From Pseudomonadota bacterium (GTDB taxonomy: Bacteria > Chloroflexota > UBA6077 > JAJPHF01): a DNA stretch of 64,000 nucleotides. The position numbers were made by a program, and so were the translations under genes. Shown one piece after another: positions 1 through 64,000 of the stretch (position 1 is the stretch's first letter; every line of letters begins with the position of its first letter). Below the pieces are notes generated by a model. The model worked only from the letters and a program-made list of their open reading frames with translations, was not told where the DNA came from and ran no database searches. Where the stretch lies: contig JAJPHF010000152.1 in assembly GCA_021325365.1 (NCBI GenBank), positions 1 to 64,000 of the forward strand, read 5' to 3'.

Positions 1-213
1 GATCGCCACGTCGGCGCCCTCCTTCGCGAAGGCGATGGCGACCGCGCGCCCGATACCGCTATCGCCGCCCGTGATGAGCGCGACCTTGCCCGCGAGCTTG
101 CCGCTGCCGTGGTAGGTGGCGTCCTGCTCGCGCGGCTGCGGCGTCATCGGCGCTTCCAGGCCGGGCTGGCGATCCTGGTGCTGGGGCGGTCGAAGCTGGT
201 CCTGCTGCGACAT
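1..213 (-). CDS. SDR family oxidoreductase, general-stress type (partial, N-terminus only)
   Basis: The minus strand reads without a stop from ATG at 213 to the window edge, giving 71 residues. About 40 residues of a Gln/Pro-rich leader precede the Rossmann start, where the nucleotide-binding motif TGGDSGIG is visible. This long leader is typical of the stress-associated SDR subgroup (YhdF/general stress protein 39-like), which use NAD(P)H; the substrate cannot be told from this piece. A GGGAGCAGG Shine-Dalgarno lies just upstream. The catalytic Tyr-Lys region is outside the window. Confidence 0.85.
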
Positions 214-326
214 GTCCTGCTCCCTTCGTGGCGCCTGGGCGGGCCGCTGTGCCCCGCGCGAGCGCAACTCGCGTGCCACCCGCGCTCGGTCCAGCTGCGG
301 GCGGCCAGGGAACGCCGGACGTGCGA

Positions 327-373
327 AGGCCTCGGCGCCGACGGGTGGTGCAGGGTCGCCGGCGCCGAGGCCT
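327..373. terminator. Hairpin, probable terminator
   Basis: Two perfect 14-base arms, AGGCCTCGGCGCCG at 327-340 and its complement at 360-373, flank a 19-base loop. It lies downstream of the SRPBCC gene read on the minus strand. No clear T-run follows, so termination is inferred from position and stem strength. Confidence 0.45.
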
Positions 374-426
374 CGCGAGCGGAGACGCCTGACGCCTCCG
401 CGGCGGGGATGTCCCGAGGGGGCGGG

Positions 427-891
427 CTACGTGGCGTTGTTCTGGTCGATCGTGCCGCGCCACGCGCCCGTGGCGACGCCGCGCCCCTCGATGAAGTCCT
501 TGAAGCGGTGCAGGTCGCCGTCCACGCGGCGCTCCATGAAGCCCAGGGCGTTACCGACGTTCTCGGTGAAGCCCTCGGGGTCGTACTCGAGCTGCAGCAT
601 CACGCGCGTCTGGTGGTCCCCCAGCCGATGGAACGTGACCGCGCCCGCGTTCTGCGCGCCCGACGTGCTACGCCAGGCGATGCGTTCGTCAGGGATCTGC
701 TCGGTGATGACCGCGTCCCACTCCTCGGTCTTGCCACCGATGCTGGCGCGCCAGTGCAGGTGGGAGTCGTCAAGCTGCCGCACCTCCTCCACGCCCTCCA
801 TGAAGCGCGGGAAGGACTCGAACTGCGTCCACTGGTTGTAAGCGGTGCGCACGGGCACGTCGACGTCGATGTGCTTCTCGATCAGCGCCAT
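427..891 (-). CDS. SRPBCC family protein (polyketide cyclase/dehydrase-like)
   Basis: A 154-residue cytosolic protein with the START/SRPBCC lipid-binding fold signature: an N-terminal strand (IEKHIDVDVPVRTAYNQWTQ), the FESFPRFMEGVEEVRQL segment, and a C-terminal helix with GFMERRVDGDLHRFKDF. Proteins of this subgroup (COG5637-like) bind hydrophobic ligands and often sit beside stress genes; the ligand is unknown. The start is fixed by a strong GGAGGTGA ribosome site eight bases before ATG 891. A longer in-frame reading exists but lacks a ribosome site. It shares orientation with the SDR downstream. Confidence 0.85.
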   Translation of the reverse strand: MALIEKHIDVDVPVRTAYNQWTQFESFPRFMEGVEEVRQLDDSHLHWRASIGGKTEEWDAVITEQIPDERIAWRSTSGAQNAGAVTFHRLGDHQTRVMLQLEYDPEGFTENVGNALGFMERRVDGDLHRFKDFIEGRGVATGAWRGTIDQNNAT

Positions 892-1082
892 CTGGTTCAC
901 CTCCCCGGGGCCCGCAGGCCCCAGTGTGGCGGGACGCCCGCCCCCACGTCGGGCGCTCCGCCGCGAGCTGGTTCCAGCCGGAAGCGATGCAGATAGCGTG
1001 CCGCGCCGTCGGTCGCAACCAACGGCTTGCCCGAGCGTGGGGGCACTCGGGGAAGCCGCGGCCTTGGGGGTAGGCCAAATCA

Positions 1083-1111
1083 AGAATATACGTTTATTTG
1101 GTACTTTGCAA
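1083..1111 (-). promoter_or_regulatory. Putative promoter of the SRPBCC gene
   Basis: In an unusually A+T-rich patch the minus strand shows TTGCAA (1106-1111) and TATTCT (1083-1088) separated by 17 bases. It lies about 190 bases upstream of the SRPBCC start, implying a long leader in which I recognise no known RNA. Confidence 0.35.
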
Positions 1112-1124
1112 GGCTTGCGCGGGG

Positions 1125-1640
1125 TCAGGTCTCCGGCGTGCTGTCGGCCGCGAGGGTCAACGCGACGGGCAGGCGGGCGCCGACCCAGCCGCGCTCCGTG
1201 TCCAGGTAGAGGTAGATCATGTAGGTGTGGACGGGCTCGCTCTGCGGCGGCACCTCCGTCACCGGCCAGGTTAGCTCGAACCCGCAGCGAGTGAGCCCCG
1301 GGTCGTTGAACACCGTGGCCACGTCGGGGCGGGCCAGGCCGACGCGCGCCCAGCCGAGCAGCCGGCCGCGGTCGGAGGGCCCGTCGAGATAGGCGACGAT
1401 CTGGCGGATGCCGGGCCCGCCGGGGTTGGACAGGTCCGCCGCCCAGCCGCGCAGGCGGTAGCTGGCGCTGCCATCGGGCTCGCCCACCTGGCCGAGCGGC
1501 TGCCGGCTGTCTACGGCAAGCTGCACGCTGCTCTGGTCGAGCGGCGTGACCGGGCCGCGGATGAGGTCCTGCGCCGCGACCGGGCACGGCCAACGGCCGA
1601 GGACAAGAAGCAGGACCGCCGCGAGCAGGAGTCGGTGCAT
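1125..1640 (-). CDS. Secreted hypothetical protein
   Basis: A 171-residue protein starting MHRLLLAAVLLLVLG and ending its likely signal peptide at PVAAQ. The mature part contains a LRGWAADLSNPGGPGIRQIVAYLDGP segment that looks like a small beta-sandwich of the kind found in secreted Chloroflexota proteins. I recognise no named family or catalytic residues. The start at 1640 places the signal peptide at the N-terminus; an upstream in-frame start would bury it. It follows the PLP-enzyme gene by 10 bases and may be co-transcribed. Confidence 0.65.
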   Translation of the reverse strand: MHRLLLAAVLLLVLGRWPCPVAAQDLIRGPVTPLDQSSVQLAVDSRQPLGQVGEPDGSASYRLRGWAADLSNPGGPGIRQIVAYLDGPSDRGRLLGWARVGLARPDVATVFNDPGLTRCGFELTWPVTEVPPQSEPVHTYMIYLYLDTERGWVGARLPVALTLAADSTPET

Positions 1641-1650
1641 GGGCTCGCGC

Positions 1651-2844
1651 CTATCCGCCAGCCAGCGCCGCGTCGAGGTCGGCGAGCACGTCTGCGACGG
1701 CCTCGATGCCAATCGACAGCCGCACTAGGCCCGGGCCCACACCCATCGCCGCCAGCGCCTCGGGCGGCAGCCCACGGTGGGAGGTGGCGAGGGGATAGGT
1801 GACGGTCGTCGTCACGTCAGCCAGGCTGGGCACGAACTCGATCAGGCGCAGGCCGGCCAGGAAGGCGCGCGCCGCGGCCTCCCCGCCGGTTAGCTCGAAG
1901 GACAGCATGCCGCCGTGGCCGTGCGGGTAGAGGCGCTCGGCCAGCGCGTGCTGGGGGTGGCTGGGTAGGCCCGGGTAGTGGACCCGCGCGACGGCGGAGT
2001 GCTCCTCTAGGTGGCGCGCGACTGTCAGGGCGCTCGCGCTTGCGCGCTCGACGCGCAGGGCGAGCGTCGCCAGCCCCTGGGCGGCGAGCCAGGTGTCGAA
2101 GGCGCCGCCCGCCACGCCGAGGTGGATCACGGTCTCGCGGATGCGCGCTACCAGGTTCTCCGGGCCGGCCACGACGCCGCCGAGCACCTGGCTCTGGCCG
2201 CCGAAATATTTGCTGGTCGAGTGCCAGACGAGGTCGGCGCCGTGGGCCAGCGGCTGGATCAGGCAGGGCGTGGTGAACGTGTTGTCCACGCAGACCAGCA
2301 GCCCGCGCTCGTGGGCCGCGGCGGCCAGGCGCGGCAGGTCGGTGACGCGCAGCGTCGGGTTGGTGAGTGTCTCCAGCAGCAGCAGGCGGGTGCGCGGCTG
2401 CACGGCCGCGGCGAGCGCGTCGGGCGCATCCAGATCGACGAACGCGGCGGCGATGCCCAGGCGCGGTAGCTCCGAGGTGACGAGCGCGTAGGTGCCGCCG
2501 TAGCTGTGGCGGTCGACGAGCACATGGTCGCCGGCCGCGAGCAGCGCGAACAGTGTGGCGCTGAGGGCGGCCATGCCGGAGGCGGCGGCGACCGCGGCCG
2601 GGGCGCCCTCCAGGTCGGCGACGATACGCTCCAGCAGCGCGTGATTCGGCGTGCCGTAGCGATAGTAGAAGTAGCCGGATTCGTCGCCGGCCAGGATGGC
2701 TTCGAGCTGGTCCAGGCTGGCGAAGCGGCCGGCCGTGCTCTGGTAGAGCGGCGGCGCGACCGGCGCGTTGGCGACGGGCGGCATCGAGCGGCCGACGTGC
2801 GCCAGGCGGGTGGCGAGGGCGCGCGGGCGCGGCGGGCGGGGCAT
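1651..2844 (-). CDS. Cys/Met metabolism PLP-dependent enzyme (cystathionine gamma-synthase/lyase or MetY-like)
   Basis: A 397-residue fold-type I PLP enzyme. YRYGTPNH (about 61-68), SGMAALSAT near 90 and the PLP-lysine motif STSKY (Lys 212) followed by GGQSQVLGG are the family hallmarks, and SIG(I)E near the C-terminus matches the substrate carboxylate site. The family includes cystathionine gamma-synthase, gamma-lyase, methionine gamma-lyase and O-acyl-homoserine sulfhydrylase; sequence alone does not separate them here. A GGAGG six bases before ATG 2844 sets the start. It diverges from the SAM-riboswitch cluster, which suggests a role in homocysteine or methionine supply. Confidence 0.9.
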   Translation of the reverse strand: MPRPPRPRALATRLAHVGRSMPPVANAPVAPPLYQSTAGRFASLDQLEAILAGDESGYFYYRYGTPNHALLERIVADLEGAPAAVAAASGMAALSATLFALLAAGDHVLVDRHSYGGTYALVTSELPRLGIAAAFVDLDAPDALAAAVQPRTRLLLLETLTNPTLRVTDLPRLAAAAHERGLLVCVDNTFTTPCLIQPLAHGADLVWHSTSKYFGGQSQVLGGVVAGPENLVARIRETVIHLGVAGGAFDTWLAAQGLATLALRVERASASALTVARHLEEHSAVARVHYPGLPSHPQHALAERLYPHGHGGMLSFELTGGEAAARAFLAGLRLIEFVPSLADVTTTVTYPLATSHRGLPPEALAAMGVGPGLVRLSIGIEAVADVLADLDAALAGG

Positions 2845-2884
2845 CGTCGTCCTCCGGGAGCCTTGCTCCAGCATAGCACTTACC

Positions 2885-2914
2885 TTGACACTCGCGGCGG
2901 CGCCGCGCTATAGT
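2885..2914 (+). promoter_or_regulatory. Promoter of the SAM-riboswitch transcript
   Basis: TTGACA (2885-2890) and TATAGT (2909-2914) are separated by 18 bases, a near-consensus housekeeping promoter. It lies about 40 bases before the riboswitch and faces the threonine-synthase-like gene. Confidence 0.75.
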
Positions 2915-2951
2915 CGGGAAACACTGCTCCAGCCGACAATTGAATATTGCC

Positions 2952-3122
2952 CTTATCAAGAGAGGTGGAGGGAGACGGCCCGATGAAGCCCGGCAACCCC
3001 TCCCCGGTGGCACACCGCCCGGCCTGAGCCGGCGGTCAGCGCTCCCCGACGGATCCCCGTCGCGCGGCGTCGTCACCAGGTGAGAAGGTGCCAATTCCGC
3101 CAGACTTGATCTGGAAGATAAG
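2952..3122 (+). promoter_or_regulatory. SAM-I (S-box) riboswitch aptamer
   Basis: The element opens with CTTATCAAGAGAGGTGGAGG and carries the conserved GATGAAGCCCGGCAACC core, GGTGCCAATTCC and CCAGACTTGATCTGG-type segments before closing with GATAAG. P1 is formed by CTTATC (2952-2957) and GATAAG (3117-3122). This is the full SAM-I consensus, with an expanded internal arm. SAM binding should stabilise P1 and switch the downstream genes off when SAM is plentiful. Confidence 0.95.
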
Positions 3123-3174
3123 GGGACAGACAACGTTGTTCAAACCCCTTATGCTCGTGTGTAAGGGGTTTTTC
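3118..3174 (+). terminator. Riboswitch expression platform: antiterminator and intrinsic terminator
   Basis: A perfect 10-base-pair hairpin (AAACCCCTTA at 3142-3151 with TAAGGGGTTT at 3162-3171) runs into T residues. The 3' half of P1 and what follows, ATAAGGGG (3118-3125), is exactly complementary to CCCCTTAT (3145-3152) in the terminator's 5' arm. Antiterminator and SAM-bound P1 are therefore mutually exclusive, the classical SAM-off transcription switch. Confidence 0.93.
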
Positions 3175-3249
3175 GTTGTCTTCCTCCGGACGCGACTCTC
3201 TCGTCCAGGCTGGGGACAGAGACGTTGACTGCTCTGAGGAGGAGACGCC

Positions 3250-4503
3250 ATGAGCCGACTGCGAGGCTTGCAGTGCCGCGAGTGCGGCCACCTGTACGGC
3301 CTACTGCCGATCCACGTCTGTGAGTTGTGTTTCGGCCCGCTCGAGGTCGCCTACGACTACGATGCCATCCGCCCGCTAGTGAGCCGCGAGGCCATCGCCG
3401 CCGGCCCGCAGACGATCTGGCGCTACCGGGCGCTGCTGCCCGTCGAGGACGAGCCGATCATCGAGACTTACGCCGGCTGCACGCCGCTGGTCAAGGCCGA
3501 GAACCTGGGCCGGCTGCTCGGCCTGAATCATCTTTACGTCAAGAACGATACGGTGAACCCGACGTTCTCGTTCAAGGACCGGCCCGTCGCGATTGCCGGC
3601 ACGCGGGCGCGGGCGTTTGGCTTCGACACGTTCGCCTGCGCCTCGACAGGCAATCTGGCCGCGGCCGTGGCCGCCTGCGGCGCCCGCGCGGGGATGCGCG
3701 CCGTCGTGTTCATCCCGGCCGATCTGGAGCCGAGCAAGATCACGAACATCGGCATCTACGACCCCACGCTGGTGGCCGTCCACGGCAACTACGACGACGT
3801 GAACCGCCTGTGCAGCGAGATCGCCGACAAGTACGGCTGGGCCTTCGCCAACATCAACGTGCGGCCCTACTACGCCGAGGGCAGCAAGACGCTGGCCTAC
3901 GAGGTGGCCGAGCAGCTCGGCTGGCGCACGCCGGACCACGCGATCGTGCCCACGGGCAGCGGCTCCATGTTCACGAAGATCTGGAAGGGCTTCCAGGAGC
4001 TGCACAAGGTGGGGCTCGTCGACGCGCCGCCGCGCACCCGCATGACGGTGGCCCAGGCGACCGGCTGCGCGCCGGTGGTGGACGCGTTCGACCGGCGCAC
4101 GCTGAACGTGGCGCCGGTGAAGCCCGACACGATCGCGAAGTCGCTGGCGATCGGCAACCCCGCCGACGGCTATTACTCGCTCAAGGTGATCAAGGAGACG
4201 GGCGGCTGGGCCGTGTCGGTGACCGACGCCGAGGTGGTCGAGGGAATCAAGCTCCTGGCGCAGACCGAGGGCATCTTCGCGGAGACGGCGGGCGGCGTGT
4301 CGGTGGCGGTGGCCCGCAAGCTGGCGGAGGGCGGGCACATCGATCCCGACGAGACGGTGGTAGTGTACGTGACGGGCAACGGCCTGAAGACGCCCGAGGC
4401 GGTGGCGGAGCGGCTGGCGCCGCCGGTGACGATCGCCGCGACGATGGAGGCGTTCGAGGAGGCGCTGGCGCAGGACCAGCGCGGGGCCGCGGCGGTAGCC
4501 TGA
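3250..4503 (+). CDS. thrC: Threonine-synthase-like PLP enzyme under SAM riboswitch control
   Basis: A 417-residue fold-type II PLP enzyme. An N-terminal zinc ribbon has Cys 9, 12, 24 and 27, and the PLP lysine lies in FSFKD (Lys 109), followed by the phosphate-binding STGNLAAA loop and VPTGSGS. The family converts O-phosphohomoserine to threonine. Control by a SAM riboswitch, and the NIL and sulfur-carrier genes that follow, argue instead for sulfur amino-acid chemistry, perhaps phosphohomoserine to homocysteine with a thiocarboxylated carrier; that activity is inference. Start ATG 3250 has GAGGAGGAG upstream. A true biosynthetic threonine synthase remains possible. Confidence 0.88.
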   Translation: MSRLRGLQCRECGHLYGLLPIHVCELCFGPLEVAYDYDAIRPLVSREAIAAGPQTIWRYRALLPVEDEPIIETYAGCTPLVKAENLGRLLGLNHLYVKNDTVNPTFSFKDRPVAIAGTRARAFGFDTFACASTGNLAAAVAACGARAGMRAVVFIPADLEPSKITNIGIYDPTLVAVHGNYDDVNRLCSEIADKYGWAFANINVRPYYAEGSKTLAYEVAEQLGWRTPDHAIVPTGSGSMFTKIWKGFQELHKVGLVDAPPRTRMTVAQATGCAPVVDAFDRRTLNVAPVKPDTIAKSLAIGNPADGYYSLKVIKETGGWAVSVTDAEVVEGIKLLAQTEGIFAETAGGVSVAVARKLAEGGHIDPDETVVVYVTGNGLKTPEAVAERLAPPVTIAATMEAFEEALAQDQRGAAAVA

Positions 4504-4504
4504 G

Positions 4505-4697
4505 AAGCTGTCAGCCGTCAGCTATCCGCGGTCAGCTATCAGCCGTCAGCCGTCAGCTATCAACCATCAGCAGCCGGTGCCCGTGTGGCGACGGCCCCGT
4601 CGTAGCTGACATGCGGTTGACGTTAGATTTTGCCCGCCGACCGGGTACACTGCTGATAGCTGACTGCTGATAGCTGACTGCTGAACGCTGATAGCTC
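4505..4697. repeat. Array of GTCAGCTATCAGC-type repeats
   Basis: Between the PLP enzyme and the NIL gene lie many copies of GTCAGCTATC/GTCAGCCGTC (4505-4570) and of the complementary CTGATAGCTGA unit (4650-4697). The two blocks can pair as a long hairpin in RNA. The unit is 10-13 bases, degenerate, and not a CRISPR. Confidence 0.8.
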
Positions 4698-4713
4698 GAA
4701 GAGGAGCCACGCG

Positions 4714-4956
4714 ATGGCGAAGCAGCGGGTCAAGTTTACCTTCCCGCCCGACCGGATCACGCAGCCGCTAATCTACAACATGGGCCGCCAATTCGACGTG
4801 GTCACCAACATCCGCCGGGCGAACGTGACGCGGGACCGGGGCTGGGTCATTCTGGAGATCTCGGGCGACACGCCGGAGATTGAGCGCGCCGTCGAGTGGG
4901 CGCTCAACCAGGGCGTGCGCGTCGATCCGATCGAGGGCGACATCGTCGCCGGCTAG
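4714..4956 (+). CDS. Stand-alone NIL domain protein
   Basis: An 80-residue protein matching the NIL domain across its length: VKFTFPPDRITQPLIYNMGR, then VVTNIRRANVTRDRGWVILEI and ERAVEWALNQGVRV. NIL is the ACT-like ligand-binding domain found at the C-terminus of the methionine importer ATPase MetN, where it senses methionine. Free-standing copies occur with homocysteine-synthesis genes in several anaerobes. Here it lies between the PLP enzyme and the sulfur carrier, so a methionine-sensing or carrier-docking role is plausible but unproven. GAGGAG precedes ATG 4714. Confidence 0.88.
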   Translation: MAKQRVKFTFPPDRITQPLIYNMGRQFDVVTNIRRANVTRDRGWVILEISGDTPEIERAVEWALNQGVRVDPIEGDIVAG

Positions 4957-5072
4957 GCGTCTCGTCAAGGATGGTGTGTCGGTTTGGGGCAGCCACACCT
5001 ACACTCTCCGTGGAAACCAGCCTAGCTACCCGTGCCCCTGCCATTTCCCAGCGGCAATCGAGGAGAAGCGCG

Positions 5073-5348
5073 ATGAGCGTGCGCGTACGCATACCTACCC
5101 CTCTGCGAACCCTGACGGGTGGCGCGGCCGAGGTGGACGTCGGCGGCGCCAGCCTGGCCGAGTGCATCGCCCAGCTCGAGGCGCAGTACCCGGGCATGGA
5201 GCAGCGGCTCAAGGACGAGAACGGCGAGCTGCGCCGCTTCGTGAACCTGTACGTGAACGGCGAGGACGTGCGCTTCCTGCAAGGGCTGGACACCGGCCTG
5301 AAGACGGGGGACGAGGTGTCGATCGTCCCAGCGGTCGCCGGGGGGTGA
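5073..5348 (+). CDS. MoaD/ThiS-family sulfur carrier protein
   Basis: A 91-residue beta-grasp protein: VRVRIPTPLRTLTGG at the N-terminus, FVNLYVNGEDVRFLQGLDT in the middle and GDEVSIVPAVAGG at the end. The C-terminal Gly-Gly is what an E1-like enzyme adenylates and converts to thiocarboxylate. The FVN.YVNGEDVR pattern is nearer to the MoaD/CysO-like amino-acid carriers than to ThiS. Start ATG 5073 follows GAGGAGAAG; an earlier in-frame start at 4896 overlaps the NIL gene and is not supported. Its enzyme partner is encoded next. Confidence 0.9.
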   Translation: MSVRVRIPTPLRTLTGGAAEVDVGGASLAECIAQLEAQYPGMEQRLKDENGELRRFVNLYVNGEDVRFLQGLDTGLKTGDEVSIVPAVAGG

Positions 5349-5453
5349 CCTACCCCCCTCACCCCCTCCGGATGCGGGAAGGGGGAACGCACTTCGCCAG
5401 TATAACCGGCTCCCCCCTTCCTTGATAGGGAAGGGGGGCCGGAGGGGTTAGGT
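5348..5453. repeat. Palindromic intergenic repeat A, copy 1
   Basis: This 106-base block begins ACCTACCCCCCTCACCCCC, contains GATGCGGGAAGGGG and ends with TAGGGAAGGGGGGCCGG plus GGTTAGGTC. The ends are complementary, so it folds back on itself. A closely similar copy lies at 60816-60919 and a partial one at 57141-57184. Confidence 0.8.
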
Positions 5454-5455
5454 CG

Positions 5456-6472
5456 GTGGAGCGCTACTCGCGGCAGGTATTGTTTCCGGGCATCGGCGAG
5501 GCCGGGCAGGCCCGCCTGGCGGGCGCCCGCGCGCTGCTCGTGGGCTGCGGTGCGCTCGGCACGGTGGTCGCCAACGTCCTGGTGCGCGCGGGCGTGGGGC
5601 GGCTCACGATCGTGGACCGCGACTACGTCGAGCGGAGCAACCTGCAGCGGCAAGTGCTCTTCGACGAGGACGACCTGGCGGCCGACCTGCCGAAGGCCGT
5701 GGCGGCTGCCGCGAAGCTCCACCGCATCAACCCGGACGTGACGGTCGAGCCGGTAGTCGCCGACCTGAACGCCACCAACGTCGAGGCGCTACTGGCGGGG
5801 GCCGACGTGGCGCTCGACGGCACCGACAATTTCGAGGCGCGCTACCTGCTGAACGACGCTTGCGTGAAGCACGGCGTCCCGTGGGTCTACGCGGCGGCGA
5901 TTGGCGCCTACGGCACGACCTTCCCCGTGATCCCCGGCGAGACGCCCTGCCTGCGCTGCGTGTTCGCCGAGAGCCCGCCTCCCGGCACGCTGCCGACGTG
6001 CGACACGGCCGGCGTGCTGGCGCCGGCCGTAGGCGTGATCGCCAACCTGGCGGCGGCCGAGGGGCTGAAGCTGCTGGTCGGCGCCACGGACAAGCTGAAC
6101 CGCGCGCTGGTCTGGCTGGACGTCTGGGAGAACACCTACCACCGGCTAGAGCTTGGGGCGCCGAACGCCGACTGCCCCACCTGCCAGCAAGGGCGCTACG
6201 AGTACCTGGACGCCCAGGTGGGCAGCTACACGCTTGAGCTGTGCGGCCGCAACACGCTGCAGGTGGTGGTGCCCGGCCGGCCGCGGATCGCCCTGGCCGA
6301 GCTAGCGGCCCGGCTCGCCGGCGCCGGCGCGATCAGCTACAACGAGAACCTCCTGCGGCTGCGCCTGCCCGACTACGAGATCACGATCTTCCCCGACGCT
6401 CGCGCCCTCATCAAAGGCACCACCGATCCCCTCGTCGCCCGCAGCCTGTACAGCCGCTACGTTGGGCTGTAA
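5456..6472 (+). CDS. E1-like adenylyltransferase (ThiF/MoeB family)
   Basis: A 338-residue enzyme that activates the Gly-Gly terminus of a sulfur carrier with ATP. Visible are ERYSRQ, the nucleotide loop GCGALG (30-35), the arginine segment ERSNLQRQ, DGTDN (121-125), a zinc pair CLRC (165-168) with CPTC (240-243), and the catalytic cysteine in TCDTAGVL (Cys 182). About 90 residues follow the zinc site, a C-terminal extension seen in ThiF-type homologues but without a rhodanese domain. The start is GTG 5456, directly after repeat A. It completes the carrier operon. Confidence 0.92.
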   Translation: MERYSRQVLFPGIGEAGQARLAGARALLVGCGALGTVVANVLVRAGVGRLTIVDRDYVERSNLQRQVLFDEDDLAADLPKAVAAAAKLHRINPDVTVEPVVADLNATNVEALLAGADVALDGTDNFEARYLLNDACVKHGVPWVYAAAIGAYGTTFPVIPGETPCLRCVFAESPPPGTLPTCDTAGVLAPAVGVIANLAAAEGLKLLVGATDKLNRALVWLDVWENTYHRLELGAPNADCPTCQQGRYEYLDAQVGSYTLELCGRNTLQVVVPGRPRIALAELAARLAGAGAISYNENLLRLRLPDYEITIFPDARALIKGTTDPLVARSLYSRYVGL

Positions 6473-6560
6473 GGCCCTGCTGGCTCCCCATCCGCCGCGT
6501 GCGTCCCACCGCCTGAGACGACTCGCCCGCCGCCAGCCCCGCCCGTGGCGTTTCCTTGGT

Positions 6561-6653
6561 TCAGATCGGCAGGCCGCGCCCGAAGAAGTCTTGATCGGCG
6601 GTCCAGATGCCGCGGTTGGAGGGTAACGCCGACACCACAGCGTCGCGCTCACC
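6561..6653 (-). pseudogene. C-terminal relic of a PIN-domain (VapC-like) protein
   Basis: The minus strand encodes about 30 residues ending GIWTADQDFFGRGLPI and a stop, which resembles the last strand and acidic residues of PIN ribonucleases (typically IWTEDQDFFG). The rest of the domain and any antitoxin are missing. It is short, so the call is tentative. Confidence 0.4.
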
Positions 6654-6741
6654 AGGATTTTCAAGGGTTGGCACGAGTCTTGCCTTGCGACCGTCGATGC
6701 TGCGAGAGGCGGCATATTGGTTGACGCGAGGAGGCGGCGTG

Positions 6742-7155
6742 GTGAACGAGAAGTTCCGTTGGTTCGCGCATTGGACGTCGTGTGTCACGGGATCGCCCTG
6801 GGCGTTTCTGCTTGCTGCCTTGGTTATTCTGGTTTGGGCAGCGTCGGGGCCGTTCTTCGGCTTTTCGGATACATGGCAGTTGGTCATCAATACGGGTACG
6901 ACGATCGTGACCTTCTTGATGGTGTTCTTGATCCAAAACACGCAGAACCGCGACGCGAAGGCGCTTCACCTCAAGCTGGACGAGCTATTGCGCGCCGAGC
7001 GCCACGCGCACACCTCCCTCGCCGCGCTGGAAGAGCTATCCGACGAGGAGCTGGAGCGCCTGCAGGCGCAGTTCCGCGCGCTGGCCGAGCGCGAGGCGCG
7101 CCGCGAGGCGCGCGACCTCCAGAGCGCGGTGGTCGAGGCGGGACAGCGCGTGTAG
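6742..7155 (+). CDS. Low-affinity iron permease family membrane protein
   Basis: A 137-residue protein with two transmembrane segments (about 15-35 and 45-62). The stretch VINTGTTIVTFLMVFLIQNTQNRD is the signature of the low-affinity iron permease family, which may also serve other roles in bacteria. A charged Arg/Glu-rich helix follows (ERLQAQFRALAEREARREAR). I chose GTG 6742 because GAGGAGG sits seven bases upstream; an earlier in-frame ATG at 6607 would add 45 residues without similarity. Confidence 0.82.
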   Translation: MNEKFRWFAHWTSCVTGSPWAFLLAALVILVWAASGPFFGFSDTWQLVINTGTTIVTFLMVFLIQNTQNRDAKALHLKLDELLRAERHAHTSLAALEELSDEELERLQAQFRALAEREARREARDLQSAVVEAGQRV

Positions 7156-7158
7156 CGC

Positions 7159-7600
7159 GTGCCACCGCTGCTGGACGCCTGGCTGGGCGCGGTCTTCTCC
7201 TATCCCGATCTCCCGACCGCCCTCAGCAGCGTCGCCAAGACCGCGATCGTCTACGCGTTCGTCATCGTCGGCCTGCGGCTGCTGGGCGCCCGCGAGCTAG
7301 GACAGATGACCACGTACGACTTCGTGCTGGTCGTCGTGATGGCGAACATCGCCTGCTCGTCCTGCTCGTCTCCCGGGTGCCGGCCGTGCGCCGCCTGTTG
7401 AGTTGATGTGTGCGCCGGCGGTCCTGGTCCACGACGGCCAGGTGATTCCGGCACAGCTCCGCGAGCAGTGCATGACGCGGGACGACCTAATGGAGGCGCT
7501 CCGCCGGCGCGGCTACGACCGCCTTCAGGACGTGCGCTACGCCGTCCTAGAGGCTGATGGCTGCATCGCGGTGATCCCACGCGAGATGTCGCCGAGCTAG
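7159..7600 (+). pseudogene. Broken DUF421 (YetF-like) membrane protein gene
   Basis: The first 65 residues read as an intact DUF421 N-terminus (KTAIVYAFVIVGLRLLGARELGQMTTYDFVLVVVMANI). The text then jumps to LLVLLVSRVPAVRRLLS in another frame, and the C-terminal domain (VLVHDGQVIPAQLREQCMTRDDLMEALR) follows in a further reading. About 50 residues of the central membrane region are missing and there are frame changes, so the gene looks inactivated by internal deletion. A sequencing error cannot explain the lost segment. Confidence 0.8.
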
Positions 7601-7851
7601 GGCGCTTTCGGTTGCTCGGCGCGCGGCCCCACGTCCAGCACCACGTCGGGCCCGGCCGCCGAGTCCTCGCCGGGATTCTCGTGGTAGTCCGGGTTCTCGC
7701 TCATAGTGAGGAAGTGGCCCAGCCTGTCGTACGTGCGCGTGTACGGGCGCCCGTGGGTGGGCAGCGCGCGCAGGCTAGCGAGGCTCCAGATAAACGTTGC
7801 CAGCAAGACGGCGACGAGCGCGCTGATGGCCCAGGCGACGAGATCGGTCAC
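7597..7851 (-). CDS. Small single-pass membrane protein
   Basis: An 84-residue protein with one N-terminal membrane helix (LVAWAISALVAVLLATFIWSLA) and a polar tail rich in Pro, Asp and Glu. I do not recognise the family. The start is GTG 7851, which overlaps the stop of the upstream PRC-barrel gene as GTGA, so the two are probably translationally coupled. It closes the transporter/PRC operon that begins at 9820. Confidence 0.6.
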   Translation of the reverse strand: MTDLVAWAISALVAVLLATFIWSLASLRALPTHGRPYTRTYDRLGHFLTMSENPDYHENPGEDSAAGPDVVLDVGPRAEQPKAP

Positions 7852-8183
7852 GGCGTCTTCTCCGGCATGGAATCCGCTGTCCGCACGGCCGTGGCCGCCT
7901 CCGCGTCGAGGCGCGCGAGCGCCGCGGCGTCTACCCGAAGGCGGATGTCTCGCCCGATCCGCGCTACCAGCTCCCACGGGATCTGGCGCGCGGCCGCCGG
8001 ATCGAGCTGCGCCACGCGCTTGAAGGAGATGCGGCGCAGCAGGCTGCCAGGCCCGACCAGGAGCGCGGTGACGTAGAGCCGCTCGCCCCGCGCCTCGGCG
8101 GCAAGATCGGCCACGCGGCCGATCCGCTCGCCATCGGCGGTGACCACCGGTTTGTCGATGAGTGCCTGATAGTACAGCTCCAT
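7848..8183 (-). CDS. PRC-barrel domain protein
   Basis: A 111-residue protein beginning MELYYQALIDKPVVTADGERIGRVADLAAEARGERLYVTALLVG, the PRC-barrel pattern of a conserved Gly-x-x-(Gly) turn and alternating strands. PRC barrels serve as adaptor or sensor domains. Its neighbour at 8204 is of the same kind, and both stand downstream of an Nramp-like transporter, so a role in regulating metal transport is plausible. The C-terminal half (WELVARIGRDIRLRVDAAALARL) looks like a second small strand-helix unit. Confidence 0.75.
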   Translation of the reverse strand: MELYYQALIDKPVVTADGERIGRVADLAAEARGERLYVTALLVGPGSLLRRISFKRVAQLDPAAARQIPWELVARIGRDIRLRVDAAALARLDAEAATAVRTADSMPEKTP

Positions 8184-8203
8184 GCGAAGGCCCCCGCGCC
8201 CGC

Positions 8204-8572
8204 CTACGAGCCGGGCAGCCGGCAGATAAACCGCCGCGCCACGGCGTCCTGCACGACGAGCAGGCACGCGGCGGCGCGGTCCACGTCCAAGTGTACGACC
8301 ACGTCAATGGCCGTGACGTGCGACCAGGGCAGCGTGACCGGCCGCGGGTCCGCGACGCCGAGGAGACGATAGGTCTGGCGGGCCAGCCACTCCACCCAGC
8401 GCGGCAGGTGGCGGCTGAGCGCGAGCGGCCCCGTGATGATCGCGGCGACCTCGGGCAGCGCGCCCTCGGGGGCGTCGTTGGGCACCACCAGCAGCAGGTC
8501 GTCCACCTTGCCCGCGCGCAGTCCGTGGACGTCCAATAGCTCCTTGTCCACGACATGCTTGCCCAGGTCCAT
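8204..8572 (-). CDS. PRC-barrel-like protein
   Basis: A 122-residue protein with LDVHGLRAGKVDDLLLVVPNDAPEGALPEVAAIITGP at the N-terminus and TLPWSHVTAIDVVVHLDVD near the end, matching the PRC-barrel/MgtE-N associated fold. GAGGAGG lies upstream of ATG 8572. It is 12 bases downstream of the Nramp-like stop at 8585 and 20 bases before the next PRC gene, giving a compact four-gene operon. Known Chloroflexota and actinobacterial Nramp genes have similar PRC companions, whose job is not established. Confidence 0.7.
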   Translation of the reverse strand: MDLGKHVVDKELLDVHGLRAGKVDDLLLVVPNDAPEGALPEVAAIITGPLALSRHLPRWVEWLARQTYRLLGVADPRPVTLPWSHVTAIDVVVHLDVDRAAACLLVVQDAVARRFICRLPGS

Positions 8573-8584
8573 GCTAAAGCCTCC

Positions 8585-9820
8585 TCAGGAGCCGCCGCCC
8601 GTGAGCACGAGCAGCGGGATGACGGCCAGCGTCACGGCGCCGAGCACGACGAGCATCACCGTGGCGACGACGTTGGTGGCGAGGGTATTCTTCTGGTCGC
8701 CCATGTAGTCGGCGTCGTTGGCCACGATCAGCAGCGGCAGGAACGTGAAGGGCAGCGTGGCCGCGGCCAGCGCCAGGGTCACGATCGTCAGCTGGATTGG
8801 GTCGATGCCGCTAGCAGCGAGCGCCACCGCCAGCACGAGCATGACCAGGTAGCCGAGGTGGAAGACCGGCGCCTGGCGCGGCCGGCCCTTCTTGCCCCAG
8901 TCCCAGCCGAAGTACTGGCAGACGGCGTAGGCGCCGCTCAGCGCCGTCTCGAGGCCGGCGCCCATCGAGACGGCGAAGGCACCTAGGATGAACAGCGCCC
9001 AGCCCCAGCCGCCGAGCGCCTGCTGGATGGGCTGCCCGGCGTCGCCCAGCGTGTTCACGTCGGCGCCCTGCGGATAGAGCACGAGCGCGGCGCCGACGAT
9101 CAGCGCGAAGGCGATGCCGGCGCCGAAGATCGACCCGAGCACGGACGTTACGCGGTTCACCAGCAGGTCTTCGCCCGTCCACTCGTCCTCTAACGCGCCC
9201 GACGAATAGAAGTAGAACTGGTAAGGGGTCATGTAGCCGCCGAGCAGGCTGATCCCCGCGAACAGGTAAGCCGGCAGCGAGTCGACGTCGGCGAGCGTCG
9301 GGTGGACGACGGCGCGGCCGATCTCCCCCCACGGCGGCATGAGCTGGACGAGCGCGACCACGCTGACCAGCATGGCGAGCCCGAGCAGCGCGCTGCCGTT
9401 CTCCAGCGCGTCGAAGCTGCTCTTCCAGAGGATGAGGGTGAGCAGCAGCGCCGTGACGACGATCCCGACGCGATAGGGCAGCTGCGTCGCGAGCTGGAGG
9501 GCGAGCGACATGCCGGCGATCTCGACCACCAGCGTCAGGGTATTGACGATCGCCGTCGCCACGAGCGGGAAGAGCGCCAGGCGAAAGCCGAGCCGGTCGC
9601 GGATCACGTCGAACAGCGTGCGGCCGGAGGCGATCACGACGCGCCCGGCCATGTCGGCGTAGACGACGAGGCCGATCACGCCGGGTACCAGCGTCCAGAG
9701 CAGCGCGAAGCGGTAGTGGGCGCCCGCCTGGGCCGACGTGATGATACCGCCCATGTCGACGAAGCCGCCGACGGCGGTCAGGATGCCGAGCGCCAGGCTG
9801 CTCACGCGCTTCATCGACAT
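8585..9820 (-). CDS. Nramp-like divalent metal transporter with altered metal-site motifs
   Basis: A 411-residue membrane protein with about eleven hydrophobic helices in the LeuT-type Nramp arrangement. The helix-1 metal motif, normally DPGN, reads VDMGGI, and the helix-6 motif, normally MPH, reads YMTPYQFYF, so the metal-binding methionine position carries Thr. Loss of that methionine is seen in Nramp-related magnesium transporters, so the substrate may be Mg2+ or another hard cation rather than Mn2+/Fe2+; this is inference. ATG 9820 gives the normal short N-terminus; an upstream extension is Arg/Pro-rich and unlike the family. Confidence 0.85.
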   Translation of the reverse strand: MSMKRVSSLALGILTAVGGFVDMGGIITSAQAGAHYRFALLWTLVPGVIGLVVYADMAGRVVIASGRTLFDVIRDRLGFRLALFPLVATAIVNTLTLVVEIAGMSLALQLATQLPYRVGIVVTALLLTLILWKSSFDALENGSALLGLAMLVSVVALVQLMPPWGEIGRAVVHPTLADVDSLPAYLFAGISLLGGYMTPYQFYFYSSGALEDEWTGEDLLVNRVTSVLGSIFGAGIAFALIVGAALVLYPQGADVNTLGDAGQPIQQALGGWGWALFILGAFAVSMGAGLETALSGAYAVCQYFGWDWGKKGRPRQAPVFHLGYLVMLVLAVALAASGIDPIQLTIVTLALAAATLPFTFLPLLIVANDADYMGDQKNTLATNVVATVMLVVLGAVTLAVIPLLVLTGGGS

Positions 9821-10165
9821 GGCTGGGCCCCGGGCAGGACACCGCCAAAGGCGGGGCGCGGGGCCGAGCACCTGGTCGGCGCTCGCGGACCGCGGCTCTC
9901 TGGGCGGCTGGCCCATGGGCGCGGAGCGCCGCGAGCCAGGCTGGGCCAGCGCGGCGAGTGGCGGTCTGGGGCCGTGCGGAGAGCGCCGCCGCCCGGACAG
10001 GCACCGCTTCGCAAACTGTATCCTAGCGCTTGCATGCGGCAGGAGACGCAATAACAGTGCCATCTGTGCTGGGTTCCAAGGATGGTGTGCAGTTTGAGCG
10101 CCGCCCAGCCTACATGCCATCCTGGCCCAGACGCTTAGCGGGCGCGCCGGCCGCGGGGCAGCCTC
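9821..10165. other. Gene-free interval upstream of the transporter
   Basis: About 345 bases without a supported gene. A fold-back with AGGATGG (10079-10085) and CCATCCT (10117-10123) is the only clear structure, and its first 45 bases resemble 4967-5010. I looked for a yybP-ykoY or M-box leader on the minus strand and found no convincing match. Confidence 0.4.
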
Positions 10166-10915
10166 CTACTCGCCCATGCGGATGCCGCGCAGCAGCAGGT
10201 GGCCGGTGAGCGAGCGGGCGTCGTCGCCGACGAGCATCAGCACGAGGCCCACGGCGTCCTCGGCCGAGTGGAGCGGCAGCGTTTGTCGCAGCCGGGCGAT
10301 CTCCTCGTCGGACTTCGTGCCGCGCCACATGGCGGTGTCGGTCGTGCCGGGGGCGATAGCGTTGACGGTGATGCCGTGGGGCGCCATCTCCAGCGCCACG
10401 GACTTGGTGAAGGCGATTACGCCGCCCTTCGACGCGGCGTAGTGCGAGCCGCGCGCCTGCCCCTCGACGCCGCGCGCCGACGCGAAATTGACGACGCGCC
10501 CGCGGCGCCGCGGCACCATGTGGCGCAGGACGGCCTGGGTGCAGAGAAACGTGCCGCGTAGGTTGACGGCCAGCACGCGGTCCCAGGCCTCGACGGGCAG
10601 GTCGAGGATACTGTCGTAGCGAGTGATGCCCGCGCAGTTCACGAGGATGTCGATGGCGCCGAACGCCGCGACGGCGCGCTCGACGAGCGCCTGCACGCTG
10701 GCCGGATCGCTCACGTCGACCGGGACGGCCACCGCGCGCCCGCCCGCCGCCGTAATGGCGGCGACGGTCGCCGCGGCCCCCTCCGGCGCCAGGTCGGCCA
10801 CCACGACGGCCGCCCCCTCCGCCGCCAGCCCCCGGCACACCGCCGCGCCGATGCCGCTCCCGCCTCCGGTCACGATGGCCGTCTGTCCCGCCAGCCGCTC
10901 GCTCGCCGCCGCCAT
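10166..10915 (-). CDS. SDR family NAD(P)-dependent oxidoreductase
   Basis: A 249-residue classical short-chain dehydrogenase: TGGGSGIG nucleotide loop, VDVSDPASV, NCAGITRYDSI, NFASARGVEGQARGSHYAASKGG with catalytic Ser, Tyr and Lys, then NAIAPGTTDTAM. It is closest in style to 3-oxoacyl-ACP reductase-like enzymes, but the substrate is unknown. The C-terminus GHLLLRGIRMGE departs from the usual VDGG ending. AAGGAGAGG precedes ATG 10915. It diverges from the GNAT gene. Confidence 0.9.
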   Translation of the reverse strand: MAAASERLAGQTAIVTGGGSGIGAAVCRGLAAEGAAVVVADLAPEGAAATVAAITAAGGRAVAVPVDVSDPASVQALVERAVAAFGAIDILVNCAGITRYDSILDLPVEAWDRVLAVNLRGTFLCTQAVLRHMVPRRRGRVVNFASARGVEGQARGSHYAASKGGVIAFTKSVALEMAPHGITVNAIAPGTTDTAMWRGTKSDEEIARLRQTLPLHSAEDAVGLVLMLVGDDARSLTGHLLLRGIRMGE

Positions 10916-11147
10916 GCCTCTCTCCTTCGCGCGCTGACCCGTGCGCCGTGGCCACGGCGCGTCACTGACCGCCCCCGCCACCCGGCTGGCCCCACTATAG
11001 CCCGGCCGCGCGGCGGCGCGCACCGGCCGCGCCCGGCCGTGCGCCTGCGCGAGGGCCTGGCGTATCATCTGTCCGGGGCCGCGTCCGAGCGGCCTGAACG
11101 GGAGGACGGGATGGCACCAGCCGGGTGTCCGATGCGAGGAGCGGCGC

Positions 11148-11744
11148 ATGGCGGCCGCTGAGGGCGGGGCCGCCGCGGGGGAAGGAGCGCGCCCCAGCCG
11201 CGCGGCCGGCGAGTCGGCGCCAGCCGCCCAGCGGCCGGCGATCGCCGTCCGCCCCGCCACGCCGGCTGACCTGCCGCGCGTGTCGGAGCTCTTCGGCGCG
11301 CTGCACGCCTACAACGCGACCTTCGACAAGGCGTTCGAGCTGAGCGACGCGTGGCCCACGTACCTGGCCGAGGCGTTCACGCGCGCGGTCGACCAGCCCG
11401 ACGCGCTCTGGATACTGGCCTGGGACGGGGACGAGGCGGTGGGGCTGCTGATCGCCGAGACGCACCTCGAGCCGCCGATCTTTCGTCGCGGCCAGTGGCT
11501 TGAGCTGTCCGCGCTGTACGTGCGGCCGTCGCACCGGCGTTACGGCGTGGCGCGGCAGCTGGTGGACTACCTGACCGCTTGGGCCGAGGCGCGCGGGCTC
11601 GACGCGATCCAGCTCTACGTGAGCGCGGCGAACGTCGGCGCCCGCGACTTCTACGCGCGTCAAGGCTTCACGGTGCTGCAGGAGATCTGGCGCAAGCGGC
11701 TGGCGTCGCCCGACGCGGCCCCCGCGGTGGACAAGCCCCTATGA
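11148..11744 (+). CDS. GNAT family N-acetyltransferase
   Basis: A 198-residue protein with an Ala-rich leader of about 35 residues followed by the GNAT fold: AIAVRPATPADLPRVSELF, then LSALYVRPSHRRYGVARQLVDYL, which holds the acetyl-CoA pyrophosphate loop (R-R-Y-G-V-A), and LYVSAANVGARDFYARQGF. It transfers acetyl from acetyl-CoA to an amine; the acceptor is unknown. Its stop overlaps the start of the next gene (ATGA), so it is coupled to the lipoprotein gene, an unusual pairing. Confidence 0.88.
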   Translation: MAAAEGGAAAGEGARPSRAAGESAPAAQRPAIAVRPATPADLPRVSELFGALHAYNATFDKAFELSDAWPTYLAEAFTRAVDQPDALWILAWDGDEAVGLLIAETHLEPPIFRRGQWLELSALYVRPSHRRYGVARQLVDYLTAWAEARGLDAIQLYVSAANVGARDFYARQGFTVLQEIWRKRLASPDAAPAVDKPL

Positions 11745-12799
11745 CGACGCGAGCACAGTGGCTGTGCGGCTTCCTGCTCGCCGCTCTGCTGGCGGCCTGC
11801 GCGCCTGCTGCGGCGCCGCCGAGCGCGCCCGCGGCTCCCAGCGCGACCAGCGCGCCGAGCGCCAGCGCGACGACCCCGCCCGCGCCGCTCGCCGTGCGTG
11901 TGGCCTGGGCGGCGCCCGGCGGCTCGCTCACGCCGGTCTGGGTGGCCTACGAGCAGGGGCTGTTCCGTGAGCAGGGCCTCGACGTCGAGCTGGTGTTCCT
12001 CAGTGGCACGCGCACCGACCAGGGCGTGGTGACCGGCGACACGCCGATCGGCTTCGGCGCGAACACGATACCCACCCGGCTCGCGGGGGCCGATATCGTG
12101 GCGATCGCCGGGGTGGTCAACCGCCTGTCGTACACGCTCTTCGCGAGCGCGAGCAGCGGCATCGCCACGCCGCCGGACCTGCGTGGCAAGACGATGGTCG
12201 CGACGCTGCCCGGCTCGTCCAGTACCTCGGCGACGCTCATCACGCTGCGGCACTTCGGCCTGGAGCCGGGCCGCGACGTGCAGATCCAGCACACGCAGGG
12301 CACGCCCGAGCAGCTCACGCTGGTGGCGCAGGGCCTGGCCGACGCCTCGTTGTTCTCGCCGCCGGCGAACCTGAAGGCACTCGACCTCGGCCTGACGCAG
12401 ATCGCGAACATCACCGACCTGAACATCCCGTTCATGCAGACGGCCGTGGGCATCACCCCGGCCTGGGGGCGGGACCACGGCGAGGAAGTGCGCCGCTTCC
12501 TGCGCGCCTACGTGAAGGCGGTGGCCGTCGGGCGCCGCGACGCCGACGGCACGAAGGCGATCATCGGCAAGTACACCCAGACCGACGATCCGGCCGTGCT
12601 AGACGAGACCTACCGCTACTACCGCGAGCTGTGGGGCCGCCCGGACTTCCGCGTGCCGCCGGAGGCGGTCGCCTCGATCCTCCAGGTGATGGACGTGCCA
12701 GGCGCCGCCGCGGCGTCTCCCGACGACTTCATCGACAACCACTTCGTCGACGAGATCGCCCAGTCGGGCTGGATCGAGCAGGTCGGCGCGCTCCAGTAG
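11741..12799 (+). CDS. NMT1/THI5-like ABC transporter substrate-binding lipoprotein
   Basis: A 352-residue lipoprotein. The signal peptide ends in the lipobox LLAAC (Cys about 20), followed by a Pro/Ala/Ser linker and the periplasmic-binding fold: GLFREQGLDVELVFLSGTRTDQGVVTGD, DLRGKTMVATLPGSSS and a long C-terminal lobe. NMT1/SsuA-type proteins bind pyrimidine precursors, sulfonates or nitrate-like anions; the ligand is not predictable here. No permease or ATPase gene accompanies it. Translation is coupled to the GNAT gene through ATGA. Confidence 0.88.
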   Translation: MTTRAQWLCGFLLAALLAACAPAAAPPSAPAAPSATSAPSASATTPPAPLAVRVAWAAPGGSLTPVWVAYEQGLFREQGLDVELVFLSGTRTDQGVVTGDTPIGFGANTIPTRLAGADIVAIAGVVNRLSYTLFASASSGIATPPDLRGKTMVATLPGSSSTSATLITLRHFGLEPGRDVQIQHTQGTPEQLTLVAQGLADASLFSPPANLKALDLGLTQIANITDLNIPFMQTAVGITPAWGRDHGEEVRRFLRAYVKAVAVGRRDADGTKAIIGKYTQTDDPAVLDETYRYYRELWGRPDFRVPPEAVASILQVMDVPGAAAASPDDFIDNHFVDEIAQSGWIEQVGALQ

Positions 12800-12924
12800 C
12801 CGCCGACCGGGGCGTGCGCACACGAAGGGCCCCGCCCGAGCGCCGCGAGCGCGGCACCCGCTCAGGCGGCTCTGGGGAATTCGCGCCGGCGTCTTCGGCT
12901 GGCGGAACCCCGGCGCGCGGGCCA

Positions 12925-13141
12925 CCACGGCGTGCCGAGGCGTGGCCGCACCCTGCGGTCCAGGCCCACCAGCCCGCCACCTTCCACGCCAGGACGAGCC
13001 AGGTAGCCAGGATGAACCGGACCGGGTTCGTGCTCACCGTTCCGCCGAGCCGGTAGCTGGCGTTCATCAGGCCGCCGAAGAAGGCGGCGATGCCCGTGAA
13101 CAGGCCCACGATGAGGCCCAGCCCTATGGCTAGCTCGCCCA
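12925..13141 (-). pseudogene. C-terminal fragment of a DoxX family gene, frameshifted
   Basis: The minus strand encodes GELAIGLGLIVGLFTGIAAFFGGLMNASY and then VRFILATWLVLAWKVAGWW, closely paralleling the intact DoxX protein at 26968-27570. The reading changes frame after AGWW, and GLDRRVRPRLGTPWWP continues in the neighbouring frame. The N-terminal half is absent. This is a decayed paralogue; the stretch 12800-12924 contains nothing else I can support. Confidence 0.75.
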
Positions 13142-13311
13142 GCGGTGATGGCCCAGGCCCAGAGGTGGGCCTTCGGCTGGCGATGCTGGTATGGCGCGCG
13201 GCGTGAAGCGCATGCCATGCTCCTCGACTGATCTGTGTGAATGCTGTGGCACAAAGCGCATCCTGGGCGCCGCAGCGGTCCCGATTGCCCTGCCGCGCGC
13301 GCTGGTCTGGG

Positions 13312-13317
13312 TATAAT
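13312..13317 (+). promoter_or_regulatory. Putative -10 of the ornithine-cyclodeaminase-like gene
   Basis: TATAAT preceded by TGGG forms an extended -10 about 95 bases before the start codon. No good -35 stands at the usual distance. Confidence 0.4.
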
Positions 13318-13411
13318 GGCCCAGGGTTGGGGCGCGGAGGACGGCCAGGATGCCGGTCGGGTATGGTGCGCCGCGCCCCGCTGCCCAATCGTTGACCGCG
13401 CCGGAGAAAGC

Positions 13412-14401
13412 ATGGTACTGCTGCTGACCCACGACGACGTGCGCGCGGCGGTGACGATGGCCGACGCGGTGACGGCCATGGAACGCGCCTTCCGCGAGCA
13501 GGGCGAGGGCCAGGTGACCCAGCCGCAGCGGCTGAACGTGAAGGCCGGCCAGGGCTGGCTGCGCATGGGGCCAGCCGTGCTCGAAGCGGCAGGCTGGATG
13601 GGCTTCAAGGCGATGAACCTCTGCCCCGGCCAGGGCGTCCGCTACATGATCGCCCTGTACAGCGTGGCCGACGGCGCGCTGCACGCGATCATGGACGCGC
13701 AGCACCTGACCACGCTGCGGACCGGCGGCACCAGCGCCGTGGCCACGCGGCTGCTGGCCCGTGACGAGCCGACGACGGTCGCGGTGCTGGGCTCGGGCGT
13801 CGAGGCGCGGGCGCAGCTGGAAGCCATGCACGCGATCGGCCTGGCGCGCGGCGCCCGCGTGTGGAGCCCCACGGCCGCCAACCGCGAGCGCTTCGCGGCC
13901 GAGATGAGCGCGCGGCTGGGGATTCCCGTCGAGGCCGTGGCCGACGGACGCGCCGCCGTGCGCGGCCACGGCGACGGCGACGTGGCGGGGCTCGTCGTGG
14001 CCGCGGTCCGTTCGCCGCAGACCGTGCTGGCCGCCGAGTGGCTGGCGCCCGGCACGCACGTGAACTCGGTGGGCACGGCCCGCCCAGACCAGCGTGAGAT
14101 CGACCCGGCCACGTTCCAGCGGGCGGCGGTCGTCGTCGTCGACACGCGCGAGGGCGTGTTCGGCGAGGCCGGGGATGCGCTGGCCGCGCGCGAGACGTTC
14201 AGCCCCGACGCCGCGCACGAGCTAGCCGACCTCGTGGTGGGCCGCGCGCCGCGCCGCACCGCCCCCGCCCAGATCACCCTGTTCAAGTCCGTGGGCACGG
14301 CGGTGCAGGACGTCGCGCTGGCGGCGGCCGTGTACGAGCAGGCGCGGGCGCGCGGCTTGGGCCAGCCGCTGCCCGCCGACTTCCCTTTCGCCAAGGCGTG
14401 A
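13412..14401 (+). CDS. Ornithine cyclodeaminase/mu-crystallin family protein
   Basis: A 329-residue NAD-dependent enzyme with MADAVTAMERAFREQGEG at the N-terminus, the substrate-site region GWMGFKAMNLCPGQGVRYM, LTTLRTGGTSAVATRLLA and the Rossmann loop VAVLGSGVEARAQLEAM. The family covers ornithine cyclodeaminase, alanine dehydrogenase and ketimine reductases; the specific reaction cannot be assigned. Start ATG 13412 has CGGAGA upstream; a longer frame from 13241 adds an implausible Pro/Arg leader. Confidence 0.88.
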   Translation: MVLLLTHDDVRAAVTMADAVTAMERAFREQGEGQVTQPQRLNVKAGQGWLRMGPAVLEAAGWMGFKAMNLCPGQGVRYMIALYSVADGALHAIMDAQHLTTLRTGGTSAVATRLLARDEPTTVAVLGSGVEARAQLEAMHAIGLARGARVWSPTAANRERFAAEMSARLGIPVEAVADGRAAVRGHGDGDVAGLVVAAVRSPQTVLAAEWLAPGTHVNSVGTARPDQREIDPATFQRAAVVVVDTREGVFGEAGDALAARETFSPDAAHELADLVVGRAPRRTAPAQITLFKSVGTAVQDVALAAAVYEQARARGLGQPLPADFPFAKA

Positions 14402-14564
14402 CGGCCCCCGCGGCGAGGGAGCGATGGGCCGCCGCGTCGCGCCGCGGTCCGGCCAGTCGAGCTTCACTCGCCCCTTGCCGAGGGGTGGCGCCGGGCGCGT
14501 GCTCGCCTTGCTACCGTGCTCGCGGGTCCTGCAGTCCCGGCGTTCGCGCCACCGGAGAGGCAAC

Positions 14565-15362
14565 GTGCAACCACCACGACCCCGCATCCTGATCGTCGAG
14601 GACGAGCCTTCCGCCGCTGAGCTAGTGGCGGACGTGCTAACCACGGCGGGCTACGACGTCGAGAGCGCAGAAGACGGCGCGACGGCCCTGGAGCGCCTGG
14701 ACGCCGACGTCGATCTGATGCTGCTCGACGTGATGCTGCCCGGCGTGGACGGCTTCGAGGTGTGCCGCCGAGTGCGCGCTGCCGAGGACGAGCAACATCT
14801 GCCGATCATCATGCTCACGGCGCTGGCGAGCGACGCGCAGCGCCATGCGGGGTTCGCCGCCGGCGCCGACGACTACCTGACGAAGCCATTCAACACCCAG
14901 GAGCTGCTCGACCGCGTACAGGTGTGGCTGGCCGCGCGGCAGCGGCAGAAGGACGCGCGGCCGCCGTCCGCAACCCCGCCGCCGGCGCCGCTGCACCCCG
15001 CGGCGCCGGCCCCGCAGCCGCCGGCGCCGCCCCCCGCCGCGGGCTCCAACTCGATCGCGGAGGAGGCGCTGCGCTACGAGGGGCTGCTGACCCACCTCGT
15101 GGCCGAGGCCACGCGCCGGCCGGGGTTCCTGGCCGCCGTGCTCGTGCCCTACGCCCAGGCGCAGAGCTGGGACGAGAGCGAGCTGGCGGCCGCGCTCGGC
15201 TGTCCGCCCGCGATGCTGCCGCGACTGCTGCTGCGCGCTCGGCCGCTGCCCCACACCTGGGATCAGGATGTGGCCACCCTCGCCGACGCCTGCGGCGCGG
15301 ACGCCGCCGCCGTGAGCGCCGTCGTGCGCGCTGCGGAGGCCTGGGAGCAGGGGCGCTCATAG
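14565..15362 (+). CDS. Response regulator with receiver and unrecognised C-terminal helical domain
   Basis: A 265-residue protein. Residues 6-122 form a CheY-like receiver with the acidic pair in VEDE, phospho-acceptor Asp 55 (MLLDVMLPG), Thr in MLTAL and Lys in YLTKPF. A 35-residue Pro/Ala linker follows, then an alpha-helical domain of about 95 residues with ELAAALGCPPAMLPRLLLRARP and DQDVATLADACGADAAAVSAVVR. I have seen similar small domains only as uncharacterised Chloroflexota proteins; it is not a standard DNA-binding output. GTG 14565 follows GGAGAGG. The sigma-like gene lies downstream. Confidence 0.85.
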   Translation: MQPPRPRILIVEDEPSAAELVADVLTTAGYDVESAEDGATALERLDADVDLMLLDVMLPGVDGFEVCRRVRAAEDEQHLPIIMLTALASDAQRHAGFAAGADDYLTKPFNTQELLDRVQVWLAARQRQKDARPPSATPPPAPLHPAAPAPQPPAPPPAAGSNSIAEEALRYEGLLTHLVAEATRRPGFLAAVLVPYAQAQSWDESELAAALGCPPAMLPRLLLRARPLPHTWDQDVATLADACGADAAAVSAVVRAAEAWEQGRS

Positions 15363-15462
15363 CCTCCACGCCCACTCCCCGCCGCGTCCAGACGGCTCGC
15401 GTCGCTCCCCGGCGGCGCTGCGCCTAGACGCAAAGCCACGACTCAGCAAGGTCACAAGCCTC

Positions 15463-15505
15463 TTGACGGCTGCCGGCCGGGCGCTACAATAAGAACGTAC
15501 GTTCT
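15463..15505 (+). promoter_or_regulatory. Promoter with overlapping GAAC-N4-GTTC palindrome
   Basis: TTGACG (15463-15468) and TACAAT (15485-15490), 16 bases apart, form a strong promoter. The perfect 14-base palindrome AGAACGTACGTTCT (15492-15505) covers the expected transcription start. Its GAAC-N4-GTTC core is that of the Gram-positive LexA (SOS) box, so repression of the sigma-like gene by LexA is a reasonable hypothesis. Confidence 0.7.
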
Positions 15506-15528
15506 AGTAAGTGGAGACGGAGGCTGCG

Positions 15529-16116
15529 ATGAGTGCGTGGGCCGGGGCGCTGACCATCGGGCCGGAGCGATTGGCGCGGCGCTTCAAGCACGGCGATGCT
15601 GCCGCGCTTGCGCCGCTCTACCAGGCGGTCCAGCCCGTGCTGCGGGCCGCGCTGCACCGCGGGGCGCGGCGCGGCCTGCCCGAGGCGCTGCAGGCGGCGG
15701 ACCTCGACCAGCAGAGCTGGCTCATCCTGGCCGAGCTGACGCTGCGCTGGGAGCCGCGGCCGGGCGTCCCCTTCAGCGCCTATCTCGGCCGGACCTTCCC
15801 CTGGGCGCTCGCGCGCTACCTGCGCGCCCAGTCGCCGGCCCGGCGCGGCCGCCACTGCCAGGTGTACGCGCAGCCGCACGACCGCGTGGTGGCGGCGCTG
15901 GACGGCGCGCCGGACGCGGACGGGCGCGACTGGGACGACCAGCTCTACTGCGCGGAGCTGCTCCACGCGCTCGACCCCCAGGCGCGGGCCGCGCTCTGGC
16001 TGCACGCCGTCGAGCAGCGCTCGTTCACCGACGTCGCGCGCCTGCTCGGCGTGCCCCGCGCGACCGCCTACGATCTCTATCGTCGCGCCCTGACGAGCGC
16101 CCGCCGCGCCGCCTAG
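15529..16116 (+). CDS. Sigma-70-like/ECF-type regulatory protein
   Basis: A 195-residue protein laid out like a short sigma factor. Residues 15-110 (LARRFKHGDAAALAPLYQAV to RTFPWALARYLRAQ) correspond to region 2, and the C-terminus ALDPQARAALWLHAVEQRSFTDVARLLGVPRATAYDLYRRAL is a region-4 helix-turn-helix. Region 2 is divergent and I cannot identify a known ECF group. ATG 15529 follows GGAGGCTGCG. The gene has its own promoter and palindromic operator just upstream. Confidence 0.75.
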   Translation: MSAWAGALTIGPERLARRFKHGDAAALAPLYQAVQPVLRAALHRGARRGLPEALQAADLDQQSWLILAELTLRWEPRPGVPFSAYLGRTFPWALARYLRAQSPARRGRHCQVYAQPHDRVVAALDGAPDADGRDWDDQLYCAELLHALDPQARAALWLHAVEQRSFTDVARLLGVPRATAYDLYRRALTSARRAA

Positions 16117-16190
16117 TTTCCGCCGATGCCGTACACTGGCCGGTGAGTGTCCGGCCGGGGCGCTCGACGGGGACGCGGCGGAGGGACAGG

Positions 16191-16943
16191 ATGCGAGTCA
16201 CAATCCTGGGCAGCGGCACGTCGTTCGGAGTGCCGTCGGTCGCGTGCGACTGTCCCGTGTGTACGTCACCCGACCCGCGCAACCGGCGCGACCGCGCCTC
16301 GATTTACGTCGAGGCAGACGGCGCCGCGCTGCTGGTCGACACGGCGACCGAGTTCCGCTGGCAGGCGCTGCGCGCCGGCATTCGCCGCGTCGATGCCGTG
16401 CTCTACACACACGCGCACGCTGACCACGTGGGCGGGCTGGACGACTTGCGCCGCTTCTGCGAGGCGGGGCCGCTGACCTGCTACGGCAACCTCGCCACGC
16501 GCGCCGCGCTCGTGCGCCGCTTCGACTACGCTTTCGATCCGCCGCCGTGGCCGGGCGCCAGCCCCGTGCTGGAGTTCGCGCCGGTGTTCGGCCCGTTCCG
16601 CGCCGCGGGGGTCGACGTCGTGCCGGTGCCGCTGCGCCACGGCGCGATGGAGGTGCTGGGCTTCCGGATCGGCAACGTGGCCTACGCGACCGATTGCAAC
16701 GGCGTGCCCCCCGAGTCGCGGGCGCTCCTGCGCGACCTCGACCTGCTGATCCTCGACGCGCTGCGCTTTACGCCCCACCCCACCCACTTCACGCTGCCGG
16801 AGTCGCTGGCGGTCGTCGCGGACCTGCGGCCACGACGCACCCTGCTGACGCACATCTCGCACGAGATCGACCACGCTACCGTCGCGGCGTCGCTGCCGGC
16901 GGGCGTCGCGCTCGCCTACGACGGGCTAGTGGTGGAGGCCTGA
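16191..16943 (+). CDS. MBL fold metallo-hydrolase (PhnP-like)
   Basis: A 250-residue metallo-beta-lactamase-fold phosphodiesterase. It opens VTILGSGTSFGVPSVACDCPVC, the PhnP-type cysteine cluster that can bind an extra zinc, and carries the metal motif HAHADH (74-79), a further His in PLRHGAM, Asp in YATDCNG and a late THISHEID. PhnP-like enzymes cleave cyclic phosphodiesters, but no phosphonate genes are nearby, so substrate is open. ATG 16191 is preceded by GGAGGG. Confidence 0.9.
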   Translation: MRVTILGSGTSFGVPSVACDCPVCTSPDPRNRRDRASIYVEADGAALLVDTATEFRWQALRAGIRRVDAVLYTHAHADHVGGLDDLRRFCEAGPLTCYGNLATRAALVRRFDYAFDPPPWPGASPVLEFAPVFGPFRAAGVDVVPVPLRHGAMEVLGFRIGNVAYATDCNGVPPESRALLRDLDLLILDALRFTPHPTHFTLPESLAVVADLRPRRTLLTHISHEIDHATVAASLPAGVALAYDGLVVEA

Positions 16944-16950
16944 GCCGCGC

Positions 16951-17406
16951 TCAGGCCAGGACGAGCGCGGGCCAGGGGAGCAGCAGGAGGGCGAGGGCGG
17001 TGGCCGCGAGCAGAGCGGAGCGCTGGCGGATGTGGAGCACGCGGCGCACGACCCACCAGCTCGCGGCCCCGAGGGGCACGAGCGCCAGCGGCGCCCACGG
17101 CAACCGCTGCTGCACCACGTAGAGCTGGGCAAGCTGGTCGCCCACGCCTGCCGCCTCGCCCTGCTGGCGCAGCCGCTCCACGTCGGCCAGGCTCACCGCC
17201 GGCGCCGTCACGTAGATGAAGGCCAGCCCCACGACCGCGGCGGCGAGCGTGAGCCAGAGCGCCGCGAGCGCCGTCTCGCGCACGTCGAAGCGCATGATGA
17301 GGCGCACGGTCAGCTGTACGGCCGTCAGGCTGGCGAACGTCCACAGGTAGGCCAGCAGCAGGCCCGCGGGCGAGAGGAAGAAGCCGACCGCGTCCGCCGG
17401 GATCAT
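16951..17406 (-). CDS. Four-helix membrane protein of unknown function
   Basis: A 151-residue protein with four predicted transmembrane segments (about 5-28, 42-68, 100-118 and 128-150) and a soluble loop between helices two and three (VSLADVERLRQQGEAAGVGDQL). No family is recognised. Its ATG overlaps the stop of the diguanylate cyclase gene (ATGA), so the two are translationally coupled and may work together at the membrane. Confidence 0.7.
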   Translation of the reverse strand: MIPADAVGFFLSPAGLLLAYLWTFASLTAVQLTVRLIMRFDVRETALAALWLTLAAAVVGLAFIYVTAPAVSLADVERLRQQGEAAGVGDQLAQLYVVQQRLPWAPLALVPLGAASWWVVRRVLHIRQRSALLAATALALLLLPWPALVLA

Positions 17407-18602
17407 ACGTCGTCGGCACCCGTCGCGCCGCCCGGCGGCCCCTCGTCGGCGACGGCGACGCAGTTGCGGCCCGCCGCCTTGGCGCGGTACAGCGCCTGGT
17501 CGGCCGCTCGCAGGAGCGCGGTGGCGCTGGCGGACGCGCCCAGCGCGGCGGCGCCGCCGACGCTCACCGTGATGTGCCCGCCGTGCAGGCCGGCCGGCCG
17601 GCGCTGGGCCACCGCGGCGCGCAGCTTCTCAGCCACGCCACGGAGCGCGGACGGATCGCAGCCGGGCAGCAGCGCCACGAACTCGTCGCCGCCGAAGCGC
17701 GCCAGCGCGTCGATCTTGCGGAGCGTGCGGCGTAGTGTGCGGCTCACCGCACCCAGCGCCTTGTCGCCCTGCAGGTGCCCGAACGTGTCGTTCACCGCCT
17801 TGAACTCATCCACGTCGATCACGAGCACACCCACCGGGTAGCCGAGGCGGCGGGCCTTGTCCAGCTCGCGGTCGAGCAGCAGTTCGAGCGAGCGCCGGTT
17901 GTACAGGCCGGTGAGCGGATCGGTCAGCGCCAGCCGCTGGCTCTGCTCGTACAGCGCGGCGTTGGCGAGCGCCGCGGCGCTGGCGGCGGCGCACAGCTCG
18001 GCGAGCTGCGTGGCCTCCTCGTCGAACGCGGGCCCCCCTTGTCGCTCGAGGCAGAGGCCGCCGAGGGCCCGTCCCTGGGCGCGCAGCGGCACGACGAGCG
18101 TGGCGACGCGCACCCCGCTGGCCGCATCCAGCCTGGCGTCCGCCCGCGCCTGGCCCGTGCTCATGGCGTCGCGGACCAGCTGTTCCGCGGCGGGCGACGG
18201 CCGAGAAGCTGGGCGGCCGTCGGCGGCCCAGCTTAGACGCGCCTGCACCTCGAACGCGTCGGCGTCCTGCAGGAAGATGTGGACGGCGTTGGCGGTGACC
18301 AGGCGCTGCAGCGCGTCCACCGTCGCCTGCATGACCGCCTCGGCGTCGAGGAGCGCCCCGATCTGTAGGTTCACCTCGTGCAGCACGCGCATCTGGGTGA
18401 GGCGGCGGCGAAACTCCAGGTACGTGTGATTGAGGTCGGCGGCGTAGTTGGCCAGCTGCTGCCGGACCTGCTCGAGCGCCCGCACCTGCTCGGCGAGCGC
18501 GGCCCGCTGCGCCTCGGCCGCCTCGTACCGGGCACGCCAATCGACCTCGGCCGGGGGCGACGAGGGCGACAGTTCGGCCCGGGCCTTAGTCTGCTTGCTC
18601 AT
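17403..18602 (-). CDS. GAF-GGDEF diguanylate cyclase
   Basis: A 399-residue cytosolic signalling enzyme making cyclic di-GMP from two GTP. A coiled coil spans about 22-70, a GAF sensor domain about 75-215, and the GGDEF domain about 225-385. The active motif GGDEF (304-308) is intact and an inhibitory I-site RKID (295-298) stands five residues before it, so it should be catalytically active and product-inhibited. ATG 18602 has GAGGCG upstream. It is coupled to a small membrane protein gene. Confidence 0.93.
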   Translation of the reverse strand: MSKQTKARAELSPSSPPAEVDWRARYEAAEAQRAALAEQVRALEQVRQQLANYAADLNHTYLEFRRRLTQMRVLHEVNLQIGALLDAEAVMQATVDALQRLVTANAVHIFLQDADAFEVQARLSWAADGRPASRPSPAAEQLVRDAMSTGQARADARLDAASGVRVATLVVPLRAQGRALGGLCLERQGGPAFDEEATQLAELCAAASAAALANAALYEQSQRLALTDPLTGLYNRRSLELLLDRELDKARRLGYPVGVLVIDVDEFKAVNDTFGHLQGDKALGAVSRTLRRTLRKIDALARFGGDEFVALLPGCDPSALRGVAEKLRAAVAQRRPAGLHGGHITVSVGGAAALGASASATALLRAADQALYRAKAAGRNCVAVADEGPPGGATGADDV

Positions 18603-18803
18603 GCACGCCTCAGGCGGGGGGCTCCGCAGAATTCTAGGTGCTGCCTACCAGACTAGCAAATCTGGGCGCGCGGCTAGCCTCCGCTCCAGTGTACGCGACG
18701 GCGCCGGTCCTGGCGGGCGCGACTGGCCGGGCGTTCGCCGCCGGCACTAAGATGGAGCCACGTTCCTGGGACGCCGGGCCGAGCTACCGCGGGGAGGAGA
18801 TAC

Positions 18804-19892
18804 ATGGCGCGGATCATCGACGCCGACACGCACATCGCCGAGTCGCAGAGCATGTGGAAGCACTTCGAGCCGCGGCTGTACCCGCGCCGCCCGGCGCTGG
18901 TCTACGGGCCGAACGACACGCTGTACGGCAAGAAGAACGTGTTCTGGCTGATCGACGGCAACATCTTCCCGAAGCCGGCCGGCAAGGGCGGCTTCAGCCT
19001 GATCACGCCGTCGGAGTCGGAGTTCCAGTCCGGGCGGTCCGACATCGAGATCGGCTGCCGCGAGCTGACCAACGTGCCGGCGCGCCTGCGCGACATGGAC
19101 CGCCTGCTCTGCGATGTCCAGGTCGTCTACCCGACGCTGTTCCTGGTGTACCTGACCGACGACGCCGATCTCGACCTGGCGCTGTGCCGCGCTTACAACC
19201 GCTTCCTGGGCGAGGCCTGGGCGCAGTCCGACAACCGCATCCGCTGGGTCGTCATCCCGCCGCTCCACTCGATGGACGAGGCGACGCGCGAGCTGCGCTG
19301 GGGCAAGGAGCACGGCGCCGTCGGCGTGTTCCTGCGCGGCATCGAGCGCGACCGCACGCTTGACCACCGCTACTTCTACCCGCTCTACGAGGAGGCCAGC
19401 GCGCTCAACCTGCCGATCTGCATCCACACCGGCGCCGGCTGTCCGGCCTGGACGGCGATCTTTGACCTCGACCGCAACAGCAGCTTCCCGCACATCCGCA
19501 TGCTACCGCTGATCGCCTTCCGCGACCTGCTCCACAACAAGGTGCCGGCGCAGTTCCCGAACCTGCGCTTCGCCTTCATCGAGGCCGGCGCGTCGTGGGT
19601 GCCCTACGTGCTGCACGCGCTCAAGCGCCTGTTCCGCACCGATGCGTTGGAGTGGGGGCCGCGCCTGTTCGCGGAGAACCGCCTCTACGTCGCCTGCGAG
19701 GCCGACGAGGACGTGAACTACCTGGCCCAGTACATCGGCGAGGACCACCTGGTCATCGGCTCCGACTACGGTCACAATGACCCATCGGAGGAGCGCGAGC
19801 TGGTGACCACGCTGCGCGCCCGCGAGGACGTACCGGGCCGATTGATCGACAAGATCCTCTGCGAGAACCCGGCTCGGCTCTACGGGCTGTAG
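18804..19892 (+). CDS. Amidohydrolase family protein (COG2159 type)
   Basis: A 362-residue TIM-barrel metal hydrolase or decarboxylase. Metal ligands appear as DADTHIAES near the N-terminus, IHTG in the middle and GSDYGHND (Asp) toward the end. The family includes aminocarboxymuconate-semialdehyde decarboxylase-like enzymes; the substrate is unknown. GGGGAGGAG precedes ATG 18804. A second member of the same family is at 55880-56953 and the two share the overall motif order. Confidence 0.88.
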   Translation: MARIIDADTHIAESQSMWKHFEPRLYPRRPALVYGPNDTLYGKKNVFWLIDGNIFPKPAGKGGFSLITPSESEFQSGRSDIEIGCRELTNVPARLRDMDRLLCDVQVVYPTLFLVYLTDDADLDLALCRAYNRFLGEAWAQSDNRIRWVVIPPLHSMDEATRELRWGKEHGAVGVFLRGIERDRTLDHRYFYPLYEEASALNLPICIHTGAGCPAWTAIFDLDRNSSFPHIRMLPLIAFRDLLHNKVPAQFPNLRFAFIEAGASWVPYVLHALKRLFRTDALEWGPRLFAENRLYVACEADEDVNYLAQYIGEDHLVIGSDYGHNDPSEERELVTTLRAREDVPGRLIDKILCENPARLYGL

Positions 19893-20020
19893 GAGGCTGT
19901 CCACATTCCAGAGCCGCCGGCAGACGGCCGCCCAGCGCGCCTGGCCCAGCGTATGCGCGCCCAGGGGGACGTAGTGACGTCGCGTGGCCGAGCGCGTGCG
20001 GGCTCAGAGTGACAGACTGA

Positions 20021-20130
20021 CGTAGGGGCGGGTTTCACGCCCGCCCGCGGCCTGTGGCGCGGAATACGGCAAGCGCCACTGGCCGCAGCCCCGGCGCCGG
20101 CCGACTGCTCGCCGGCGCGCAGACCACTAT
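20021..20130. repeat. Intergenic repeat B, single copy
   Basis: CGTAGGGGCGGGTTTCACGC is followed by CCGCCCGCGGCCTGTGGCGC and GGAATACGGCAAGCGCCACT. The same text recurs in tandem at 51111-51597. The 322-base gap 19893-20214 otherwise shows nothing I can support. Confidence 0.8.
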
Positions 20131-20214
20131 AGCGCTTCGGGCCTGGCACGTCCGTGGCCGTTCGCGGGGCGCGACGATCGCTGTTGAGTCGGTAGAACGG
20201 GCGAGGGAGCACGT

Positions 20215-21993
20215 GTGAGCACGCCAGCGAGCGCAGCCGCCGAGCGTTCGCCTGACAATGCCGTCGCGGTCGAGCCGTGGGGGCCGGGGCCGCTGGCGCG
20301 GGCGCGGCGCGAGGGGCGGCTGGTCGCGCTGCTCGTGGACGCGGCGTGGAGCCCCGGACGGTCGGCGGCGGGCGACGTGGAGCGCGCGCGGGCGGCCGTG
20401 CCGCCCGACCGTGGCGCTGCCGCCTACCTGCTGGTCGACGAGGCGGCGGAGCCGGCGGTCGCCCTGCGCGGCCGCTGGATCGCGCGCCTGTTCGACGTAG
20501 ACGAGCGGCTGCCCTACGCCGTCGTCTGCGTCGCGCGACCGCGGTCGGCGGCGCTGCTGCCGCTGTACGCGCTGCCCAGCCAGCCGACCGCGGCGCAGCT
20601 GGCGGCGCGCGACCGGGCGCTGGCGGCGTGGGCGGCGGATCGCGGTGCGCTGGCGCTACAGGCGCTGCGCCACCGCCGCGTGCTGGCGGCGTCGGCGCGG
20701 CGCGGCTGGCGCGGCCGGCCGACGCTCGCGGCCATACTTGCCGACGGTATCGCGGCAACGCAGGCCGACGTCGAGCCGACCGCGGGCGGCTGGCGCTCGG
20801 CGCCCGGGCGGCCGCGCCCCACGGCGCTGCGGCTGCTGCTCGTCGCCGCGGCGCGCGGCGACGCCCAGGCGGGCGAGCTAGCGCGCCGGGCGCTCGCCCG
20901 CCTGGCGGCGAGTGGCATGTGCGACCCGCTCGACGGCGGCTTCTTCCACGCCGCCCACGATGCCAGCTGGCGCATCCCCGACTTCGCCCGCACGGCGGCG
21001 GACAACGCCGCGCTGCTGGCCCTCTATAGCGCGGCGGCCGTGCAGCTCGACGAGCCGTGGTTTGCCGAGGTGGCGCGCGGTATCGCCACCTACCTGCTCG
21101 GCACCCTGCGCGACCCGGCCACGCGCGGCTTCTTCGCCAGCCAGGCGGCCGACGAGCGCTACTATACCTGGACGACGCGCCAGGTGACGGCCGCCCTGCC
21201 GTTCGACCGCGTGCAGGCGGCCTGCTTGCACTTCGACGTGCAGCCGCGCGGCGGCCCGCTCCGGGATCAGAGCCTGAACGTGCTCTATCCCGCGATGGAT
21301 GCCACGACTCTGGCTCCATACATCGGCTGCGCGCCCGCCGAGGCGGCAGAACGGATCATCGCGGTGCGCGAGGCGCTGCGTGCCGCGCGGGCCGAGCGCG
21401 CGGCGCCGCCGCTCGACCGCACGCGCTACGTCGACGTGAACGCGCAAGTCGTGTCCGCGCTGCTGGCCGGCGCGGCGGCGCTCGCCGAGCCAGCCTGGCG
21501 CACGGCCGCGCTGGCGACGCTCGCGGCCCTCGAGGCCGAGTGCTTCAGCGCCGCGCCCGTGGCGGTGCCGCACCGGCTCGGCGGCGACGCGGGGACTGGC
21601 GAGCCCTACCTGGGCGATTACGCCGCGCTGGGCCGCGCCCTGCTCGACGCCCACGCGACCACGGGCGAGCCCCGCTATCTGCAGCGCGCCCGCGCGGTGG
21701 CCGACGCGCTCTTGGCGCGCTTCCGCGATCCCCGCGCCGGCGCGCTGCTCGACGTGCCGAGAACCAGCCTCGTAAGCCGCGCCTTCTGGCCCGAGCAGCC
21801 GTTCGAGGACGGCGCCGGTCCCGCGCCCGCCGCGCTGGCGGCCAGCCTGTTGCTGGACCTCGGGCAACGACCGGGCGGCGCCGCGTACCGCGAGGCGGCG
21901 CTGGCAGCGCTGGGGACGGGCGCCGCCGCCGCCGGCGACGACCCCGTGGCCGCCGCCGGCTACTACCTGACGCTCGCCGCGCTGGCCGATTGA
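20215..21993 (+). CDS. YyaL/DUF255-like protein with degenerate thioredoxin domain
   Basis: A 592-residue protein with the YyaL arrangement: an N-terminal thioredoxin-like domain and a C-terminal alpha/alpha barrel. The conserved DGGFFHAAHDASWRIPDFARTAADNAALL segment and the PYLGDYAALGRALL region identify it. The family normally has HWCHVM near the N-terminus, but here the matching stretch is AAWSPGRSAAGD without cysteine, so redox activity is unlikely. The family's function is unknown, perhaps binding sugars or nucleoside-like ligands. Start GTG 20215 has GGGAG upstream. Confidence 0.8.
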   Translation: MSTPASAAAERSPDNAVAVEPWGPGPLARARREGRLVALLVDAAWSPGRSAAGDVERARAAVPPDRGAAAYLLVDEAAEPAVALRGRWIARLFDVDERLPYAVVCVARPRSAALLPLYALPSQPTAAQLAARDRALAAWAADRGALALQALRHRRVLAASARRGWRGRPTLAAILADGIAATQADVEPTAGGWRSAPGRPRPTALRLLLVAAARGDAQAGELARRALARLAASGMCDPLDGGFFHAAHDASWRIPDFARTAADNAALLALYSAAAVQLDEPWFAEVARGIATYLLGTLRDPATRGFFASQAADERYYTWTTRQVTAALPFDRVQAACLHFDVQPRGGPLRDQSLNVLYPAMDATTLAPYIGCAPAEAAERIIAVREALRAARAERAAPPLDRTRYVDVNAQVVSALLAGAAALAEPAWRTAALATLAALEAECFSAAPVAVPHRLGGDAGTGEPYLGDYAALGRALLDAHATTGEPRYLQRARAVADALLARFRDPRAGALLDVPRTSLVSRAFWPEQPFEDGAGPAPAALAASLLLDLGQRPGGAAYREAALAALGTGAAAAGDDPVAAAGYYLTLAALAD

Positions 21994-22054
21994 CGCCGCC
22001 CGCCCGCGCGGCTAAGCTACAGCGGCTTTCGCGAACATTGAGCCAATAGGGTAG

Positions 22055-22075
22055 GGCAGGGGCTCGTCCCCTGCC
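22055..22075. repeat. Short palindromic hairpin
   Basis: GGCAGGGG and CCCCTGCC form an 8-base-pair stem with a 5-base loop, in the 196-base gap after the YyaL-like gene. It may act as a terminator; a T-run is absent. Confidence 0.45.
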
Positions 22076-22189
22076 GCCCGGCCGGCGTCGCCCAGGTCAA
22101 TCATTCTCGAAACCGCTCTAAGCCACCGAGTTGGGTGATACAGCTGGCGTTGCCAGCCATACCAACCCGGGGCCGGCGAGGAGGTGCCC

Positions 22190-23431
22190 ATGCGAACCGT
22201 GGTGCGGGGTCGCGCGAGCTGGCGTGGGGTGCTCCTGGCGCTCTTGGTGGCGATGGCGCTCGGCGCCGGCTGTGCGCCCGCGTCTGGCAGCCCTCCCGCG
22301 CCCGCCAAGCCGAGCGGGGCGGCGACCGCGCCGCCGGCCGCGAGCGGTGGCGGTGCGGCCGTGGCGGCGCCGGCCAGCGGGACCGCGGCCTCCGGCCCCG
22401 ATAGCAGTGCGGCCACTGGGAGCGCTGTGGCCGCCGCCCCGGCGGCGAGCGCGGCGCCTGGCCAGGCCGCGATGCCGTCCCCGCTTAGCCCGCCGCAGAC
22501 AATCACCTACGGCACCAGTGCCAGCGTCAACTCGGCCGGCGTCTACATCGGCATCGAGCGCGGCTACTTCCGCGAGCTGGGCCTCGACGTCGAGATCGTA
22601 CCGTTCAACGGCGCCGCCGATATGTTCCAGCCGCTCGCCGCCAGCCAGCTTGACATGGGCTCGGCCGACACCGGCGCCGGCATCTTCAACGCGCTGGCGC
22701 GGGGCTTGCCGCTGCGCTTCGTCGCCGACAGCAACCACGTCGAGTCGGGCCACAGCCCGACCGCCTGGATGATCCGCAAGGACGTCATGGACACTGGCGC
22801 CTTCCACGACCTGCCGGATTTCCGCGGCAAGCGGCTCAGCGGCAGCGCGCGCGGCTCGTCGATCGACTCGTACGTCCAGCGGACCCTCGCGCTGGCCGGC
22901 CTCACGCCCGCCGACGTCGACCTCCAGTACGTCAGCTTCCCCGACGTGATGCCCGCCTTCGCCAACCAGGCGCTCGACGCCGCCATCCTCATCGAGCCCT
23001 TCGCCACGGCGGCGGTGGAGCAGGGGCTAGCGGTGCGCTGGAAGACGACGGCCGACCTCTTTGGTCCCTCGCACGCCACGTTCATCGTCTTCGCGCCCAG
23101 CTTCGCCACCCAGCGGCAGGAGGCCGGGCGCCGCTTCCTGATCGCCTACCTGCGCGGCGTGCGCGACTATCGCGACGCCTTCGATGAGGGCAAGGACCAG
23201 GATGCGGTCATCGCGATCCTGACCAAGTACACGAACATCAAGGACCCAGCGGTCTTCAAGAAGATCGTCGTGCCGGCGATCGATCCCAACGGCGAGATGA
23301 TCGTGCAGACGGTCAAAGAGCAGCAGCAGTGGTACGTGGACCACGGCTTCGTCCCCACGCCGGTGGACGTGGACGAGTACTTCGATCCGTCGTACGCGGA
23401 GTACGCGGTCTCCGTCATCGGCCGGCGCTGA
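22190..23431 (+). CDS. NMT1/SsuA-like ABC transporter substrate-binding lipoprotein
   Basis: A 413-residue lipoprotein with lipobox LGAGC (Cys about 25), then about 75 residues of Ala/Ser/Pro/Gly linker and the binding fold: ITYGTSASVNSAGVYIGIERGYFRELGLDVEIVPFNG, ADMFQPLAASQLDMGSADTG and DLPDFRGKRLSGSARGSSIDSY. Ligands of this family are small sulfonates, nitrate, or thiamine precursors. ATG 22190 lies five bases after GAGGAGG. No permease or ATPase is adjacent; the tRNA gene follows on the other strand. Confidence 0.88.
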   Translation: MRTVVRGRASWRGVLLALLVAMALGAGCAPASGSPPAPAKPSGAATAPPAASGGGAAVAAPASGTAASGPDSSAATGSAVAAAPAASAAPGQAAMPSPLSPPQTITYGTSASVNSAGVYIGIERGYFRELGLDVEIVPFNGAADMFQPLAASQLDMGSADTGAGIFNALARGLPLRFVADSNHVESGHSPTAWMIRKDVMDTGAFHDLPDFRGKRLSGSARGSSIDSYVQRTLALAGLTPADVDLQYVSFPDVMPAFANQALDAAILIEPFATAAVEQGLAVRWKTTADLFGPSHATFIVFAPSFATQRQEAGRRFLIAYLRGVRDYRDAFDEGKDQDAVIAILTKYTNIKDPAVFKKIVVPAIDPNGEMIVQTVKEQQQWYVDHGFVPTPVDVDEYFDPSYAEYAVSVIGRR

Positions 23432-23452
23432 GGGCCGCCGGCGGGGGTGGGG

Positions 23453-23524
23453 TGGGCCAGGCAGGGATCGAACCTGCGACCTCGCGGTTATGAGCCGCCT
23501 GCTCTGCCGCTGAGCTACTGGCCC
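23453..23524 (-). tRNA. tRNA-Met (anticodon CAT)
   Basis: The minus strand folds as a cloverleaf: acceptor GGGCCAG with CTGGCCC, D-arm GCTC/GAGC, anticodon loop CTCATAA giving CAT, and T-arm GCAGG-TTCGATC-CCTGC. The 3' CCA is not fully encoded. It lacks the initiator-specific features, so it is elongator tRNA-Met or, if its C34 is lysidine-modified, tRNA-Ile2. TAGAAT about ten bases upstream is a likely -10. Confidence 0.93.
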
Positions 23525-23705
23525 CGGCACGTGCAGAATTCTACTGCCGCCCTTGCCGGGCCCACAAGGCGCGCGCCCCCGCCGCCTTCACCGGCTCTTT
23601 ACCGCGCGTTCCCCGGCGTTGTCGCGGTTCCTGAGGTACATTGAGGCGTTGAGGAGGGCCTGCCTCGACCGGACAGTCGCGGGCGTTCCGAAGGGACAGG
23701 CGAAG

Positions 23706-23975
23706 ATGGGCGCAACCACACGCTTCTACATGGTACTGGGCGAGCTACCCCCGCGGTGTCGGGACCTCTTGCGGCACCTGGCGGAGCAGCCGGAACCGTT
23801 CGCGTTGACCGAGCGCACGCTCCCGCCGGGGGGCCTGGGCGCCTGGGCCGGCGCCTTCCAGATGCTGTGCAACGCCGACGTGCTGGAGCGCGTCGGCTGG
23901 GGCCAGATGCCCCGCTTCCAGCTCAAGCCTAGCGCCAGGCGCGCGATCGCCTGGCACGCCCCGGTGGGCAAGTAG
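23706..23975 (+). CDS. Hypothetical protein, possibly winged-helix
   Basis: An 89-residue protein with ELPPRCRDLLRHLAEQPEPFALTERTLPPGG and a second helical part ending RFQLKPSARRAIAWH. The pattern of a helix, a short turn and a basic C-terminal strand resembles a winged-helix unit, but I recognise no family. AAGGGACAGG stands upstream of ATG 23706. It is a lone gene convergent with ThyX. Confidence 0.5.
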   Translation: MGATTRFYMVLGELPPRCRDLLRHLAEQPEPFALTERTLPPGGLGAWAGAFQMLCNADVLERVGWGQMPRFQLKPSARRAIAWHAPVGK

Positions 23976-24002
23976 CAAAGCGCGGTTGATCCCCAGCCCC
24001 CG

Positions 24003-25595
24003 TCAGCGTTCGAAGAAGCGCTCCTCGCGCGGGTCGGTGACACGCACGTGCCGCGCCAGGGCCGGGTACGCCCGCGCGAACGCCGCGTACATCGCGTAGG
24101 CGATCTCGCGATACGAGAAGTGTCCCGTCGGCCGCGTGCGCGTCTCGGCGATGTAGCCCAGCTCGGCCGCGTCCATCTTGAACAGCGCCCGCCGCCGGTA
24201 GCCGAGCGGCAGCGCGTACTGCGCTAGCTCGGGAGCGCGCGCCGCGAGCTGCCGCGCCATTGTGCCCGCGCGCTCCATTGCTGCCACGTACTCGGCCTCC
24301 TGCCCCGCCTCGGCCAGCGCCGCCGGCGTGTCGTAGCCGTGCTGACCCGAGAAGCGCTGCACGATCTGCACGCAGTTGCGGTGGCGGTGCAGGTCGCGGA
24401 AGCCGCCGCAGTCCATGTTCACGTCGAAGATGAGCTGGTAGCCGGTCCGCGTCTCGCGCAGCGGCGGGTCGTGCGGGCCGCGGTGGCGGTACGCCAAGTC
24501 GATCAGCTCCGCCCGCTGCGCCGCCGACAGCGCGTCCACCGCCGCCAGCACCTGCAGGTACGAGTAGGGCGTGACGCGGTAGAGCAGCGTCGCCGCCAGC
24601 TCGCGCTCCTGGTCGTGCGGCGGCGCCAGCGTCACGCCCCGCGCCGTGTCGGGCGCTTGCGCCGGCAGCAGCGCCGCCGCGGCCTCCGCCAGCTCCGCGT
24701 ACGTGCGCTCCAGGTAGGCGCTGGGCGCCGTGTACTTCACCAGCGACGGCGCCGCCGGGGCATCGGTCAGCGCGCTCTCCCGTAGCGCGGCTGCCAGCTC
24801 CGCCTTGCGGTCCCAGGCGGCATCGCGCTCCAGCCCGGCCACCAAGTCGCGCAGGCGCGCGGCCTGCGGGTTGAACGCCGGCTGGCTGGTGGCAGCCTGC
24901 TTCAGCGCCTCGCCGATCTCGCGCACCTCCGCGAGCGGGTGCGACAGCAGGCGGACGATCTGGCGCTCGACCGTGCGCGCGCTGCCAAGATACCCGAGCC
25001 CCGTGTAGGTGCTGCTCGGCAACAGGTAGCGCGCCACGTCAAAGGCCCTGGCCCGCACCGTGCGGCGATACTCCGCATCGCTCATCTCCGGCGGGCGCTC
25101 GGGTGCGTAGCGCTCCAGAAACCGCTCCGTGACCGCGCGGTGGGTTGCCTGGTAGGCGGCAAACAGCGCGTCGCAGGTGGCCCGGTAAGGCGCCTCCAGC
25201 GCCGTGCCCTGCACCTCAGGCGGCGTGTAGTAGCGACGCTTCGTGTAGTCTTGGTAGCGCGTCGAGCTTTCCTGCGCGTCCACGAGCTGCTCGTCGAGCA
25301 CCTCGATGGCCGCCACGATCGACACGTTCTCGACGATCAGCGTCAGGTGGGCCAGGTCGGCGATCGAGGCGTGGCCGTACTGGAAGTAGAACTGCTCGTA
25401 GAAGCGCTCCGCGCCCGCCTGCGTTAGCTCCGCGGCCCACTCCTCGTACGGCTTGGCGGAGCGGCTGAACTTGGCCACGCTGTAGCCGCCCGGCTCGGGC
25501 CGCATGCCGAGCACGGCGAACACCCGCCGCTCGGGCGCCTCCGGCCGCCCATCGTCCATCTCCCTGCTCCGCGCTCGCTGCTCCTGCACGATCAT
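24003..25595 (-). CDS. thyX: Double-domain FAD-dependent thymidylate synthase (ThyX)
   Basis: A protein of about 530 residues, more than twice a normal ThyX, built of two related halves. The first has FQYGHASIADLAH (about 72-84) and ESSTRY (109-114), with RAFDVARYLLPSSTYTGLGYLG after it. The second has DLHRHRNCVQIVQRFS (RHR about 404-406) and ends with GYIAETRTRPTGHFSYREIAYA. The ThyX signature is thus divided between halves. ThyX methylates dUMP with methylene-tetrahydrofolate and FAD. Start is uncertain: ATG 25595 or ATG 25559, the latter with the better ribosome site. Confidence 0.82.
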   Translation of the reverse strand: MIVQEQRARSREMDDGRPEAPERRVFAVLGMRPEPGGYSVAKFSRSAKPYEEWAAELTQAGAERFYEQFYFQYGHASIADLAHLTLIVENVSIVAAIEVLDEQLVDAQESSTRYQDYTKRRYYTPPEVQGTALEAPYRATCDALFAAYQATHRAVTERFLERYAPERPPEMSDAEYRRTVRARAFDVARYLLPSSTYTGLGYLGSARTVERQIVRLLSHPLAEVREIGEALKQAATSQPAFNPQAARLRDLVAGLERDAAWDRKAELAAALRESALTDAPAAPSLVKYTAPSAYLERTYAELAEAAAALLPAQAPDTARGVTLAPPHDQERELAATLLYRVTPYSYLQVLAAVDALSAAQRAELIDLAYRHRGPHDPPLRETRTGYQLIFDVNMDCGGFRDLHRHRNCVQIVQRFSGQHGYDTPAALAEAGQEAEYVAAMERAGTMARQLAARAPELAQYALPLGYRRRALFKMDAAELGYIAETRTRPTGHFSYREIAYAMYAAFARAYPALARHVRVTDPREERFFER

Positions 25596-25811
25596 CAGTA
25601 TCGTAACCCCCTCGTGTTGCCGTGGTCGCCGTCGCGTCAGCCTCGCGCTGATAGCCTGCGCCACCGGCCGGGTGGGTGCCGCGGCGCGTCACGCAACCGT
25701 GCTCCGACCGGAACACGCCTGTGTCCTGCGCACGTCCGGGACCGTGGCTAGCGTAAGCGCCGCAGAGCGGCGGCCAGCTCATCCGCCGCGAGCGAGCAGG
25801 CGCTGACCAGG

Positions 25812-26873
25812 TTAATCCGAACGCTCGGGAGCGGCGGGAGCGGCGGGCAGGCGCTCCAGCAGGGCACGAAGCTCGCCCGCCAGGGCCTCCTCGTGGCGCG
25901 TGTCCCACAAGAGGTTTTCCAGCGCCAGCCGCACGAGCTGCGCCTGCCGTCCGCTGAGTGCGAGCGTGGTGGGCGGGGGCGGCGCGGCGGCGAGCGACGT
26001 CACGCGGGGCCGCGCGGGCGCGAGCGGGGCCGTGGCGACGGCGAGCAGCGGACGCAGGAGCAGGAGCGGCACGGGCGCCGACCGCACCAGCTCGTCGGCC
26101 ACGCTGCCGAGCAGCCAGCGCGCGGCCCCCGAGCGCCCGTGGCCGCTGATGACGATCAGGTCGGCGTGCTCCTGTCGGGCATACTGGACGATGCGCTCGG
26201 CGGCCACGCCGAATTCGGCGGCCACGCGGACCTGGTAGCCCGCGGCGCGTAGCGGAGCGGCGACCTTCTCCAGGTAGGCCAGCGCCGCGGCGCGCGTGGC
26301 CTCCAGCTGTTCGGTCCACGGCGAGTCGGCGCCAGCATCTGGAACGACCGGCGTGGCGGGCGCGAGCGCCTGGTAGAGCAGCAGCTCGCCGCCCGGGCCG
26401 ACTAGGGCGCGCGAATGAACCAGCGCGCGCTCGGCCAGCTCCGAGCCGTCGAGCGGCACCAGCACGCGGCGGGGACGCTCGGCGCACGTCGCCTGGCCCG
26501 ACCGCACGAGCAGCACCGGCTGTGCCGTGCGGTGCAGCACCTGGTCGGCGACGCTGCCCAGCACCCAGCGGCCCGGCCCGGTCCGCCCGTGGGTGGTCAT
26601 CACGATAACGTCCACGGCCCGCGCCGCCGCCTCGTGGACCACCGCGTCCGCTGGCGGCCCCGCCGCGACCACCGGTTCGGCCACGAGCCCGCGGGCCCGA
26701 ACGGCCGTGGCGACGCGGGCCAGGTAGGCGGCGGCCAGGGGCTCCTCTTCCGGCGGCGCGGCGCGCACCAGGTAGAGCGTGCTGGGGGCGAGCCGCGCTA
26801 GCGCCTCGGCGCACGGCAGCGCCGCCTCGGCCACTTCCGAGCCGTCGAGCGGGACCAGGATCTGAGCGCACAT
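25812..26873 (-). CDS. Tandem universal stress protein with C-terminal helical segment
   Basis: A 353-residue protein with two USP domains (about 1-140 and 145-290). Each carries the nucleotide-binding tail, MTTHGRTGPGRWVLGSVADQV and ISGHGRSGAARWLLGSVADEL. After the second domain a helical segment ALSGRQAQLVRLALENLLWD occurs, which is also found in the USP at 46103-47518. USPs bind ATP and aid survival under starvation or low oxygen. AAGGGAG precedes ATG 26873. Confidence 0.92.
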   Translation of the reverse strand: MCAQILVPLDGSEVAEAALPCAEALARLAPSTLYLVRAAPPEEEPLAAAYLARVATAVRARGLVAEPVVAAGPPADAVVHEAAARAVDVIVMTTHGRTGPGRWVLGSVADQVLHRTAQPVLLVRSGQATCAERPRRVLVPLDGSELAERALVHSRALVGPGGELLLYQALAPATPVVPDAGADSPWTEQLEATRAAALAYLEKVAAPLRAAGYQVRVAAEFGVAAERIVQYARQEHADLIVISGHGRSGAARWLLGSVADELVRSAPVPLLLLRPLLAVATAPLAPARPRVTSLAAAPPPPTTLALSGRQAQLVRLALENLLWDTRHEEALAGELRALLERLPAAPAAPERSD

Positions 26874-26907
26874 GGCGGCTCCCTTCGCACCGTTGGTTAT
26901 ACGCGGC

Positions 26908-26942
26908 AATGGGCGCTCCCGGTCTGCCCGGGAGCGCCCATT
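26908..26942. terminator. Perfect palindromic hairpin after the DoxX gene
   Basis: AATGGGCGCTCCCGG and its exact complement enclose a short loop between the DoxX stop and the USP start on the minus strand. The stem would end DoxX transcription, though the T-run is poor. Confidence 0.65.
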
Positions 26943-26967
26943 CGCGGGGCGCGGGGGCGGGCCTGGG

Positions 26968-27570
26968 TCAGGCCCGCGTGGGCAGCGCCTCCGGGGAGCG
27001 GTGTACCACCAGCCGCCCGGGCGCCCACGGCGTGCCGATCAGCGGGAGCACCCAGCGGTCGAGACCATACCAGCCGGCGATCTTCCAGGCCAGGATGATC
27101 GGGATGGCGAGGCCAAACAGCGCCATGTTGGTGCTCGCGGTGCCTGCCATCACGAACGACCAGTTCATCACCGAGCCGCCGAACGCCGCGATGCCCGTGA
27201 ACAAGCCCAAGATCAACGCGACGCCGATCAGCAGCTCCGAGACCGCCACCACCTTCGCGAACCAGGTGTACGCCTCGGCGTTGTACAGCGCCTGGATGAA
27301 GTCGCGGTACCAGTCGAAGGCGATGACCGGCTTGCCGCCCGGCGCCGCCAGCGCGCGCTCCCAGAACGCCTTGAGTGCGTCGCCCGACTGCATCCAGGCG
27401 GGGTCGCGGAGCTTGTGCTCTGCCGCGTCGATCCACTGGTAGCCGAGCCACAATCGCGCGATGAGCCAGAGCCACGCGATCTTCGTGTTCGAGAAGAAGA
27501 ACCGCGCGATCGGCGGGTCCTCGATGATCACGTTCCCCCTCCCGTCCAGGCTCTGCACGACCTTCGCCAT
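26968..27570 (-). CDS. DoxX family membrane protein
   Basis: A 200-residue protein with four transmembrane segments. The N-terminus ends in FFFSNTKIAWLWLIARLWLGYQWIDAA, the usual DoxX first helix, and ELLIGVALILGLFTGIAAFGGSVMNWSF is the conserved core. DoxX proteins are linked to quinone, thiosulfate or oxidative-stress metabolism, with no single established reaction. GAGGCGG precedes ATG 27570. The divergent promoter region carries three GTAAAC repeat pairs. A decayed paralogue is at 12925-13141. Confidence 0.88.
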   Translation of the reverse strand: MAKVVQSLDGRGNVIIEDPPIARFFFSNTKIAWLWLIARLWLGYQWIDAAEHKLRDPAWMQSGDALKAFWERALAAPGGKPVIAFDWYRDFIQALYNAEAYTWFAKVVAVSELLIGVALILGLFTGIAAFGGSVMNWSFVMAGTASTNMALFGLAIPIILAWKIAGWYGLDRWVLPLIGTPWAPGRLVVHRSPEALPTRA

Positions 27571-27639
27571 GATCCGCCTCCTCCGTGTGCCGCCCTGTGG
27601 CACGTCCGCTTTGCTTCATCCAAAGGATCGGCTACGAGT

Positions 27640-27712
27640 GTTTACGCCGCCGTTACGGCAGGTAAACGTCACGTAACCAATAGCGCGCGCGAACCGTTTA
27701 CGGGGCATTTAC
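27640..27712. promoter_or_regulatory. Three GTAAAC direct-repeat pairs between DoxX and the ferritin-like gene
   Basis: Minus strand: GTAACG-GCGGC-GTAAAC (27656 to 27640) and GTAAAT-GCCCC-GTAAAC (27712 to 27696). Plus strand: GTAAAC-GTCAC-GTAACC (27662-27678). Each pair has half-sites 11 bases apart, so both lie on one DNA face as OmpR-family sites do. They lie 70 bases upstream of DoxX and 155 before the ferritin-like gene. Confidence 0.7.
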
Positions 27713-27865
27713 GTGGCGCAACCCCCCAGGTAACTGCCCGCGTCGATGCTGTAGGAGACTTCCCACGGCGAAGCAGCAGGCTATCCGCCGGAGGGCGGGC
27801 GGCAAGGGGCCGGCCCTTGGTTGATCGGGGTTGGTTTCCGAGCGCAGGTCAGGAGAGGAGAGCGG

Positions 27866-28426
27866 ATGATGAGCATGCCACTTGATCGCGCCGCCGAGCG
27901 CGACGTCCTAGCCACGTGGGCCGCCCCCGAGGTCGGGCTGCCGGCGGCTACCGAGCCAGCCGAGACGCCGCTCGACCACCTGCTGGCCGCCTTCGAGCAC
28001 CACATCGCCTCGGAGGCCGACACGGTAACGGCCTACCGCGAGCTAAGTGAAAGCACCGCCGATCCGGTGGTGGCACTCTTGCTGCGGCAGGTGGTCGACG
28101 ACGAGGAGCGCCACCACGCGCTGCTCCGCAGCATGGCCTCGCGGCTGCGCGACACGCTGCGGTGGACGCACTCGCCCGATGCGCTGCCGACGCGCGGCAC
28201 GCCGTCGTATGCGGAGGCCGTAGAGAGGGCGGGCACGCTCCGCGAGCTGGCGCGTCAGGAGCGCGAGGGCGCCCGCCAGGCCCGCGACTTGGCCAAGGCG
28301 CAGGCGGGCCTGTACGACGGGCTGTTCGGGCTCCTGCTGGACACGATGGCGGCGGACAGCGAGAAGCACGAGCGGATTCTCAGCTTCGTCGCCCGCCGCA
28401 TGGAAGCGCGACGCGCCGACGCCTAA
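27866..28426 (+). CDS. Ferritin-like (rubrerythrin-type) protein
   Basis: A 186-residue four-helix protein. HLLAAFEHHIASEADTVTAYREL and LLRQVVDDEERHHALLRSM supply Glu/His ligands of a di-iron site, and a second pair of helices (GARQARDLAKAQAG, DTMAADSEKHERILSF) completes the bundle. The family stores iron or removes peroxide. ATG 27866 follows AGGAGAGGAG. It shares a regulatory region with DoxX. Confidence 0.85.
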   Translation: MMSMPLDRAAERDVLATWAAPEVGLPAATEPAETPLDHLLAAFEHHIASEADTVTAYRELSESTADPVVALLLRQVVDDEERHHALLRSMASRLRDTLRWTHSPDALPTRGTPSYAEAVERAGTLRELARQEREGARQARDLAKAQAGLYDGLFGLLLDTMAADSEKHERILSFVARRMEARRADA

Positions 28427-28446
28427 CCCTCCGGCGTCGGCGCGTC
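28410..28446 (+). terminator. Terminator overlapping the ferritin-like stop codon
   Basis: GACGCGCCGACGCC (28410-28423) and GGCGTCGGCGCGTC (28433-28446) form a perfect 14-base-pair stem; the TAA stop lies at the loop. TCCTCCCCC follows. Confidence 0.75.
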
Positions 28447-28519
28447 TCCTCCCCCAAGGCCGGGTCCTACGGGGCCTGGCCTTGGCCGGCGAAACCCGAA
28501 CGGCGGACCGAGGTGTCAC

Positions 28520-29491
28520 ATGACCATCGAGCGAATCGCGGTCCTCACCAGCGGCGGGGATGCGCCGGGGATGAATGCCGCCATCCGCGCCGTCGTGCGC
28601 CGGGGCATCGACCAAGGGCTCCAGGTCGTCGGCGTGCGCCGCGGCTACCAGGGGCTCATGGACGGGCTCTTCGTGCCCCTCGACAGCCGTGCGGTCGGCG
28701 GCATCCTGAACCGCGGCGGCACCCTCCTCGGCACCGCGCGCGCCCCCGACTTCAAGACCGACGCCGGCCAGCAGCGGGCTCTCGACCAGCTGGCCGCCAA
28801 TGCGATTGGCGGGCTGGCGGTGATCGGCGGCAATGGCTCCCAGAGCGGCGCCCACGCGCTCAGCCAGCGTGGCTTCCCCGTCGTGGGTATCGCCTCCACC
28901 ATCGACAACGACCTCGCGGGCGTCGACATCACGATCGGCGTCGATACCGCGCTGAACACCGCCGTCGAAGCGATTGATCGCCTCCGCGACACGGCCTCGT
29001 CGCACCATCGCGCGTTCGTCGTCGAGACGATGGGACGCCGCTGCGGGTATCTGCCGCTGATGGCCGCCGTGGCCGCGGGAGCGGAGCTGGCGATCGTTCC
29101 CGAAGTACCCATCACGGCAGAGGAGGTCGTGGCCGCGGTCCGGGGCGCGTATGCCCGCGGCAAGTCGCACTGCGTGATCGTGCTGGGCGAGGGCACTGTC
29201 TGGACGGCCCAAGCCCTGTGCGACGCGATCTGCGCGGCCGGCCCGAGCTTCGAGTCTCGCCCCGTGGTGCTGGGCCACGTGCAACGGGGCGGCGCCCCGA
29301 GCGTCTTCGACCGCCTCCTCGCCACCCGCCTCGGCGCCGCCGCGGCCGACGCGCTCGCCGCCGGCGAAGCCGGGTTCGTCGTCGGTCTCGCTCGCGACGC
29401 GGTCGTGCGGGTTCCGCTCGCGCAGGCCATTGCGGGCTGCAACAAGATCGATCCGAGCCTCTACCAGTTAGCCACGGTACTGGCCCAGTAG
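28520..29491 (+). CDS. pfkA: 6-phosphofructokinase
   Basis: A 323-residue enzyme phosphorylating fructose 6-phosphate, the committed step of glycolysis. TSGGDAPGMN starts the protein, TIDND (127-131) holds the catalytic aspartate, and ETMGRRCGYL and GHVQRGGAPS are substrate-site motifs. The usual GGDGS is GGNGS (103-107): Asp is replaced by Asn, while Gly at the ATP/PPi-determining position favours ATP. Its place in the stress island suggests a role in fermentative or low-oxygen metabolism. Confidence 0.93.
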   Translation: MTIERIAVLTSGGDAPGMNAAIRAVVRRGIDQGLQVVGVRRGYQGLMDGLFVPLDSRAVGGILNRGGTLLGTARAPDFKTDAGQQRALDQLAANAIGGLAVIGGNGSQSGAHALSQRGFPVVGIASTIDNDLAGVDITIGVDTALNTAVEAIDRLRDTASSHHRAFVVETMGRRCGYLPLMAAVAAGAELAIVPEVPITAEEVVAAVRGAYARGKSHCVIVLGEGTVWTAQALCDAICAAGPSFESRPVVLGHVQRGGAPSVFDRLLATRLGAAAADALAAGEAGFVVGLARDAVVRVPLAQAIAGCNKIDPSLYQLATVLAQ

Positions 29492-29597
29492 CGCGCCGCG
29501 CCCGGGACGGGGGCGTAGCCCCCGCTAGAGACGGTCCCCCCCCGCCGCTCGCGGTGCGCCCAGAGCCAGTCTAGCGCGGGCCGCACGCGTCGCCGCC

Positions 29598-30557
29598 TCA
29601 AGGGCGCGGCAACTGCCCGCCAGGTGTGGTCGCCGCGCTCGCCGTGCTCGCCCCTGGCGCCGCGGCACAGGGGCTTCCCGGGACGACGTTGCCGGGGCGC
29701 GTTCCGCCGGGCGGGGGCGTCGGCGCGCCGGGCGGCGGCTGGTCCTCGGGGCCGCCCAGGAAGCCGCTTGGCGGAAAGGTCGTGATAAACGCCTCGACGT
29801 CGCGCAGCTCGTCGTCGGAGAGGGCCTGCGGCGTGAAGCACGGCATCCCCTGGGGCCGGCCGTTGCGTACCGCTTGCGCGACGCTGTCGTTCGCCGGGTT
29901 GATGCTGAGCGGCCCAGTCGGTACGTGGCACCCGCTGCAGCCGGCGGCGGAAAAGACGGCGGCCCCGCGTTGGGCGTCGCCGCTCGCCGGCGGCTCGACG
30001 GCGCCGAGCTGCGCGGTCGTGGGCGTGGGGACTGCCAACGCGGGGGCGTTGCCGCCCTGCAAGCTGCGAATGAAGCTCACCAGCTCCCAGATCTGCTGGT
30101 CGGCGTACTGGCTGCCATAGGCCGGCATGGGCGTGAAGCCCAGCCCGTTCTTGATGATGTAGAAGAGCTGGCCATCCCTCAGATCGCGGGCGGCGCCACT
30201 GGTGAGGTCGGTGGCGGGTGGGAAGCTGGTCGCGCCGAACACGCCCTTCCCATCGCCAAGCGCCCCGTGGCACTGCGAGCACGAGCCGGTGTACGACTGC
30301 CGGCCGGCCTCTAGCGTGCGGGAGGTGGTGGTCACCGGATTGGGACCCACCCCGGCGCCCTTGATCCGTGCCACCAGCCCGACCACCGCGCTGCCGTACG
30401 ACTTCTCCAATTCGCCTGCATCGTGGTGCGTGAGCGCGATGGGCGCCGCGACCAGCAGCCCGAGCACGACTGCCACCGCGAAGCCGAAGGCTATTCCCAA
30501 TACGAGATACCAGCGCCGACTGTGCCGGTGCGGCTGGCGCGTTGCGCTGCCGGCCAT
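29598..30557 (-). CDS. Membrane-anchored dihaem cytochrome c
   Basis: A 319-residue protein with an N-terminal membrane anchor (about 17-42) and two cytochrome c domains. Haem motifs are CSQCH (93-97) and CSGCH (207-211), with candidate Met ligands in FTPMPAYG and GRPQGMPCF. A Pro/Gly/Ala tail follows. It should carry electrons outside the membrane, in a respiratory or nitric-oxide-reductase-like chain; the partners are not encoded nearby. GGGAGG precedes ATG 30557. It converges with pfkA. Confidence 0.9.
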   Translation of the reverse strand: MAGSATRQPHRHSRRWYLVLGIAFGFAVAVVLGLLVAAPIALTHHDAGELEKSYGSAVVGLVARIKGAGVGPNPVTTTSRTLEAGRQSYTGSCSQCHGALGDGKGVFGATSFPPATDLTSGAARDLRDGQLFYIIKNGLGFTPMPAYGSQYADQQIWELVSFIRSLQGGNAPALAVPTPTTAQLGAVEPPASGDAQRGAAVFSAAGCSGCHVPTGPLSINPANDSVAQAVRNGRPQGMPCFTPQALSDDELRDVEAFITTFPPSGFLGGPEDQPPPGAPTPPPGGTRPGNVVPGSPCAAAPGASTASAATTPGGQLPRP

Positions 30558-30635
30558 GCAGTCCTCCCACGGATCGATGCCCTGTCGGGCGTTTTGAGTG
30601 TGCCATGCGCTAGCGAGCGCCAACCCGCAGCGGCG

Positions 30636-30829
30636 TTAGTAGCCGAGCAGTCGAGGCAAGAGCGTTCCCAGCAGGTAGCCCCCCCGCCAGACACGGCGCC
30701 CACCAGCACGACCTCGCCCGCGCTCCGGACCAGGTTGAGCTGGGCCAGCTTGCCCTTGATGATCCCGATAACGACCAGGGCCACGAACGTCAGCCCGAGC
30801 GAGACCAGAAAGGCTTGCTGGACGGGCAA
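30636..30829 (-). pseudogene. C-terminal relic of a VIT1/CCC1 family metal transporter
   Basis: MPVQQAFLVSLGLTFVALVV and IGIIKGKLAQLNLVRSAGEV then VLVGAVSGGG read in one frame, and GGYLLGTLLPRLLGY continues after a frameshift near 30690. This is the last membrane pair of the VIT family (iron/manganese export). The N-terminal two thirds are gone. Confidence 0.75.
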
Positions 30830-30900
30830 TCGAAACCGCCCTAAACCGCGGCTGCGGAGCGGGGTCTAGCACGTTCTGTTCCCGCTCAGGGACCGCTCGG

Positions 30901-30966
30901 TCAGCCGGTTGCCGCGTAGCCGCGGCGCTTCACCAGCTCGACCAGCGCTAGGTAGCGGTTGGTCAA
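30901..30966 (-). pseudogene. Relic of an MgtA C-terminus
   Basis: TNRYLALVELVKRRGYAATG and a stop match the end of the intact MgtA at 33767 (SYLALVEVVKRRIYAASG), and the DNA of the two is nearly identical over about 60 bases. This marks a lost second ATPase copy. The remaining gap 30967-31139 holds no gene I can support. Confidence 0.7.
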
Positions 30967-31139
30967 TGGCGTCTACTGCTTCCGGCTCAAAGGCGATCGC
31001 GGCGAGGTCCTGCACCGTCCGCTGCGCGGCTTGGCCGCCGGCTGCGGCCCCCTCCAGACCGCCCCGCGCCCCGTGTTCGCCGAACCGATCAGCTTGAACT
31101 TGAGCGACGAGCGGGGGCGGTTCAGCGTGAGGACGCGGC

Positions 31140-33770
31140 TCACAGCAGCCTCCCGCCCGCAGCCGCAAGCCGCTGCCGGCGGCCGCTCAGCACCTTGAGC
31201 GCCTCGAACCACCCAATGCTTGCCACGCCCGCTACTAAACAAATCGCCAGGTCGTCGGGGTGCAGGAGGGCGAATCCGAAGAGGTCGCGGAGGCCGGGCA
31301 CGCACAACACCAGGCCGAGCAGCGCGAGCGCCCCGCCCACCACCCACCAGAGCACCGCATTGGGCACGCGCAAGCTCGCCAGTATGGTCCGCGACCATGA
31401 GCGGTTAGTGAGAATTAGTGCGAGATTGGCGATGATCAGCGTGGTGAAGGTCATGGCCCGCGCCTCAAGCTCCCCATGACCGCGCGCCAGGACGCCGCCG
31501 AAGATAGCCAGGATCACGAGCAACACACCGGCTCCCTGGAGCACGCTCAGGCCGATGGTCGCGCGGCTGAACAGCGGCTCGGCCGGGTCGCGGGGCGGGC
31601 GGTCCATCGTATTGCCCTCCTCCGGCTCCACCTCGAAGACTAGCGAGCAGGCGGGGTCGATGATCAGCTCCAGGAACACGATGTGCGGCGGCGCCAGCAC
31701 GAGCGGCCAGCCGAAGAGCACCGGCAGCAGCGAGATGCCCGCGATGGGGACGTGTACGGCGAAAAGGTAGGCCATCGCCTTCTTGAGGCCATCGAAGATG
31801 CGCCGCCCCAGTCTCACCGCCTGTACGATGGACGAGAAGTCGTCGTCCAGCAAGACCAGCGCGGCCGCCTCCCGCGCCACGTCGGTGCCGCGTCCGCCCA
31901 TGGCGATGCCGATGTCGGCTGCGCGCAGCGCTGGCGCGTCGTTCACACCATCCCCGGTCATTGCCACGACCTCGCCGTTGGCCCTGAGCGCCCTCACCAG
32001 GCGTAGCTTCTGCTCGGGCACCACCCGGGCGAAGACGTTCACCGTGCGAATGCGCTGCTTAAGCTCATCGTCGTCCATCCGGTCTAGCTCGGGCCCCGTG
32101 ATGTGCTGGTCGGCTAGCCGGAGCCCGATCTCGTGGGCGATGTGCCGGGCGGTGCCGGGATAGTCCCCCGTAATCATCACGACGCGGACGCCCGCGCGGT
32201 AGCACTCGGCAATCGCCGCAGGCACCGTCGGCCGCACGGGATCAGCCAGCCCGATCAGCCCCACGAGCTGGAACGCGAAGTCGTGCTGCTCCGGGGGCAG
32301 CGTCGTGGGCGAGACGCACGCCTTGGCGACACCCAGCACGCGCAGCCCATCCTCGGCTAGCATCGTCGCGTGGCGCGTGAGCATCGTCGTCTGCGCTGCG
32401 TCCAGATGGCAGAGGTCGGCAATGGCCTCGGGCGCGCCCTTCGCCGCGATGACGTAGTTGTGGCCGTCGGGCGACTGCCACACGTGCGAGAGCGCCAGCA
32501 GGCCGGGCGAGAGCGGGTACTCGCGCACCAGGGTCCAGTCGCCGTGGAGGTGTTGGGTGCCCGCCAGCGCCCGCTCGCCTAGCTCTTTGAGCGCCTGCTC
32601 CATCGGATCGAAGGGCGCGCTCTGGCTCGCCAGGATGCCGAACTCGACTAGCTCGTGGAAGCCCTCGGGCAGCATGCTTGCGGCGTCCGCGCCCAGCGTG
32701 TAGTGCCGGCCGTCCACCACCAGCGCGCGCACGGACATCCGGTTGAGCGTTAGCGTGCCGGTCTTGTCCACGCACAGCACGGTCGCGGCGCCCACCGTCT
32801 CGATCGCGGGCACGCGGCGGGTAAGCACCTGCTTCTGCGCCAGCCGCCAGGCGCCCAGCGCCAGGAATACCGTGAGCACGACCGGAAACTCTTCCGGCAA
32901 GATAGCCATCGCCAGGGTGACGCCGGCCAGTACCCCGCCGATCCAATCGCCGCGGGTCATGCCGTAGACGAGCGCGATCACCAGGCAGAGCGACACCCCA
33001 ACGATCGCGAGCACGCGGACGATCTGGCCCGTCGCCCGCTGCAGTGGGCTGGCTTCGGGCTCGACGGTCTCAAGCGCCTGGCCGATCCGGCCCAGCTCGG
33101 TGTGGGCGCCGGTCGCGCGCACCGCGGCAACGCCCTGCCCCCGTACCACCAGCGTGCCGGAGTACACGAACGGCTGGTCGTCGCCGCCGGGCCGAGCTGT
33201 CGTCGCCACGCCGTCGGCAGGGGTCTTGCGCACGGGCACCGACTCTCCCGTCAGTAGCGACTCGTCGGCCTGTAGGCTGATCGACGCTAGCACGACCGCG
33301 TCCGCCGGTACGCGGTCGCCCTCCGCCAGCACCAGCACGTCGCCCGGCACCACCTCGCGGCCGGGGATGCGCCGCTGCACGCCGTCGCGGATCACGAGCG
33401 CGCGCGGGCTGGAGAGATCGCGCAGCGCATCCAGGGCGCGCTCGGTCCGGTGCGTCTGGTAGAGCGAGATGCCGATGACCACGAACACCGAGGCTAGCAG
33501 CAGTAACGCCTCCTGCACGTCGCCGAGTAGCAAGTACAGCACGCCGGCGACGACGAGCAGGAGGATCATCGGCTCGCGCACGACTTCCCAGGCGATGGCG
33601 ACGACGTTGCGCGGCTTCGCCGCCGGCAGCTCGTTGTAGCCGTAGGTGCTCAGCCGGCCGGCCGCCTCCTGCTCCGTGAGGCCGACGAGGTGACTGAGAT
33701 CGGGCGGGCTCAGCACACTCGACGTGCCCGCGCGGCGGCCGGTCGCCACGTGCGCTCCGCTCGCTGTCAA
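31140..33770 (-). CDS. Cation-translocating P-type ATPase (P2-like)
   Basis: An 876-residue membrane pump with TGES (174-177), PEEFP in helix 4 (292-296), the phosphorylated Asp in DKTGTLT (Asp 335), MITGDYPGTA and MTGDGVNDAP. It is of the calcium/PacL-like type, but PEEFP replaces the usual PEGLP, so the ion is uncertain. I chose TTG 33770: it overlaps the MgtA stop as TTGA and has GGAGGG seven bases upstream. GTG 33749 is an alternative. It is the last gene of the operon starting at 41375. Confidence 0.9.
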   Translation of the reverse strand: MTASGAHVATGRRAGTSSVLSPPDLSHLVGLTEQEAAGRLSTYGYNELPAAKPRNVVAIAWEVVREPMILLLVVAGVLYLLLGDVQEALLLLASVFVVIGISLYQTHRTERALDALRDLSSPRALVIRDGVQRRIPGREVVPGDVLVLAEGDRVPADAVVLASISLQADESLLTGESVPVRKTPADGVATTARPGGDDQPFVYSGTLVVRGQGVAAVRATGAHTELGRIGQALETVEPEASPLQRATGQIVRVLAIVGVSLCLVIALVYGMTRGDWIGGVLAGVTLAMAILPEEFPVVLTVFLALGAWRLAQKQVLTRRVPAIETVGAATVLCVDKTGTLTLNRMSVRALVVDGRHYTLGADAASMLPEGFHELVEFGILASQSAPFDPMEQALKELGERALAGTQHLHGDWTLVREYPLSPGLLALSHVWQSPDGHNYVIAAKGAPEAIADLCHLDAAQTTMLTRHATMLAEDGLRVLGVAKACVSPTTLPPEQHDFAFQLVGLIGLADPVRPTVPAAIAECYRAGVRVVMITGDYPGTARHIAHEIGLRLADQHITGPELDRMDDDELKQRIRTVNVFARVVPEQKLRLVRALRANGEVVAMTGDGVNDAPALRAADIGIAMGGRGTDVAREAAALVLLDDDFSSIVQAVRLGRRIFDGLKKAMAYLFAVHVPIAGISLLPVLFGWPLVLAPPHIVFLELIIDPACSLVFEVEPEEGNTMDRPPRDPAEPLFSRATIGLSVLQGAGVLLVILAIFGGVLARGHGELEARAMTFTTLIIANLALILTNRSWSRTILASLRVPNAVLWWVVGGALALLGLVLCVPGLRDLFGFALLHPDDLAICLVAGVASIGWFEALKVLSGRRQRLAAAGGRLL

Positions 33771-36310
33771 CGGTCTGCCCTCCAGCCGCTCGCCGCGTAG
33801 ATCCGGCGCTTCACCACCTCGACCAGCGCCAGGTAGCTGCCGGCGAGCACCGCCAGCGCGCCGAAGAACGCGGGCGGCAATGGCGTGAAGCCTAGGGCGC
33901 CAGCTAGCGGCGAGACGGTGATCGCCACGCCGACCGCCACGCTGCCCACGACGCTCAAGAGGAGCGGGCGGCTCGGGCGACTGCGGAAGGGGTTGCCCGC
34001 GGTGCGGATCACGAAGATGACGAACGTCTGGGTAGCCAGCGACTCGACGAACCAGCCCGTGCGGAACAGCGCCTCGCCGGCGTGAAAGCCCCACAGCATC
34101 AGGCCGAAGGTCAGAAAGTCGTAGATGGAGCTGACCGGCCCGAGCCCGAACATGAACCGCTGCACCATCACGGTGTCCCAGCTGCGCGGCCGCGCCGTAT
34201 AGCTGGCGTCCACGTTGTCGGTCGGGATGGTGAGCTGGGAGAGGTCGTACAGGAAGTTGTTCAGGAGAATCTGGACGGGCAGCATTGGCAGGAAGGGCAA
34301 GAAGGCGGTCGCGGCCGCCATGCTGAGCATGTTCCCAAAGTTCGAGCTGGTGCCCATGAGCACGTACTTGGTGATGTTGCCGAAGCTGCGGCGCCCCTCG
34401 ACCACCCCCCGGTGGATCGCCGCCAGGCTCTTCTCCAGCAGGATGATGTCGGCCGCCGCCTTCGCCACGTCCACGCCGTTCACTACCGAGATGCCCACGT
34501 CGGCAGCGTGCAGCGACGGCGCGTCGTTGATGCCGTCCCCCAGGTAGCCCACAACGTGCCGCTTCCGCCGCAGCGCCTGGATAACTCGGTTCTTCTGCGC
34601 GGGCGAGATGCGTGCGAACACTGTTACCTGCTCGACCTTTACGGCGAGCGCGTCGTCCGTCATCCGAGCCAGCTCGTCGCCGGTCACCAGATTGTCGACC
34701 CGGATGCCCACCTGGGCGCAGATGGCGCGGGTGACCGCCTCCCCGTCGCCGGTCAGGATCTTCATGGCGACGCCACTCGCGGCCAGACGCTCGATGGTGT
34801 CGCGGGCCGTGGGGTCGGGCGGGTCGAGAAACGCGGCGAACCCCGCGAGGATCAGGTCGCGCTCGTCTTCCGGTGTAAGCGCGGTCTGGTCGGCGGGCGC
34901 AGGCTTGTAGGCGATGGCGAGCACGCGGTAGCCATCCCGGCTGAGCTGGTCGTAGGTCTGCTGGGCTGCTGTCCGCCGCTCGGCCGTGAAGGGCTCCACG
35001 CTGTTGGCCCCCTCGACCCGCGAGCATAGGGGGATGATGCCCTCCGGCGCTCCCTTCGTGACCACCACCAGGGCGCCGGTGGCTATGGCTATTCCCGCGC
35101 CGCGGTCTTCTGCAAGCACGCTGACCCGCCGCCGCTCGAAGTCGAACGGTAGCTCCCCCCGCTTCGTGTACGCCGTAACCGACGGGTGATCGTGCGCCAG
35201 GATGGCGGCGTCCATCGGGCTGCGCAGCCCGCTCTCCAGCGCGCTGTTGACGCACGCCCAGCGCAGCACCGCCTCGGACTCCCGGCCCTGGTAGTCGACG
35301 TGCTGCTCCAGCACGACGGTGCCCAGGGTGAGCGTGCCGGTCTTGTCGCTGCACAGCGTGTCCATGCTGCCCAGGTTCTCGATCGCGGCGAGCCGCTTGA
35401 CGATCACCTTGCCGCGCGCCATGCGCAGCGCGCCCTGCGACAGCGTGACGGTGATGATCATCGGCAGGAACTCAGGGGTCAGCCCCACGGCGAGCGCGAG
35501 CGCAAACAGGAACGACTCCAGCGGGTCGCGGCGCAGCAGCGCGTTGACGAGGAACACGAACAGCACCAGCCCGATGACCGTGCGCATGATGAGAAAGCCG
35601 AAGCGGCGCGTACCCAGCTCGAAGGCCGTCGGCGGCGCCTTGTCGGCGAGTCCGCGGGCGATGGCGCCGAACTGCGTGTGTGCGCCGGTGGCGGTCACCA
35701 GCGCCTGCCCCACGCCGCTGACGACCGAGGTGCCGGCGAGCACGACGTTCTCGGGCGCCGCCGCGTCCGTCGGGGCGCTGACCGGCCGCTTCTCGACGGG
35801 CAGCGACTCGCCGGTCATCGCCGCCTCGTCCAGGCTCAGCGTGGTCGCGGCGAGCAGCGTGGCGTCCGCCGCGATCAGGTCGCCGGCGCGTAGGTCGAGC
35901 AGGTCACCCGGCACCACCTCGCGCAGCGGGACCTCCACCGGGCGCCCGTCGCGCCAGACCGTCGTCATGGTGGGAATCAACGCCTGGAGCTTCGCGGCCG
36001 CCTGCTCGGAGCGGTAGACCTGGAAGAAGTCGAGCGCCACGCTGAGGACGATCATGAGCGTGATCAGCGTAGCATTCACTGGCTCGCCGAGGACGCCCGA
36101 GACGATGCTGGCCGCGAGCAGGATCAGGACGAGCGGGTTGGCCAGAAAGCCGAGGAGCGTCCGCACGGCCCAGAAGTGGTGGCCGCTCGGGACCTCGTTC
36201 GGACCGTACCGGGCGAGGCGCGCGGCGGCCTCCGCGGCGGTCAGTCCGGCCGCGGGCGGCGCGGGCGGCGCGGCCCGCGGCGCGGCCGGCGAGGGCTCAG
36301 CGGCCAGCAT
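33767..36310 (-). CDS. mgtA: Magnesium-translocating P-type ATPase
   Basis: An 847-residue P3B-type pump. TGES (166-169), PEFLP (279-283), phosphorylation site SDKTGTLTLG (Asp 322), ILTGDGEAVTR and YLGDGINDAPSLHAADVGISV are intact, and NNFLYDLSQLTIPTDNVD is diagnostic for the MgtA/MgtB group that imports Mg2+. It starts three bases after the dehydrogenase stop and ends four bases into the next ATPase, so two different cation pumps are co-translated. A relic of its C-terminus is at 30901. Confidence 0.93.
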   Translation of the reverse strand: MLAAEPSPAAPRAAPPAPPAAGLTAAEAAARLARYGPNEVPSGHHFWAVRTLLGFLANPLVLILLAASIVSGVLGEPVNATLITLMIVLSVALDFFQVYRSEQAAAKLQALIPTMTTVWRDGRPVEVPLREVVPGDLLDLRAGDLIAADATLLAATTLSLDEAAMTGESLPVEKRPVSAPTDAAAPENVVLAGTSVVSGVGQALVTATGAHTQFGAIARGLADKAPPTAFELGTRRFGFLIMRTVIGLVLFVFLVNALLRRDPLESFLFALALAVGLTPEFLPMIITVTLSQGALRMARGKVIVKRLAAIENLGSMDTLCSDKTGTLTLGTVVLEQHVDYQGRESEAVLRWACVNSALESGLRSPMDAAILAHDHPSVTAYTKRGELPFDFERRRVSVLAEDRGAGIAIATGALVVVTKGAPEGIIPLCSRVEGANSVEPFTAERRTAAQQTYDQLSRDGYRVLAIAYKPAPADQTALTPEDERDLILAGFAAFLDPPDPTARDTIERLAASGVAMKILTGDGEAVTRAICAQVGIRVDNLVTGDELARMTDDALAVKVEQVTVFARISPAQKNRVIQALRRKRHVVGYLGDGINDAPSLHAADVGISVVNGVDVAKAAADIILLEKSLAAIHRGVVEGRRSFGNITKYVLMGTSSNFGNMLSMAAATAFLPFLPMLPVQILLNNFLYDLSQLTIPTDNVDASYTARPRSWDTVMVQRFMFGLGPVSSIYDFLTFGLMLWGFHAGEALFRTGWFVESLATQTFVIFVIRTAGNPFRSRPSRPLLLSVVGSVAVGVAITVSPLAGALGFTPLPPAFFGALAVLAGSYLALVEVVKRRIYAASGWRADR

Positions 36311-36313
36311 CGG

Positions 36314-37324
36314 TCACGACACCAGGTTGCCGGGATTCCCGGCCAGGAAGGCGCGCACGTTGGCTACGGTCGTGTCGAGGATGCGTTGCAGGGCTTCCGC
36401 GGAGTAGAAGGCGATGTGGGGCGTGAAGATAACGTTCTCGCGCTGCAAGAGCAGGTGGCCGCGCAGGGCGGTCTGGAGCTGCTCCGGGGCCACGCCCTGG
36501 CGCAGCAGCTGCCGCTCCTCGCCAATCAGCTCCTCGCCCTCGATCACGTCGAGGCCGGCGCCGGCCAGGATGCCCTCGTCCAGCGCCCACAGCAGCGCCT
36601 CGGTGTCCACCAGCCCGCCGCGCGCCGTGTTGATGAGCAGGCTGCCCCGCTTCATGTGCCCCAGGCGCTCGCGATTGATCAGGTGGCGGGTCGCAGGGAA
36701 GTAGGGCACGTGCAGTGTCACGACGTCGGCCTGGGCGATCAGGTCGTCGAGGGCCACGTAGCGGAAGCCCAGTACCTCGGCCAGCAAGTGCTGCTCGCGC
36801 ACGTCATGGGCTAGCACCTCCATACCGAAGCCGCGGCCGATGCGAACGACGTGCAGACCGATGTTGCCGGTGCCCACGACGCCCAGAGTGCGGCCCTTCA
36901 GGTCGAACCCGCGCAGGCCCGCGAGCGAGAAGTCGCCGCGCACGGTGCGCACGTAGGCCTGGTGAATCTTCCGCGACAGCGCCAGGATAAGCCCGAACGT
37001 GTGCTCGGCGACGGTGTTCTCGCCGTAGGTCGGCACGTTGCTGACCGCGATGTCTCGCGCCTGGCAAGCTGCCAGGTCGATGTGATCGTAGCCCGTCGAG
37101 CGCGTGGCGACGAAGCGCAGGCGGGGGAGCTGCGCCAGCAGGTCCGCGCCGACGCGGGAGTGGATGAAGACGCTCAGCAGCTCCGCGTCGCGGGCCAGGT
37201 CGAGCGTGTCCGCGGTCAGCGTGGCCGCCGTGGCCCGCACCTCCAGGTCCGCCAAGCGCTCGCGCAGGTAGGCTTCCTCCCAGGGCTCAGTCTCGTAGCA
37301 CGCGAGGGCTCTCGGCGCCTGCAT
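36314..37324 (-). CDS. D-lactate dehydrogenase-like 2-hydroxyacid dehydrogenase
   Basis: A 336-residue NAD-dependent enzyme. ATRSTGYDHIDLAAC and VSNVPTYGENTVAEHTFGL are the substrate-domain motifs, VVGTGNIGLHVVRIGRGFG the NAD loop, and RGGLVDTEAL, GLDVIEGEE and TPHIAFYS carry the catalytic Arg, Glu and His. It most resembles fermentative D-lactate dehydrogenase. Its start lies 38 bases inside the regulator gene, so it is coupled to the two-component system, which suggests control by it. AAGGAGAG precedes ATG 37324. Confidence 0.9.
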   Translation of the reverse strand: MQAPRALACYETEPWEEAYLRERLADLEVRATAATLTADTLDLARDAELLSVFIHSRVGADLLAQLPRLRFVATRSTGYDHIDLAACQARDIAVSNVPTYGENTVAEHTFGLILALSRKIHQAYVRTVRGDFSLAGLRGFDLKGRTLGVVGTGNIGLHVVRIGRGFGMEVLAHDVREQHLLAEVLGFRYVALDDLIAQADVVTLHVPYFPATRHLINRERLGHMKRGSLLINTARGGLVDTEALLWALDEGILAGAGLDVIEGEELIGEERQLLRQGVAPEQLQTALRGHLLLQRENVIFTPHIAFYSAEALQRILDTTVANVRAFLAGNPGNLVS

Positions 37325-38024
37325 GGGACGTGCTCTCCTTCGGGCGGACGAAGCGGTAGCCCAGCCCGCGCTCGGTTTGGATGTAGTGCGGAGCGCCCGG
37401 CGGCTCGAGCTTCGCCCGCAGGCGGCTGACGTATACCTTGAGGTAGTCGTTGGTCGCGCCGTAGTCGGCGCCCCACACGCGGTCGAGCAGCGCCTCGTGG
37501 GGCATCAGCCGGCCCACGTTGCGCACCAGGTGGTACAGCAGCTTGTACTCCACGGGCGTGAGCTTCACCGGCTCGCCGCCGAGCGTGACCTGGTGGTTCT
37601 GGAAGTTGATCGCCAGGTCGCCCGCCTGGAAGTCAGGGAGCGCATTGGTCGGCTGCGGCAGCTCCGCGCGGCGCAGCACTGCCTTGATGCGCGCGAGCAG
37701 CGCCAGGTGGCTGAAGGGCTTGACCACGTAGTCGTCGGCGCCCATCTCCAGGCCGCGCACCTGATCGGTGTCCTCCCCGCGCGCCGTCAGCATGATCACC
37801 GGCACGTCGGAGACGCGGCGAATCTCCTGTAATACCTCGAAGCCGTTCTTCCGTGGCATAGTGACGTCGAGCACGACCACGTCAGGGTCCTGCTCGTAGA
37901 ACACCTTCAGCCCGTGCTCGCCGTCGGTGGCGGCGAGCACGGTGGCGTCCTGCCACTGGAGCTGCAGGCCGACGGTCACAGCGTCCAGGATTTGCGGGTC
38001 GTCGTCCACGACCAGAATCTTCAT
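37287..38024 (-). CDS. OmpR-family response regulator (KdpE-like)
   Basis: A 245-residue regulator: receiver 1-120 with DDD, Asp 53 ([12 protein letters not shown]), Thr in MLTARGED and Lys in YVVKPFS, then an OmpR winged helix ([31 protein letters not shown] and RGLGYRF). OmpR-type proteins bind direct repeats about 11 bases apart. This one is a candidate for the GTAAAC sites, one of which lies before its own operon. Its ATG overlaps the upstream kinase stop (ATGA). Confidence 0.93.
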
Positions 38025-39697
38025 GCGTCACCTTCCTTCCCCGTGGGAAGCGAGGAGTGCGTAGATAGAGTGGGGGGCACCCACGCGCCCCCGGAAGAGG
38101 GAGGCATCGGCAGGTTGGGGGGACACCCCCCAGGCCCCCCAGCCGGGGAGCCCCCCTGCACCCCCGGGGACGAGGACTGAGTGGGAGTGAGCGGAAGCGC
38201 GACGTAGAAGGTCGCGCCCGCGCCCGGCACGCTCTCGACCCAGATGCGCCCGCCGTGTAGCTCGACGATCGCGCGGGCGATGGGGAGGCCGAGCCCGCTG
38301 CCCTGGTTGCGCTGCGTCGCCTCGCTCTCCGATCGGTAGAAGCGCTCGAACACGTAGGGCTGGTCCGCCAGCGGGATGCCGGGGCCGTCGTCGGCCACGG
38401 CCCACAGCGCCTCGTCGCCCCGCCGCTCCAGCCGCAGGCTGATGCGGCCGCCGTCGTGGCCGTACTTCTGCGCGTTGCCGAGCAGGTTGAGCAGCACGCG
38501 CTCCAGCCGGTCCGGGTCGGCGCTCGCGTAGAGCGGCGCGGCCGGCAGCGCGAGCGTCAACTGCTGGCCGCGCGCCGCCGCCAGCGGCTCGACGACGCCG
38601 GCGACGCGCTCGGCCAGCGCCCGCAGGTCGGTGCGCTGGCGCTGCAGCCCGACGCGTCCCGCCCGGAAGCGCGCCAGCTCCAGCAGGTCGTCCACCAGGC
38701 TGCCCATGCGGTCGGCGGCCAGGTCGATGTTGACGAACATGCGGTGCAGGGGCTCGGGCGTGCCCGCCGGCTCGTTGGCCAGCACCACGCCGATCGAGGC
38801 CTTGATGCCCGCCAGGGGCGTCCGCAGGTCGTGCGACACGTTGGCCAGAAACTCGTCCTTCTGGCGCTCCAGCGCCCGCTGGGCGGTGACGTCGTGGAGC
38901 GTGAGCACCGCCCCCAGCCGCGTGCCATCCTCGGCCACCACTGGCGTCGCGCTGCCGAGCGCGACCACCTCGCTGCCGTCCGCCCGGCGGATGCGTAGCT
39001 CGGCGTCGATCACCGTCTCGCCGCGCAGGGCGGCGCGCGCCAGCGGCCGCTCGTCGGGCGGGTAGGGGCGCCCATCGGCGGTCAGCAGCTCGTAGTTACC
39101 CACCACGCCGTTCACGAATTCCACGTCGGGCGGGACCCCGTGAAGCCGGCGGGCGGCCTGGTTCACGAACGTGATGCGCCCGGACGGATCGACGATCAGC
39201 ACCGCGTCGGCGATGTGCCCGAGGATGGCCGCCCGCTCCTTCGCCAGCCGCTCGGCCTCGGCGCGCGCCGCCTGCTCGCGGAGCAGCAGCCGCTCGCGCT
39301 CCTCCTCGGCCCGCTTGCGCTCGATGGCGTAGCGCATGGAGCGCACGAGCACCTGGCCGTCCACCTGGCCCTTGGGGAGGTAGTCCTGCGCGCCCTCCTG
39401 GACGGCGCGCATGGCCACCGTCTCGTCGTCCAGGCCGGTGAGCACGACGATCGGCATCTCCGGCGCGCGGTCCCGCAGGCGGCGGAACGTTTCGAGCCCC
39501 TGGCTGTCCGGCAGCGAGAGGTCGAGCAGCACCACGTCGGCGCCATCCAGCTGTTCAAGGCCGGTCGCCAGGCGGTCGGCCTGGCGCAAGCGCAGGCGGG
39601 CCGCCGGCACGTCGTTCAGCATCTCGCGGATGAGCCGCGCGTCGCCCGGATTGTCCTCGACGAGCAGCACGTCCAGGTGCGGCAGGCGCTCGTTCAT
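38021..39697 (-). CDS. Hybrid sensor kinase: receiver-PAS-HisKA-HATPase
   Basis: A 558-residue cytosolic protein. An N-terminal receiver (Asp 59) is followed by a coiled coil, a PAS domain (about 150-270), the HisKA motif [11 protein letters not shown] (His 289) and a HATPase with [18 protein letters not shown] and GSGLGLPIA. It should take phosphate from an upstream partner or sense directly and phosphorylate the OmpR-type regulator encoded next. The last 50 residues are Pro/Gly/Ser-rich and look derived from an intergenic repeat. ATG overlaps the preceding stop. Confidence 0.92.
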
Positions 39698-40149
39698 GGC
39701 TTCGGCAGCGCCACGATCGTCAGCCAGAAGTCCTCGATCGACTTCACGACCGTGATGAACTGATCGAGGTCCACCGGCTTGGTAACGTAGCAGTTGGCGT
39801 GCAGGTCGTAGCTGCGCACGATGTCCTCGTCGGCCTTCGAGGTGGTCAGGATGACGACGGGAATCGTCTTCAGGTCGTCGTCGGCCTTGATCTCGGCGAG
39901 CACCTGCCGGCCGTCCTTGCGTGGCAGGTTCAGGTCGAGCAGGATCAGGTCCGGGCGGGCCGCCTCGGCGTACTTGCCCTCGCGGCGCAGGAAGGCGATC
40001 GCCTCCACACCGTCGGTCGCCACGTTGAGGTGGTTGCGCACCTTGCCCTCGCGCAGCGCCTCGATGGTCAGCCGCACGTCGCCCGGATTGTCCTCGACGA
40101 GGAGAATCTCCACGGGGCGCCCGTTGAGGCGGCCATGCTGCGTGTTCAT
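39694..40149 (-). CDS. Single-domain response regulator (Rcp1-like)
   Basis: A 151-residue stand-alone receiver with [10 protein letters not shown], phospho-acceptor Asp 72 ([13 protein letters not shown]), Thr in LTTSKADED and Lys in [16 protein letters not shown] and the long loop match receivers that serve PAS or phytochrome kinases. It sits between two kinase genes with 4-base overlaps on both sides, so it probably shuttles phosphate between them. Confidence 0.93.
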
Positions 40150-41375
40150 CGGGAGCCCCTTTCAATCGCGGGCAGCGTGAAATAGAACGTCGTGCCCTCG
40201 CCCGGCGTCGATTCCATCCAGATACGGCCGCCGTGGCGCTCCACGATCTTCTTGCAGATCGCCAGGCCGATGCCGGTGCCCGGGTACTCCGCCCGGCTGT
40301 GCAGCCGCTGGAAGATGACGAAGATGCGGTCGGCGTACTCCGGTTCGATGCCGATGCCGTTATCGCGGACCGTGAACAGCCACTCGTCGTCGCGCCGCTC
40401 GGCGGCCACCGCGACGCGTGGCGCCCGCTCGCCGTGGAACTTGATGGCGTTGCCGATCAGGTTCTGGAAGAGCTGGCTGAGCTGCCCCGCGTCGCCCAGC
40501 ACGGTGGGCAGATCGCCGCGCGTGACGACGGCGTGCTCGTCCTCGATGGCGGCGCCGAGATCGGCCAGCACCTGATCGACCACGGCGTTGCAGTCGGTCG
40601 GCGCGAACTCCGCGCCCCGCGTGCCGACCCGCGAGTAGGCCAGCAGATCGTTGATCAGCGCTTGCATGCGGCGGGCGCCGTCCACGGCGAAGTCGATGAA
40701 CTCCAGCGCGTCGGCGTCGAGCTTGTCGCCGTAGCGCCGCGCCAGGAGCTGCGTGTAGCTCGCCACCATGCGCAGCGGCTCCTGCAAGTCGTGCGACGCG
40801 ACGTAGGCGAACTGCTGCAGCTCGGCGTTCGAGCGCTCCAGCTCCGCCGTCTGCTGCGCCAGGCGCGCGGCCGTGCGGCGCAGCTCGGCCTCAGCCCGGC
40901 GGCGCTCGGTCACGTCGCGGATGATGCTCATCACGAGCAGATTATCGCCGGCGCCGAGCGGGCTCAGGCTGATCTCGACGGGAATCTCGCTGCCGTCCTT
41001 GCGCCGCGCCGCGAGCGCCAGGCCCGCGCCCATCGGGCGGGTGCGGGGCGCCGCGGTGTAGCGCTCGCGGTCAGCGACGTGCTGTTGATGGAATCGTTCC
41101 GGCACCAGGATCTCGACGGGCTGGCCCAGCAGCTCGTCGCGCGTGTAGCCGGTCATCGTCTCCACCTGGGCGTTGACCAGCACGATCGTCCCCGCGCGGT
41201 CGACGGCCACGATCCCGTCCGGCGCGGCCTCGACGAGCGCGCGGAAGTACGTGTCAGCCCGCTCCGGGAGTATGGGCGGTGCCGTGGGCGCCGGGCCACC
41301 CGGGAGCCCCCCTCCCGCGCCCGCGGGGGCCGCCCCACCCGAGTCCTGCCGTGGCGCGGATGCTCGCTCGTCCAT
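40146..41375 (-). CDS. PAS-domain sensor histidine kinase
   Basis: A 409-residue soluble kinase. A Pro/Gly-rich leader of 35 residues precedes a PAS domain (about 40-160, [20 protein letters not shown]), a coiled coil, HisKA with [12 protein letters not shown] (His 195) and HATPase with [23 protein letters not shown] and [18 protein letters not shown]. The HDLQEPLR type pairs with single-domain receivers, as encoded next. The start at 41375 follows the promoter region with a GTAAAC repeat pair at 41496. First gene of the seven-gene operon. Confidence 0.92.
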
Positions 41376-41495
41376 GACCCGCCCATCGTACAGAGATGTC
41401 CGCGAAAGTATGCCACGGGCCGGCGACCAGCGCGCGGCCCGTGGCGCTAGCAAGGAGAGTGTGCCAGCCGCGGGTGAACAGGGCGCTCAACCGGC

Positions 41496-41512
41496 GTAAA
41501 CGTCGGGTAAAC
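41496..41512 (+). promoter_or_regulatory. GTAAAC direct-repeat pair upstream of the kinase operon
   Basis: GTAAAC-GTCGG-GTAAAC, two perfect half-sites with an 11-base period, about 120 bases upstream of the PAS kinase start. It is the best-preserved copy of the motif. Confidence 0.75.
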
Positions 41513-41550
41513 GGCCTGCCGGCCGCGGCGCGGCTCGGCCCGACCCGCGA

Positions 41551-42507
41551 TCAGCCCCCTGCGCCCACCCCCGCCGTTTCCGCCGCGCTCAGGCCCGCGC
41601 CGCGCCGCGCCACGACCGCGGGCCGCAGCAGCAACATGGGCACGCTCGCCCGCTGGAGTACCCCGGTCGCCACGCTGCCCATCACCAGCCGGGCCAGCCC
41701 GCCGCGCCCGTGCGTCCCCAGCGCGATCAGGTCCGCCCCCTCCCGCGCGGCCGTCTCCGCGATGACCGCGGCCGCCTGGCCCACGACGGATGGCGCGGCC
41801 GCCACGGCCAGGGTCCGAACCGACAGCCCCGCGGCGCGCGGCCCGGCCGCGACGCGCTCCAGGTACTCCCGAGCCTCCTTCACCTCCGCCTCGGCGTCCC
41901 ACTCGGGCATGTAGACCGCCCCGTCGGTCAGCATGGGCACCGCAAACTCCACGACTTGCAGCAGGAGTAGCTCCGCGCCGAGCGCGGCGGCCAGGTCGCC
42001 GATCGGGCCGAGCGCGGCTTCGGCCAGCGCCGAGCCATCCAGCGGCACGAGGATGCGCAGCCGTTCCGCGGCAGGGCGCGTGGTCTTGCAGGCGGGCGGC
42101 ACGAGCAGCACCGGGACCGACGCGCCGCGCAGCACCGCGTCGGCCACGCTCCCGTAGACCCACCGGCCAAGCCCGCTACGGCCGTGCGTCGACATGACGA
42201 TGAGGTCGGCGTGCGCGCGGCCGGCCGCGTCGAGGATCGCGGTGTCCGCCGCGTCGTAGTAGACGTGGGCCTCGACCTCCAGGCCCTCGCCGCGCACGCG
42301 CTCGGCGATCACGCCAAGCTCGGCCTCCGCCCGGGCCACGGCGGCCTGCTGCGCCGCCCCCGCGTCCTGCCCTGGGAGCGGCGTGGCGGCAGCCGCTCGC
42401 ACCAGCACTACCCGTGCCCCGGTGCCGCGCGCGAGCCGCGTGGCGTAGGGCAGGGCGCGCTCGGCCAGGATCGAGCCGTCTTGCGGCACGAGGATTGTAC
42501 GCAGCAT
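41551..42507 (-). CDS. Tandem universal stress protein
   Basis: A 318-residue protein with two USP domains (1-140, 150-305), each starting with ILVPQDGS/ILVPLDGS and ending with a nucleotide loop: MSTHGRSGLGRWVYGSVADAV and LGTHGRGGLARLVMGSVATGV. It lacks the extra helical tail of the USPs at 25812 and 46103. Such proteins bind ATP and act in growth arrest. A GTAAAC pair lies 90 bases upstream. Confidence 0.92.
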   Translation of the reverse strand: MLRTILVPQDGSILAERALPYATRLARGTGARVVLVRAAAATPLPGQDAGAAQQAAVARAEAELGVIAERVRGEGLEVEAHVYYDAADTAILDAAGRAHADLIVMSTHGRSGLGRWVYGSVADAVLRGASVPVLLVPPACKTTRPAAERLRILVPLDGSALAEAALGPIGDLAAALGAELLLLQVVEFAVPMLTDGAVYMPEWDAEAEVKEAREYLERVAAGPRAAGLSVRTLAVAAAPSVVGQAAAVIAETAAREGADLIALGTHGRGGLARLVMGSVATGVLQRASVPMLLLRPAVVARRGAGLSAAETAGVGAGG

Positions 42508-42596
42508 GATTGCCCTCCTCTCGCGGTGCGCCCATTCGTCGCGCTCCGTCTCCGCTACAGTGTCCCGCGCGGCGGTTGGCGCTGCCGTTGCGCACG

Positions 42597-42613
42597 GTAA
42601 ACGGCCGGTAACA
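42597..42613 (+). promoter_or_regulatory. GTAAAC direct-repeat pair upstream of the USP gene
   Basis: GTAAAC-GGCCG-GTAACA, half-sites 11 bases apart, 90 bases before ATG 42507 of the tandem USP gene. Confidence 0.7.
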
Positions 42614-42690
42614 GCCGCCGCCGGCGCGGTGACGCGCGTCAGGACGTCGGCAGGAGGGCGCGGTCGGCGCTAAGCACCCGGCCAGAGATC

Positions 42691-42722
42691 GCGTGTCTGT
42701 TTGGCGAAGCCAAACAGGCACA
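42691..42722. terminator. Strong hairpin between MFS and USP genes
   Basis: GTGTCTGTTTGGC and GCCAAACAGGCACAC pair around a GAA loop with one mismatch. It stands just after the MFS stop on the minus strand, but no T-run follows, so a terminator or an RNA-protecting hairpin are both possible. Confidence 0.5.
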
Positions 42723-42740
42723 CTCCCCTAGGCCAGCCGC

Positions 42741-44159
42741 TTAGGGGCGGGCCGCGGCCGTCACCACGCCGGCCGCGGCCAAGCCGCTAGCGAGGAGAAA
42801 GCCGGTGCTGACCGCCGCCACGACCGCTGCGGGGGAGCCGGTCGTCGTGCCCCCCAGCCCGGTTGCCAGGACCGCGCCGGCCAGGCCGATCCCCAGCATC
42901 ATCCCGAGGTTGCGCGCCGTGCCGAGCACGCCGGACGCGATGCCGCGATGCGGGGCGGGGACGCTGCTGAGCGCGGCGTTGGTGTTCGGGGAGCTAAAGG
43001 CGCCGAGCCCCAGTCCGCAGAGCATCAGGATGCCGACGACCGCGGCGAACGGCGTGTCGAGGCCCAAGCGGCTGAGGAGGAACAGCCCCGTGCTCAGCAG
43101 CCCCATGCCGCCGGCCGCGAACAGGCGCGAGCCGAAGCGGTCGGACAGCGCGCCGCAGATCGGCGCCGCGACGACCATCACGACGGGCATCGCGCTGAGC
43201 ACGAGCCCCGTTTGCGACGGCGTCAGGTCGCGCGCCTGGAGGAGATAGAAGGGCAGCAGGAAGACCACCGTGTAGGCGCCGAGGTAGTTGAGGATCGCGC
43301 TGCCGATGGCGGCGGCGAAGCACCGCACGCGGAATAGGTCCAGGTCGAGCATGGGGCTCGGGACGCGCCGCTCGATGGCGACGAACACCGCCATTGCGCC
43401 GAAGGCCACCGCGAAACAGCCCAGGATCGCCGGCGACGCCCAGCCCCAGGCGTGTCCCTGGTTCAGCCCGAGCAACAGGGCGACCAGCCCGATAGTGAAG
43501 ACCACGGCGCCCCACCAGTCGAAGCGCTCGTGCGGACTGGCCGGCGCCGTGTCCGGCAGGACGCGCGCGCTCAGCCCGAACGCGAGCAGCGCGATTGGGA
43601 CGGTAACATAGAAGATCGCGCGCCAGCCCCACAGGTCGGTCAGGAAGCCGCCCAGTCCTGGCCCGACCACCAGGCCGAGATACACCGCCATCGAGTAGAG
43701 CCCGAACGCGCGCCCGCGCCGGTTCGCGCGGATGGCCGCGGTGAGGATCGCCGGCGAGTTCGCGGACAGCATGGCGGCGCCCAGCGCCTGGAAGGCGCGC
43801 GCCCCCACCAGGAACCCGATCGAGGGGGCCAGGCCGCTCAGCGCCGAGCCGGCCGCGAAGATCACCAGCCCGGTCAGGTAGAGCGGACGATGGCCCCGCA
43901 GGTCGCCGAGCCGCCCCAGGCTCAGCAGCAGGCCGCTGAGCACGAGCAGGTACACCGTGATGATCCACTCGGCGCCCGCGACGTCGCTCCCGAACGCCTG
44001 CGTCACGACCGGCAGCACGGTGTTTACGATGCTCGAGTCGAGGCCGCCCAGCAACGCCCCCACGGAGAGCGCGAACAGCAGCGCGTTGGGGTGAGCGCTG
44101 CCGGGGGGCCGCGGGCGATCGGGGCGAGCGCGCGCAGCGGCCGGGTCGGCCGTCCGCAT
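42741..44159 (-). CDS. MFS transporter, DHA2 (EmrB/QacA) type
   Basis: A 472-residue membrane protein with about 14 helices. ALLGGLDSSIVNTVLPVVTQ, GRLGDLRGHR and GLVVGPGLGGFLTDLWGWRAIF are drug:proton antiporter motifs. It probably exports a drug-like molecule using the proton gradient; substrate unknown. Another DHA2-type pump is at 52827. It diverges from the ferritin-like gene at 44396 and shares its upstream region, where a GTAAAC-like site lies. Confidence 0.9.
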   Translation of the reverse strand: MRTADPAAARARPDRPRPPGSAHPNALLFALSVGALLGGLDSSIVNTVLPVVTQAFGSDVAGAEWIITVYLLVLSGLLLSLGRLGDLRGHRPLYLTGLVIFAAGSALSGLAPSIGFLVGARAFQALGAAMLSANSPAILTAAIRANRRGRAFGLYSMAVYLGLVVGPGLGGFLTDLWGWRAIFYVTVPIALLAFGLSARVLPDTAPASPHERFDWWGAVVFTIGLVALLLGLNQGHAWGWASPAILGCFAVAFGAMAVFVAIERRVPSPMLDLDLFRVRCFAAAIGSAILNYLGAYTVVFLLPFYLLQARDLTPSQTGLVLSAMPVVMVVAAPICGALSDRFGSRLFAAGGMGLLSTGLFLLSRLGLDTPFAAVVGILMLCGLGLGAFSSPNTNAALSSVPAPHRGIASGVLGTARNLGMMLGIGLAGAVLATGLGGTTTGSPAAVVAAVSTGFLLASGLAAAGVVTAAARP

Positions 44160-44232
44160 AGGGGTGTCTCCTTGAGATGTCCTCTGGACTGTACCACAGC
44201 GCGCGCCAGCCGCCGCGACCGGGCCCGGACAT

Positions 44233-44249
44233 CGTAACGCACGGTTTAC
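44233..44249 (-). promoter_or_regulatory. Degenerate GTAAAC repeat pair
   Basis: Minus strand GTAAAC-CGTGC-GTTACG: the first half-site is perfect, the second has one change, and spacing is 11 bases. It lies between the MFS gene and the ferritin-like gene. Confidence 0.5.
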
Positions 44250-44395
44250 TTTCCGCTACCGCGCTAGCAACCCGCCCGCGGCACGCTAGGGGCAGCGGTG
44301 GTCCTGCCGCCGCCGAGCCGGCCGGCCGGCGCTGGCCGCGGGACCGCGACGGAGCGCACGGCTCCGCCGAAGGGCGCGAGAGGAGGAGTTCGGGC

Positions 44396-45115
44396 ATGGC
44401 GTTCACGGACCGCATCGAACGCGACGACTTCGCGAAGATGCCCCAGGAGTACCGCGAGCTGTTGACCCGCGTGCTGACCATTCAGGCCGATTGCGAGATC
44501 GGCGGGCCGAACGTGTACGCGCGGCGCTGGATGCTCCAAGCGCCCACCGCGGATGACATGCACCGCGTGGCGCGCATCGTGGCCGAGGAGATCGACCACT
44601 ACCGCAAGTTCGCCCGCATCCTGGCCGATCTCGGCGTGGACGTGTCGTACCTGCTGCACCGCGACAACTCGGAGCGGCTGGTAGACGCCTTCCACGAGAA
44701 GGACCCGCCCACCTGGGGCGACGTGGCGGCGTTCTGCGCGCTCATCGACCGCGTGGGCCGCTTCCAGGGCGAGGAGTTCCACAACTCCAGCTACCGGCCA
44801 ATCGACGCCATCCTGCCCGGGATCATGCAGGAAGAAGTCGGCCACATCGCCTTCGGCGTGCAGAAGCTCCAGGAGCTGTGCAAGACGGAGGAGGGCGCGG
44901 CCGAGGCGCAGGCGGCGGTAGACCGCTGGGTACCGCGCGGGCTAGACATGTTCGGCCGCGCCAGCTCGCGGCGTGCCGAGCGCTACCTGTACTGGGGCCT
45001 GAAGCGCCGCACGAACGAGCAGGCGCGCCAGGAGTATCTCGCCGAGATCACGACGCTGATCGACAACCTGGGCCTGAAGATGCCCGACGTCGCGGCCCAC
45101 CGAGTGTACGTGTAA
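44396..45115 (+). CDS. Ferritin-like protein related to PaaA/PaaC-type di-iron proteins
   Basis: A 239-residue helical protein. VLTIQADCEIGGPNVYARRW, VARIVAEEIDHYRKFARIL, GEEFHNSSYRP and IMQEEVGHIAFGVQKL supply two Glu and Glu-x-x-His motifs for a di-iron centre, in the order seen in phenylacetyl-CoA oxygenase subunits. No paa genes are near, so an independent oxidase or iron-binding role in stress is more likely. AGGAGGAG precedes ATG 44396. A USP gene follows on the same strand. Confidence 0.8.
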   Translation: MAFTDRIERDDFAKMPQEYRELLTRVLTIQADCEIGGPNVYARRWMLQAPTADDMHRVARIVAEEIDHYRKFARILADLGVDVSYLLHRDNSERLVDAFHEKDPPTWGDVAAFCALIDRVGRFQGEEFHNSSYRPIDAILPGIMQEEVGHIAFGVQKLQELCKTEEGAAEAQAAVDRWVPRGLDMFGRASSRRAERYLYWGLKRRTNEQARQEYLAEITTLIDNLGLKMPDVAAHRVYV

Positions 45116-45206
45116 GGACCATCGCGCGGGGGCGGCCGGGCCATCGGCCGCCCCCGCCGCCGGGCGCCGGGGACGGGCCTCGGGGCGCTCGGGGAAGGAG
45201 GGCATC

Positions 45207-45698
45207 GTGTTTCATCGTATCGTCGTACCGCTCGATGGCTCATCGCTCGCCGAGGCCATCCTACCCGAGGTGCAGCGCCTGGCCGCCGACTCGCCGCTTG
45301 AGGTCGTGCTGCTGGCCGTCGGCCCGGTCCCGCAGGGCATCGAGGAGCGGGACGGCCAGGTCGCCTACCTCGACGACTTGCTCGCGGAGCAGGAGCAGGA
45401 CCTGCGCGATTACCTGCGAGGGCCGGCGCACTGGCTGAACAGCCACCGCATCCCCGTCGAGATGCGCGTGCGCTTTGGCGACCCCGCCGCCGAGATCGTC
45501 CGCTGCGCCGAGGACGAGGAGGCCGACGCCATCGCCATGTGTACGCACGGCCGCACCGGCCTGGACCGGCTGATCCACGGCAGCGTGGCCGGAGCGGTGT
45601 TGCGTAGCACGCGGCTGCCGATCATCCTCTGCCACCCGACTGACGGCGCCTTCGCCGGCCAGCACGCCGACGAGGCGAAGCGCTTGACCCTCGTCTAG
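45207..45698 (+). CDS. Universal stress protein, single domain
   Basis: A 163-residue USP: FHRIVVPLDGSSLAEAILPEV at the start, and the nucleotide-binding segment THGRTGLDRLIHGSVAGAVLR before LPIILCHP. It starts with GTG 45207 after GGGGAAGGAGGG. It is 91 bases downstream of the ferritin-like gene and probably shares its transcript. Confidence 0.9.
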   Translation: MFHRIVVPLDGSSLAEAILPEVQRLAADSPLEVVLLAVGPVPQGIEERDGQVAYLDDLLAEQEQDLRDYLRGPAHWLNSHRIPVEMRVRFGDPAAEIVRCAEDEEADAIAMCTHGRTGLDRLIHGSVAGAVLRSTRLPIILCHPTDGAFAGQHADEAKRLTLV

Positions 45699-45730
45699 CG
45701 CCGTTCTGGCTGCCCCTCTCTCCTCGCGCG

Positions 45731-45762
45731 GGCGCCCTCCCGGATCCGGGAGGGCGCCCGCG
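45731..45762. terminator. Perfect bidirectional terminator hairpin
   Basis: GCGGGCGCCCTCCCGG and its exact complement meet at GATC with almost no loop, between the convergent USP (45207) and the gene at 45799. Symmetry and place suggest it serves both strands. Confidence 0.7.
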
Positions 45763-45798
45763 TCTCTACTGTCCGGCGAGCTGCCCTCGGGCGCCGGC

Positions 45799-46113
45799 TC
45801 AGTTGCGGTCGGCCCGACCCGCGCGCGCCAGGCGGGCTCTCCGCTCGCCGCGCCAGCACGCGAGCAGGCGCCGGGCGGCCGCGCCGAGTTCGGGACAGAG
45901 CGGCAAATCCGCCAGCAGCTGGAGCTGCAGCTCGAAGACCTCCGCCCGCGCCGGCTCGGCGATGAAGTAGCGCAGCAGCTGCTCTAGCGGCTCGTGCAGG
46001 CGTGCGTCGTCGCCATCCGGAGCGGGGAGCCGGAGCACGTCGAGCCCCTGCCGGCAGAACGTCTCTGGCGTCAGCGCGCGTTCCCTACCGCCCTCGCGCC
46101 CGCTACACGGCAC
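45799..46113 (-). CDS. Small hypothetical protein downstream of the USP-PRC gene
   Basis: A 104-residue alpha-helical protein (LHEPLEQLLRYFIAEPARAEVFELQLQLLADLP, then a basic C-terminus). I recognise no family. Its only in-frame start is GTG 46113, overlapping the USP-PRC stop by 11 bases, which favours coupled translation but leaves the start weakly supported. Codon use fits its neighbours. Confidence 0.5.
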   Translation of the reverse strand: MPCSGREGGRERALTPETFCRQGLDVLRLPAPDGDDARLHEPLEQLLRYFIAEPARAEVFELQLQLLADLPLCPELGAAARRLLACWRGERRARLARAGRADRN

Positions 46114-47518
46114 GCAGCGCCGCTGGCCGTGGAGCCGGCCAGCGACGGCGCAGGAGGTCCGCGGGGCTCAAGCTCAGGCGTACCTGGTGGCCGCCGGCCG
46201 CGCGCACCGCCTTGAGCGGGAGGAACAGCTCGCCAGCCTGTTCGAGCCCGCCTCGCACGTGCAAGTACGGCGCGTCGCGGCTGTCGATCACCTCGTCCAC
46301 CACGCCGACGAACGCGCCGAGGTCCCCTTCGTCCGCCGGGGCGTCTGGGCGCGCGAACACCGGATAGCCCGACTGAATCGCCCCGCGGTCCACGGCCGGC
46401 CCGGCGCCCCACGATTCCCACGGGTCGTCCGCGACGCGGTCACCCGCCCCTGCCGCCGCCGAGCCGTCCGGCGCTGCGCGGCCAGCTGGGCCGTCCGCTG
46501 TCGCGTACAGCTTCTGCACCAGCGTCTGCACCTCGGCCGTCAGCGGCTCCCCCGTGGAAGAATCGTGGATCAGGCGCTCCAGCACGAGCCGCAGCAGCTC
46601 CGCCTGGCGCGCGGTCAGCTCGAGCGTCGCCGGGGGCCGCGGGCGCTCCCCTGGGGTAACGTGCTGCGGCGCGCGGGCCGCCTCGAGGAGCGGGCGCAGC
46701 ACCAGCAGCGGCGCCGGCGCCAGCCGCAGCAGATCGTCGGCGACGCTGCCCTGCAGCCAGCGCCGGACGCCGGCGCGGCCGTGGCTGCTCAGCACGACGA
46801 GGTCGACCCGTGCTCGGTGGCAGTAGTCCGCGATGCCCGCGGCCGGCTCGCCAAGCTCCGCTACCGTGCGCACGCGGCGGCCGGCGGCGCGCTGCCGAGC
46901 CGCCACGCCGTCCAAATAGCTTTGCGCCGCGCTCTCGGCATCGCTGAGCAGCGCGGCCCAGACCGGCTCATCGCCCAGCTCGCCCAGCCTGCCGGAGGTC
47001 TCGGGCAGCACCGCCTGGTACAGGACCAGTTCGCCGTCCGTGCCGACCAGCCCGCCGGCATGGTCCACCGCGGCCTCCGCCAGCTCCGAGCCATCCAGGG
47101 GCACCAGCACGCGGCATGGCCAGGACGACGCGGCCACGTGGCCCAGGCGTACCAGCAGCAGCGGGACGGCGGCGCGGTGGAGGACCGCATCGGCCACGCT
47201 GCCCTGCAACGAGCGCTCCAGGCCCGTGCGCCCGTGACTCGCCATCACGATGAGGTCCGCCTGCCACTCAGTCGCGGCAGCTGCCACGGCGTCGGCCGGC
47301 GCCCCGTCCAGCACCCGCGCCGCGGCGGCCACGCCGCGCGCTCGCAGGTCGGCCGCGAGCCGGTGTAGGTAGTCGCTCGTGGCGGCCTGCTCGTCCGGCG
47401 GGGCGGCCTGCACCAGGCAGAGCGCCCCGCGGCTGCCCCGTGCGAGCGCCTCGGCATAGGACAGCGCGGCCTCGGCCGGCTCGGAGCCGTCGAGCGTCAC
47501 GAGGATCCGTTGATGCAT
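46103..47518 (-). CDS. USP-USP-helix-PRC-like fusion protein
   Basis: A 471-residue protein. Two USP domains (1-140, 145-285) carry MASHGRTGLERSLQGSVADAV and LSSHGRAGVRRWLQGSVADDL. A helical segment LTARQAELLRLVLERLIHDS, shared with the USP at 25812, follows, then a Pro/Gly/Asp linker. The last 85 residues (FARPDAPADEGDLGAFVGVV, LFLPLKAVRAAGGHQVRLSL) look like a PRC-barrel/DUF2171 domain. The fusion suggests an ATP-binding sensor tied to an adaptor. A GTAAAC pair lies 131 bases upstream of ATG 47518. Confidence 0.85.
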   Translation of the reverse strand: MHQRILVTLDGSEPAEAALSYAEALARGSRGALCLVQAAPPDEQAATSDYLHRLAADLRARGVAAAARVLDGAPADAVAAAATEWQADLIVMASHGRTGLERSLQGSVADAVLHRAAVPLLLVRLGHVAASSWPCRVLVPLDGSELAEAAVDHAGGLVGTDGELVLYQAVLPETSGRLGELGDEPVWAALLSDAESAAQSYLDGVAARQRAAGRRVRTVAELGEPAAGIADYCHRARVDLVVLSSHGRAGVRRWLQGSVADDLLRLAPAPLLVLRPLLEAARAPQHVTPGERPRPPATLELTARQAELLRLVLERLIHDSSTGEPLTAEVQTLVQKLYATADGPAGRAAPDGSAAAGAGDRVADDPWESWGAGPAVDRGAIQSGYPVFARPDAPADEGDLGAFVGVVDEVIDSRDAPYLHVRGGLEQAGELFLPLKAVRAAGGHQVRLSLSPADLLRRRWPAPRPAALRAV

Positions 47519-47648
47519 GGCTGCTCCCTTCCGTCGGCCACCCAATGCCGAGCGCTTCCCGGCGCGCCGGGCACTTGTTGCCTGGGGCGGAGCCCTCCGC
47601 CTCTGGCGTCAGCGTGGCACGCGGCGGTAGCAGCCCACGTTGCGGAGC

Positions 47649-47665
47649 GTAAACGCGGGGTTAAG
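47649..47665 (+). promoter_or_regulatory. GTAAAC repeat pair between USP-PRC and SRPBCC genes
   Basis: GTAAAC-GCGGG-GTTAAG, half-sites 11 bases apart, the second degenerate. It lies in the 262-base gap between divergent stress genes at 47518 and 47781. Confidence 0.55.
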
Positions 47666-47780
47666 GCCGCCCTATTTGAATCAGCCCGGCCCGGATGCGT
47701 GCGTTAACCTCCCGGCTACCCACGCCAACGCGCGCCGCAACCTCCATGTGTCATTGTGCTTGCAGGAGAGGAGGGATACG

Positions 47781-48554
47781 ATGATGAGCCCCATGACCGC
47801 CTCTATTCCGGGTTCACGGCATAATGACCCGCAGCGCCCAGCCGGCGGGCCAGGCGACGACGACGTGCGGGCTCGGCTGACTCACGTCCCGGGCGCCGCG
47901 TCGAAGCTCGTCTTGCCGGCCGGGGCGCTGCTGGCAGCCTACGCCCTCGTGATCCGCCCCTGGCACCGTCGCTGGGGCGCGACCGATGCCGAGGTCGAGC
48001 GCGCCATGCCGGGCGACGAGCTGGTGCCCAACCCCAACTATTGGACGAACCGCGCCGTCACGATCCACGCCCGGCCCGCCGGCATCTGGCCCTGGCTCGT
48101 CCAGATGGGTGAGGCGCCCCGCGCCGGCTTCTACAGCTACACGCTCGTCGAGCGCGCCTTGGGCATGCACGTCGTCAACGCCGACCGGCTCCTGCCCGGC
48201 CACGAGCACCTCGCGGTCGGCGACGCGCTCGATCGGACGGGCAACCTGGTCGTGAAGGCGATCGCGCACGACCAGTACCTCGTCCTGGGCCCACCGGCGG
48301 ACGCCCCCTGGGGTACCAGCACCTGGTCCATTGCGCTCTACCCACTCGACGAGGAGCGGACCCGCCTGGTTTCCCGGGTCCGCGCGCGCATCGACCACTG
48401 GACGCCCCAGATGCTGGGCTGGGCGCTGCTGCTCGATCCCGGCCAGTTCGTCATGGAGCGGAAGTGGCTGCTCGGCCTCAAGCAGCGGGCGGAAAATGCC
48501 GCCGGCCACGGGCCGCCCTCCGGCGTCGCGCCGCCGCTTCCCTTTCCCGCGTAG
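47781..48554 (+). CDS. SRPBCC-like protein with one membrane segment
   Basis: A 257-residue protein. Residues 38-60 form a membrane helix (SKLVLPAGALLAAYALVIRPW). The rest resembles an SRPBCC-type ligand-binding fold: AVTIHARPAGIWPWLVQMGE, GFYSYTLVERALGMHVVNAD and WSIALYPLDEERTRLVSRVR. The ligand is unknown. ATG 47781 is preceded by GAGGAGGGA; a longer frame from 47640 includes the regulatory motif and is rejected. Confidence 0.82.
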   Translation: MMSPMTASIPGSRHNDPQRPAGGPGDDDVRARLTHVPGAASKLVLPAGALLAAYALVIRPWHRRWGATDAEVERAMPGDELVPNPNYWTNRAVTIHARPAGIWPWLVQMGEAPRAGFYSYTLVERALGMHVVNADRLLPGHEHLAVGDALDRTGNLVVKAIAHDQYLVLGPPADAPWGTSTWSIALYPLDEERTRLVSRVRARIDHWTPQMLGWALLLDPGQFVMERKWLLGLKQRAENAAGHGPPSGVAPPLPFPA

Positions 48555-48610
48555 CCCGCGCCGCGCCTCCCGGGTCCGCCCTCACGGCAGCCCCGGTGTG
48601 GCTGCAGTCC

Positions 48611-48793
48611 TCAGCGCTGCTCCTCGCGCCCGTCCGGTGGCGGGAAATCGTCGCGCTCGGCCTCTAGCTGCTCCAGCACCGCTTCCATCTCCGTGGCGGT
48701 CGAAGGAACGATCTCGGCGGCGTATTCTTTCAAGCCCTCGCTTTGCAGGGGCGATGCGGGCTCCTTCTTGTGCTCGCGCTCGTGCTCTGCCAT
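48611..48793 (-). CDS. Small acidic hypothetical protein
   Basis: A 60-residue protein starting MAEHEREHKKEPASP with 14 Glu residues and no Cys; it has the look of a disordered stress protein. No family recognised. GGGGAGG eight bases before ATG 48793 supports it as a real gene. Confidence 0.6.
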   Translation of the reverse strand: MAEHEREHKKEPASPLQSEGLKEYAAEIVPSTATEMEAVLEQLEAERDDFPPPDGREEQR

Positions 48794-48929
48794 CGCTGCC
48801 TCCCCTACCGGCTCTCCACCGGCACCAAAGCAATATCGATACCCGCGCGCTACCGCCACAGAAAATCGCGCCCACGCTATTATGAGTCCCAGAGACTCGG
48901 GCCTGCTCGTCCCTGGAGGTTGCGTGCCC

Positions 48930-49130
48930 GTGGCATTCCAGCGCGTCTGGCGGCAGTGGCAGAGCCATCCCGTCCTGCCGCAGACCCCCACCGAGGCCTG
49001 GGCCCTCGGCGCGGCCGACGGCTACCGGCGGCGCCCGCCGCTCGTCATGTTCACCGAGGCGATCCAGGATGCCTACGCGGCCGGCTACCGCCACGGCCGC
49101 CGCCTCGCCCGCCGCGCTGGCCCCTTCTAG
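48930..49130 (+). CDS. Small hypothetical protein
   Basis: A 66-residue basic protein (AFQRVWRQWQSHPVLPQTPT, then AWALGAADGYRRRPPLVMFT and AYAAGYRHGRRLARR). A GGAGGT lies ten bases before GTG 48930; GTG 48924 and ATG 48882 are other possible starts. Family unknown. It converges with the MocR gene, overlapping its end by four bases. Confidence 0.5.
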   Translation: MAFQRVWRQWQSHPVLPQTPTEAWALGAADGYRRRPPLVMFTEAIQDAYAAGYRHGRRLARRAGPF

Positions 49131-50599
49131 CGCCGCGCCAGCCGGTCCGGCGGCGCCTGCCCGCCCAGCTCGCCCGCGAGCGCCCCGAGCGTCCGCAGCG
49201 CCCGAGCGATCGGCCGCGACCACCCGGCCGCGCTGAGCCGCACACAGGACCGGTAGCGCGCCTTCGCCGAGAAGAGCGGCCCCGGCGCCACGCTGATCCC
49301 CGCCGCCCGCGCCCGCGCGTACAGCACCCGCGCGTCCACCGCCGCCGGCAGCTCGACCCACACCACCATGCCTCCCGCGGGCTCCACCACCCGTGTGCCC
49401 GACGGGAAATACTGCCGCACCGCCCCCACGACCGCCGCGACTTGCCGCGCATACGCTCGACGCATCGTCCGCAGGTGATAATCGTAGCTCCCGTTGGCCA
49501 GGAACTCGGCGATCGCCAGCTGCGGCAGCGTGGCCGTCGCCAGATTGCGGGCCATCTTGAGCTGCTCGACCCGCGCCTGATACCGCCCGGCGGCGATCCA
49601 GCCCACACGGTAACCCGGCGCTAGCGTCTTCGAGAACGACGAGCAGAGCAGCACCAGCCCGCGCGTGTCGTACGCCTTCGCCACGCGCGGCCGTTCCGCC
49701 CCGAAGCACAGGTCGCCGTAGATGTCGTCCTCGATCAGCGGCACGTCATGCTCGCTCAGCAGCGCCACCAGCGCCCGCTTCCGTTCGTCGGTCAGGCAGG
49801 TGCCCAGCGGATTGCTGAAGTTCGACATCACCACCGCCGCCCGCAGCGGTGTCTCGGCCAGCGCGTAGCGCAGCGCGCTCAGGCTGATGCCTTCCTGCGG
49901 GTGCGTCGGGATCTCGACGGCGCGCAGGCCCAGCGTCTCGATCGCCTGCAGCAAGCCGTAGTAGGTGGGCGACTCGACCGCCACCGCGTCGCCCGGCTGG
50001 CAAACGGCCTGGAGCGCGAGGTTGAGCGCCTCCTGGCAGCCATTGGTGGTCACGATGTCGTCCGGCGTGAGCGTGCAGCCGGTTGCCAGCGCCCGCCGCG
50101 CCACCTGCACCCGCAGCTCCAGGCAGCCCGCTGGCGCGTCATAGGCCACCCCGCGCTCGGGACAGCGACGGCTCAGCGTGGTGAGCAGCCGGTGGAGCTT
50201 GGCCGCGGGCAGCAAGGCGGCGTCCGGCACCGCCGCCCCGAGCGGCACCAGCCGGGGATCGCCGATGTCGCGCAGCACCATCAGCATCAGCTCGGCCGCG
50301 CTGAGCGCGGTGGGGTCCGGCGTCGCGTCGCGCGCCGGTGCGACCCAGGGCTCGGGCGTCGTCGCTCGCACGTAGTAGCCCGACTGCGGCCGGCCCTCGA
50401 TCAGCCCGCGGTCCTCCAGCAGCCGGTAGGCTTGCACAACGGTGCTGATGCTCACGCCCTGCTGCTGGCTCAACTGGCGCACGGACGGCACCCGGCCGCC
50501 GGCGGGCAGCGTGCCCTGCTCGATCAGCCAGCCCACGTGCGCCGCTACCCGCTCGTAGCGCCGTCCGCCGTCGACCGCCGTGCCCCGCTCCGTCGCCAT
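49127..50599 (-). CDS. MocR-family transcriptional regulator (GntR HTH plus aminotransferase fold)
   Basis: A 490-residue regulator. Residues 14-80 are a GntR winged helix (AGGRVPSVRQLSQQQGVSIS and VVQAYRLLEDRGLIEGRPQS), and from about 110 a fold-type I aminotransferase domain with the PLP lysine in SFSKTLAPGYRVGW (Lys 324). MocR proteins sense PLP or an amine and usually control the neighbouring divergent gene. Here that is the DUF2917 gene, with a large palindrome between. ATG 50599 gives the normal N-terminus. Confidence 0.92.
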   Translation of the reverse strand: MATERGTAVDGGRRYERVAAHVGWLIEQGTLPAGGRVPSVRQLSQQQGVSISTVVQAYRLLEDRGLIEGRPQSGYYVRATTPEPWVAPARDATPDPTALSAAELMLMVLRDIGDPRLVPLGAAVPDAALLPAAKLHRLLTTLSRRCPERGVAYDAPAGCLELRVQVARRALATGCTLTPDDIVTTNGCQEALNLALQAVCQPGDAVAVESPTYYGLLQAIETLGLRAVEIPTHPQEGISLSALRYALAETPLRAAVVMSNFSNPLGTCLTDERKRALVALLSEHDVPLIEDDIYGDLCFGAERPRVAKAYDTRGLVLLCSSFSKTLAPGYRVGWIAAGRYQARVEQLKMARNLATATLPQLAIAEFLANGSYDYHLRTMRRAYARQVAAVVGAVRQYFPSGTRVVEPAGGMVVWVELPAAVDARVLYARARAAGISVAPGPLFSAKARYRSCVRLSAAGWSRPIARALRTLGALAGELGGQAPPDRLARR

Positions 50600-50693
50600 C
50601 CCGTGTCGCCCCCTGCGCGCGGCCCCCCTGCCGGGCCACTCCGGTTCTAGCCCACGACGGTCCGCACCCACAAGACACAGCGCCCCCGGCGCG

Positions 50694-50734
50694 GCACCAG
50701 CACAGTTGGGCGAACAGACCAACTGTACTGGTGC
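50694..50734. promoter_or_regulatory. Large palindrome, probable MocR operator
   Basis: GCACCAGCACAGTTGG (50694-50709) and CCAACTGTACTGGTGC (50719-50734) are inverted repeats with one mismatch and a 9-base spacer. They lie about 95 bases upstream of the MocR start and 80 before the DUF2917 gene. Confidence 0.75.
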
Positions 50735-50815
50735 GGTGAGCGGTGCGGTGCGTCTAGGCGGGCGGCTGCCGGCGGGGTATCGTCGATGCAGGACAGCGCA
50801 AAGGGAGGCATGGCG

Positions 50816-51094
50816 ATGACGCTCGCGCTCGCGCACCCCGCACGGAGGGTCGTGTCCCTCGCCCCGGGCCAGGTCTGGAGCTTGGACCCCGTTGGCCCCG
50901 AGACGGTCCTGCGGTGTGTGGCGGGCCGCTGCTGGGTCACGCAGGCGGACGACCGAGCCGACTACGATCTCCGCGCTGGCGCTACCCTGGAGCTGCGACG
51001 GCACGGCCGAGTGGTGGTGCAAGCGCTCGTGCCCACGACGCTCCGGGTGCGCGCCGCCCGCCCCGCCAGCGACCCAGAGCAGCTTGCCGGCTAG
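50816..51094 (+). CDS. DUF2917 domain protein
   Basis: A 92-residue protein of the DUF2917 cupin-like family: RRVVSLAPGQVWSLDPVGPE, TVLRCVAGRCWVTQADDRAD and DLRAGATLELRRHGRVVVQA. The family has no known function but is often next to MocR-type regulators. ATG 50816 has AGGGAGG seven bases upstream; ATG 50810 is too close to that site. It diverges from the MocR gene. Confidence 0.88.
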   Translation: MTLALAHPARRVVSLAPGQVWSLDPVGPETVLRCVAGRCWVTQADDRADYDLRAGATLELRRHGRVVVQALVPTTLRVRAARPASDPEQLAG

Positions 51095-51110
51095 GCGAGC
51101 AGCAGCGACT

Positions 51111-51597
51111 CGTAGGGGCGGGTTTCATGCCCGCCCGCGGCCTGTGGCGCGGAATACGGCAAGCGCCACTGCCGCCGCCCCGGCGCCGCTCCGATCACTG
51201 CTCCCGCGCGCCTCGCCGGACACCGCGGTCGCGTAGGGGCGGGTTTCATGCCCGCCCGCGGCCCGCAGGCCGCAGCCCCGGCGCCGCTCGGAGCGTGCTT
51301 CGGCGCGCCTGCCGGGCGCCGGGGTCGCGTAGGGGCCGGGTCTGGTGCCCGCCCGCGGCCTGTGGCGCGGAATACTGCAAGCGCCACGGCCCCCGTCCCG
51401 GGGCCGGAGCCACCGGGCGGGCCGGCGCCGCGGGGGCGTGGGGCGCGGCCTACGGCAAGCGCCACGGCCCCCGTCCCGGCGCCGGCGCGACCGGGCGGGC
51501 CGGCGTAGCGGGGGCGTGGGGCGCGGCCTACGGCAAGCGCCCCTGGCCGTAGTCCCCGGTCGGCCGCCTGCTCCGCCTGGCTGCAAACCGCTGTAGG
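51111..51597. repeat. Tandem array of intergenic repeat B
   Basis: Unit starts at about 51111, 51232, 51328, 51436 and 51510. Full units read CGTAGGGGCGGGTTTCATGC, CCGCCCGCGGCCTGTGGCGC and TACGGCAAGCGCCAC; later ones keep only the last part. Units are 75-120 bases, unequal and without spacers, so not a CRISPR. The 582-base gap holds no gene. A single copy is at 20021. Confidence 0.85.
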
Positions 51598-51676
51598 TGG
51601 AATCACCGCCGCCGGCTTCACAATTACGCAACTACAGTGCGCCAGGCCCGGGCCAGAAGCCCCAGCGGAGCGCGAG

Positions 51677-52684
51677 TCACCCGGGCCGCACGACGAGGAT
51701 GTGGTCCCGGCCCCGCTCGCCGCCCCAGATCCCCGCCGACGTTCCGCTAAGCTGCGCCACGTTCGACGGGCGGGAGATCGTGACGGTCGTGAACGTCTCG
51801 GTCGTCGGATCGAAGCGCACCACCGTGTCGGCGTCGGTGTCGGTGAGCCATACCTGGTCGCGCTCGTCCACGTAGACGGCGTATGCTCGCGGGTTGTTGC
51901 CCGGCAGGCGCCATTCGGCCCACTCGCCCGTCGCGGGATCGTAGCGGCCGACTTGGCCGGCGTTGTACTCGCTCACCCACAGCCGCCCCGCGGAGTCCGG
52001 CCACACGCGGCGCACGCCGGCGCGGGCGGTCGGCGGGTCGATCACCGTCACGGAGCCGTCGTCGCCGTCGATGCGGCCCAGGTAGCTGCCGGCCAGCGAG
52101 GCGAAGTAGACCGTGCCGTCCGGCGCCGTCGAGATCCCATACGGCCCCGCGCCCCGCGGCGCCGCGAACTGCTCCACGACCCCGACCGCCGGGTCGAGCC
52201 GCCCGATGTAACCGCTCTGCCCAGTGAACCACAATACCCCGCGCCGGTCGAAGGTCGCGGTGTTGAGATTCGCCCGCGGGCCGGGCAGCGGGAAAACTTG
52301 CGCCTGCAGGCTGTCCGGATCGATCCGCACGATCGCGTTCAGGCCGCCATCCGTGACCCAGACCGCTTTGTCCGGCCCCATGATCACGCCGTGCGGTGCC
52401 GAGCCCTGCCCCAGGTCCACCGTCTTGTAGTCGCCCGTGGCCGGATCGAGCCGGCCCACCGTCCCGTCGCCCTGTCCCGTGTACCAGACGCCGCCCGCCC
52501 CGTCGGGCACCGCGTCGTGCGGGTGGCTGCCCGCGGCCACCGCGTACTCCTGCACCGCCAGTCCCGGCGCGCCGAGCCCCTGCGCGCGCGCCGCCGGTCC
52601 GCCACTGACGATCAGCACACCTAGCGCCAGGGGAATTACGAGCAACCAAGACACCCAGCCCCGACTCCGAAGGCACCCGGCCAT
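51677..52684 (-). CDS. Secreted beta-propeller, virginiamycin B lyase-like
   Basis: A 335-residue exported protein. The signal peptide ends at AARAQ. Six or seven repeats such as GVWYTGQGDGTVGRLDPATG, VLWFTGQSGYIGRLDPAVG, RLWVSEYNAGQVGRYDPATG and QVWLTDTDADTVVRFDPTTE build an NHL/Vgb-type propeller. Vgb opens streptogramin rings, but most homologues are of unknown function and I cannot confirm the catalytic His set. ATG 52684 is chosen because it begins the signal peptide. Confidence 0.85.
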   Translation of the reverse strand: MAGCLRSRGWVSWLLVIPLALGVLIVSGGPAARAQGLGAPGLAVQEYAVAAGSHPHDAVPDGAGGVWYTGQGDGTVGRLDPATGDYKTVDLGQGSAPHGVIMGPDKAVWVTDGGLNAIVRIDPDSLQAQVFPLPGPRANLNTATFDRRGVLWFTGQSGYIGRLDPAVGVVEQFAAPRGAGPYGISTAPDGTVYFASLAGSYLGRIDGDDGSVTVIDPPTARAGVRRVWPDSAGRLWVSEYNAGQVGRYDPATGEWAEWRLPGNNPRAYAVYVDERDQVWLTDTDADTVVRFDPTTETFTTVTISRPSNVAQLSGTSAGIWGGERGRDHILVVRPG

Positions 52685-52826
52685 GGTATCCCTCCACGCA
52701 CCCCCACGCTCACGGCACGCTCGGCCGATAGACACAACTTACCACAGCGCTTGGCCAACCCCCCGCGTTATGGCCCGGTGCCCCAGGCGAGCCTGTCGCT
52801 CCCTGGCAGGGCGGCTCACGCGCCGC

Positions 52827-54263
52827 TTATGGCTTGCCGACGGCGCTCGCGATGCTGGCCAGGAGGAGCAGCGCGCTGACGCCGGCCAGGACGTAGGCAA
52901 CGGCGTGCAGGCCGTCGCTGCTGGCCGACGTGCCGAAGGCCAGCCCGAGCAGGCTGGTGGAGAGGATCGCTCCCACGTAGCGAAAGGTCTGGAACTGGCC
53001 GCCCGCGGCGCCCATCTGGTTGGGCGGGGCATGCTCGTACAGGGCGGCTTGCAGGCCGAGGTTGTTGAAGCCGTTGGGAATCCCCAGCACCACGCCGACG
53101 GCGAGGATCACGATCACCGCCGTGGTCGCGCTGAAGAGCAGCAGCAAGAGAGAGCCCGCGGTGAGCACGAAAGCGCCGACGACGAGCGCTGGTCCGGGGC
53201 CAGAGCGGCTGATGAGTCGCGCCGCCACGGGGGTGGCCAGCACGCCCACGCCGGAGATCGGTAGCAGCAGGAGCCCCGCCAGGCCGCTCTCGAGGCCGCG
53301 CACCTGTTCCAGCCAGACCGGCAGGCTGAAGAACACCGTGTAGAAGACCAGGTTGACGCCCGCGAACTGGGCGTAGACGCCGACCAGCGGGCGGTTCGCG
53401 CCCAGCATGCGGACGTTGAGAAACGGCTCGGCTACGCCGCGCTCGCGTAGCACGAGCAGGCCCGCGGCGATCAGCGCGACGGGCAGCAAGGGCCACAGCG
53501 GGCCGCTCGACAGCGACAGCAGGAACCCGAGGAGACTGATCAGCATCTCGCTGAACAACCCGATGCCGGGCAAGTCGACGGTCTTCAACACCGCGCGGGC
53601 GACGGCACGGCGCGACGACGATGCCGTCATGGCGGCCAGGCCAGGAGCCGGATCGGCCGGCAGCCAACGCAACGCGAGCATCAAGCTCACGGCGGTGATC
53701 GGGAGGTTCACTAGGAAGATCGCGGGCCAGCCCGCGATCTCCGCCAGAAACCCGCCGAGCACCGGCCCCAGCGCGACGCTTACCGACGACGTGATGTTGA
53801 TCGCGCCGAGCGTGCCGGCGGGCGCCTTCCCCTGCGGATCGCCCGCGCGAATGATGGCGAGTCCCGCCGGGTACGCGGCCGAGGTGCCGAGCGCCTGCAC
53901 CATCCGCAAGGCGACCAGCCACCCGAACGCCGGCACGAGCGGCGCGAGCGCCCCCGACGCGCCTACCAGCAGCAAGCCAGCGCAGAAGACGCGCCGCGGG
54001 CCGAACAGGTCGGCGAACCGCCCCATCAAGGGCTGCGCGACCGCCGCCGCCAGCGCGAAGCCAGAGAGCAGCCACGACGCGGTGGCCACGCTGACCCGGA
54101 AGTCCGCCTGGATCAGCACGAGCGCCACGGCGATCATCGACGAGTTGAGCGGGTTCAGCAGCGTTCCCGCCAACACCGCGCCGACCAGCCGTCGCCCAGC
54201 CGGGCGCGTGCTCTTCGCCGCCGCTGCAGCCGTGTAGAGTTGTGCGCCGTGGGTGGTTCCCAC
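52827..54263 (-). CDS. MFS transporter, DHA2 family
   Basis: A 478-residue protein with about 14 hydrophobic helices. LLNPLNSSMIAVALVLIQAD, GRFADLFGPRRV and ALGPVLGGFLAEIAGWPAIFLVN match the drug:proton antiporter motifs A and C. The start is GTG 54263. It is followed upstream by an NTF2-like gene and a LysR regulator, which may control it. Substrate unknown. Confidence 0.9.
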   Translation of the reverse strand: MGTTHGAQLYTAAAAAKSTRPAGRRLVGAVLAGTLLNPLNSSMIAVALVLIQADFRVSVATASWLLSGFALAAAVAQPLMGRFADLFGPRRVFCAGLLLVGASGALAPLVPAFGWLVALRMVQALGTSAAYPAGLAIIRAGDPQGKAPAGTLGAINITSSVSVALGPVLGGFLAEIAGWPAIFLVNLPITAVSLMLALRWLPADPAPGLAAMTASSSRRAVARAVLKTVDLPGIGLFSEMLISLLGFLLSLSSGPLWPLLPVALIAAGLLVLRERGVAEPFLNVRMLGANRPLVGVYAQFAGVNLVFYTVFFSLPVWLEQVRGLESGLAGLLLLPISGVGVLATPVAARLISRSGPGPALVVGAFVLTAGSLLLLLFSATTAVIVILAVGVVLGIPNGFNNLGLQAALYEHAPPNQMGAAGGQFQTFRYVGAILSTSLLGLAFGTSASSDGLHAVAYVLAGVSALLLLASIASAVGKP

Positions 54264-54340
54264 GCGAGGCCCCCCGGACGCGCGATGCTCGCCGCCTGCT
54301 CGATCTCTGGGATCGATGCTGGTAGTCTGTTAACGCGGGC

Positions 54341-54700
54341 CTAGCTGCCGGATTCGGGGCGGTCGATGATTCGCAGCCAGGTTCCGTCCGGCTGGCGGCG
54401 CGCAACCTGCGCCCTGGCGCCAGCCCCATCGCCGGGCCGCGTCGCGGTGAGGGCGAGATCGTCGTAGCGCAGGGTGGGCAACGGCCCCTCCAGCTCGAAG
54501 TGCGGTTTGGCCGCCAGCATCTGCTCGAACACCGCGCGGATCGCCTCCCGCCCGACCGTCACCTGGCCGGGGGGGTAGCCGAGTACCGCATCGGGCTCAT
54601 ATAGCTCCACGAGCCCCTCGGCGTCGCCCGCGTTCACCCGCTCCACGAAGAGCCGCGCCAGGTCGTCCGGCTGCGCTGCCCGCTCACGTCGACTGGTCAT
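54341..54700 (-). CDS. NTF2-like/SnoaL-type protein (YybH-like)
   Basis: A 119-residue cone-shaped alpha+beta protein: DLARLFVERVNAGDAEGLVELYEPDAVLGYPPG followed by GREAIRAVFEQMLAAKPHFELEG. The family covers ketosteroid-isomerase-like enzymes and many proteins of unknown role. It is divergent from LysR with an A+T-rich operator region between, so it is a good candidate LysR target together with the MFS gene. Confidence 0.85.
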   Translation of the reverse strand: MTSRRERAAQPDDLARLFVERVNAGDAEGLVELYEPDAVLGYPPGQVTVGREAIRAVFEQMLAAKPHFELEGPLPTLRYDDLALTATRPGDGAGARAQVARRQPDGTWLRIIDRPESGS

Positions 54701-54738
54701 CTCCAGCCTCCCGATCCGAACTGGGGTCGCTCTGTCCC

Positions 54739-54820
54739 CATTATCTGCCCCGAATATCTAGAATTCCAACAACTAGTTATTCTATCCACTAGAACCAGAC
54801 GTTATGATATGACGTCAGGC
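54739..54820. promoter_or_regulatory. Divergent control region of the LysR and NTF2-like genes
   Basis: An A+T-rich patch, unlike the surroundings, carries inverted repeats CTAGT (54773-54777) and ACTAG (54788-54792) and a related CTAGAATT at 54758. LysR regulators normally bind a T-N11-A palindrome in such a place. Confidence 0.55.
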
Positions 54821-54863
54821 GAAGGGCCCGCAGCGGTGGCAGGGGAGGTGGACCTGAACGGCT

Positions 54864-55763
54864 ATGGAGCTGCATCAGTTGGAATACTTCGTCGCCGTGG
54901 CCGAGGAGGCGAGCTTCACGAAGGCGGCCGCGAAGCTGCACGTCGCCCAGCCCGGCGTGAGCGCGCAGATCCGCCGTCTGGAGCGCGAGCTAGGCCAGCC
55001 CCTGTTCGATCGCTCGGCGCGCGCGGTGCGCCTGACCGAGGTCGGCGCCGCCGTCCTACCCTACGCCCGCGCCGCGCTCGGAGCCGTCGCCGGCGCGCGG
55101 CTCGCCGTCGACGAGCTCACCGGGTTGGTGCGGGGGCGCGTCGCGGTGGGGATGATCAGCTCGTGCTCGTCCCTCGACCTGCCCAACCTGTTGGCCGATT
55201 TCCACCAACAGCACCCGGCCGTGGAGATCACCCTCTCCGAGGCCAATTCCGACCGCTTGCTCGAAGCGCTCCAGGCTGGGCACCTGGACATGGCACTAGT
55301 GGGCTTGGCCTCCCCGCCGCCGCCGAGCATCCAGACCCTGGTGGTCGCGGACGAGCCCATTGTGGCCGCCGTTAGTCCTGCCGATGCGCTGGCGGGGACC
55401 ACCAGCATCACCCTGGAAGCCGTCCTGCAGCGACCGCTCATCAGTCTCCCCCGCGGCACCGGCTTGCGCTCCTGCCTCGACGAGGCCTGTGCCAGCGCGG
55501 GCTTCGAGCCGCATATCGCCTTTGAAGCCAGCGACCCCAACGTCCTCGCGCAACTCGCCGCGAGGGGGCTGGGCGTGGCCATCTTGCCGCAGTCCGTCGC
55601 CAACGCCCACCCGGCAGAGCTCCACGTGATGGACATCACGCGCCCCCGGCTCCGCGGCCGCCTCGAGCTTGCCTGGCGGGCCGATGGACCGATCAGCCCG
55701 GCCGCCCGGGCGCTCATCAGCCACGCGCGCCGCGCGCTGGCCGACCGCTCGCCCGCCCGCTGA
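54864..55763 (+). CDS. LysR family transcriptional regulator
   Basis: A 299-residue regulator. MELHQLEYFVAVAEEASFTKAAAKLHVAQPGVSAQIRRLERELGQPLFDR is the standard LysR winged helix; a two-lobed sensor domain follows from residue 90. It should sense a small molecule and act on the divergent NTF2-like gene and perhaps the MFS pump. Start ATG 54864 gives the canonical N-terminus. Confidence 0.94.
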   Translation: MELHQLEYFVAVAEEASFTKAAAKLHVAQPGVSAQIRRLERELGQPLFDRSARAVRLTEVGAAVLPYARAALGAVAGARLAVDELTGLVRGRVAVGMISSCSSLDLPNLLADFHQQHPAVEITLSEANSDRLLEALQAGHLDMALVGLASPPPPSIQTLVVADEPIVAAVSPADALAGTTSITLEAVLQRPLISLPRGTGLRSCLDEACASAGFEPHIAFEASDPNVLAQLAARGLGVAILPQSVANAHPAELHVMDITRPRLRGRLELAWRADGPISPAARALISHARRALADRSPAR

Positions 55764-55793
55764 CCGCCCCGGCCTTCCGATGGAGCAAGAGGA

Positions 55794-55826
55794 AGCGCCC
55801 CTGGCGGGCTGACCGCCAGGGGCGCT
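55794..55826. terminator. Perfect hairpin between convergent LysR and amidohydrolase genes
   Basis: AGCGCCCCTGGCGG and CCGCCAGGGGCGCT form a 14-base-pair stem with a 5-base loop. Its position between convergent genes fits a bidirectional terminator. Confidence 0.75.
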
Positions 55827-55879
55827 CGCGGGCTGCGCGTTCGGGCTTACCAGTAGTAGACGGTCGGCCCGGGGGGCCG

Positions 55880-56953
55880 CTAGACCAGCTCCGGCACCCG
55901 CAGCTGGTACAGCTTCAGGCAGTTGTCCTGCACCAGCTTGCGCCGCACGTCGGCCGACAGGTGGCCCAGCGTGCGCCCGATCACCTCGCGCGAGTTCGGC
56001 CACGTCGAGTTCGGGTGCGGGAAGTCGTTCGACCACATGCAGTTGTCCTGCCCCCACCACTCCAGGCAGCGGCCCCCCACCGCGTCGTTGAAGAACGTCG
56101 CGTAGATCTGGCGGTCGAAGTACTTGCTCGGCACCATGCTCATCGGCGGCGGGTTCACCTTCACGAAGCGGTTGTAATAGTAGTCCCACTGCTGCAGCGT
56201 GAACGGCAGCCAGCCGATCTCGTTCTCCACGACGACGAGCTTCAGCCGCGGGTAGCGCTCCAGAATGCCGTAGAAGATGAAGTCGAACAGCGCGTTCGCC
56301 GCGTCCGCCGTCTTCAGGTTCACGCTGCCGCGGTACGACTCGATGGTCTTCTGCTCGAGGTTCTTGCTGTAGTTGTGGCCGGTCAGGATGTGCAGGCTGA
56401 TCGGCGCGTCGAGGTCCTGGCAGGCCGCCCAGAAGCGGTTATAGTGGTCCGAGTAGAACGGCAGGTCGGCGTGCGGCGCCTGCCAGATCAGCGCGCCTTG
56501 CAAGCCCGCCTTGCGGCAGCGCTCCAGCTCCTGCACCGCGTGGTCGATGTCGTACACGGAGATGCAGGGAATGCCCACCAGGCGGTCGTTGTCCACCTGG
56601 CAGTACTCGATCAGCCAGTCGTTGTACAGGCGGAAGCACGCCTCTTGCAGCCGCGCGTCGTCAAGCCCGAACAGCCGCAGGCCGAACGTCGGGTAGAGCA
56701 CCTCGGCGCTCACGCCGTCCATCGCCATCTCTTCGAGCCGCGCGTTCGGGTCGTGGCCGCCCGGCCGCCCCTGGAAGCCGCTCACGTCCCCTACGCGCCC
56801 GGCGGTGAACTTCGGCGCCTGGTCCTGGAACTGGCTCGGCAGGTTCTTCACCCAGAACTCCGGGTGCTCCATCACGTGCGAGTCGGCCGAGATCAGGATC
56901 TCCCCGTTCGACTGCGCGTCCTTCGCGTGCGGCAGGGTGGTCGGCGTGCTCAT
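55880..56953 (-). CDS. Amidohydrolase family protein (COG2159 type)
   Basis: A 357-residue TIM-barrel enzyme. Metal residues appear in SADSHVMEHPEF, LHILTGHNYSK and WSNDFPHPNSTWPNS, a pattern seen in large amidohydrolase/decarboxylase proteins of Chloroflexota and Actinobacteria. Substrate unknown. GGAGAGG before ATG 56953. It resembles the protein at 18804. Confidence 0.88.
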   Translation of the reverse strand: MSTPTTLPHAKDAQSNGEILISADSHVMEHPEFWVKNLPSQFQDQAPKFTAGRVGDVSGFQGRPGGHDPNARLEEMAMDGVSAEVLYPTFGLRLFGLDDARLQEACFRLYNDWLIEYCQVDNDRLVGIPCISVYDIDHAVQELERCRKAGLQGALIWQAPHADLPFYSDHYNRFWAACQDLDAPISLHILTGHNYSKNLEQKTIESYRGSVNLKTADAANALFDFIFYGILERYPRLKLVVVENEIGWLPFTLQQWDYYYNRFVKVNPPPMSMVPSKYFDRQIYATFFNDAVGGRCLEWWGQDNCMWSNDFPHPNSTWPNSREVIGRTLGHLSADVRRKLVQDNCLKLYQLRVPELV

Positions 56954-57140
56954 GGCCCTCTCCTTTCGGCGCTGCGAACCGCGTCGCGGCGCAGCCGCGC
57001 CCGGCGACGCATCACGGACCGCGCGGCGGCCGTCCCCGCGCACCGCCCCCGGCCCCTTGACAGCCTGATGGGCAGGAGTCCGCTCCCCCTGATATTCCCA
57101 CCCGGGCCCCGCCCCTGTCCAGAGGCCCAGGAGCCACTCC

Positions 57141-57184
57141 TCTCCCCCTTCCCACATTGGGAGGGGGGCCGGGGGGGTAGGTCC
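57141..57184. repeat. Intergenic repeat A, partial copy
   Basis: CTCCCCCTTCCCACATTGGG followed by AGGGGGGCCGGGGGGGTAGG matches the 3' half of repeat A at 5348. It lies in the 256-base gap between the amidohydrolase and SDR genes. Confidence 0.7.
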
Positions 57185-57209
57185 GTCCCTCTCCCCCATC
57201 CCCTATCCT

Positions 57210-57971
57210 CTACCCGATGTACAGCCCGCCGTTCACGTCCACCACGGTGCCGCTGATGTAGCTCGCGTCCTCGCTGCACAGGAAGGCGATGGCCGCCGCC
57301 GGCTCGTCGCACGCCGCCACCCGCCCGGCCGGAATCAGGCTCTCGATGAACGCGCGCTCCGCCGCCGGCTTCGCCTCCCAGCGCGCCGCCACGCGCTCGC
57401 TCAGCGTCACGCCCGGCGCCACGACGTTCACCGTCACCCCAAACGGCGCTAGCTCGGCCGCGCACTGCCGGCTGAACCCGATCACCCCCGCCTTCGACGC
57501 GGTGTAGTGCGCGCCGCCGAACAGGCTACGCGTCCGCCCCGCCACCGACGACACGTTCACGATCCGCCCGTAGCGCTGCGCTTTCATGTGCGGCACCACC
57601 GCCCGCGTGCAGAGGAACAGCCCGCGCAGGTTGAGGGTCAGCACCGCGTCCCACTCCTCCTCGCTGATCTCCTCCACCGGTCGCTGCGGGGTGCTGCCGC
57701 CCACGGCGTTCACCAGGATCTCCAGCCGCCCCAGGGCCTCGTGCGCCGCCGCCACGGCCTCCGTCACCGGGCCGCTCTCGCGCACGTCCACGGGGTAGGT
57801 GTGTACGCGGCCCGCCATCATCTCGCGCGCCCGCCCGGCCACGCTCTCCAGGCGCGCGGCGTCGCAGTCGAAGAGCGCCAGGTCATGGCCCGCCGCGGCC
57901 AGCCGCGCGACGACCGCCGCGCCGATGCCGTTCGCCGCGCCGGTGATCAGCGCTGCGCGCCGGGTGCTCAT
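57210..57971 (-). CDS. SDR family oxidoreductase coupled to the chorismate-utilising enzyme
   Basis: A 253-residue classical SDR: TGAANGIGAA, VDVRESGPV, NAVGGSTPQRP, NVSSVAGRTRSLFGGAHYTASKAG with catalytic Ser, Tyr and Lys, and the C-terminal SGTVVDVNGGLYIG. ATG 57971 overlaps the stop of the chorismate-enzyme gene as ATGA. EntA, which makes dihydroxybenzoate, is an SDR paired with isochorismate synthase, but no isochorismatase is present, so that role is doubtful. Confidence 0.9.
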   Translation of the reverse strand: MSTRRAALITGAANGIGAAVVARLAAAGHDLALFDCDAARLESVAGRAREMMAGRVHTYPVDVRESGPVTEAVAAAHEALGRLEILVNAVGGSTPQRPVEEISEEEWDAVLTLNLRGLFLCTRAVVPHMKAQRYGRIVNVSSVAGRTRSLFGGAHYTASKAGVIGFSRQCAAELAPFGVTVNVVAPGVTLSERVAARWEAKPAAERAFIESLIPAGRVAACDEPAAAIAFLCSEDASYISGTVVDVNGGLYIG

Positions 57972-59332
57972 GCTTTCACCTCCACCGGGCCCGCCAGGAC
58001 GAAGATGCGCGGCGGCGTCCGCGCCGCCGCGACGGTGCGTGCTAGCGCGTCTTCCATCGCGCGCAGCTTGTGGGCCGTCTCCGCCAGCTCCGCCTCCGGC
58101 ACCGAGTCGGGCATGATGCCCGCGCCCGCTTGCAGGAACGTGCGCCGGCCGTAGCGGAAGATGCCGCGGATGGCGAGCGCGAAGCGGGCATCCGCGCGCC
58201 CCGTCACCCAGCCGAAGGCGCCCGCGTACAGCCCGCGCGGGTGCCCCTCCAGGCGGCGCAGCAGCGGCAGCGCCGCGCTCTTCGGCAGCCCGCTCACGGT
58301 CACGCTGGGGAACAGCGCCCACAGCGCCTCCAGCCCCGCCCGCTCCGGCGCCAACCGTCCCGTGATCAGCGAGCTGAGGTGCTGGACCTTCTGTTGCAGG
58401 CAGACGTCGAGTAGCCGGCAGACGACCGGCGACGCGGGCGCGCACACCGGCCCCAGCTCCTCCAGCTGCGTCGTCACCGACAGGACGTGCTCCGCGATCT
58501 CCTTTGGATGGTAGCGCAGCTCCTCGCGCAGCCGGGCGTCCTCGTCGGGCGTCGCCCCCCGGGGGCGCGTGCCGGCCAGCGGGTTGGTCTCCAGCGTGCC
58601 ACCACTCGCCGACAGCAGCATCTCCGGCGACGCGACCACCGCCGTCAGGCCGCCGAAGTCCACCAGGAAGGCGTCCACGAATGCTTGCGTCAGACAGTAG
58701 TTGGCGAACAGGTCCGCCGCGTCGTAGGCCACGTCGTACGCCTGGTAGCGCGATAGCACCACCTTGCGCGCCTCGCCGGCGCGCAAGGCCTCCGTTGCCT
58801 GGCGCACCGCCTCGACGTACTGCTCGCCCGGCAGGCGCGCGCTGGCGTCGAGCGGCGCGGCCGTAGTGGACGACGGGGCCGCCGGCGCGACTGCCAGGTA
58901 GCGCGCGAGGTCCAAGCTCCCTTGCGTCCAGTGGACCGCCGCCGCGCCGTCGAAGGTCACGAGTTCGCCCGGGACGACGAATTCGACCAGCGGCCAGCCA
59001 CTCTGCGAGCCGTCCGGCAGGGTGCCGGTCGGCTGGTCGACGGCGTCGAAGCCCACGTAGCCGAACGCCTTGCGGCCCAGCGCCGCCGCGCCGTCGGCAA
59101 ACGCTTGCAGCCGGGCGCGCCAGTCCGGCGCCGGTTGGTGGTCGAGCAGGCGCAGGCGCGCTAGCGGCGCCCAGCCGATCTCGGCCCGGTCGGCGGTGAC
59201 GTGCAGGTACGAGTACGCGCCGAGCACGCCGGCGTCGCGCAGCCGGCGGTAGGTAGCCAGCGGGTCGTAAGCGCCCGCGTAGAAGCGGGTCTCGCCGCTG
59301 CCAGTGGCAGACGGAGAGGCGAGCACGCGCAT
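57968..59332 (-). CDS. Salicylate/isochorismate synthase-like chorismate-binding enzyme
   Basis: A 454-residue member of the MenF/TrpE/MbtI family. ARKVVLSR (Lys 190, the water-activating lysine position), SPEMLL, NPLAGTRPRG (250-259), EIAEHVLSV and the C-terminal VQHLSS, FPSVTVSGLPKSAAL, PRGLYAGAFG and QAGAGIM are visible. VQHL and the LPK..AL segment lean toward salicylate synthase. Start ATG 59332 lies after a very short reading frame with a strong ribosome site. No siderophore NRPS genes are in the window. Confidence 0.85.
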   Translation of the reverse strand: MRVLASPSATGSGETRFYAGAYDPLATYRRLRDAGVLGAYSYLHVTADRAEIGWAPLARLRLLDHQPAPDWRARLQAFADGAAALGRKAFGYVGFDAVDQPTGTLPDGSQSGWPLVEFVVPGELVTFDGAAAVHWTQGSLDLARYLAVAPAAPSSTTAAPLDASARLPGEQYVEAVRQATEALRAGEARKVVLSRYQAYDVAYDAADLFANYCLTQAFVDAFLVDFGGLTAVVASPEMLLSASGGTLETNPLAGTRPRGATPDEDARLREELRYHPKEIAEHVLSVTTQLEELGPVCAPASPVVCRLLDVCLQQKVQHLSSLITGRLAPERAGLEALWALFPSVTVSGLPKSAALPLLRRLEGHPRGLYAGAFGWVTGRADARFALAIRGIFRYGRRTFLQAGAGIMPDSVPEAELAETAHKLRAMEDALARTVAAARTPPRIFVLAGPVEVKA

Positions 59333-59383
59333 CGCTATCTCCCTATCAGTTCGTTCGCCCCCGCCCATCCGTGGTGCGGGGGC

Positions 59384-59431
59384 CTACGGCGCGGGATGGG
59401 CCCGCGCCAGCCCTCGCGGCGCCTGGAGCAT
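59384..59431 (-). CDS. Possible leader peptide (15 residues)
   Basis: ATG 59431 is preceded by GGAGGGAGGTGAGGAG, the strongest ribosome site in the region, and reads MLQAPRGLARAHPAP before a stop. It lies about 50 bases before the chorismate-enzyme start. It could be a translational leader, though it has no run of regulatory codons. Confidence 0.3.
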   Translation of the reverse strand: MLQAPRGLARAHPAP

Positions 59432-59470
59432 CGGCGGCTCCTCACCTCCCTCCACGGCGTTCCACCGAAC

Positions 59471-59518
59471 TAACTGTTAGCAGATTGTCACTATACCACC
59501 CGCGACCACGGCGTCACG
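59471..59518 (-). promoter_or_regulatory. Promoter and small palindrome of the chorismate-enzyme operon
   Basis: Minus strand: GTGACG (59518-59513) and TATAGT (59496-59491), 16 bases apart. The palindrome CTAACTGTTAG (59471-59481) lies just past the expected start and could be an operator. Confidence 0.45.
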
Positions 59519-59563
59519 CGAGGCCTGGTCGGTGCTGACGCCACGCCGTCCCGGCCACGGATC

Positions 59564-60187
59564 TCACGGGCTCCGGTCGTCATCTGCTGCTGCGGATGGC
59601 GCCGCGTGAGCCCACGGCTCCTTGGGCTCGGCGAGGCGGACCCGCAGCGCCGCCTCGACCGCCGCGACGTCGAACGGCTTGGGCAGCAGCGTGACCAGCC
59701 CGCTGCGCGGGCGCAGCACTTCCTCCGGATACGCCGTCGCGACAACGACCACGGTGTCGGGATATGCCGCGCGCACGGCCGCAATCGTCTCGGGGCCGCC
59801 GCCCGGCATGCGCAGGTCGAGGAAGACGTGCCCGAAGGCGCGGCGCCGCAGCGCCGCCCAGGCCTCCTCGCCGCTCGTCGCCTCCTCGACCGCGTACCCC
59901 GCCGCCTGAATGATGGCCGCCAGCACGCTCCGCACCTGCGGGTCGTCGTCCACCACCAGCACCGCCGGCCGCGCCCACTCCCGCACGAACGTGCCGCGCC
60001 CGGGCTGCCGCATCACATACCCGTCGGCTTCGAGCTGCGCCAGCACCCGGCGCACGGTCATTGGCGCCACGCCGAGCTCGGCCGCGAGCCGCGGATAGCC
60101 CGGGATCGCGTCGCCGGGCGCGTACTCGCCCCGCACGATGCGGTCCCGCAGCGTCACGTAGATCTGCCGCGCGCGCGCGCCAACCAT
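59564..60187 (-). CDS. GntR winged helix fused to a response-regulator receiver
   Basis: A 207-residue protein. Residues 5-72 are a GntR helix-turn-helix (IVRGEYAPGDAIPGYPRLAA and VAPMTVRRVLAQLEADGYVM), and 75-195 a receiver with VVDDDPQ, Asp 124 (VFLDLRMPGG), ATAY and LLPKPF. This order, DNA-binding first and receiver last, is the reverse of normal response regulators. ATG 60187 follows GGTGG; GTG 60199 is possible. Its own operator overlaps the promoter. No kinase gene adjoins. Confidence 0.9.
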   Translation of the reverse strand: MVGARARQIYVTLRDRIVRGEYAPGDAIPGYPRLAAELGVAPMTVRRVLAQLEADGYVMRQPGRGTFVREWARPAVLVVDDDPQVRSVLAAIIQAAGYAVEEATSGEEAWAALRRRAFGHVFLDLRMPGGGPETIAAVRAAYPDTVVVVATAYPEEVLRPRSGLVTLLPKPFDVAAVEAALRVRLAEPKEPWAHAAPSAAADDDRSP

Positions 60188-60202
60188 GCCGCCGTCCACC
60201 GT

Positions 60203-60255
60203 GATTAGCTAGCTACAAGCTGGCTAATCGTAGCGTGCCGACGCACGCCTGTCAA
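60203..60255 (-). promoter_or_regulatory. Promoter and palindromic operator of the GntR-receiver gene
   Basis: Minus strand: TTGACA (60255-60250) and TACGAT (60232-60227), exactly 17 bases apart. A 27-base palindrome (60203-60229), arms GATTAGC-x-AGCT and AGCT-x-GCTAATC, overlaps the -10 and the start of transcription. This arrangement indicates autorepression. Confidence 0.8.
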
Positions 60256-60290
60256 CTCAATCCGTTTCTCTCTGCGAGCCCGCCGCCGGC

Positions 60291-62744
60291 TCAGCCGCCG
60301 GCGCGGCAGGCGCGGGCCGCCTCGATCAGGGCGAGCACGCGCTCCGGCGTGAGGGGGGTGGCGGTGATCTCCACGTCCAACGGCCGCAGGGCGTCCTCGA
60401 CGGCGTTGGCGATCGCCGCCGGCGGCGAGATGGCGCCGCCCTCGCCCAGGCCCTTCAGCCCCAGCGGGTTGCGCGGCGACAGGCTCTCCTGGTGGCCCAG
60501 CGGCATGGGCGGCACGTCACACGCGGTAGGCACCAGGTAGTCCGCGAGGCTGCCGCTGAGCAGCTGGCCGCTCTCGTCGTAGACCAGCTCCTCCATCAGC
60601 GCGTTGCCGATGCCCTGGGCCACCCCGCCGTGGATCTGGCCGTCCACCAATACCGGGTTGACGACCCGCCCGCAGTCGTGGACGACCGCGTAGCGCAGCA
60701 GCCGCACCGCCCCGGTCGCCGCGTCCACCTCCACCAGCGCCGCATGCACCGCATTCGCGTACGTCACCGTGGGCGGCTCATAGTAGCGCTCCACGCGCAG
60801 CGGTAGGGCGGTCGGACCTACCCCCCCGGCCCCCCTCCCGATGCGGGAACGGGGAGCGGACGGGGCTGGGGCGGCTCCCCCCTTCCTTGGTAGGGAAGGG
60901 GGGCCGGGGGGGTTAGGTCCCTCCACCCGCGCCACGAGCTGCGCGAAGCTGGCGGCCCGCTCGGGGACGCCGACGACGCGGACCGTGCCCGCGTGAAGCT
61001 CCAGGTCGGCCGGGCTCGCTTCGAGCAGCTCCGCGGCGAGCGCGCGAAGCTGCTCCCGCACTGTCTGCGCCGCCTCGACGATCGCCATGCCGGCCGCGAC
61101 CGTGCTCCGGCTGGCGTTGGTGCCCCGCCCGCGCGCCACGCCGGCCGTGTCGCCGGGCACGACCGTCACCTGGTCCACGGTCAGGCCAAGCTGCGCCGCG
61201 CAGAGCTGGGCGAACGCCGTCTCATGGCCCTGTCCCTGCGAGCAGGCGCCGCTGTACACCCACACGTGCCCGGCGGCGTCGACCCCGACCGACGCGCCCT
61301 CGAACGGCCCGATGCCCGTGCCCTCGACGTAGGCGGACAGCCCCACGCCGCGGTAGACGCCGCGCGCCCACAGCGCCGGCTGCTCGCGCCGCACGGCGTC
61401 GTAGCCCACCAGTTGGAGCGCCTGGTCCAGCGTGGCGGGGTAGTCGCCGCTGTCGTAGACGAGCGGTCGCGCGTCGCGGTACACCAGGCCGACGTCGTAG
61501 GGGATCTCGGCCGGCGTGATCAGGTTGCGGCGGCGCAGCTCGGCCGGGTCCAGCCCCAGCTCGCGGGCGGCCACGTCGAGCGCGCGGTCCATGGCGAGCA
61601 CCGCCTCGGGGCGGCCCGCGCCGCGGTAAGGCCCTAGCGGCGCCTTGTTCGTGTAGTAGACCTCGCCCGTGATCGCCGCGGCCGGCACGCGGTAGGGGCC
61701 GAGCAAGTGGGCGGCGCTGTTGTACGGCTGCACGAGCCCGGCGGGGTTGTAGGCGCCCACGTCGATCGTGAAGTGGTCGCGCAGGCCGAGAATCGTGCCA
61801 TCGGCGCGCAGTGCCAGCTCGATCGCGTGCTCCTGGTCGCGCGAGGCGGGGGCGCAGCGCAGGTGCTCGTAGCGGTCCTCGATCCACTTCACCGGCCGGC
61901 CGTGCGTCACGGCGAGCCACGCCGCCACGACTAGCTCCGGGTACACGCCCACCTTGATCCCGTAGCCGCCGCCCACGTCCTGGGCCAGCACGCGGACCCG
62001 CGCGGCGTCGAGGCCCAGGTGGTGGACGATCGCGTCGCGCACGAGGTGCGGCGACTGGGTGGCCGCCCAGACCGTCACGCCGCCCCCCGGCTCCGGCCGC
62101 GCCACGACGCCGCGCGTCTCGATGGGGATGCCGGTCAGCCGCTGCATGCGGAAGCGCCGCCGCACGACGTGGTCGGCCGTCGCGAACGCCCCGTCCACGT
62201 CGCCCGTGGCGAGCCGCACGCGCGCCGCCAGGTTGTCGGGCAGGTCGGGGTGGAGCCGTGCCGCGTCGGGACGGCTGGCCGCCTGGGCGTCGAGCACGGG
62301 CGGCAGCGGCTCGTAGTCGACGACGATGCGCTCGGCGGCATCCTCGGCGGTGTAGCGGCTGTCGGCCAGCACCACTGCCACCGCCTGGCCGGCGTACCGC
62401 GCCGTGTCCACGGCGATCAGGTGCTGCGTCTCCATGCGGATCAGCACGTCCACCGCGGCTTCCAGCGCCGGATCGACGCGGCGCCAGACAGCCGTGGGCA
62501 GCGGGCCGAGGCGGTCACGCACGGCCGCGCCGTCCACGGCGGCGACCACCCCCGGCCAGGCGCGGGCGGGCGCGAGATCGACGTGGCGCAGGCGAGCGTG
62601 GGCGTGGGGACTGCGCAGCACGGCGAGGTGCAGCAGGTCGGGCAGGACCACATCGTCCACGAAGCGCCCCGCGCCGGTGAGCAGCCGCGGGTCCTCCTTC
62701 CGCCGGATGCCGGCGCCGATCAAGCTGCGCGTCTCGTCGATCAC
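60291..62744 (-). CDS. Xanthine dehydrogenase/CoxL-type molybdenum hydroxylase, large subunit
   Basis: An 817-residue molybdopterin enzyme. RKEDPRLLTGAGRFVDDV starts the protein; QDVGGGYGIK, PYRGAGRPEA and the catalytic glutamate in GLKGLGEGGAI are present. It hydroxylates an aromatic or aldehyde substrate, needing iron-sulfur and FAD subunits that are not encoded beside it. About 33 residues before LRVERYYEPP are Pro/Gly/Arg-rich and are encoded by repeat A (60816-60919), apparently an in-frame insertion. GTG 62744 follows GGGAGGGG. Confidence 0.9.
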   Translation of the reverse strand: MIDETRSLIGAGIRRKEDPRLLTGAGRFVDDVVLPDLLHLAVLRSPHAHARLRHVDLAPARAWPGVVAAVDGAAVRDRLGPLPTAVWRRVDPALEAAVDVLIRMETQHLIAVDTARYAGQAVAVVLADSRYTAEDAAERIVVDYEPLPPVLDAQAASRPDAARLHPDLPDNLAARVRLATGDVDGAFATADHVVRRRFRMQRLTGIPIETRGVVARPEPGGGVTVWAATQSPHLVRDAIVHHLGLDAARVRVLAQDVGGGYGIKVGVYPELVVAAWLAVTHGRPVKWIEDRYEHLRCAPASRDQEHAIELALRADGTILGLRDHFTIDVGAYNPAGLVQPYNSAAHLLGPYRVPAAAITGEVYYTNKAPLGPYRGAGRPEAVLAMDRALDVAARELGLDPAELRRRNLITPAEIPYDVGLVYRDARPLVYDSGDYPATLDQALQLVGYDAVRREQPALWARGVYRGVGLSAYVEGTGIGPFEGASVGVDAAGHVWVYSGACSQGQGHETAFAQLCAAQLGLTVDQVTVVPGDTAGVARGRGTNASRSTVAAGMAIVEAAQTVREQLRALAAELLEASPADLELHAGTVRVVGVPERAASFAQLVARVEGPNPPGPPSLPRKGGAAPAPSAPRSRIGRGAGGVGPTALPLRVERYYEPPTVTYANAVHAALVEVDAATGAVRLLRYAVVHDCGRVVNPVLVDGQIHGGVAQGIGNALMEELVYDESGQLLSGSLADYLVPTACDVPPMPLGHQESLSPRNPLGLKGLGEGGAISPPAAIANAVEDALRPLDVEITATPLTPERVLALIEAARACRAGG
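60816..60919. repeat. Repeat A copy inside the molybdenum hydroxylase gene
   Basis: ACCTACCCCCCCGGCCCCCC, GATGCGGGAACGGGGAG and CTTGGTAGGGAAGGGGGGCC plus GGTTAGGTC match repeat A at 5348-5453. The reading frame stays open through it. Confidence 0.85.
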
Positions 62745-62947
62745 GAGCCCCTCCCATAGTGGCCGGGCGCGCGGCCGAGCCGTCGCCCGTGCGATGATAC
62801 CGCCCGCTGGCCCGGCCACGCCGAGCAGGGGCGCCCCGACTGGGCGAGGCGGCCCCCACGCGTTATACTCGCCGCGCGCCGTGGGCCACGCGGCCGCGGT
62901 AGCCCGTGCGCGCCGGGGACGGCCGGCGGCAGGTGGGAGGGGCCGAG

Positions 62948-64000
62948 ATGCGAGCAGGCGGCAAGATCAGTCGGCGGGGGCTGCTGGGCGCGGCGGCCGC
63001 GGTGGGCGCGGCGGGCGCCATGAGTGGGGCGCTACCGGCCCGCGCCGCCCGGTCGCGGCTGAGTGCCGCGCGCCCGGCGGGCCAGTTGCCGCCGCGCGGC
63101 GAGTTCGTGATCCGCAACGCCTACGTGCTGACGATGGACCCGGCGCTCGGCGACTTGGAGCGCGGCGACGTACACGTTCGCGATGGCGCGATCGTGGCGG
63201 TGGGCGCCGATCTGGCCGCGCCGGGCGCCGAGACCATTGACGGGCGCGCGATGATCGCCCTGCCGGGCCTGATCGAGACGCACTGGCACATGTGGGGCGC
63301 GGTCGCGCGCAACATGGCCGGCGAGGAGCCCGACACCGGCTACTTCCCCTGGAGCCGCGTGCTGGGCGCGACCTTCACGCCCGAGGACAACTACCGCGGC
63401 GTGCGCCTCGCGCTGGCCGAGGCGCTGTACTCCGGGATCACCACCGTCCACAACTGGTCGCACAACCTGCTCAGTCCCGCGTACGCGGACATCGAGCTGC
63501 GCGCCCACCGGGAGATCGGTGGGCGGGCGCGGTTCGCGTACGGCTACTCGCGCAACACCGGGCCGAACGAGGCGCTGCCCTTGGACGACGTGGCGCGCGT
63601 CCACCGCGAGTACTTCAGCGGCCCGAGCGACGGCCTCCTCACGCTCGGCATCGCCACGCGCGGGCCTGAGAACAACACCATCGACATCTGCCGTCAGGAG
63701 TGGGACGCGGCGCGGGCGCTGGGCATCCCGATCACCACCCACGTCGGCATCACGCCCGACCGTACCTATGGAGTGCAGGCGCTGGGCGCCGCCGGCCTGC
63801 TCGGCCCCGACGTGCAGCTCGTCCACGCCACCAACAACGATTACGCCGACTTCGAGCTGATCGCCGCCACGGGCACGCACGTCAGTCTCAGCCCCTACAC
63901 CGAGCTACGCACCGGCTTCGGCATCACCCCGATCGAGGACATGCTGCGCGCCGGCGTGCCGGTGAGCCTGTCGATCGACACGACGCTGCTCTGCGGCAAC
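62948..64000 (+). CDS. Tat-exported amidohydrolase, chlorohydrolase/cytosine deaminase-like (partial)
   Basis: The first 351 residues of a metal-dependent hydrolase. A twin-arginine signal ISRRGLLGAAAAVG comes first, then FVIRNAYVLTMDPALGDLERG, the metal motif HWHMW (His 112 and 114), TTHVGIT and LVHATNN. The family deaminates or dechlorinates ring compounds; substrate unknown. ATG 62948 follows GGGAGGGG. The C-terminus lies beyond the window. Confidence 0.88.
   Translation, partial: MRAGGKISRRGLLGAAAAVGAAGAMSGALPARAARSRLSAARPAGQLPPRGEFVIRNAYVLTMDPALGDLERGDVHVRDGAIVAVGADLAAPGAETIDGRAMIALPGLIETHWHMWGAVARNMAGEEPDTGYFPWSRVLGATFTPEDNYRGVRLALAEALYSGITTVHNWSHNLLSPAYADIELRAHREIGGRARFAYGYSRNTGPNEALPLDDVARVHREYFSGPSDGLLTLGIATRGPENNTIDICRQEWDAARALGIPITTHVGITPDRTYGVQALGAAGLLGPDVQLVHATNNDYADFELIAATGTHVSLSPYTELRTGFGITPIEDMLRAGVPVSLSIDTTLLCGN

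Follow-up and report, generated by a model that had tools for sequence, protein, structure and literature searches.

Seven copies of one promoter layout before stress-survival genes suggest a survival gene network not mapped before in a Chloroflexota-like bacterium

The response regulator PhoB binds direct boxes about 11 bp apart, which replace the -35 element and leave about 10 bp between the last box and the -10 element. DosR is a regulator of the NarL/LuxR type with a palindromic operator, and several of the Rv genes in the lists of its regulon are presumably Usp (universal stress) or CBS proteins. Such gene lists for the dormancy regulon of Mycobacterium tuberculosis are given in the available parts of PMC5309233 and PMC8044303, and the available text of PMC9600279 describes the CpxR box of the envelope stress regulon as GTAAA-N5-6-GTAAA. 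Among the papers listed by our literature searches, none was seen to map such regulation in Chloroflexota. We have analysed a window (the whole stretch of 64,000 nucleotides of contig JAJPHF010000152.1) from a Chloroflexota-like bacterium in which seven copies of what appears to be one on-switch stand before stress-survival genes, suggesting a survival gene network that has not been mapped before.

The GTAAAC direct repeats of the window are real and lie above chance. The pattern GTAAAC-N5-GTAAMC has seven matches with 0-2 mismatches where 0.56 would be expected, a number reached by none of 100 shuffles of the window. All seven coordinates listed in a first-pass annotation (27640, 27662, 27696, 41496, 42597, 44233 and 47649) match it, two of them without mismatches, two with one and three with two. 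The 11-base period proposed there was borne out by the same-strand pairs less than 40 bp apart, as both GTAAMC pairs and five of the six GTAA pairs are spaced at 11 bp. The list of seven separate pairs had to be revised: the 27662 and 27640 pairs belong to one promoter, as its boxes 1 and 2 and its boxes 3 and 4, respectively, and an element at 47702-47757 (plus strand), which has no exact core, had been overlooked, so that this merger and this addition leave seven promoters. The 11-bp pair taken as the repeat unit is likewise real, but it is half of a four-box array, with spacings of 11, 10 and 12 bp and a -10 element after the last box. Besides the seventh promoter and the unity of 27640 and 27662, that account lacked boxes 3 and 4, the -10 and the fixed direction.

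The layout is common to many sites in related genomes and was read from an alignment of 106 sites, six of them from the window, picked with a matrix that excluded box 4 and the -10. Two strong GTTTAC boxes 11 bp apart are followed, 10 and 12 bp further downstream, by two weaker boxes resembling GGCAAC and, about ten bases after the last box, by a -10 of the TAnnnT type. At fixed positions, box 4 has A in 81 and C in 85 of the 106 sites, and the -10 has A in 80 and T in 78. No -35 consensus is visible in the aligned sites, and the promoters therefore look activator-dependent; about 10 bp separate the end of the array from the -10, as in PhoB-type class II promoters. The combination of box 3, box 4 and -10 is present at 27 of the 66 core matches of four regulator-bearing genomes (28 of the 66 have none of the three), compared with none of 20 core matches from regulator-less genomes of the class (taken from 11 genomes, out of 85 matches in 14), none of 19 reversed-pattern matches and none of the 66 when the opposite side of the same sites is read. 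At the level of sequence, these comparisons establish the layout and its direction. Two other readings of the downstream boxes were rejected: inverted boxes, because variant sites hold GTTTAC there in direct orientation, and an ECF-sigma -35 at GCAACC, because it would stand about 9 and 21 bp from the -10, which would not suit such an element.

A layout model built from relatives only scored seven promoters in the window at 33.8-44.9 bits and no further site above 10 bits, and it had no match in 20 shuffles of the window:

27624..27679, minus strand: promoter 1 (40.1 bits), toward the DoxX-like gene 26968-27570; contains the 27640 and 27662 pairs; boxes 27672-27679, 27661-27668, 27651-27658, 27639-27646; -10 27624-27629; predicted transcription start about 27617
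27695..27750, plus strand: promoter 2 (41.5 bits), toward the rubrerythrin/ferritin-like gene 27866-28426, then phosphofructokinase 28520-29491; boxes 27695-27702, 27706-27713, 27716-27723, 27728-27735; -10 27745-27750
41458..41513, minus strand: promoter 3, putatively autoregulatory (37.5 bits), toward the kinase-regulator operon; boxes 41506-41513, 41495-41502, 41485-41492 (GGTTGAGC, a poor fit to the consensus), 41473-41480; -10 41458-41463
42559..42614, minus strand: promoter 4 (37.2 bits), toward the tandem Usp gene 41551-42507; boxes 42607-42614, 42596-42603, 42586-42593, 42574-42581; -10 42559-42564
44232..44287, plus strand: promoter 5 (33.8 bits), toward the PaaA-like diiron gene 44396-45115, then Usp 45207-45698; boxes 44232-44239, 44243-44250, 44253-44260, 44265-44272; -10 44282-44287
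47611..47666, minus strand: promoter 6 (44.9 bits), toward the Usp gene 46103-47518; boxes 47659-47666, 47648-47655, 47638-47645, 47626-47633; -10 47611-47616
47702..47757, plus strand: promoter 7 (36.7 bits), newly added, toward gene 47781-48554; boxes 47702-47709, 47713-47720, 47723-47730, 47735-47742; -10 47752-47757

The sites at 44233 and 47649 lie within longest ORFs, yet upstream of starts matched by a Shine-Dalgarno sequence (44396 and 47781), and all seven sites therefore seem intergenic; the first-pass annotation had placed almost all of them in promoter gaps. A further correction concerns the 44233 site, which by its direction points to the diiron/ferritin-like gene 44396-45115 and away from the MFS gene on the opposite side. 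The genes behind the promoters are as follows:

25812..27570, minus strand: DoxX-like gene and next Usp gene (DoxX and Usp matches), probable operon of promoter 1
27866..29491, plus strand: rubrerythrin/ferritin-like gene and phosphofructokinase (PF00365), probably transcribed together
41551..42507, minus strand: tandem-domain universal stress protein (PF00582, two stretches)
44396..45698, plus strand: PaaA-like diiron gene and Usp gene, probably transcribed together
46103..47518, minus strand: tandem-domain universal stress protein (PF00582, two stretches); start chosen by start-site evaluation
47781..48554, plus strand: gene without assigned function behind promoter 7 (Pfam scan, no match at E<=1e-4)

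Promoter 3 precedes a putative operon that encodes the proposed activator:

40146..41375, minus strand: PAS sensor histidine kinase (PAS, HisKA, HATPase_c), first gene; start uncertain because the chosen one has no Shine-Dalgarno match
39694..40149, minus strand: single-domain receiver protein (Response_reg alone) between the two kinases
38021..39694, minus strand: receiver-PAS-histidine kinase (Response_reg, PAS, HisKA, HATPase_c; scanned as 38021-39700), start predicted; the ORF at its full length, to 40165, would run into the receiver gene in a different frame
37287..38024, minus strand: OmpR/PhoB-type response regulator, proposed activator (Response_reg and Trans_reg_C)
31140..37324, minus strand: rest of the operon, a D-2-hydroxyacid dehydrogenase and two P-ATPases (gaps -38, 3 and about 29 bp)
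36314..37324, minus strand: D-2-hydroxyacid dehydrogenase
33767..36310, minus strand: Mg2+-type P-ATPase
31140..about 33737, minus strand: cation P-ATPase, start approximate; best model PMR1-type, below its cut-off

The 37287-38024 protein has PF00072 and PF00486 above cut-off, which places it in the OmpR/PhoB family. Its orthologs were found in 19 of 400 Chloroflexota genomes at E<=1e-90, and their recognition-helix region is largely conserved.

Core matches clearly exceed the reversed pattern in 4 of the 19 regulator-bearing genomes, and these four were chosen for training because of that excess. The resulting matrix gave 25 matches of at least 18 bits when run over 15 other genomes, in 261,303 bp that surround their 17 regulator copies; the training on four genomes applies to the matrix alone, as the layout was first recognised in an alignment that included sites of genomes later held out. 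The matrix gave no match in 1,318,801 bp of other loci (80 loci with regulators of 38-49 percent identity, among the matches listed), and none in 116,027 bp of control loci. In the same 1,318,801 bp of 80 unrelated loci, the relatives-only model had seven matches at 10 bits and one at 18 bits. Six of the 17 held-out copies (G175, G045, the first copy of G063, G103, G223 and G032) showed no match at 18 bits, in stretches that are sometimes only a few kb long. The layout thus accompanies the regulator and, as in the window, six of 21 copies in relatives have it ahead of the regulator or of the operon of its kinase (G215; G143, by way of a Usp gene; G335; G060; the second copy of G063; and G294); in the other 15 copies no promoter points at the own operon. 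This bears out the earlier observation of an OmpR-type regulator with a site before its own operon, and supports the reading that such a regulator would control the GTAAAC-repeat stress genes.

Counts of the core pattern alone separate regulator-bearing from regulator-less genomes weakly: within the class, core against reversed matches number 119 versus 96 in 15 bearing genomes and 85 versus 133 in 14 regulator-less ones. Exact core matches, with the core alone scored, occur in 9 of the 19 regulator-bearing genomes and in 55 of 381 other genomes of the phylum. Core-site clusters are intergenic in 30 of 63 cases in the four genomes, against 6 of 19 controls. When the direction of the 63 clusters was judged by called genes, 19 agreed with the rule, 12 ran against it, 20 had genes in both directions and 12 none, a weak test, as the gene caller prefers the longest ORFs and yields spurious genes; direction was judged from the fixed -10 instead.

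The proposed enrichment of the motif upstream of stress genes held in the relatives, where 8 of 62 core-site clusters in the four genomes lie within 300 bp of a Usp gene (0.20 expected), compared with none of 19 reversed-pattern controls (1 of 19 at 600 bp and 2 of 19 at 3 kb). From 88 promoter matches in relatives, those without an ORF, with an ORF below 90 aa or with a repeated gene were dropped, leaving 74 references, and one that overlapped another on the opposite strand was left out. Usp genes account for 13 of the remaining 73, against 2 of 74 control genes drawn from 560, which establishes the Usp enrichment. Other promoter-linked kinds are Hsp20, CBS, M50-CBS, ribonucleotide reductase and nicotinate phosphoribosyltransferase genes; as 25 of 113 promoter-linked and 25 of 111 control families were listed, Hsp20 and CBS can number at most one each in the controls, and one ribonucleotide reductase gene is also in the control set.

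Among described systems, the PhoB class II promoter is close in design, with a receiver plus winged-helix regulator and boxes that take the place of the -35. The present system differs in box sequence, in its four boxes spaced 11/10/12 and in its stress genes, and the regulator scores 201 against the NCBIfam PhoB cut-off of 296.2 bits. MtrA is its best NCBIfam model (212.4 against a cut-off of 300 bits), and RegX3 the best related solved structure. The half-site and period nearly equal those of CpxR as given in the available text of PMC9600279, but there are two extra downstream boxes and other genes here, and the score is 148.7 against a cut-off of 341 bits. Close relatives of the regulator are named KdpE in some sources; its KdpE score is 153.3 against a cut-off of 325 bits, and both ATPases of the operon score below the KdpB cut-off. 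DosR differs in kind, as the output domain here is Trans_reg_C and the boxes are direct. The likeness to DosR is one of gene content, not orthology: several Usp, Hsp20, CBS, M50 protease, ribonucleotide reductase, phosphoribosyltransferase, P-type ATPase and phosphofructokinase genes have counterparts in the lists in the available parts of PMC5309233 and PMC8044303. The DosR-like kinds (Usp, Hsp20, CBS, ribonucleotide reductase and P-ATPase) all stand behind promoters, spread over the window and various relatives, and Usp alone is clearly above control. The CBS protein L156 has Rv2626c as its second-best solved relative, and no nitroreductase, narK2 or tgs1 counterparts were noticed among the proteins scanned; that the phosphofructokinase of the window is of the PF00365 family is a further difference from the DosR set.

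From these sequence data, the repeats are very probably the upstream half of activator-dependent promoters, most likely bound by the 37287-38024 regulator, which would raise its own operon and a stress-survival set; binding, activation and the operon structure are what we infer. The phosphorylated regulator, fed by the PAS kinases and receivers of the operon, would occupy, as two dimers arranged head to tail along one face of the DNA, four direct boxes (consensus CG-TTT-ACC for the first two and CG-GCA-ACC for the last two, starting at 0, +11, +21 and +33), from about -61 to -22. The downstream dimer would replace the -35 element and recruit RNA polymerase to the TAnnnT -10, in the manner of PhoB. 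The targets would include Usp, ferritin-like, DoxX, phosphofructokinase and cation P-ATPase genes in the window, and Hsp20, CBS, ribonucleotide reductase and phosphoribosyltransferase genes in relatives. The signal is probably loss of oxygen or energy.

A different factor, co-occurring with the two-component operon and also controlling it, might bind the same promoters. Genomes carry many other response regulators, with 5 to 11 matching ones per genome at E<=1e-40 in seven genomes, a second regulator gene adjoins the ortholog in G191, G045 and G063, and the 15 copies with no promoter at their own operon agree with such a factor; we nevertheless consider it improbable, given the autoregulatory position in the window and six relatives' copies, the lack of the full layout among the 20 regulator-less matches, and four direct boxes at about 11 bp, which suit the OmpR/PhoB fold. 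Even less probable is that the boxes are operators of a repressor blocking a sigma-A promoter: boxes 3 and 4 do overlap the -35 and spacer region, a possible repressor seat, but no -35 hexamer is visible, and at many sites the distance to the -10 is constant, which agrees with polymerase contact. We give next to no credence to chance, codon or repeat artefacts, for which no support was found and which run contrary to the chance level, the layout controls and the window model; in our view, the held-out test refutes them.

With regulator and promoters taken as real, the signal could instead be envelope, cation or Mg2+ stress, as for CpxR or PhoP. The resemblance of the half-site to the CpxR box in the accessible portion of PMC9600279, the Mg2+-type and other cation P-ATPases at the end of the operon and the general PAS and GAF types of the sensor domains would fit this signal. 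We hold it unlikely, although with a real chance, since the Usp, Hsp20, CBS, M50-CBS, ribonucleotide reductase and nicotinate phosphoribosyltransferase genes in relatives better match the hypoxia/dormancy set as far as PMC5309233 presents it.

Here the sequence reveals the operator, its direction, the start site and the targets against a very low background, and therefore genes of unassigned function, such as 47781-48554, may be placed in the survival regulon and their promoter tested at once. Tentatively, and with somewhat less than even confidence, we propose that Chloroflexota have their own functional equivalent of the DosR dormancy programme of actinobacteria, in which largely the same survival genes would be run by a different type of regulator (OmpR/PhoB), by way of a kinase-receiver-kinase relay and class II promoters with four boxes. 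If so, these survival genes would form a portable module that has been connected independently to different sensors of oxygen or energy, and if the signal is indeed loss of oxygen or energy, this system would offer an independent case for why dormancy regulons converge on the same genes.

The first-pass annotation had proposed that seven pairs of GTAAAC direct repeats with an 11-base period define a stress regulon controlled by an OmpR-type regulator encoded in the window. A scan for GTAAAC-N5-GTAAMC allowing up to two mismatches recovered its seven coordinates exactly, and these seven matches, against 0.56 expected in the 64-kb window (G+C of 72 percent), were reached in none of 100 shuffles. 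The pairs are real sites, but those at 27640 and 27662 belong to one promoter, so that they represent six promoters. The regulator, whose nearest named proteins are from Chloroflexota MAGs (91 percent identity), is encoded in an operon read right to left:

40146-41375, minus strand, PAS histidine kinase, first gene
39694-40149, minus strand, single-domain receiver, second gene, between two kinases
38021-39694, minus strand, receiver-PAS-kinase, third gene, ahead of the regulator
37287-38024, minus strand, OmpR/PhoB-type regulator (receiver and winged-helix)
after the regulator gene, minus strand, D-2-hydroxyacid dehydrogenase, then two P-type ATPases

Around this operon there are four Usp genes and genes encoding DoxX-like, rubrerythrin/ferritin-like, phosphofructokinase and PaaA-like diiron proteins. 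A tRNA gene (23453-23524, minus strand) lies immediately to the left of the stress genes; such genes are frequent integration points. The 553-residue protein encoded at 24003-25664 (minus strand) contains two stretches fitting the ThyX/Thy1 profile and is perhaps a tandem form, and a SAM riboswitch (RF00162; 2950-3124, plus strand) is located upstream of the ORF 3250-4503. A protein with the same receiver-only domain and position as that of 39694-40149 is found in the relative G079 (L142:3125-3592), and this receiver-only protein between kinases suggests a phosphorelay. The kinase sensor domains, PAS and in relatives also GAF, suit an internal redox or energy signal, without proving one.

A matrix spanning boxes 1-3 picked 106 sites, six of them in the window and the remaining 100 in relatives, and the promoter layout was read from their alignment. 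Read in the direction of the gene, boxes 1 and 2 are each CGTTTACC, 11 bp apart, and boxes 3 and 4 are each about CGGCAACC, with steps of 10 bp (box 2 to 3) and 12 bp (box 3 to 4), followed about 10 bp beyond box 4 by TAnnnT. The fourth box and this -10 element, at fixed distance, fall outside the picking matrix; the 106 aligned sites showed no -35 consensus.

Among 400 Chloroflexota genomes, 19 contain orthologs of the regulator (E<=1e-90), as 21 copies with 61-81 percent identity; in the class to which G215 belongs, 15 of 29 genomes have one. Most orthologs share an almost constant recognition-helix region, which diverges further in L148-L151 and L171. In G191, G045 and G063 (L140, L141, L143) a second response regulator gene directly adjoins the ortholog. 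Within that class, the exact core motif occurs in 6 of 15 regulator-bearing and 0 of 14 regulator-less genomes; in the phylum draw, it occurs in 9 of 19 (18 matches) and 55 of 381 (66 matches), respectively. With one mismatch, the core motif clearly outnumbers its reversed pattern in four of the 19 regulator-bearing genomes, and these (G215, G143, G247 and G335) were for that reason chosen for genome-wide work, the other 15 forming the held-out set. Pooled, the four contain 66 core matches with one mismatch against 19 reversed-pattern matches. Box 3, box 4 and the -10 element jointly accompany 27 of these 66 (two features 7, one 4, none 28), and since some of these sites had also served to define the features, the argument rests on the controls: 0 of 19 reversed-pattern matches, 0 of 66 on the opposite side of the same sites, and 0 of 20 taken from the 85 matches in regulator-less genomes. 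The joint features were present in 6 of 23 matches in other regulator-bearing loci and 5 of 7 in the window.

In the held-out test, a matrix built from 34 sites, all in the four genomes, was run on 261,303 bp surrounding 17 copies of the regulator in the 15 other genomes and gave 25 matches of at least 18 bits. The layout itself was first read from an alignment including sites of those 15 genomes. At that threshold the matrix gave none in 1,318,801 bp of unrelated loci (one at 15 bits), and likewise none when these were restricted to the 456,140 bp exceeding 60 percent G+C; control loci of the four genomes, totalling 116,027 bp, also gave none. At least one match was found at 11 of the 17 copies and none at six (G175, G045, G063 first copy, G103, G223 and G032), some of the stretches being just a few kb in length.

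A model for which all 44 training sites came from relatives identified seven promoters in the window (33.8-44.9 bits), with nothing further above 10 bits and no promoter in 20 mononucleotide shuffles; its background in 80 unrelated loci (1,318,801 bp) was 7 matches at 10 bits, falling to 1 at 18 bits. The seventh promoter, additional to the annotated pairs, is:

47702-47757, facing gene 47781-48554

Predicted transcription starts lie 17-109 bases 5' of the start codons, and six of the seven promoter-linked starts have a Shine-Dalgarno match, the exception being the kinase gene. In the window, a promoter of at least 20 bits is directed towards the regulator or its kinase operon, and the same holds for 6 of the 21 copies from relatives: G215, G143 (via a Usp gene), G335, G060, G063 (second copy) and G294 (G+C 45 percent, T-rich boxes). 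Three of the six, those of G060, G063 and G294, also pass the held-out test. In G060, a four-box promoter is also aimed at an NB-ARC/NACHT-match gene divergent from the regulator (L154:403-1407, minus strand).

In the four genomes, 8 of 62 site clusters have a Usp gene within 300 bp, where 0.20 would be expected, and none of the 19 controls has one (9 against 1 within 600 bp, 15 against 2 within 3 kb). Among the loci of relatives, Usp accounts for 13 of 73 promoter-linked genes, compared with 2 of 74 others drawn from this set. The remaining promoter-linked genes include Hsp20, CBS and DksA/TraR zinc finger (3 each), phosphoribosyltransferases, nicotinate phosphoribosyltransferase, M50-CBS protease, AAA_33 kinase, baeRF, Cpn60, BON, P-ATPase, rubrerythrin, DsrE and OsmC, and one ribonucleotide reductase, with one in controls too.

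The proposed stress regulon under the OmpR-type regulator is supported, with a corrected and far more specific operator. Four direct boxes averaging 11 bp would lie on one helix face and reach into the -35 position, and such an array with a fixed -10 matches the requirements of a pair of OmpR/PhoB-type dimers bound in tandem at a class II promoter. We consider it likely that the regulator, presumably binding when phosphorylated and in response to a signal, activates its own operon and a stress-survival set through four-box promoters. The promoter-linked set recalls genes of the Mycobacterium tuberculosis DosR regulon (PMC5309233, PMC8044303), its non-Usp members being single or few cases here. 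Our confidence in this explanation, and in the DosR parallel put forward next, is slightly reduced because no more than 6 of 21 copies show autoregulation and the full DosR-like set was observed in no single genome. Tentatively, the system may be a Chloroflexota functional counterpart of the DosR dormancy programme, built on an OmpR/PhoB-type regulator and a four-box promoter.
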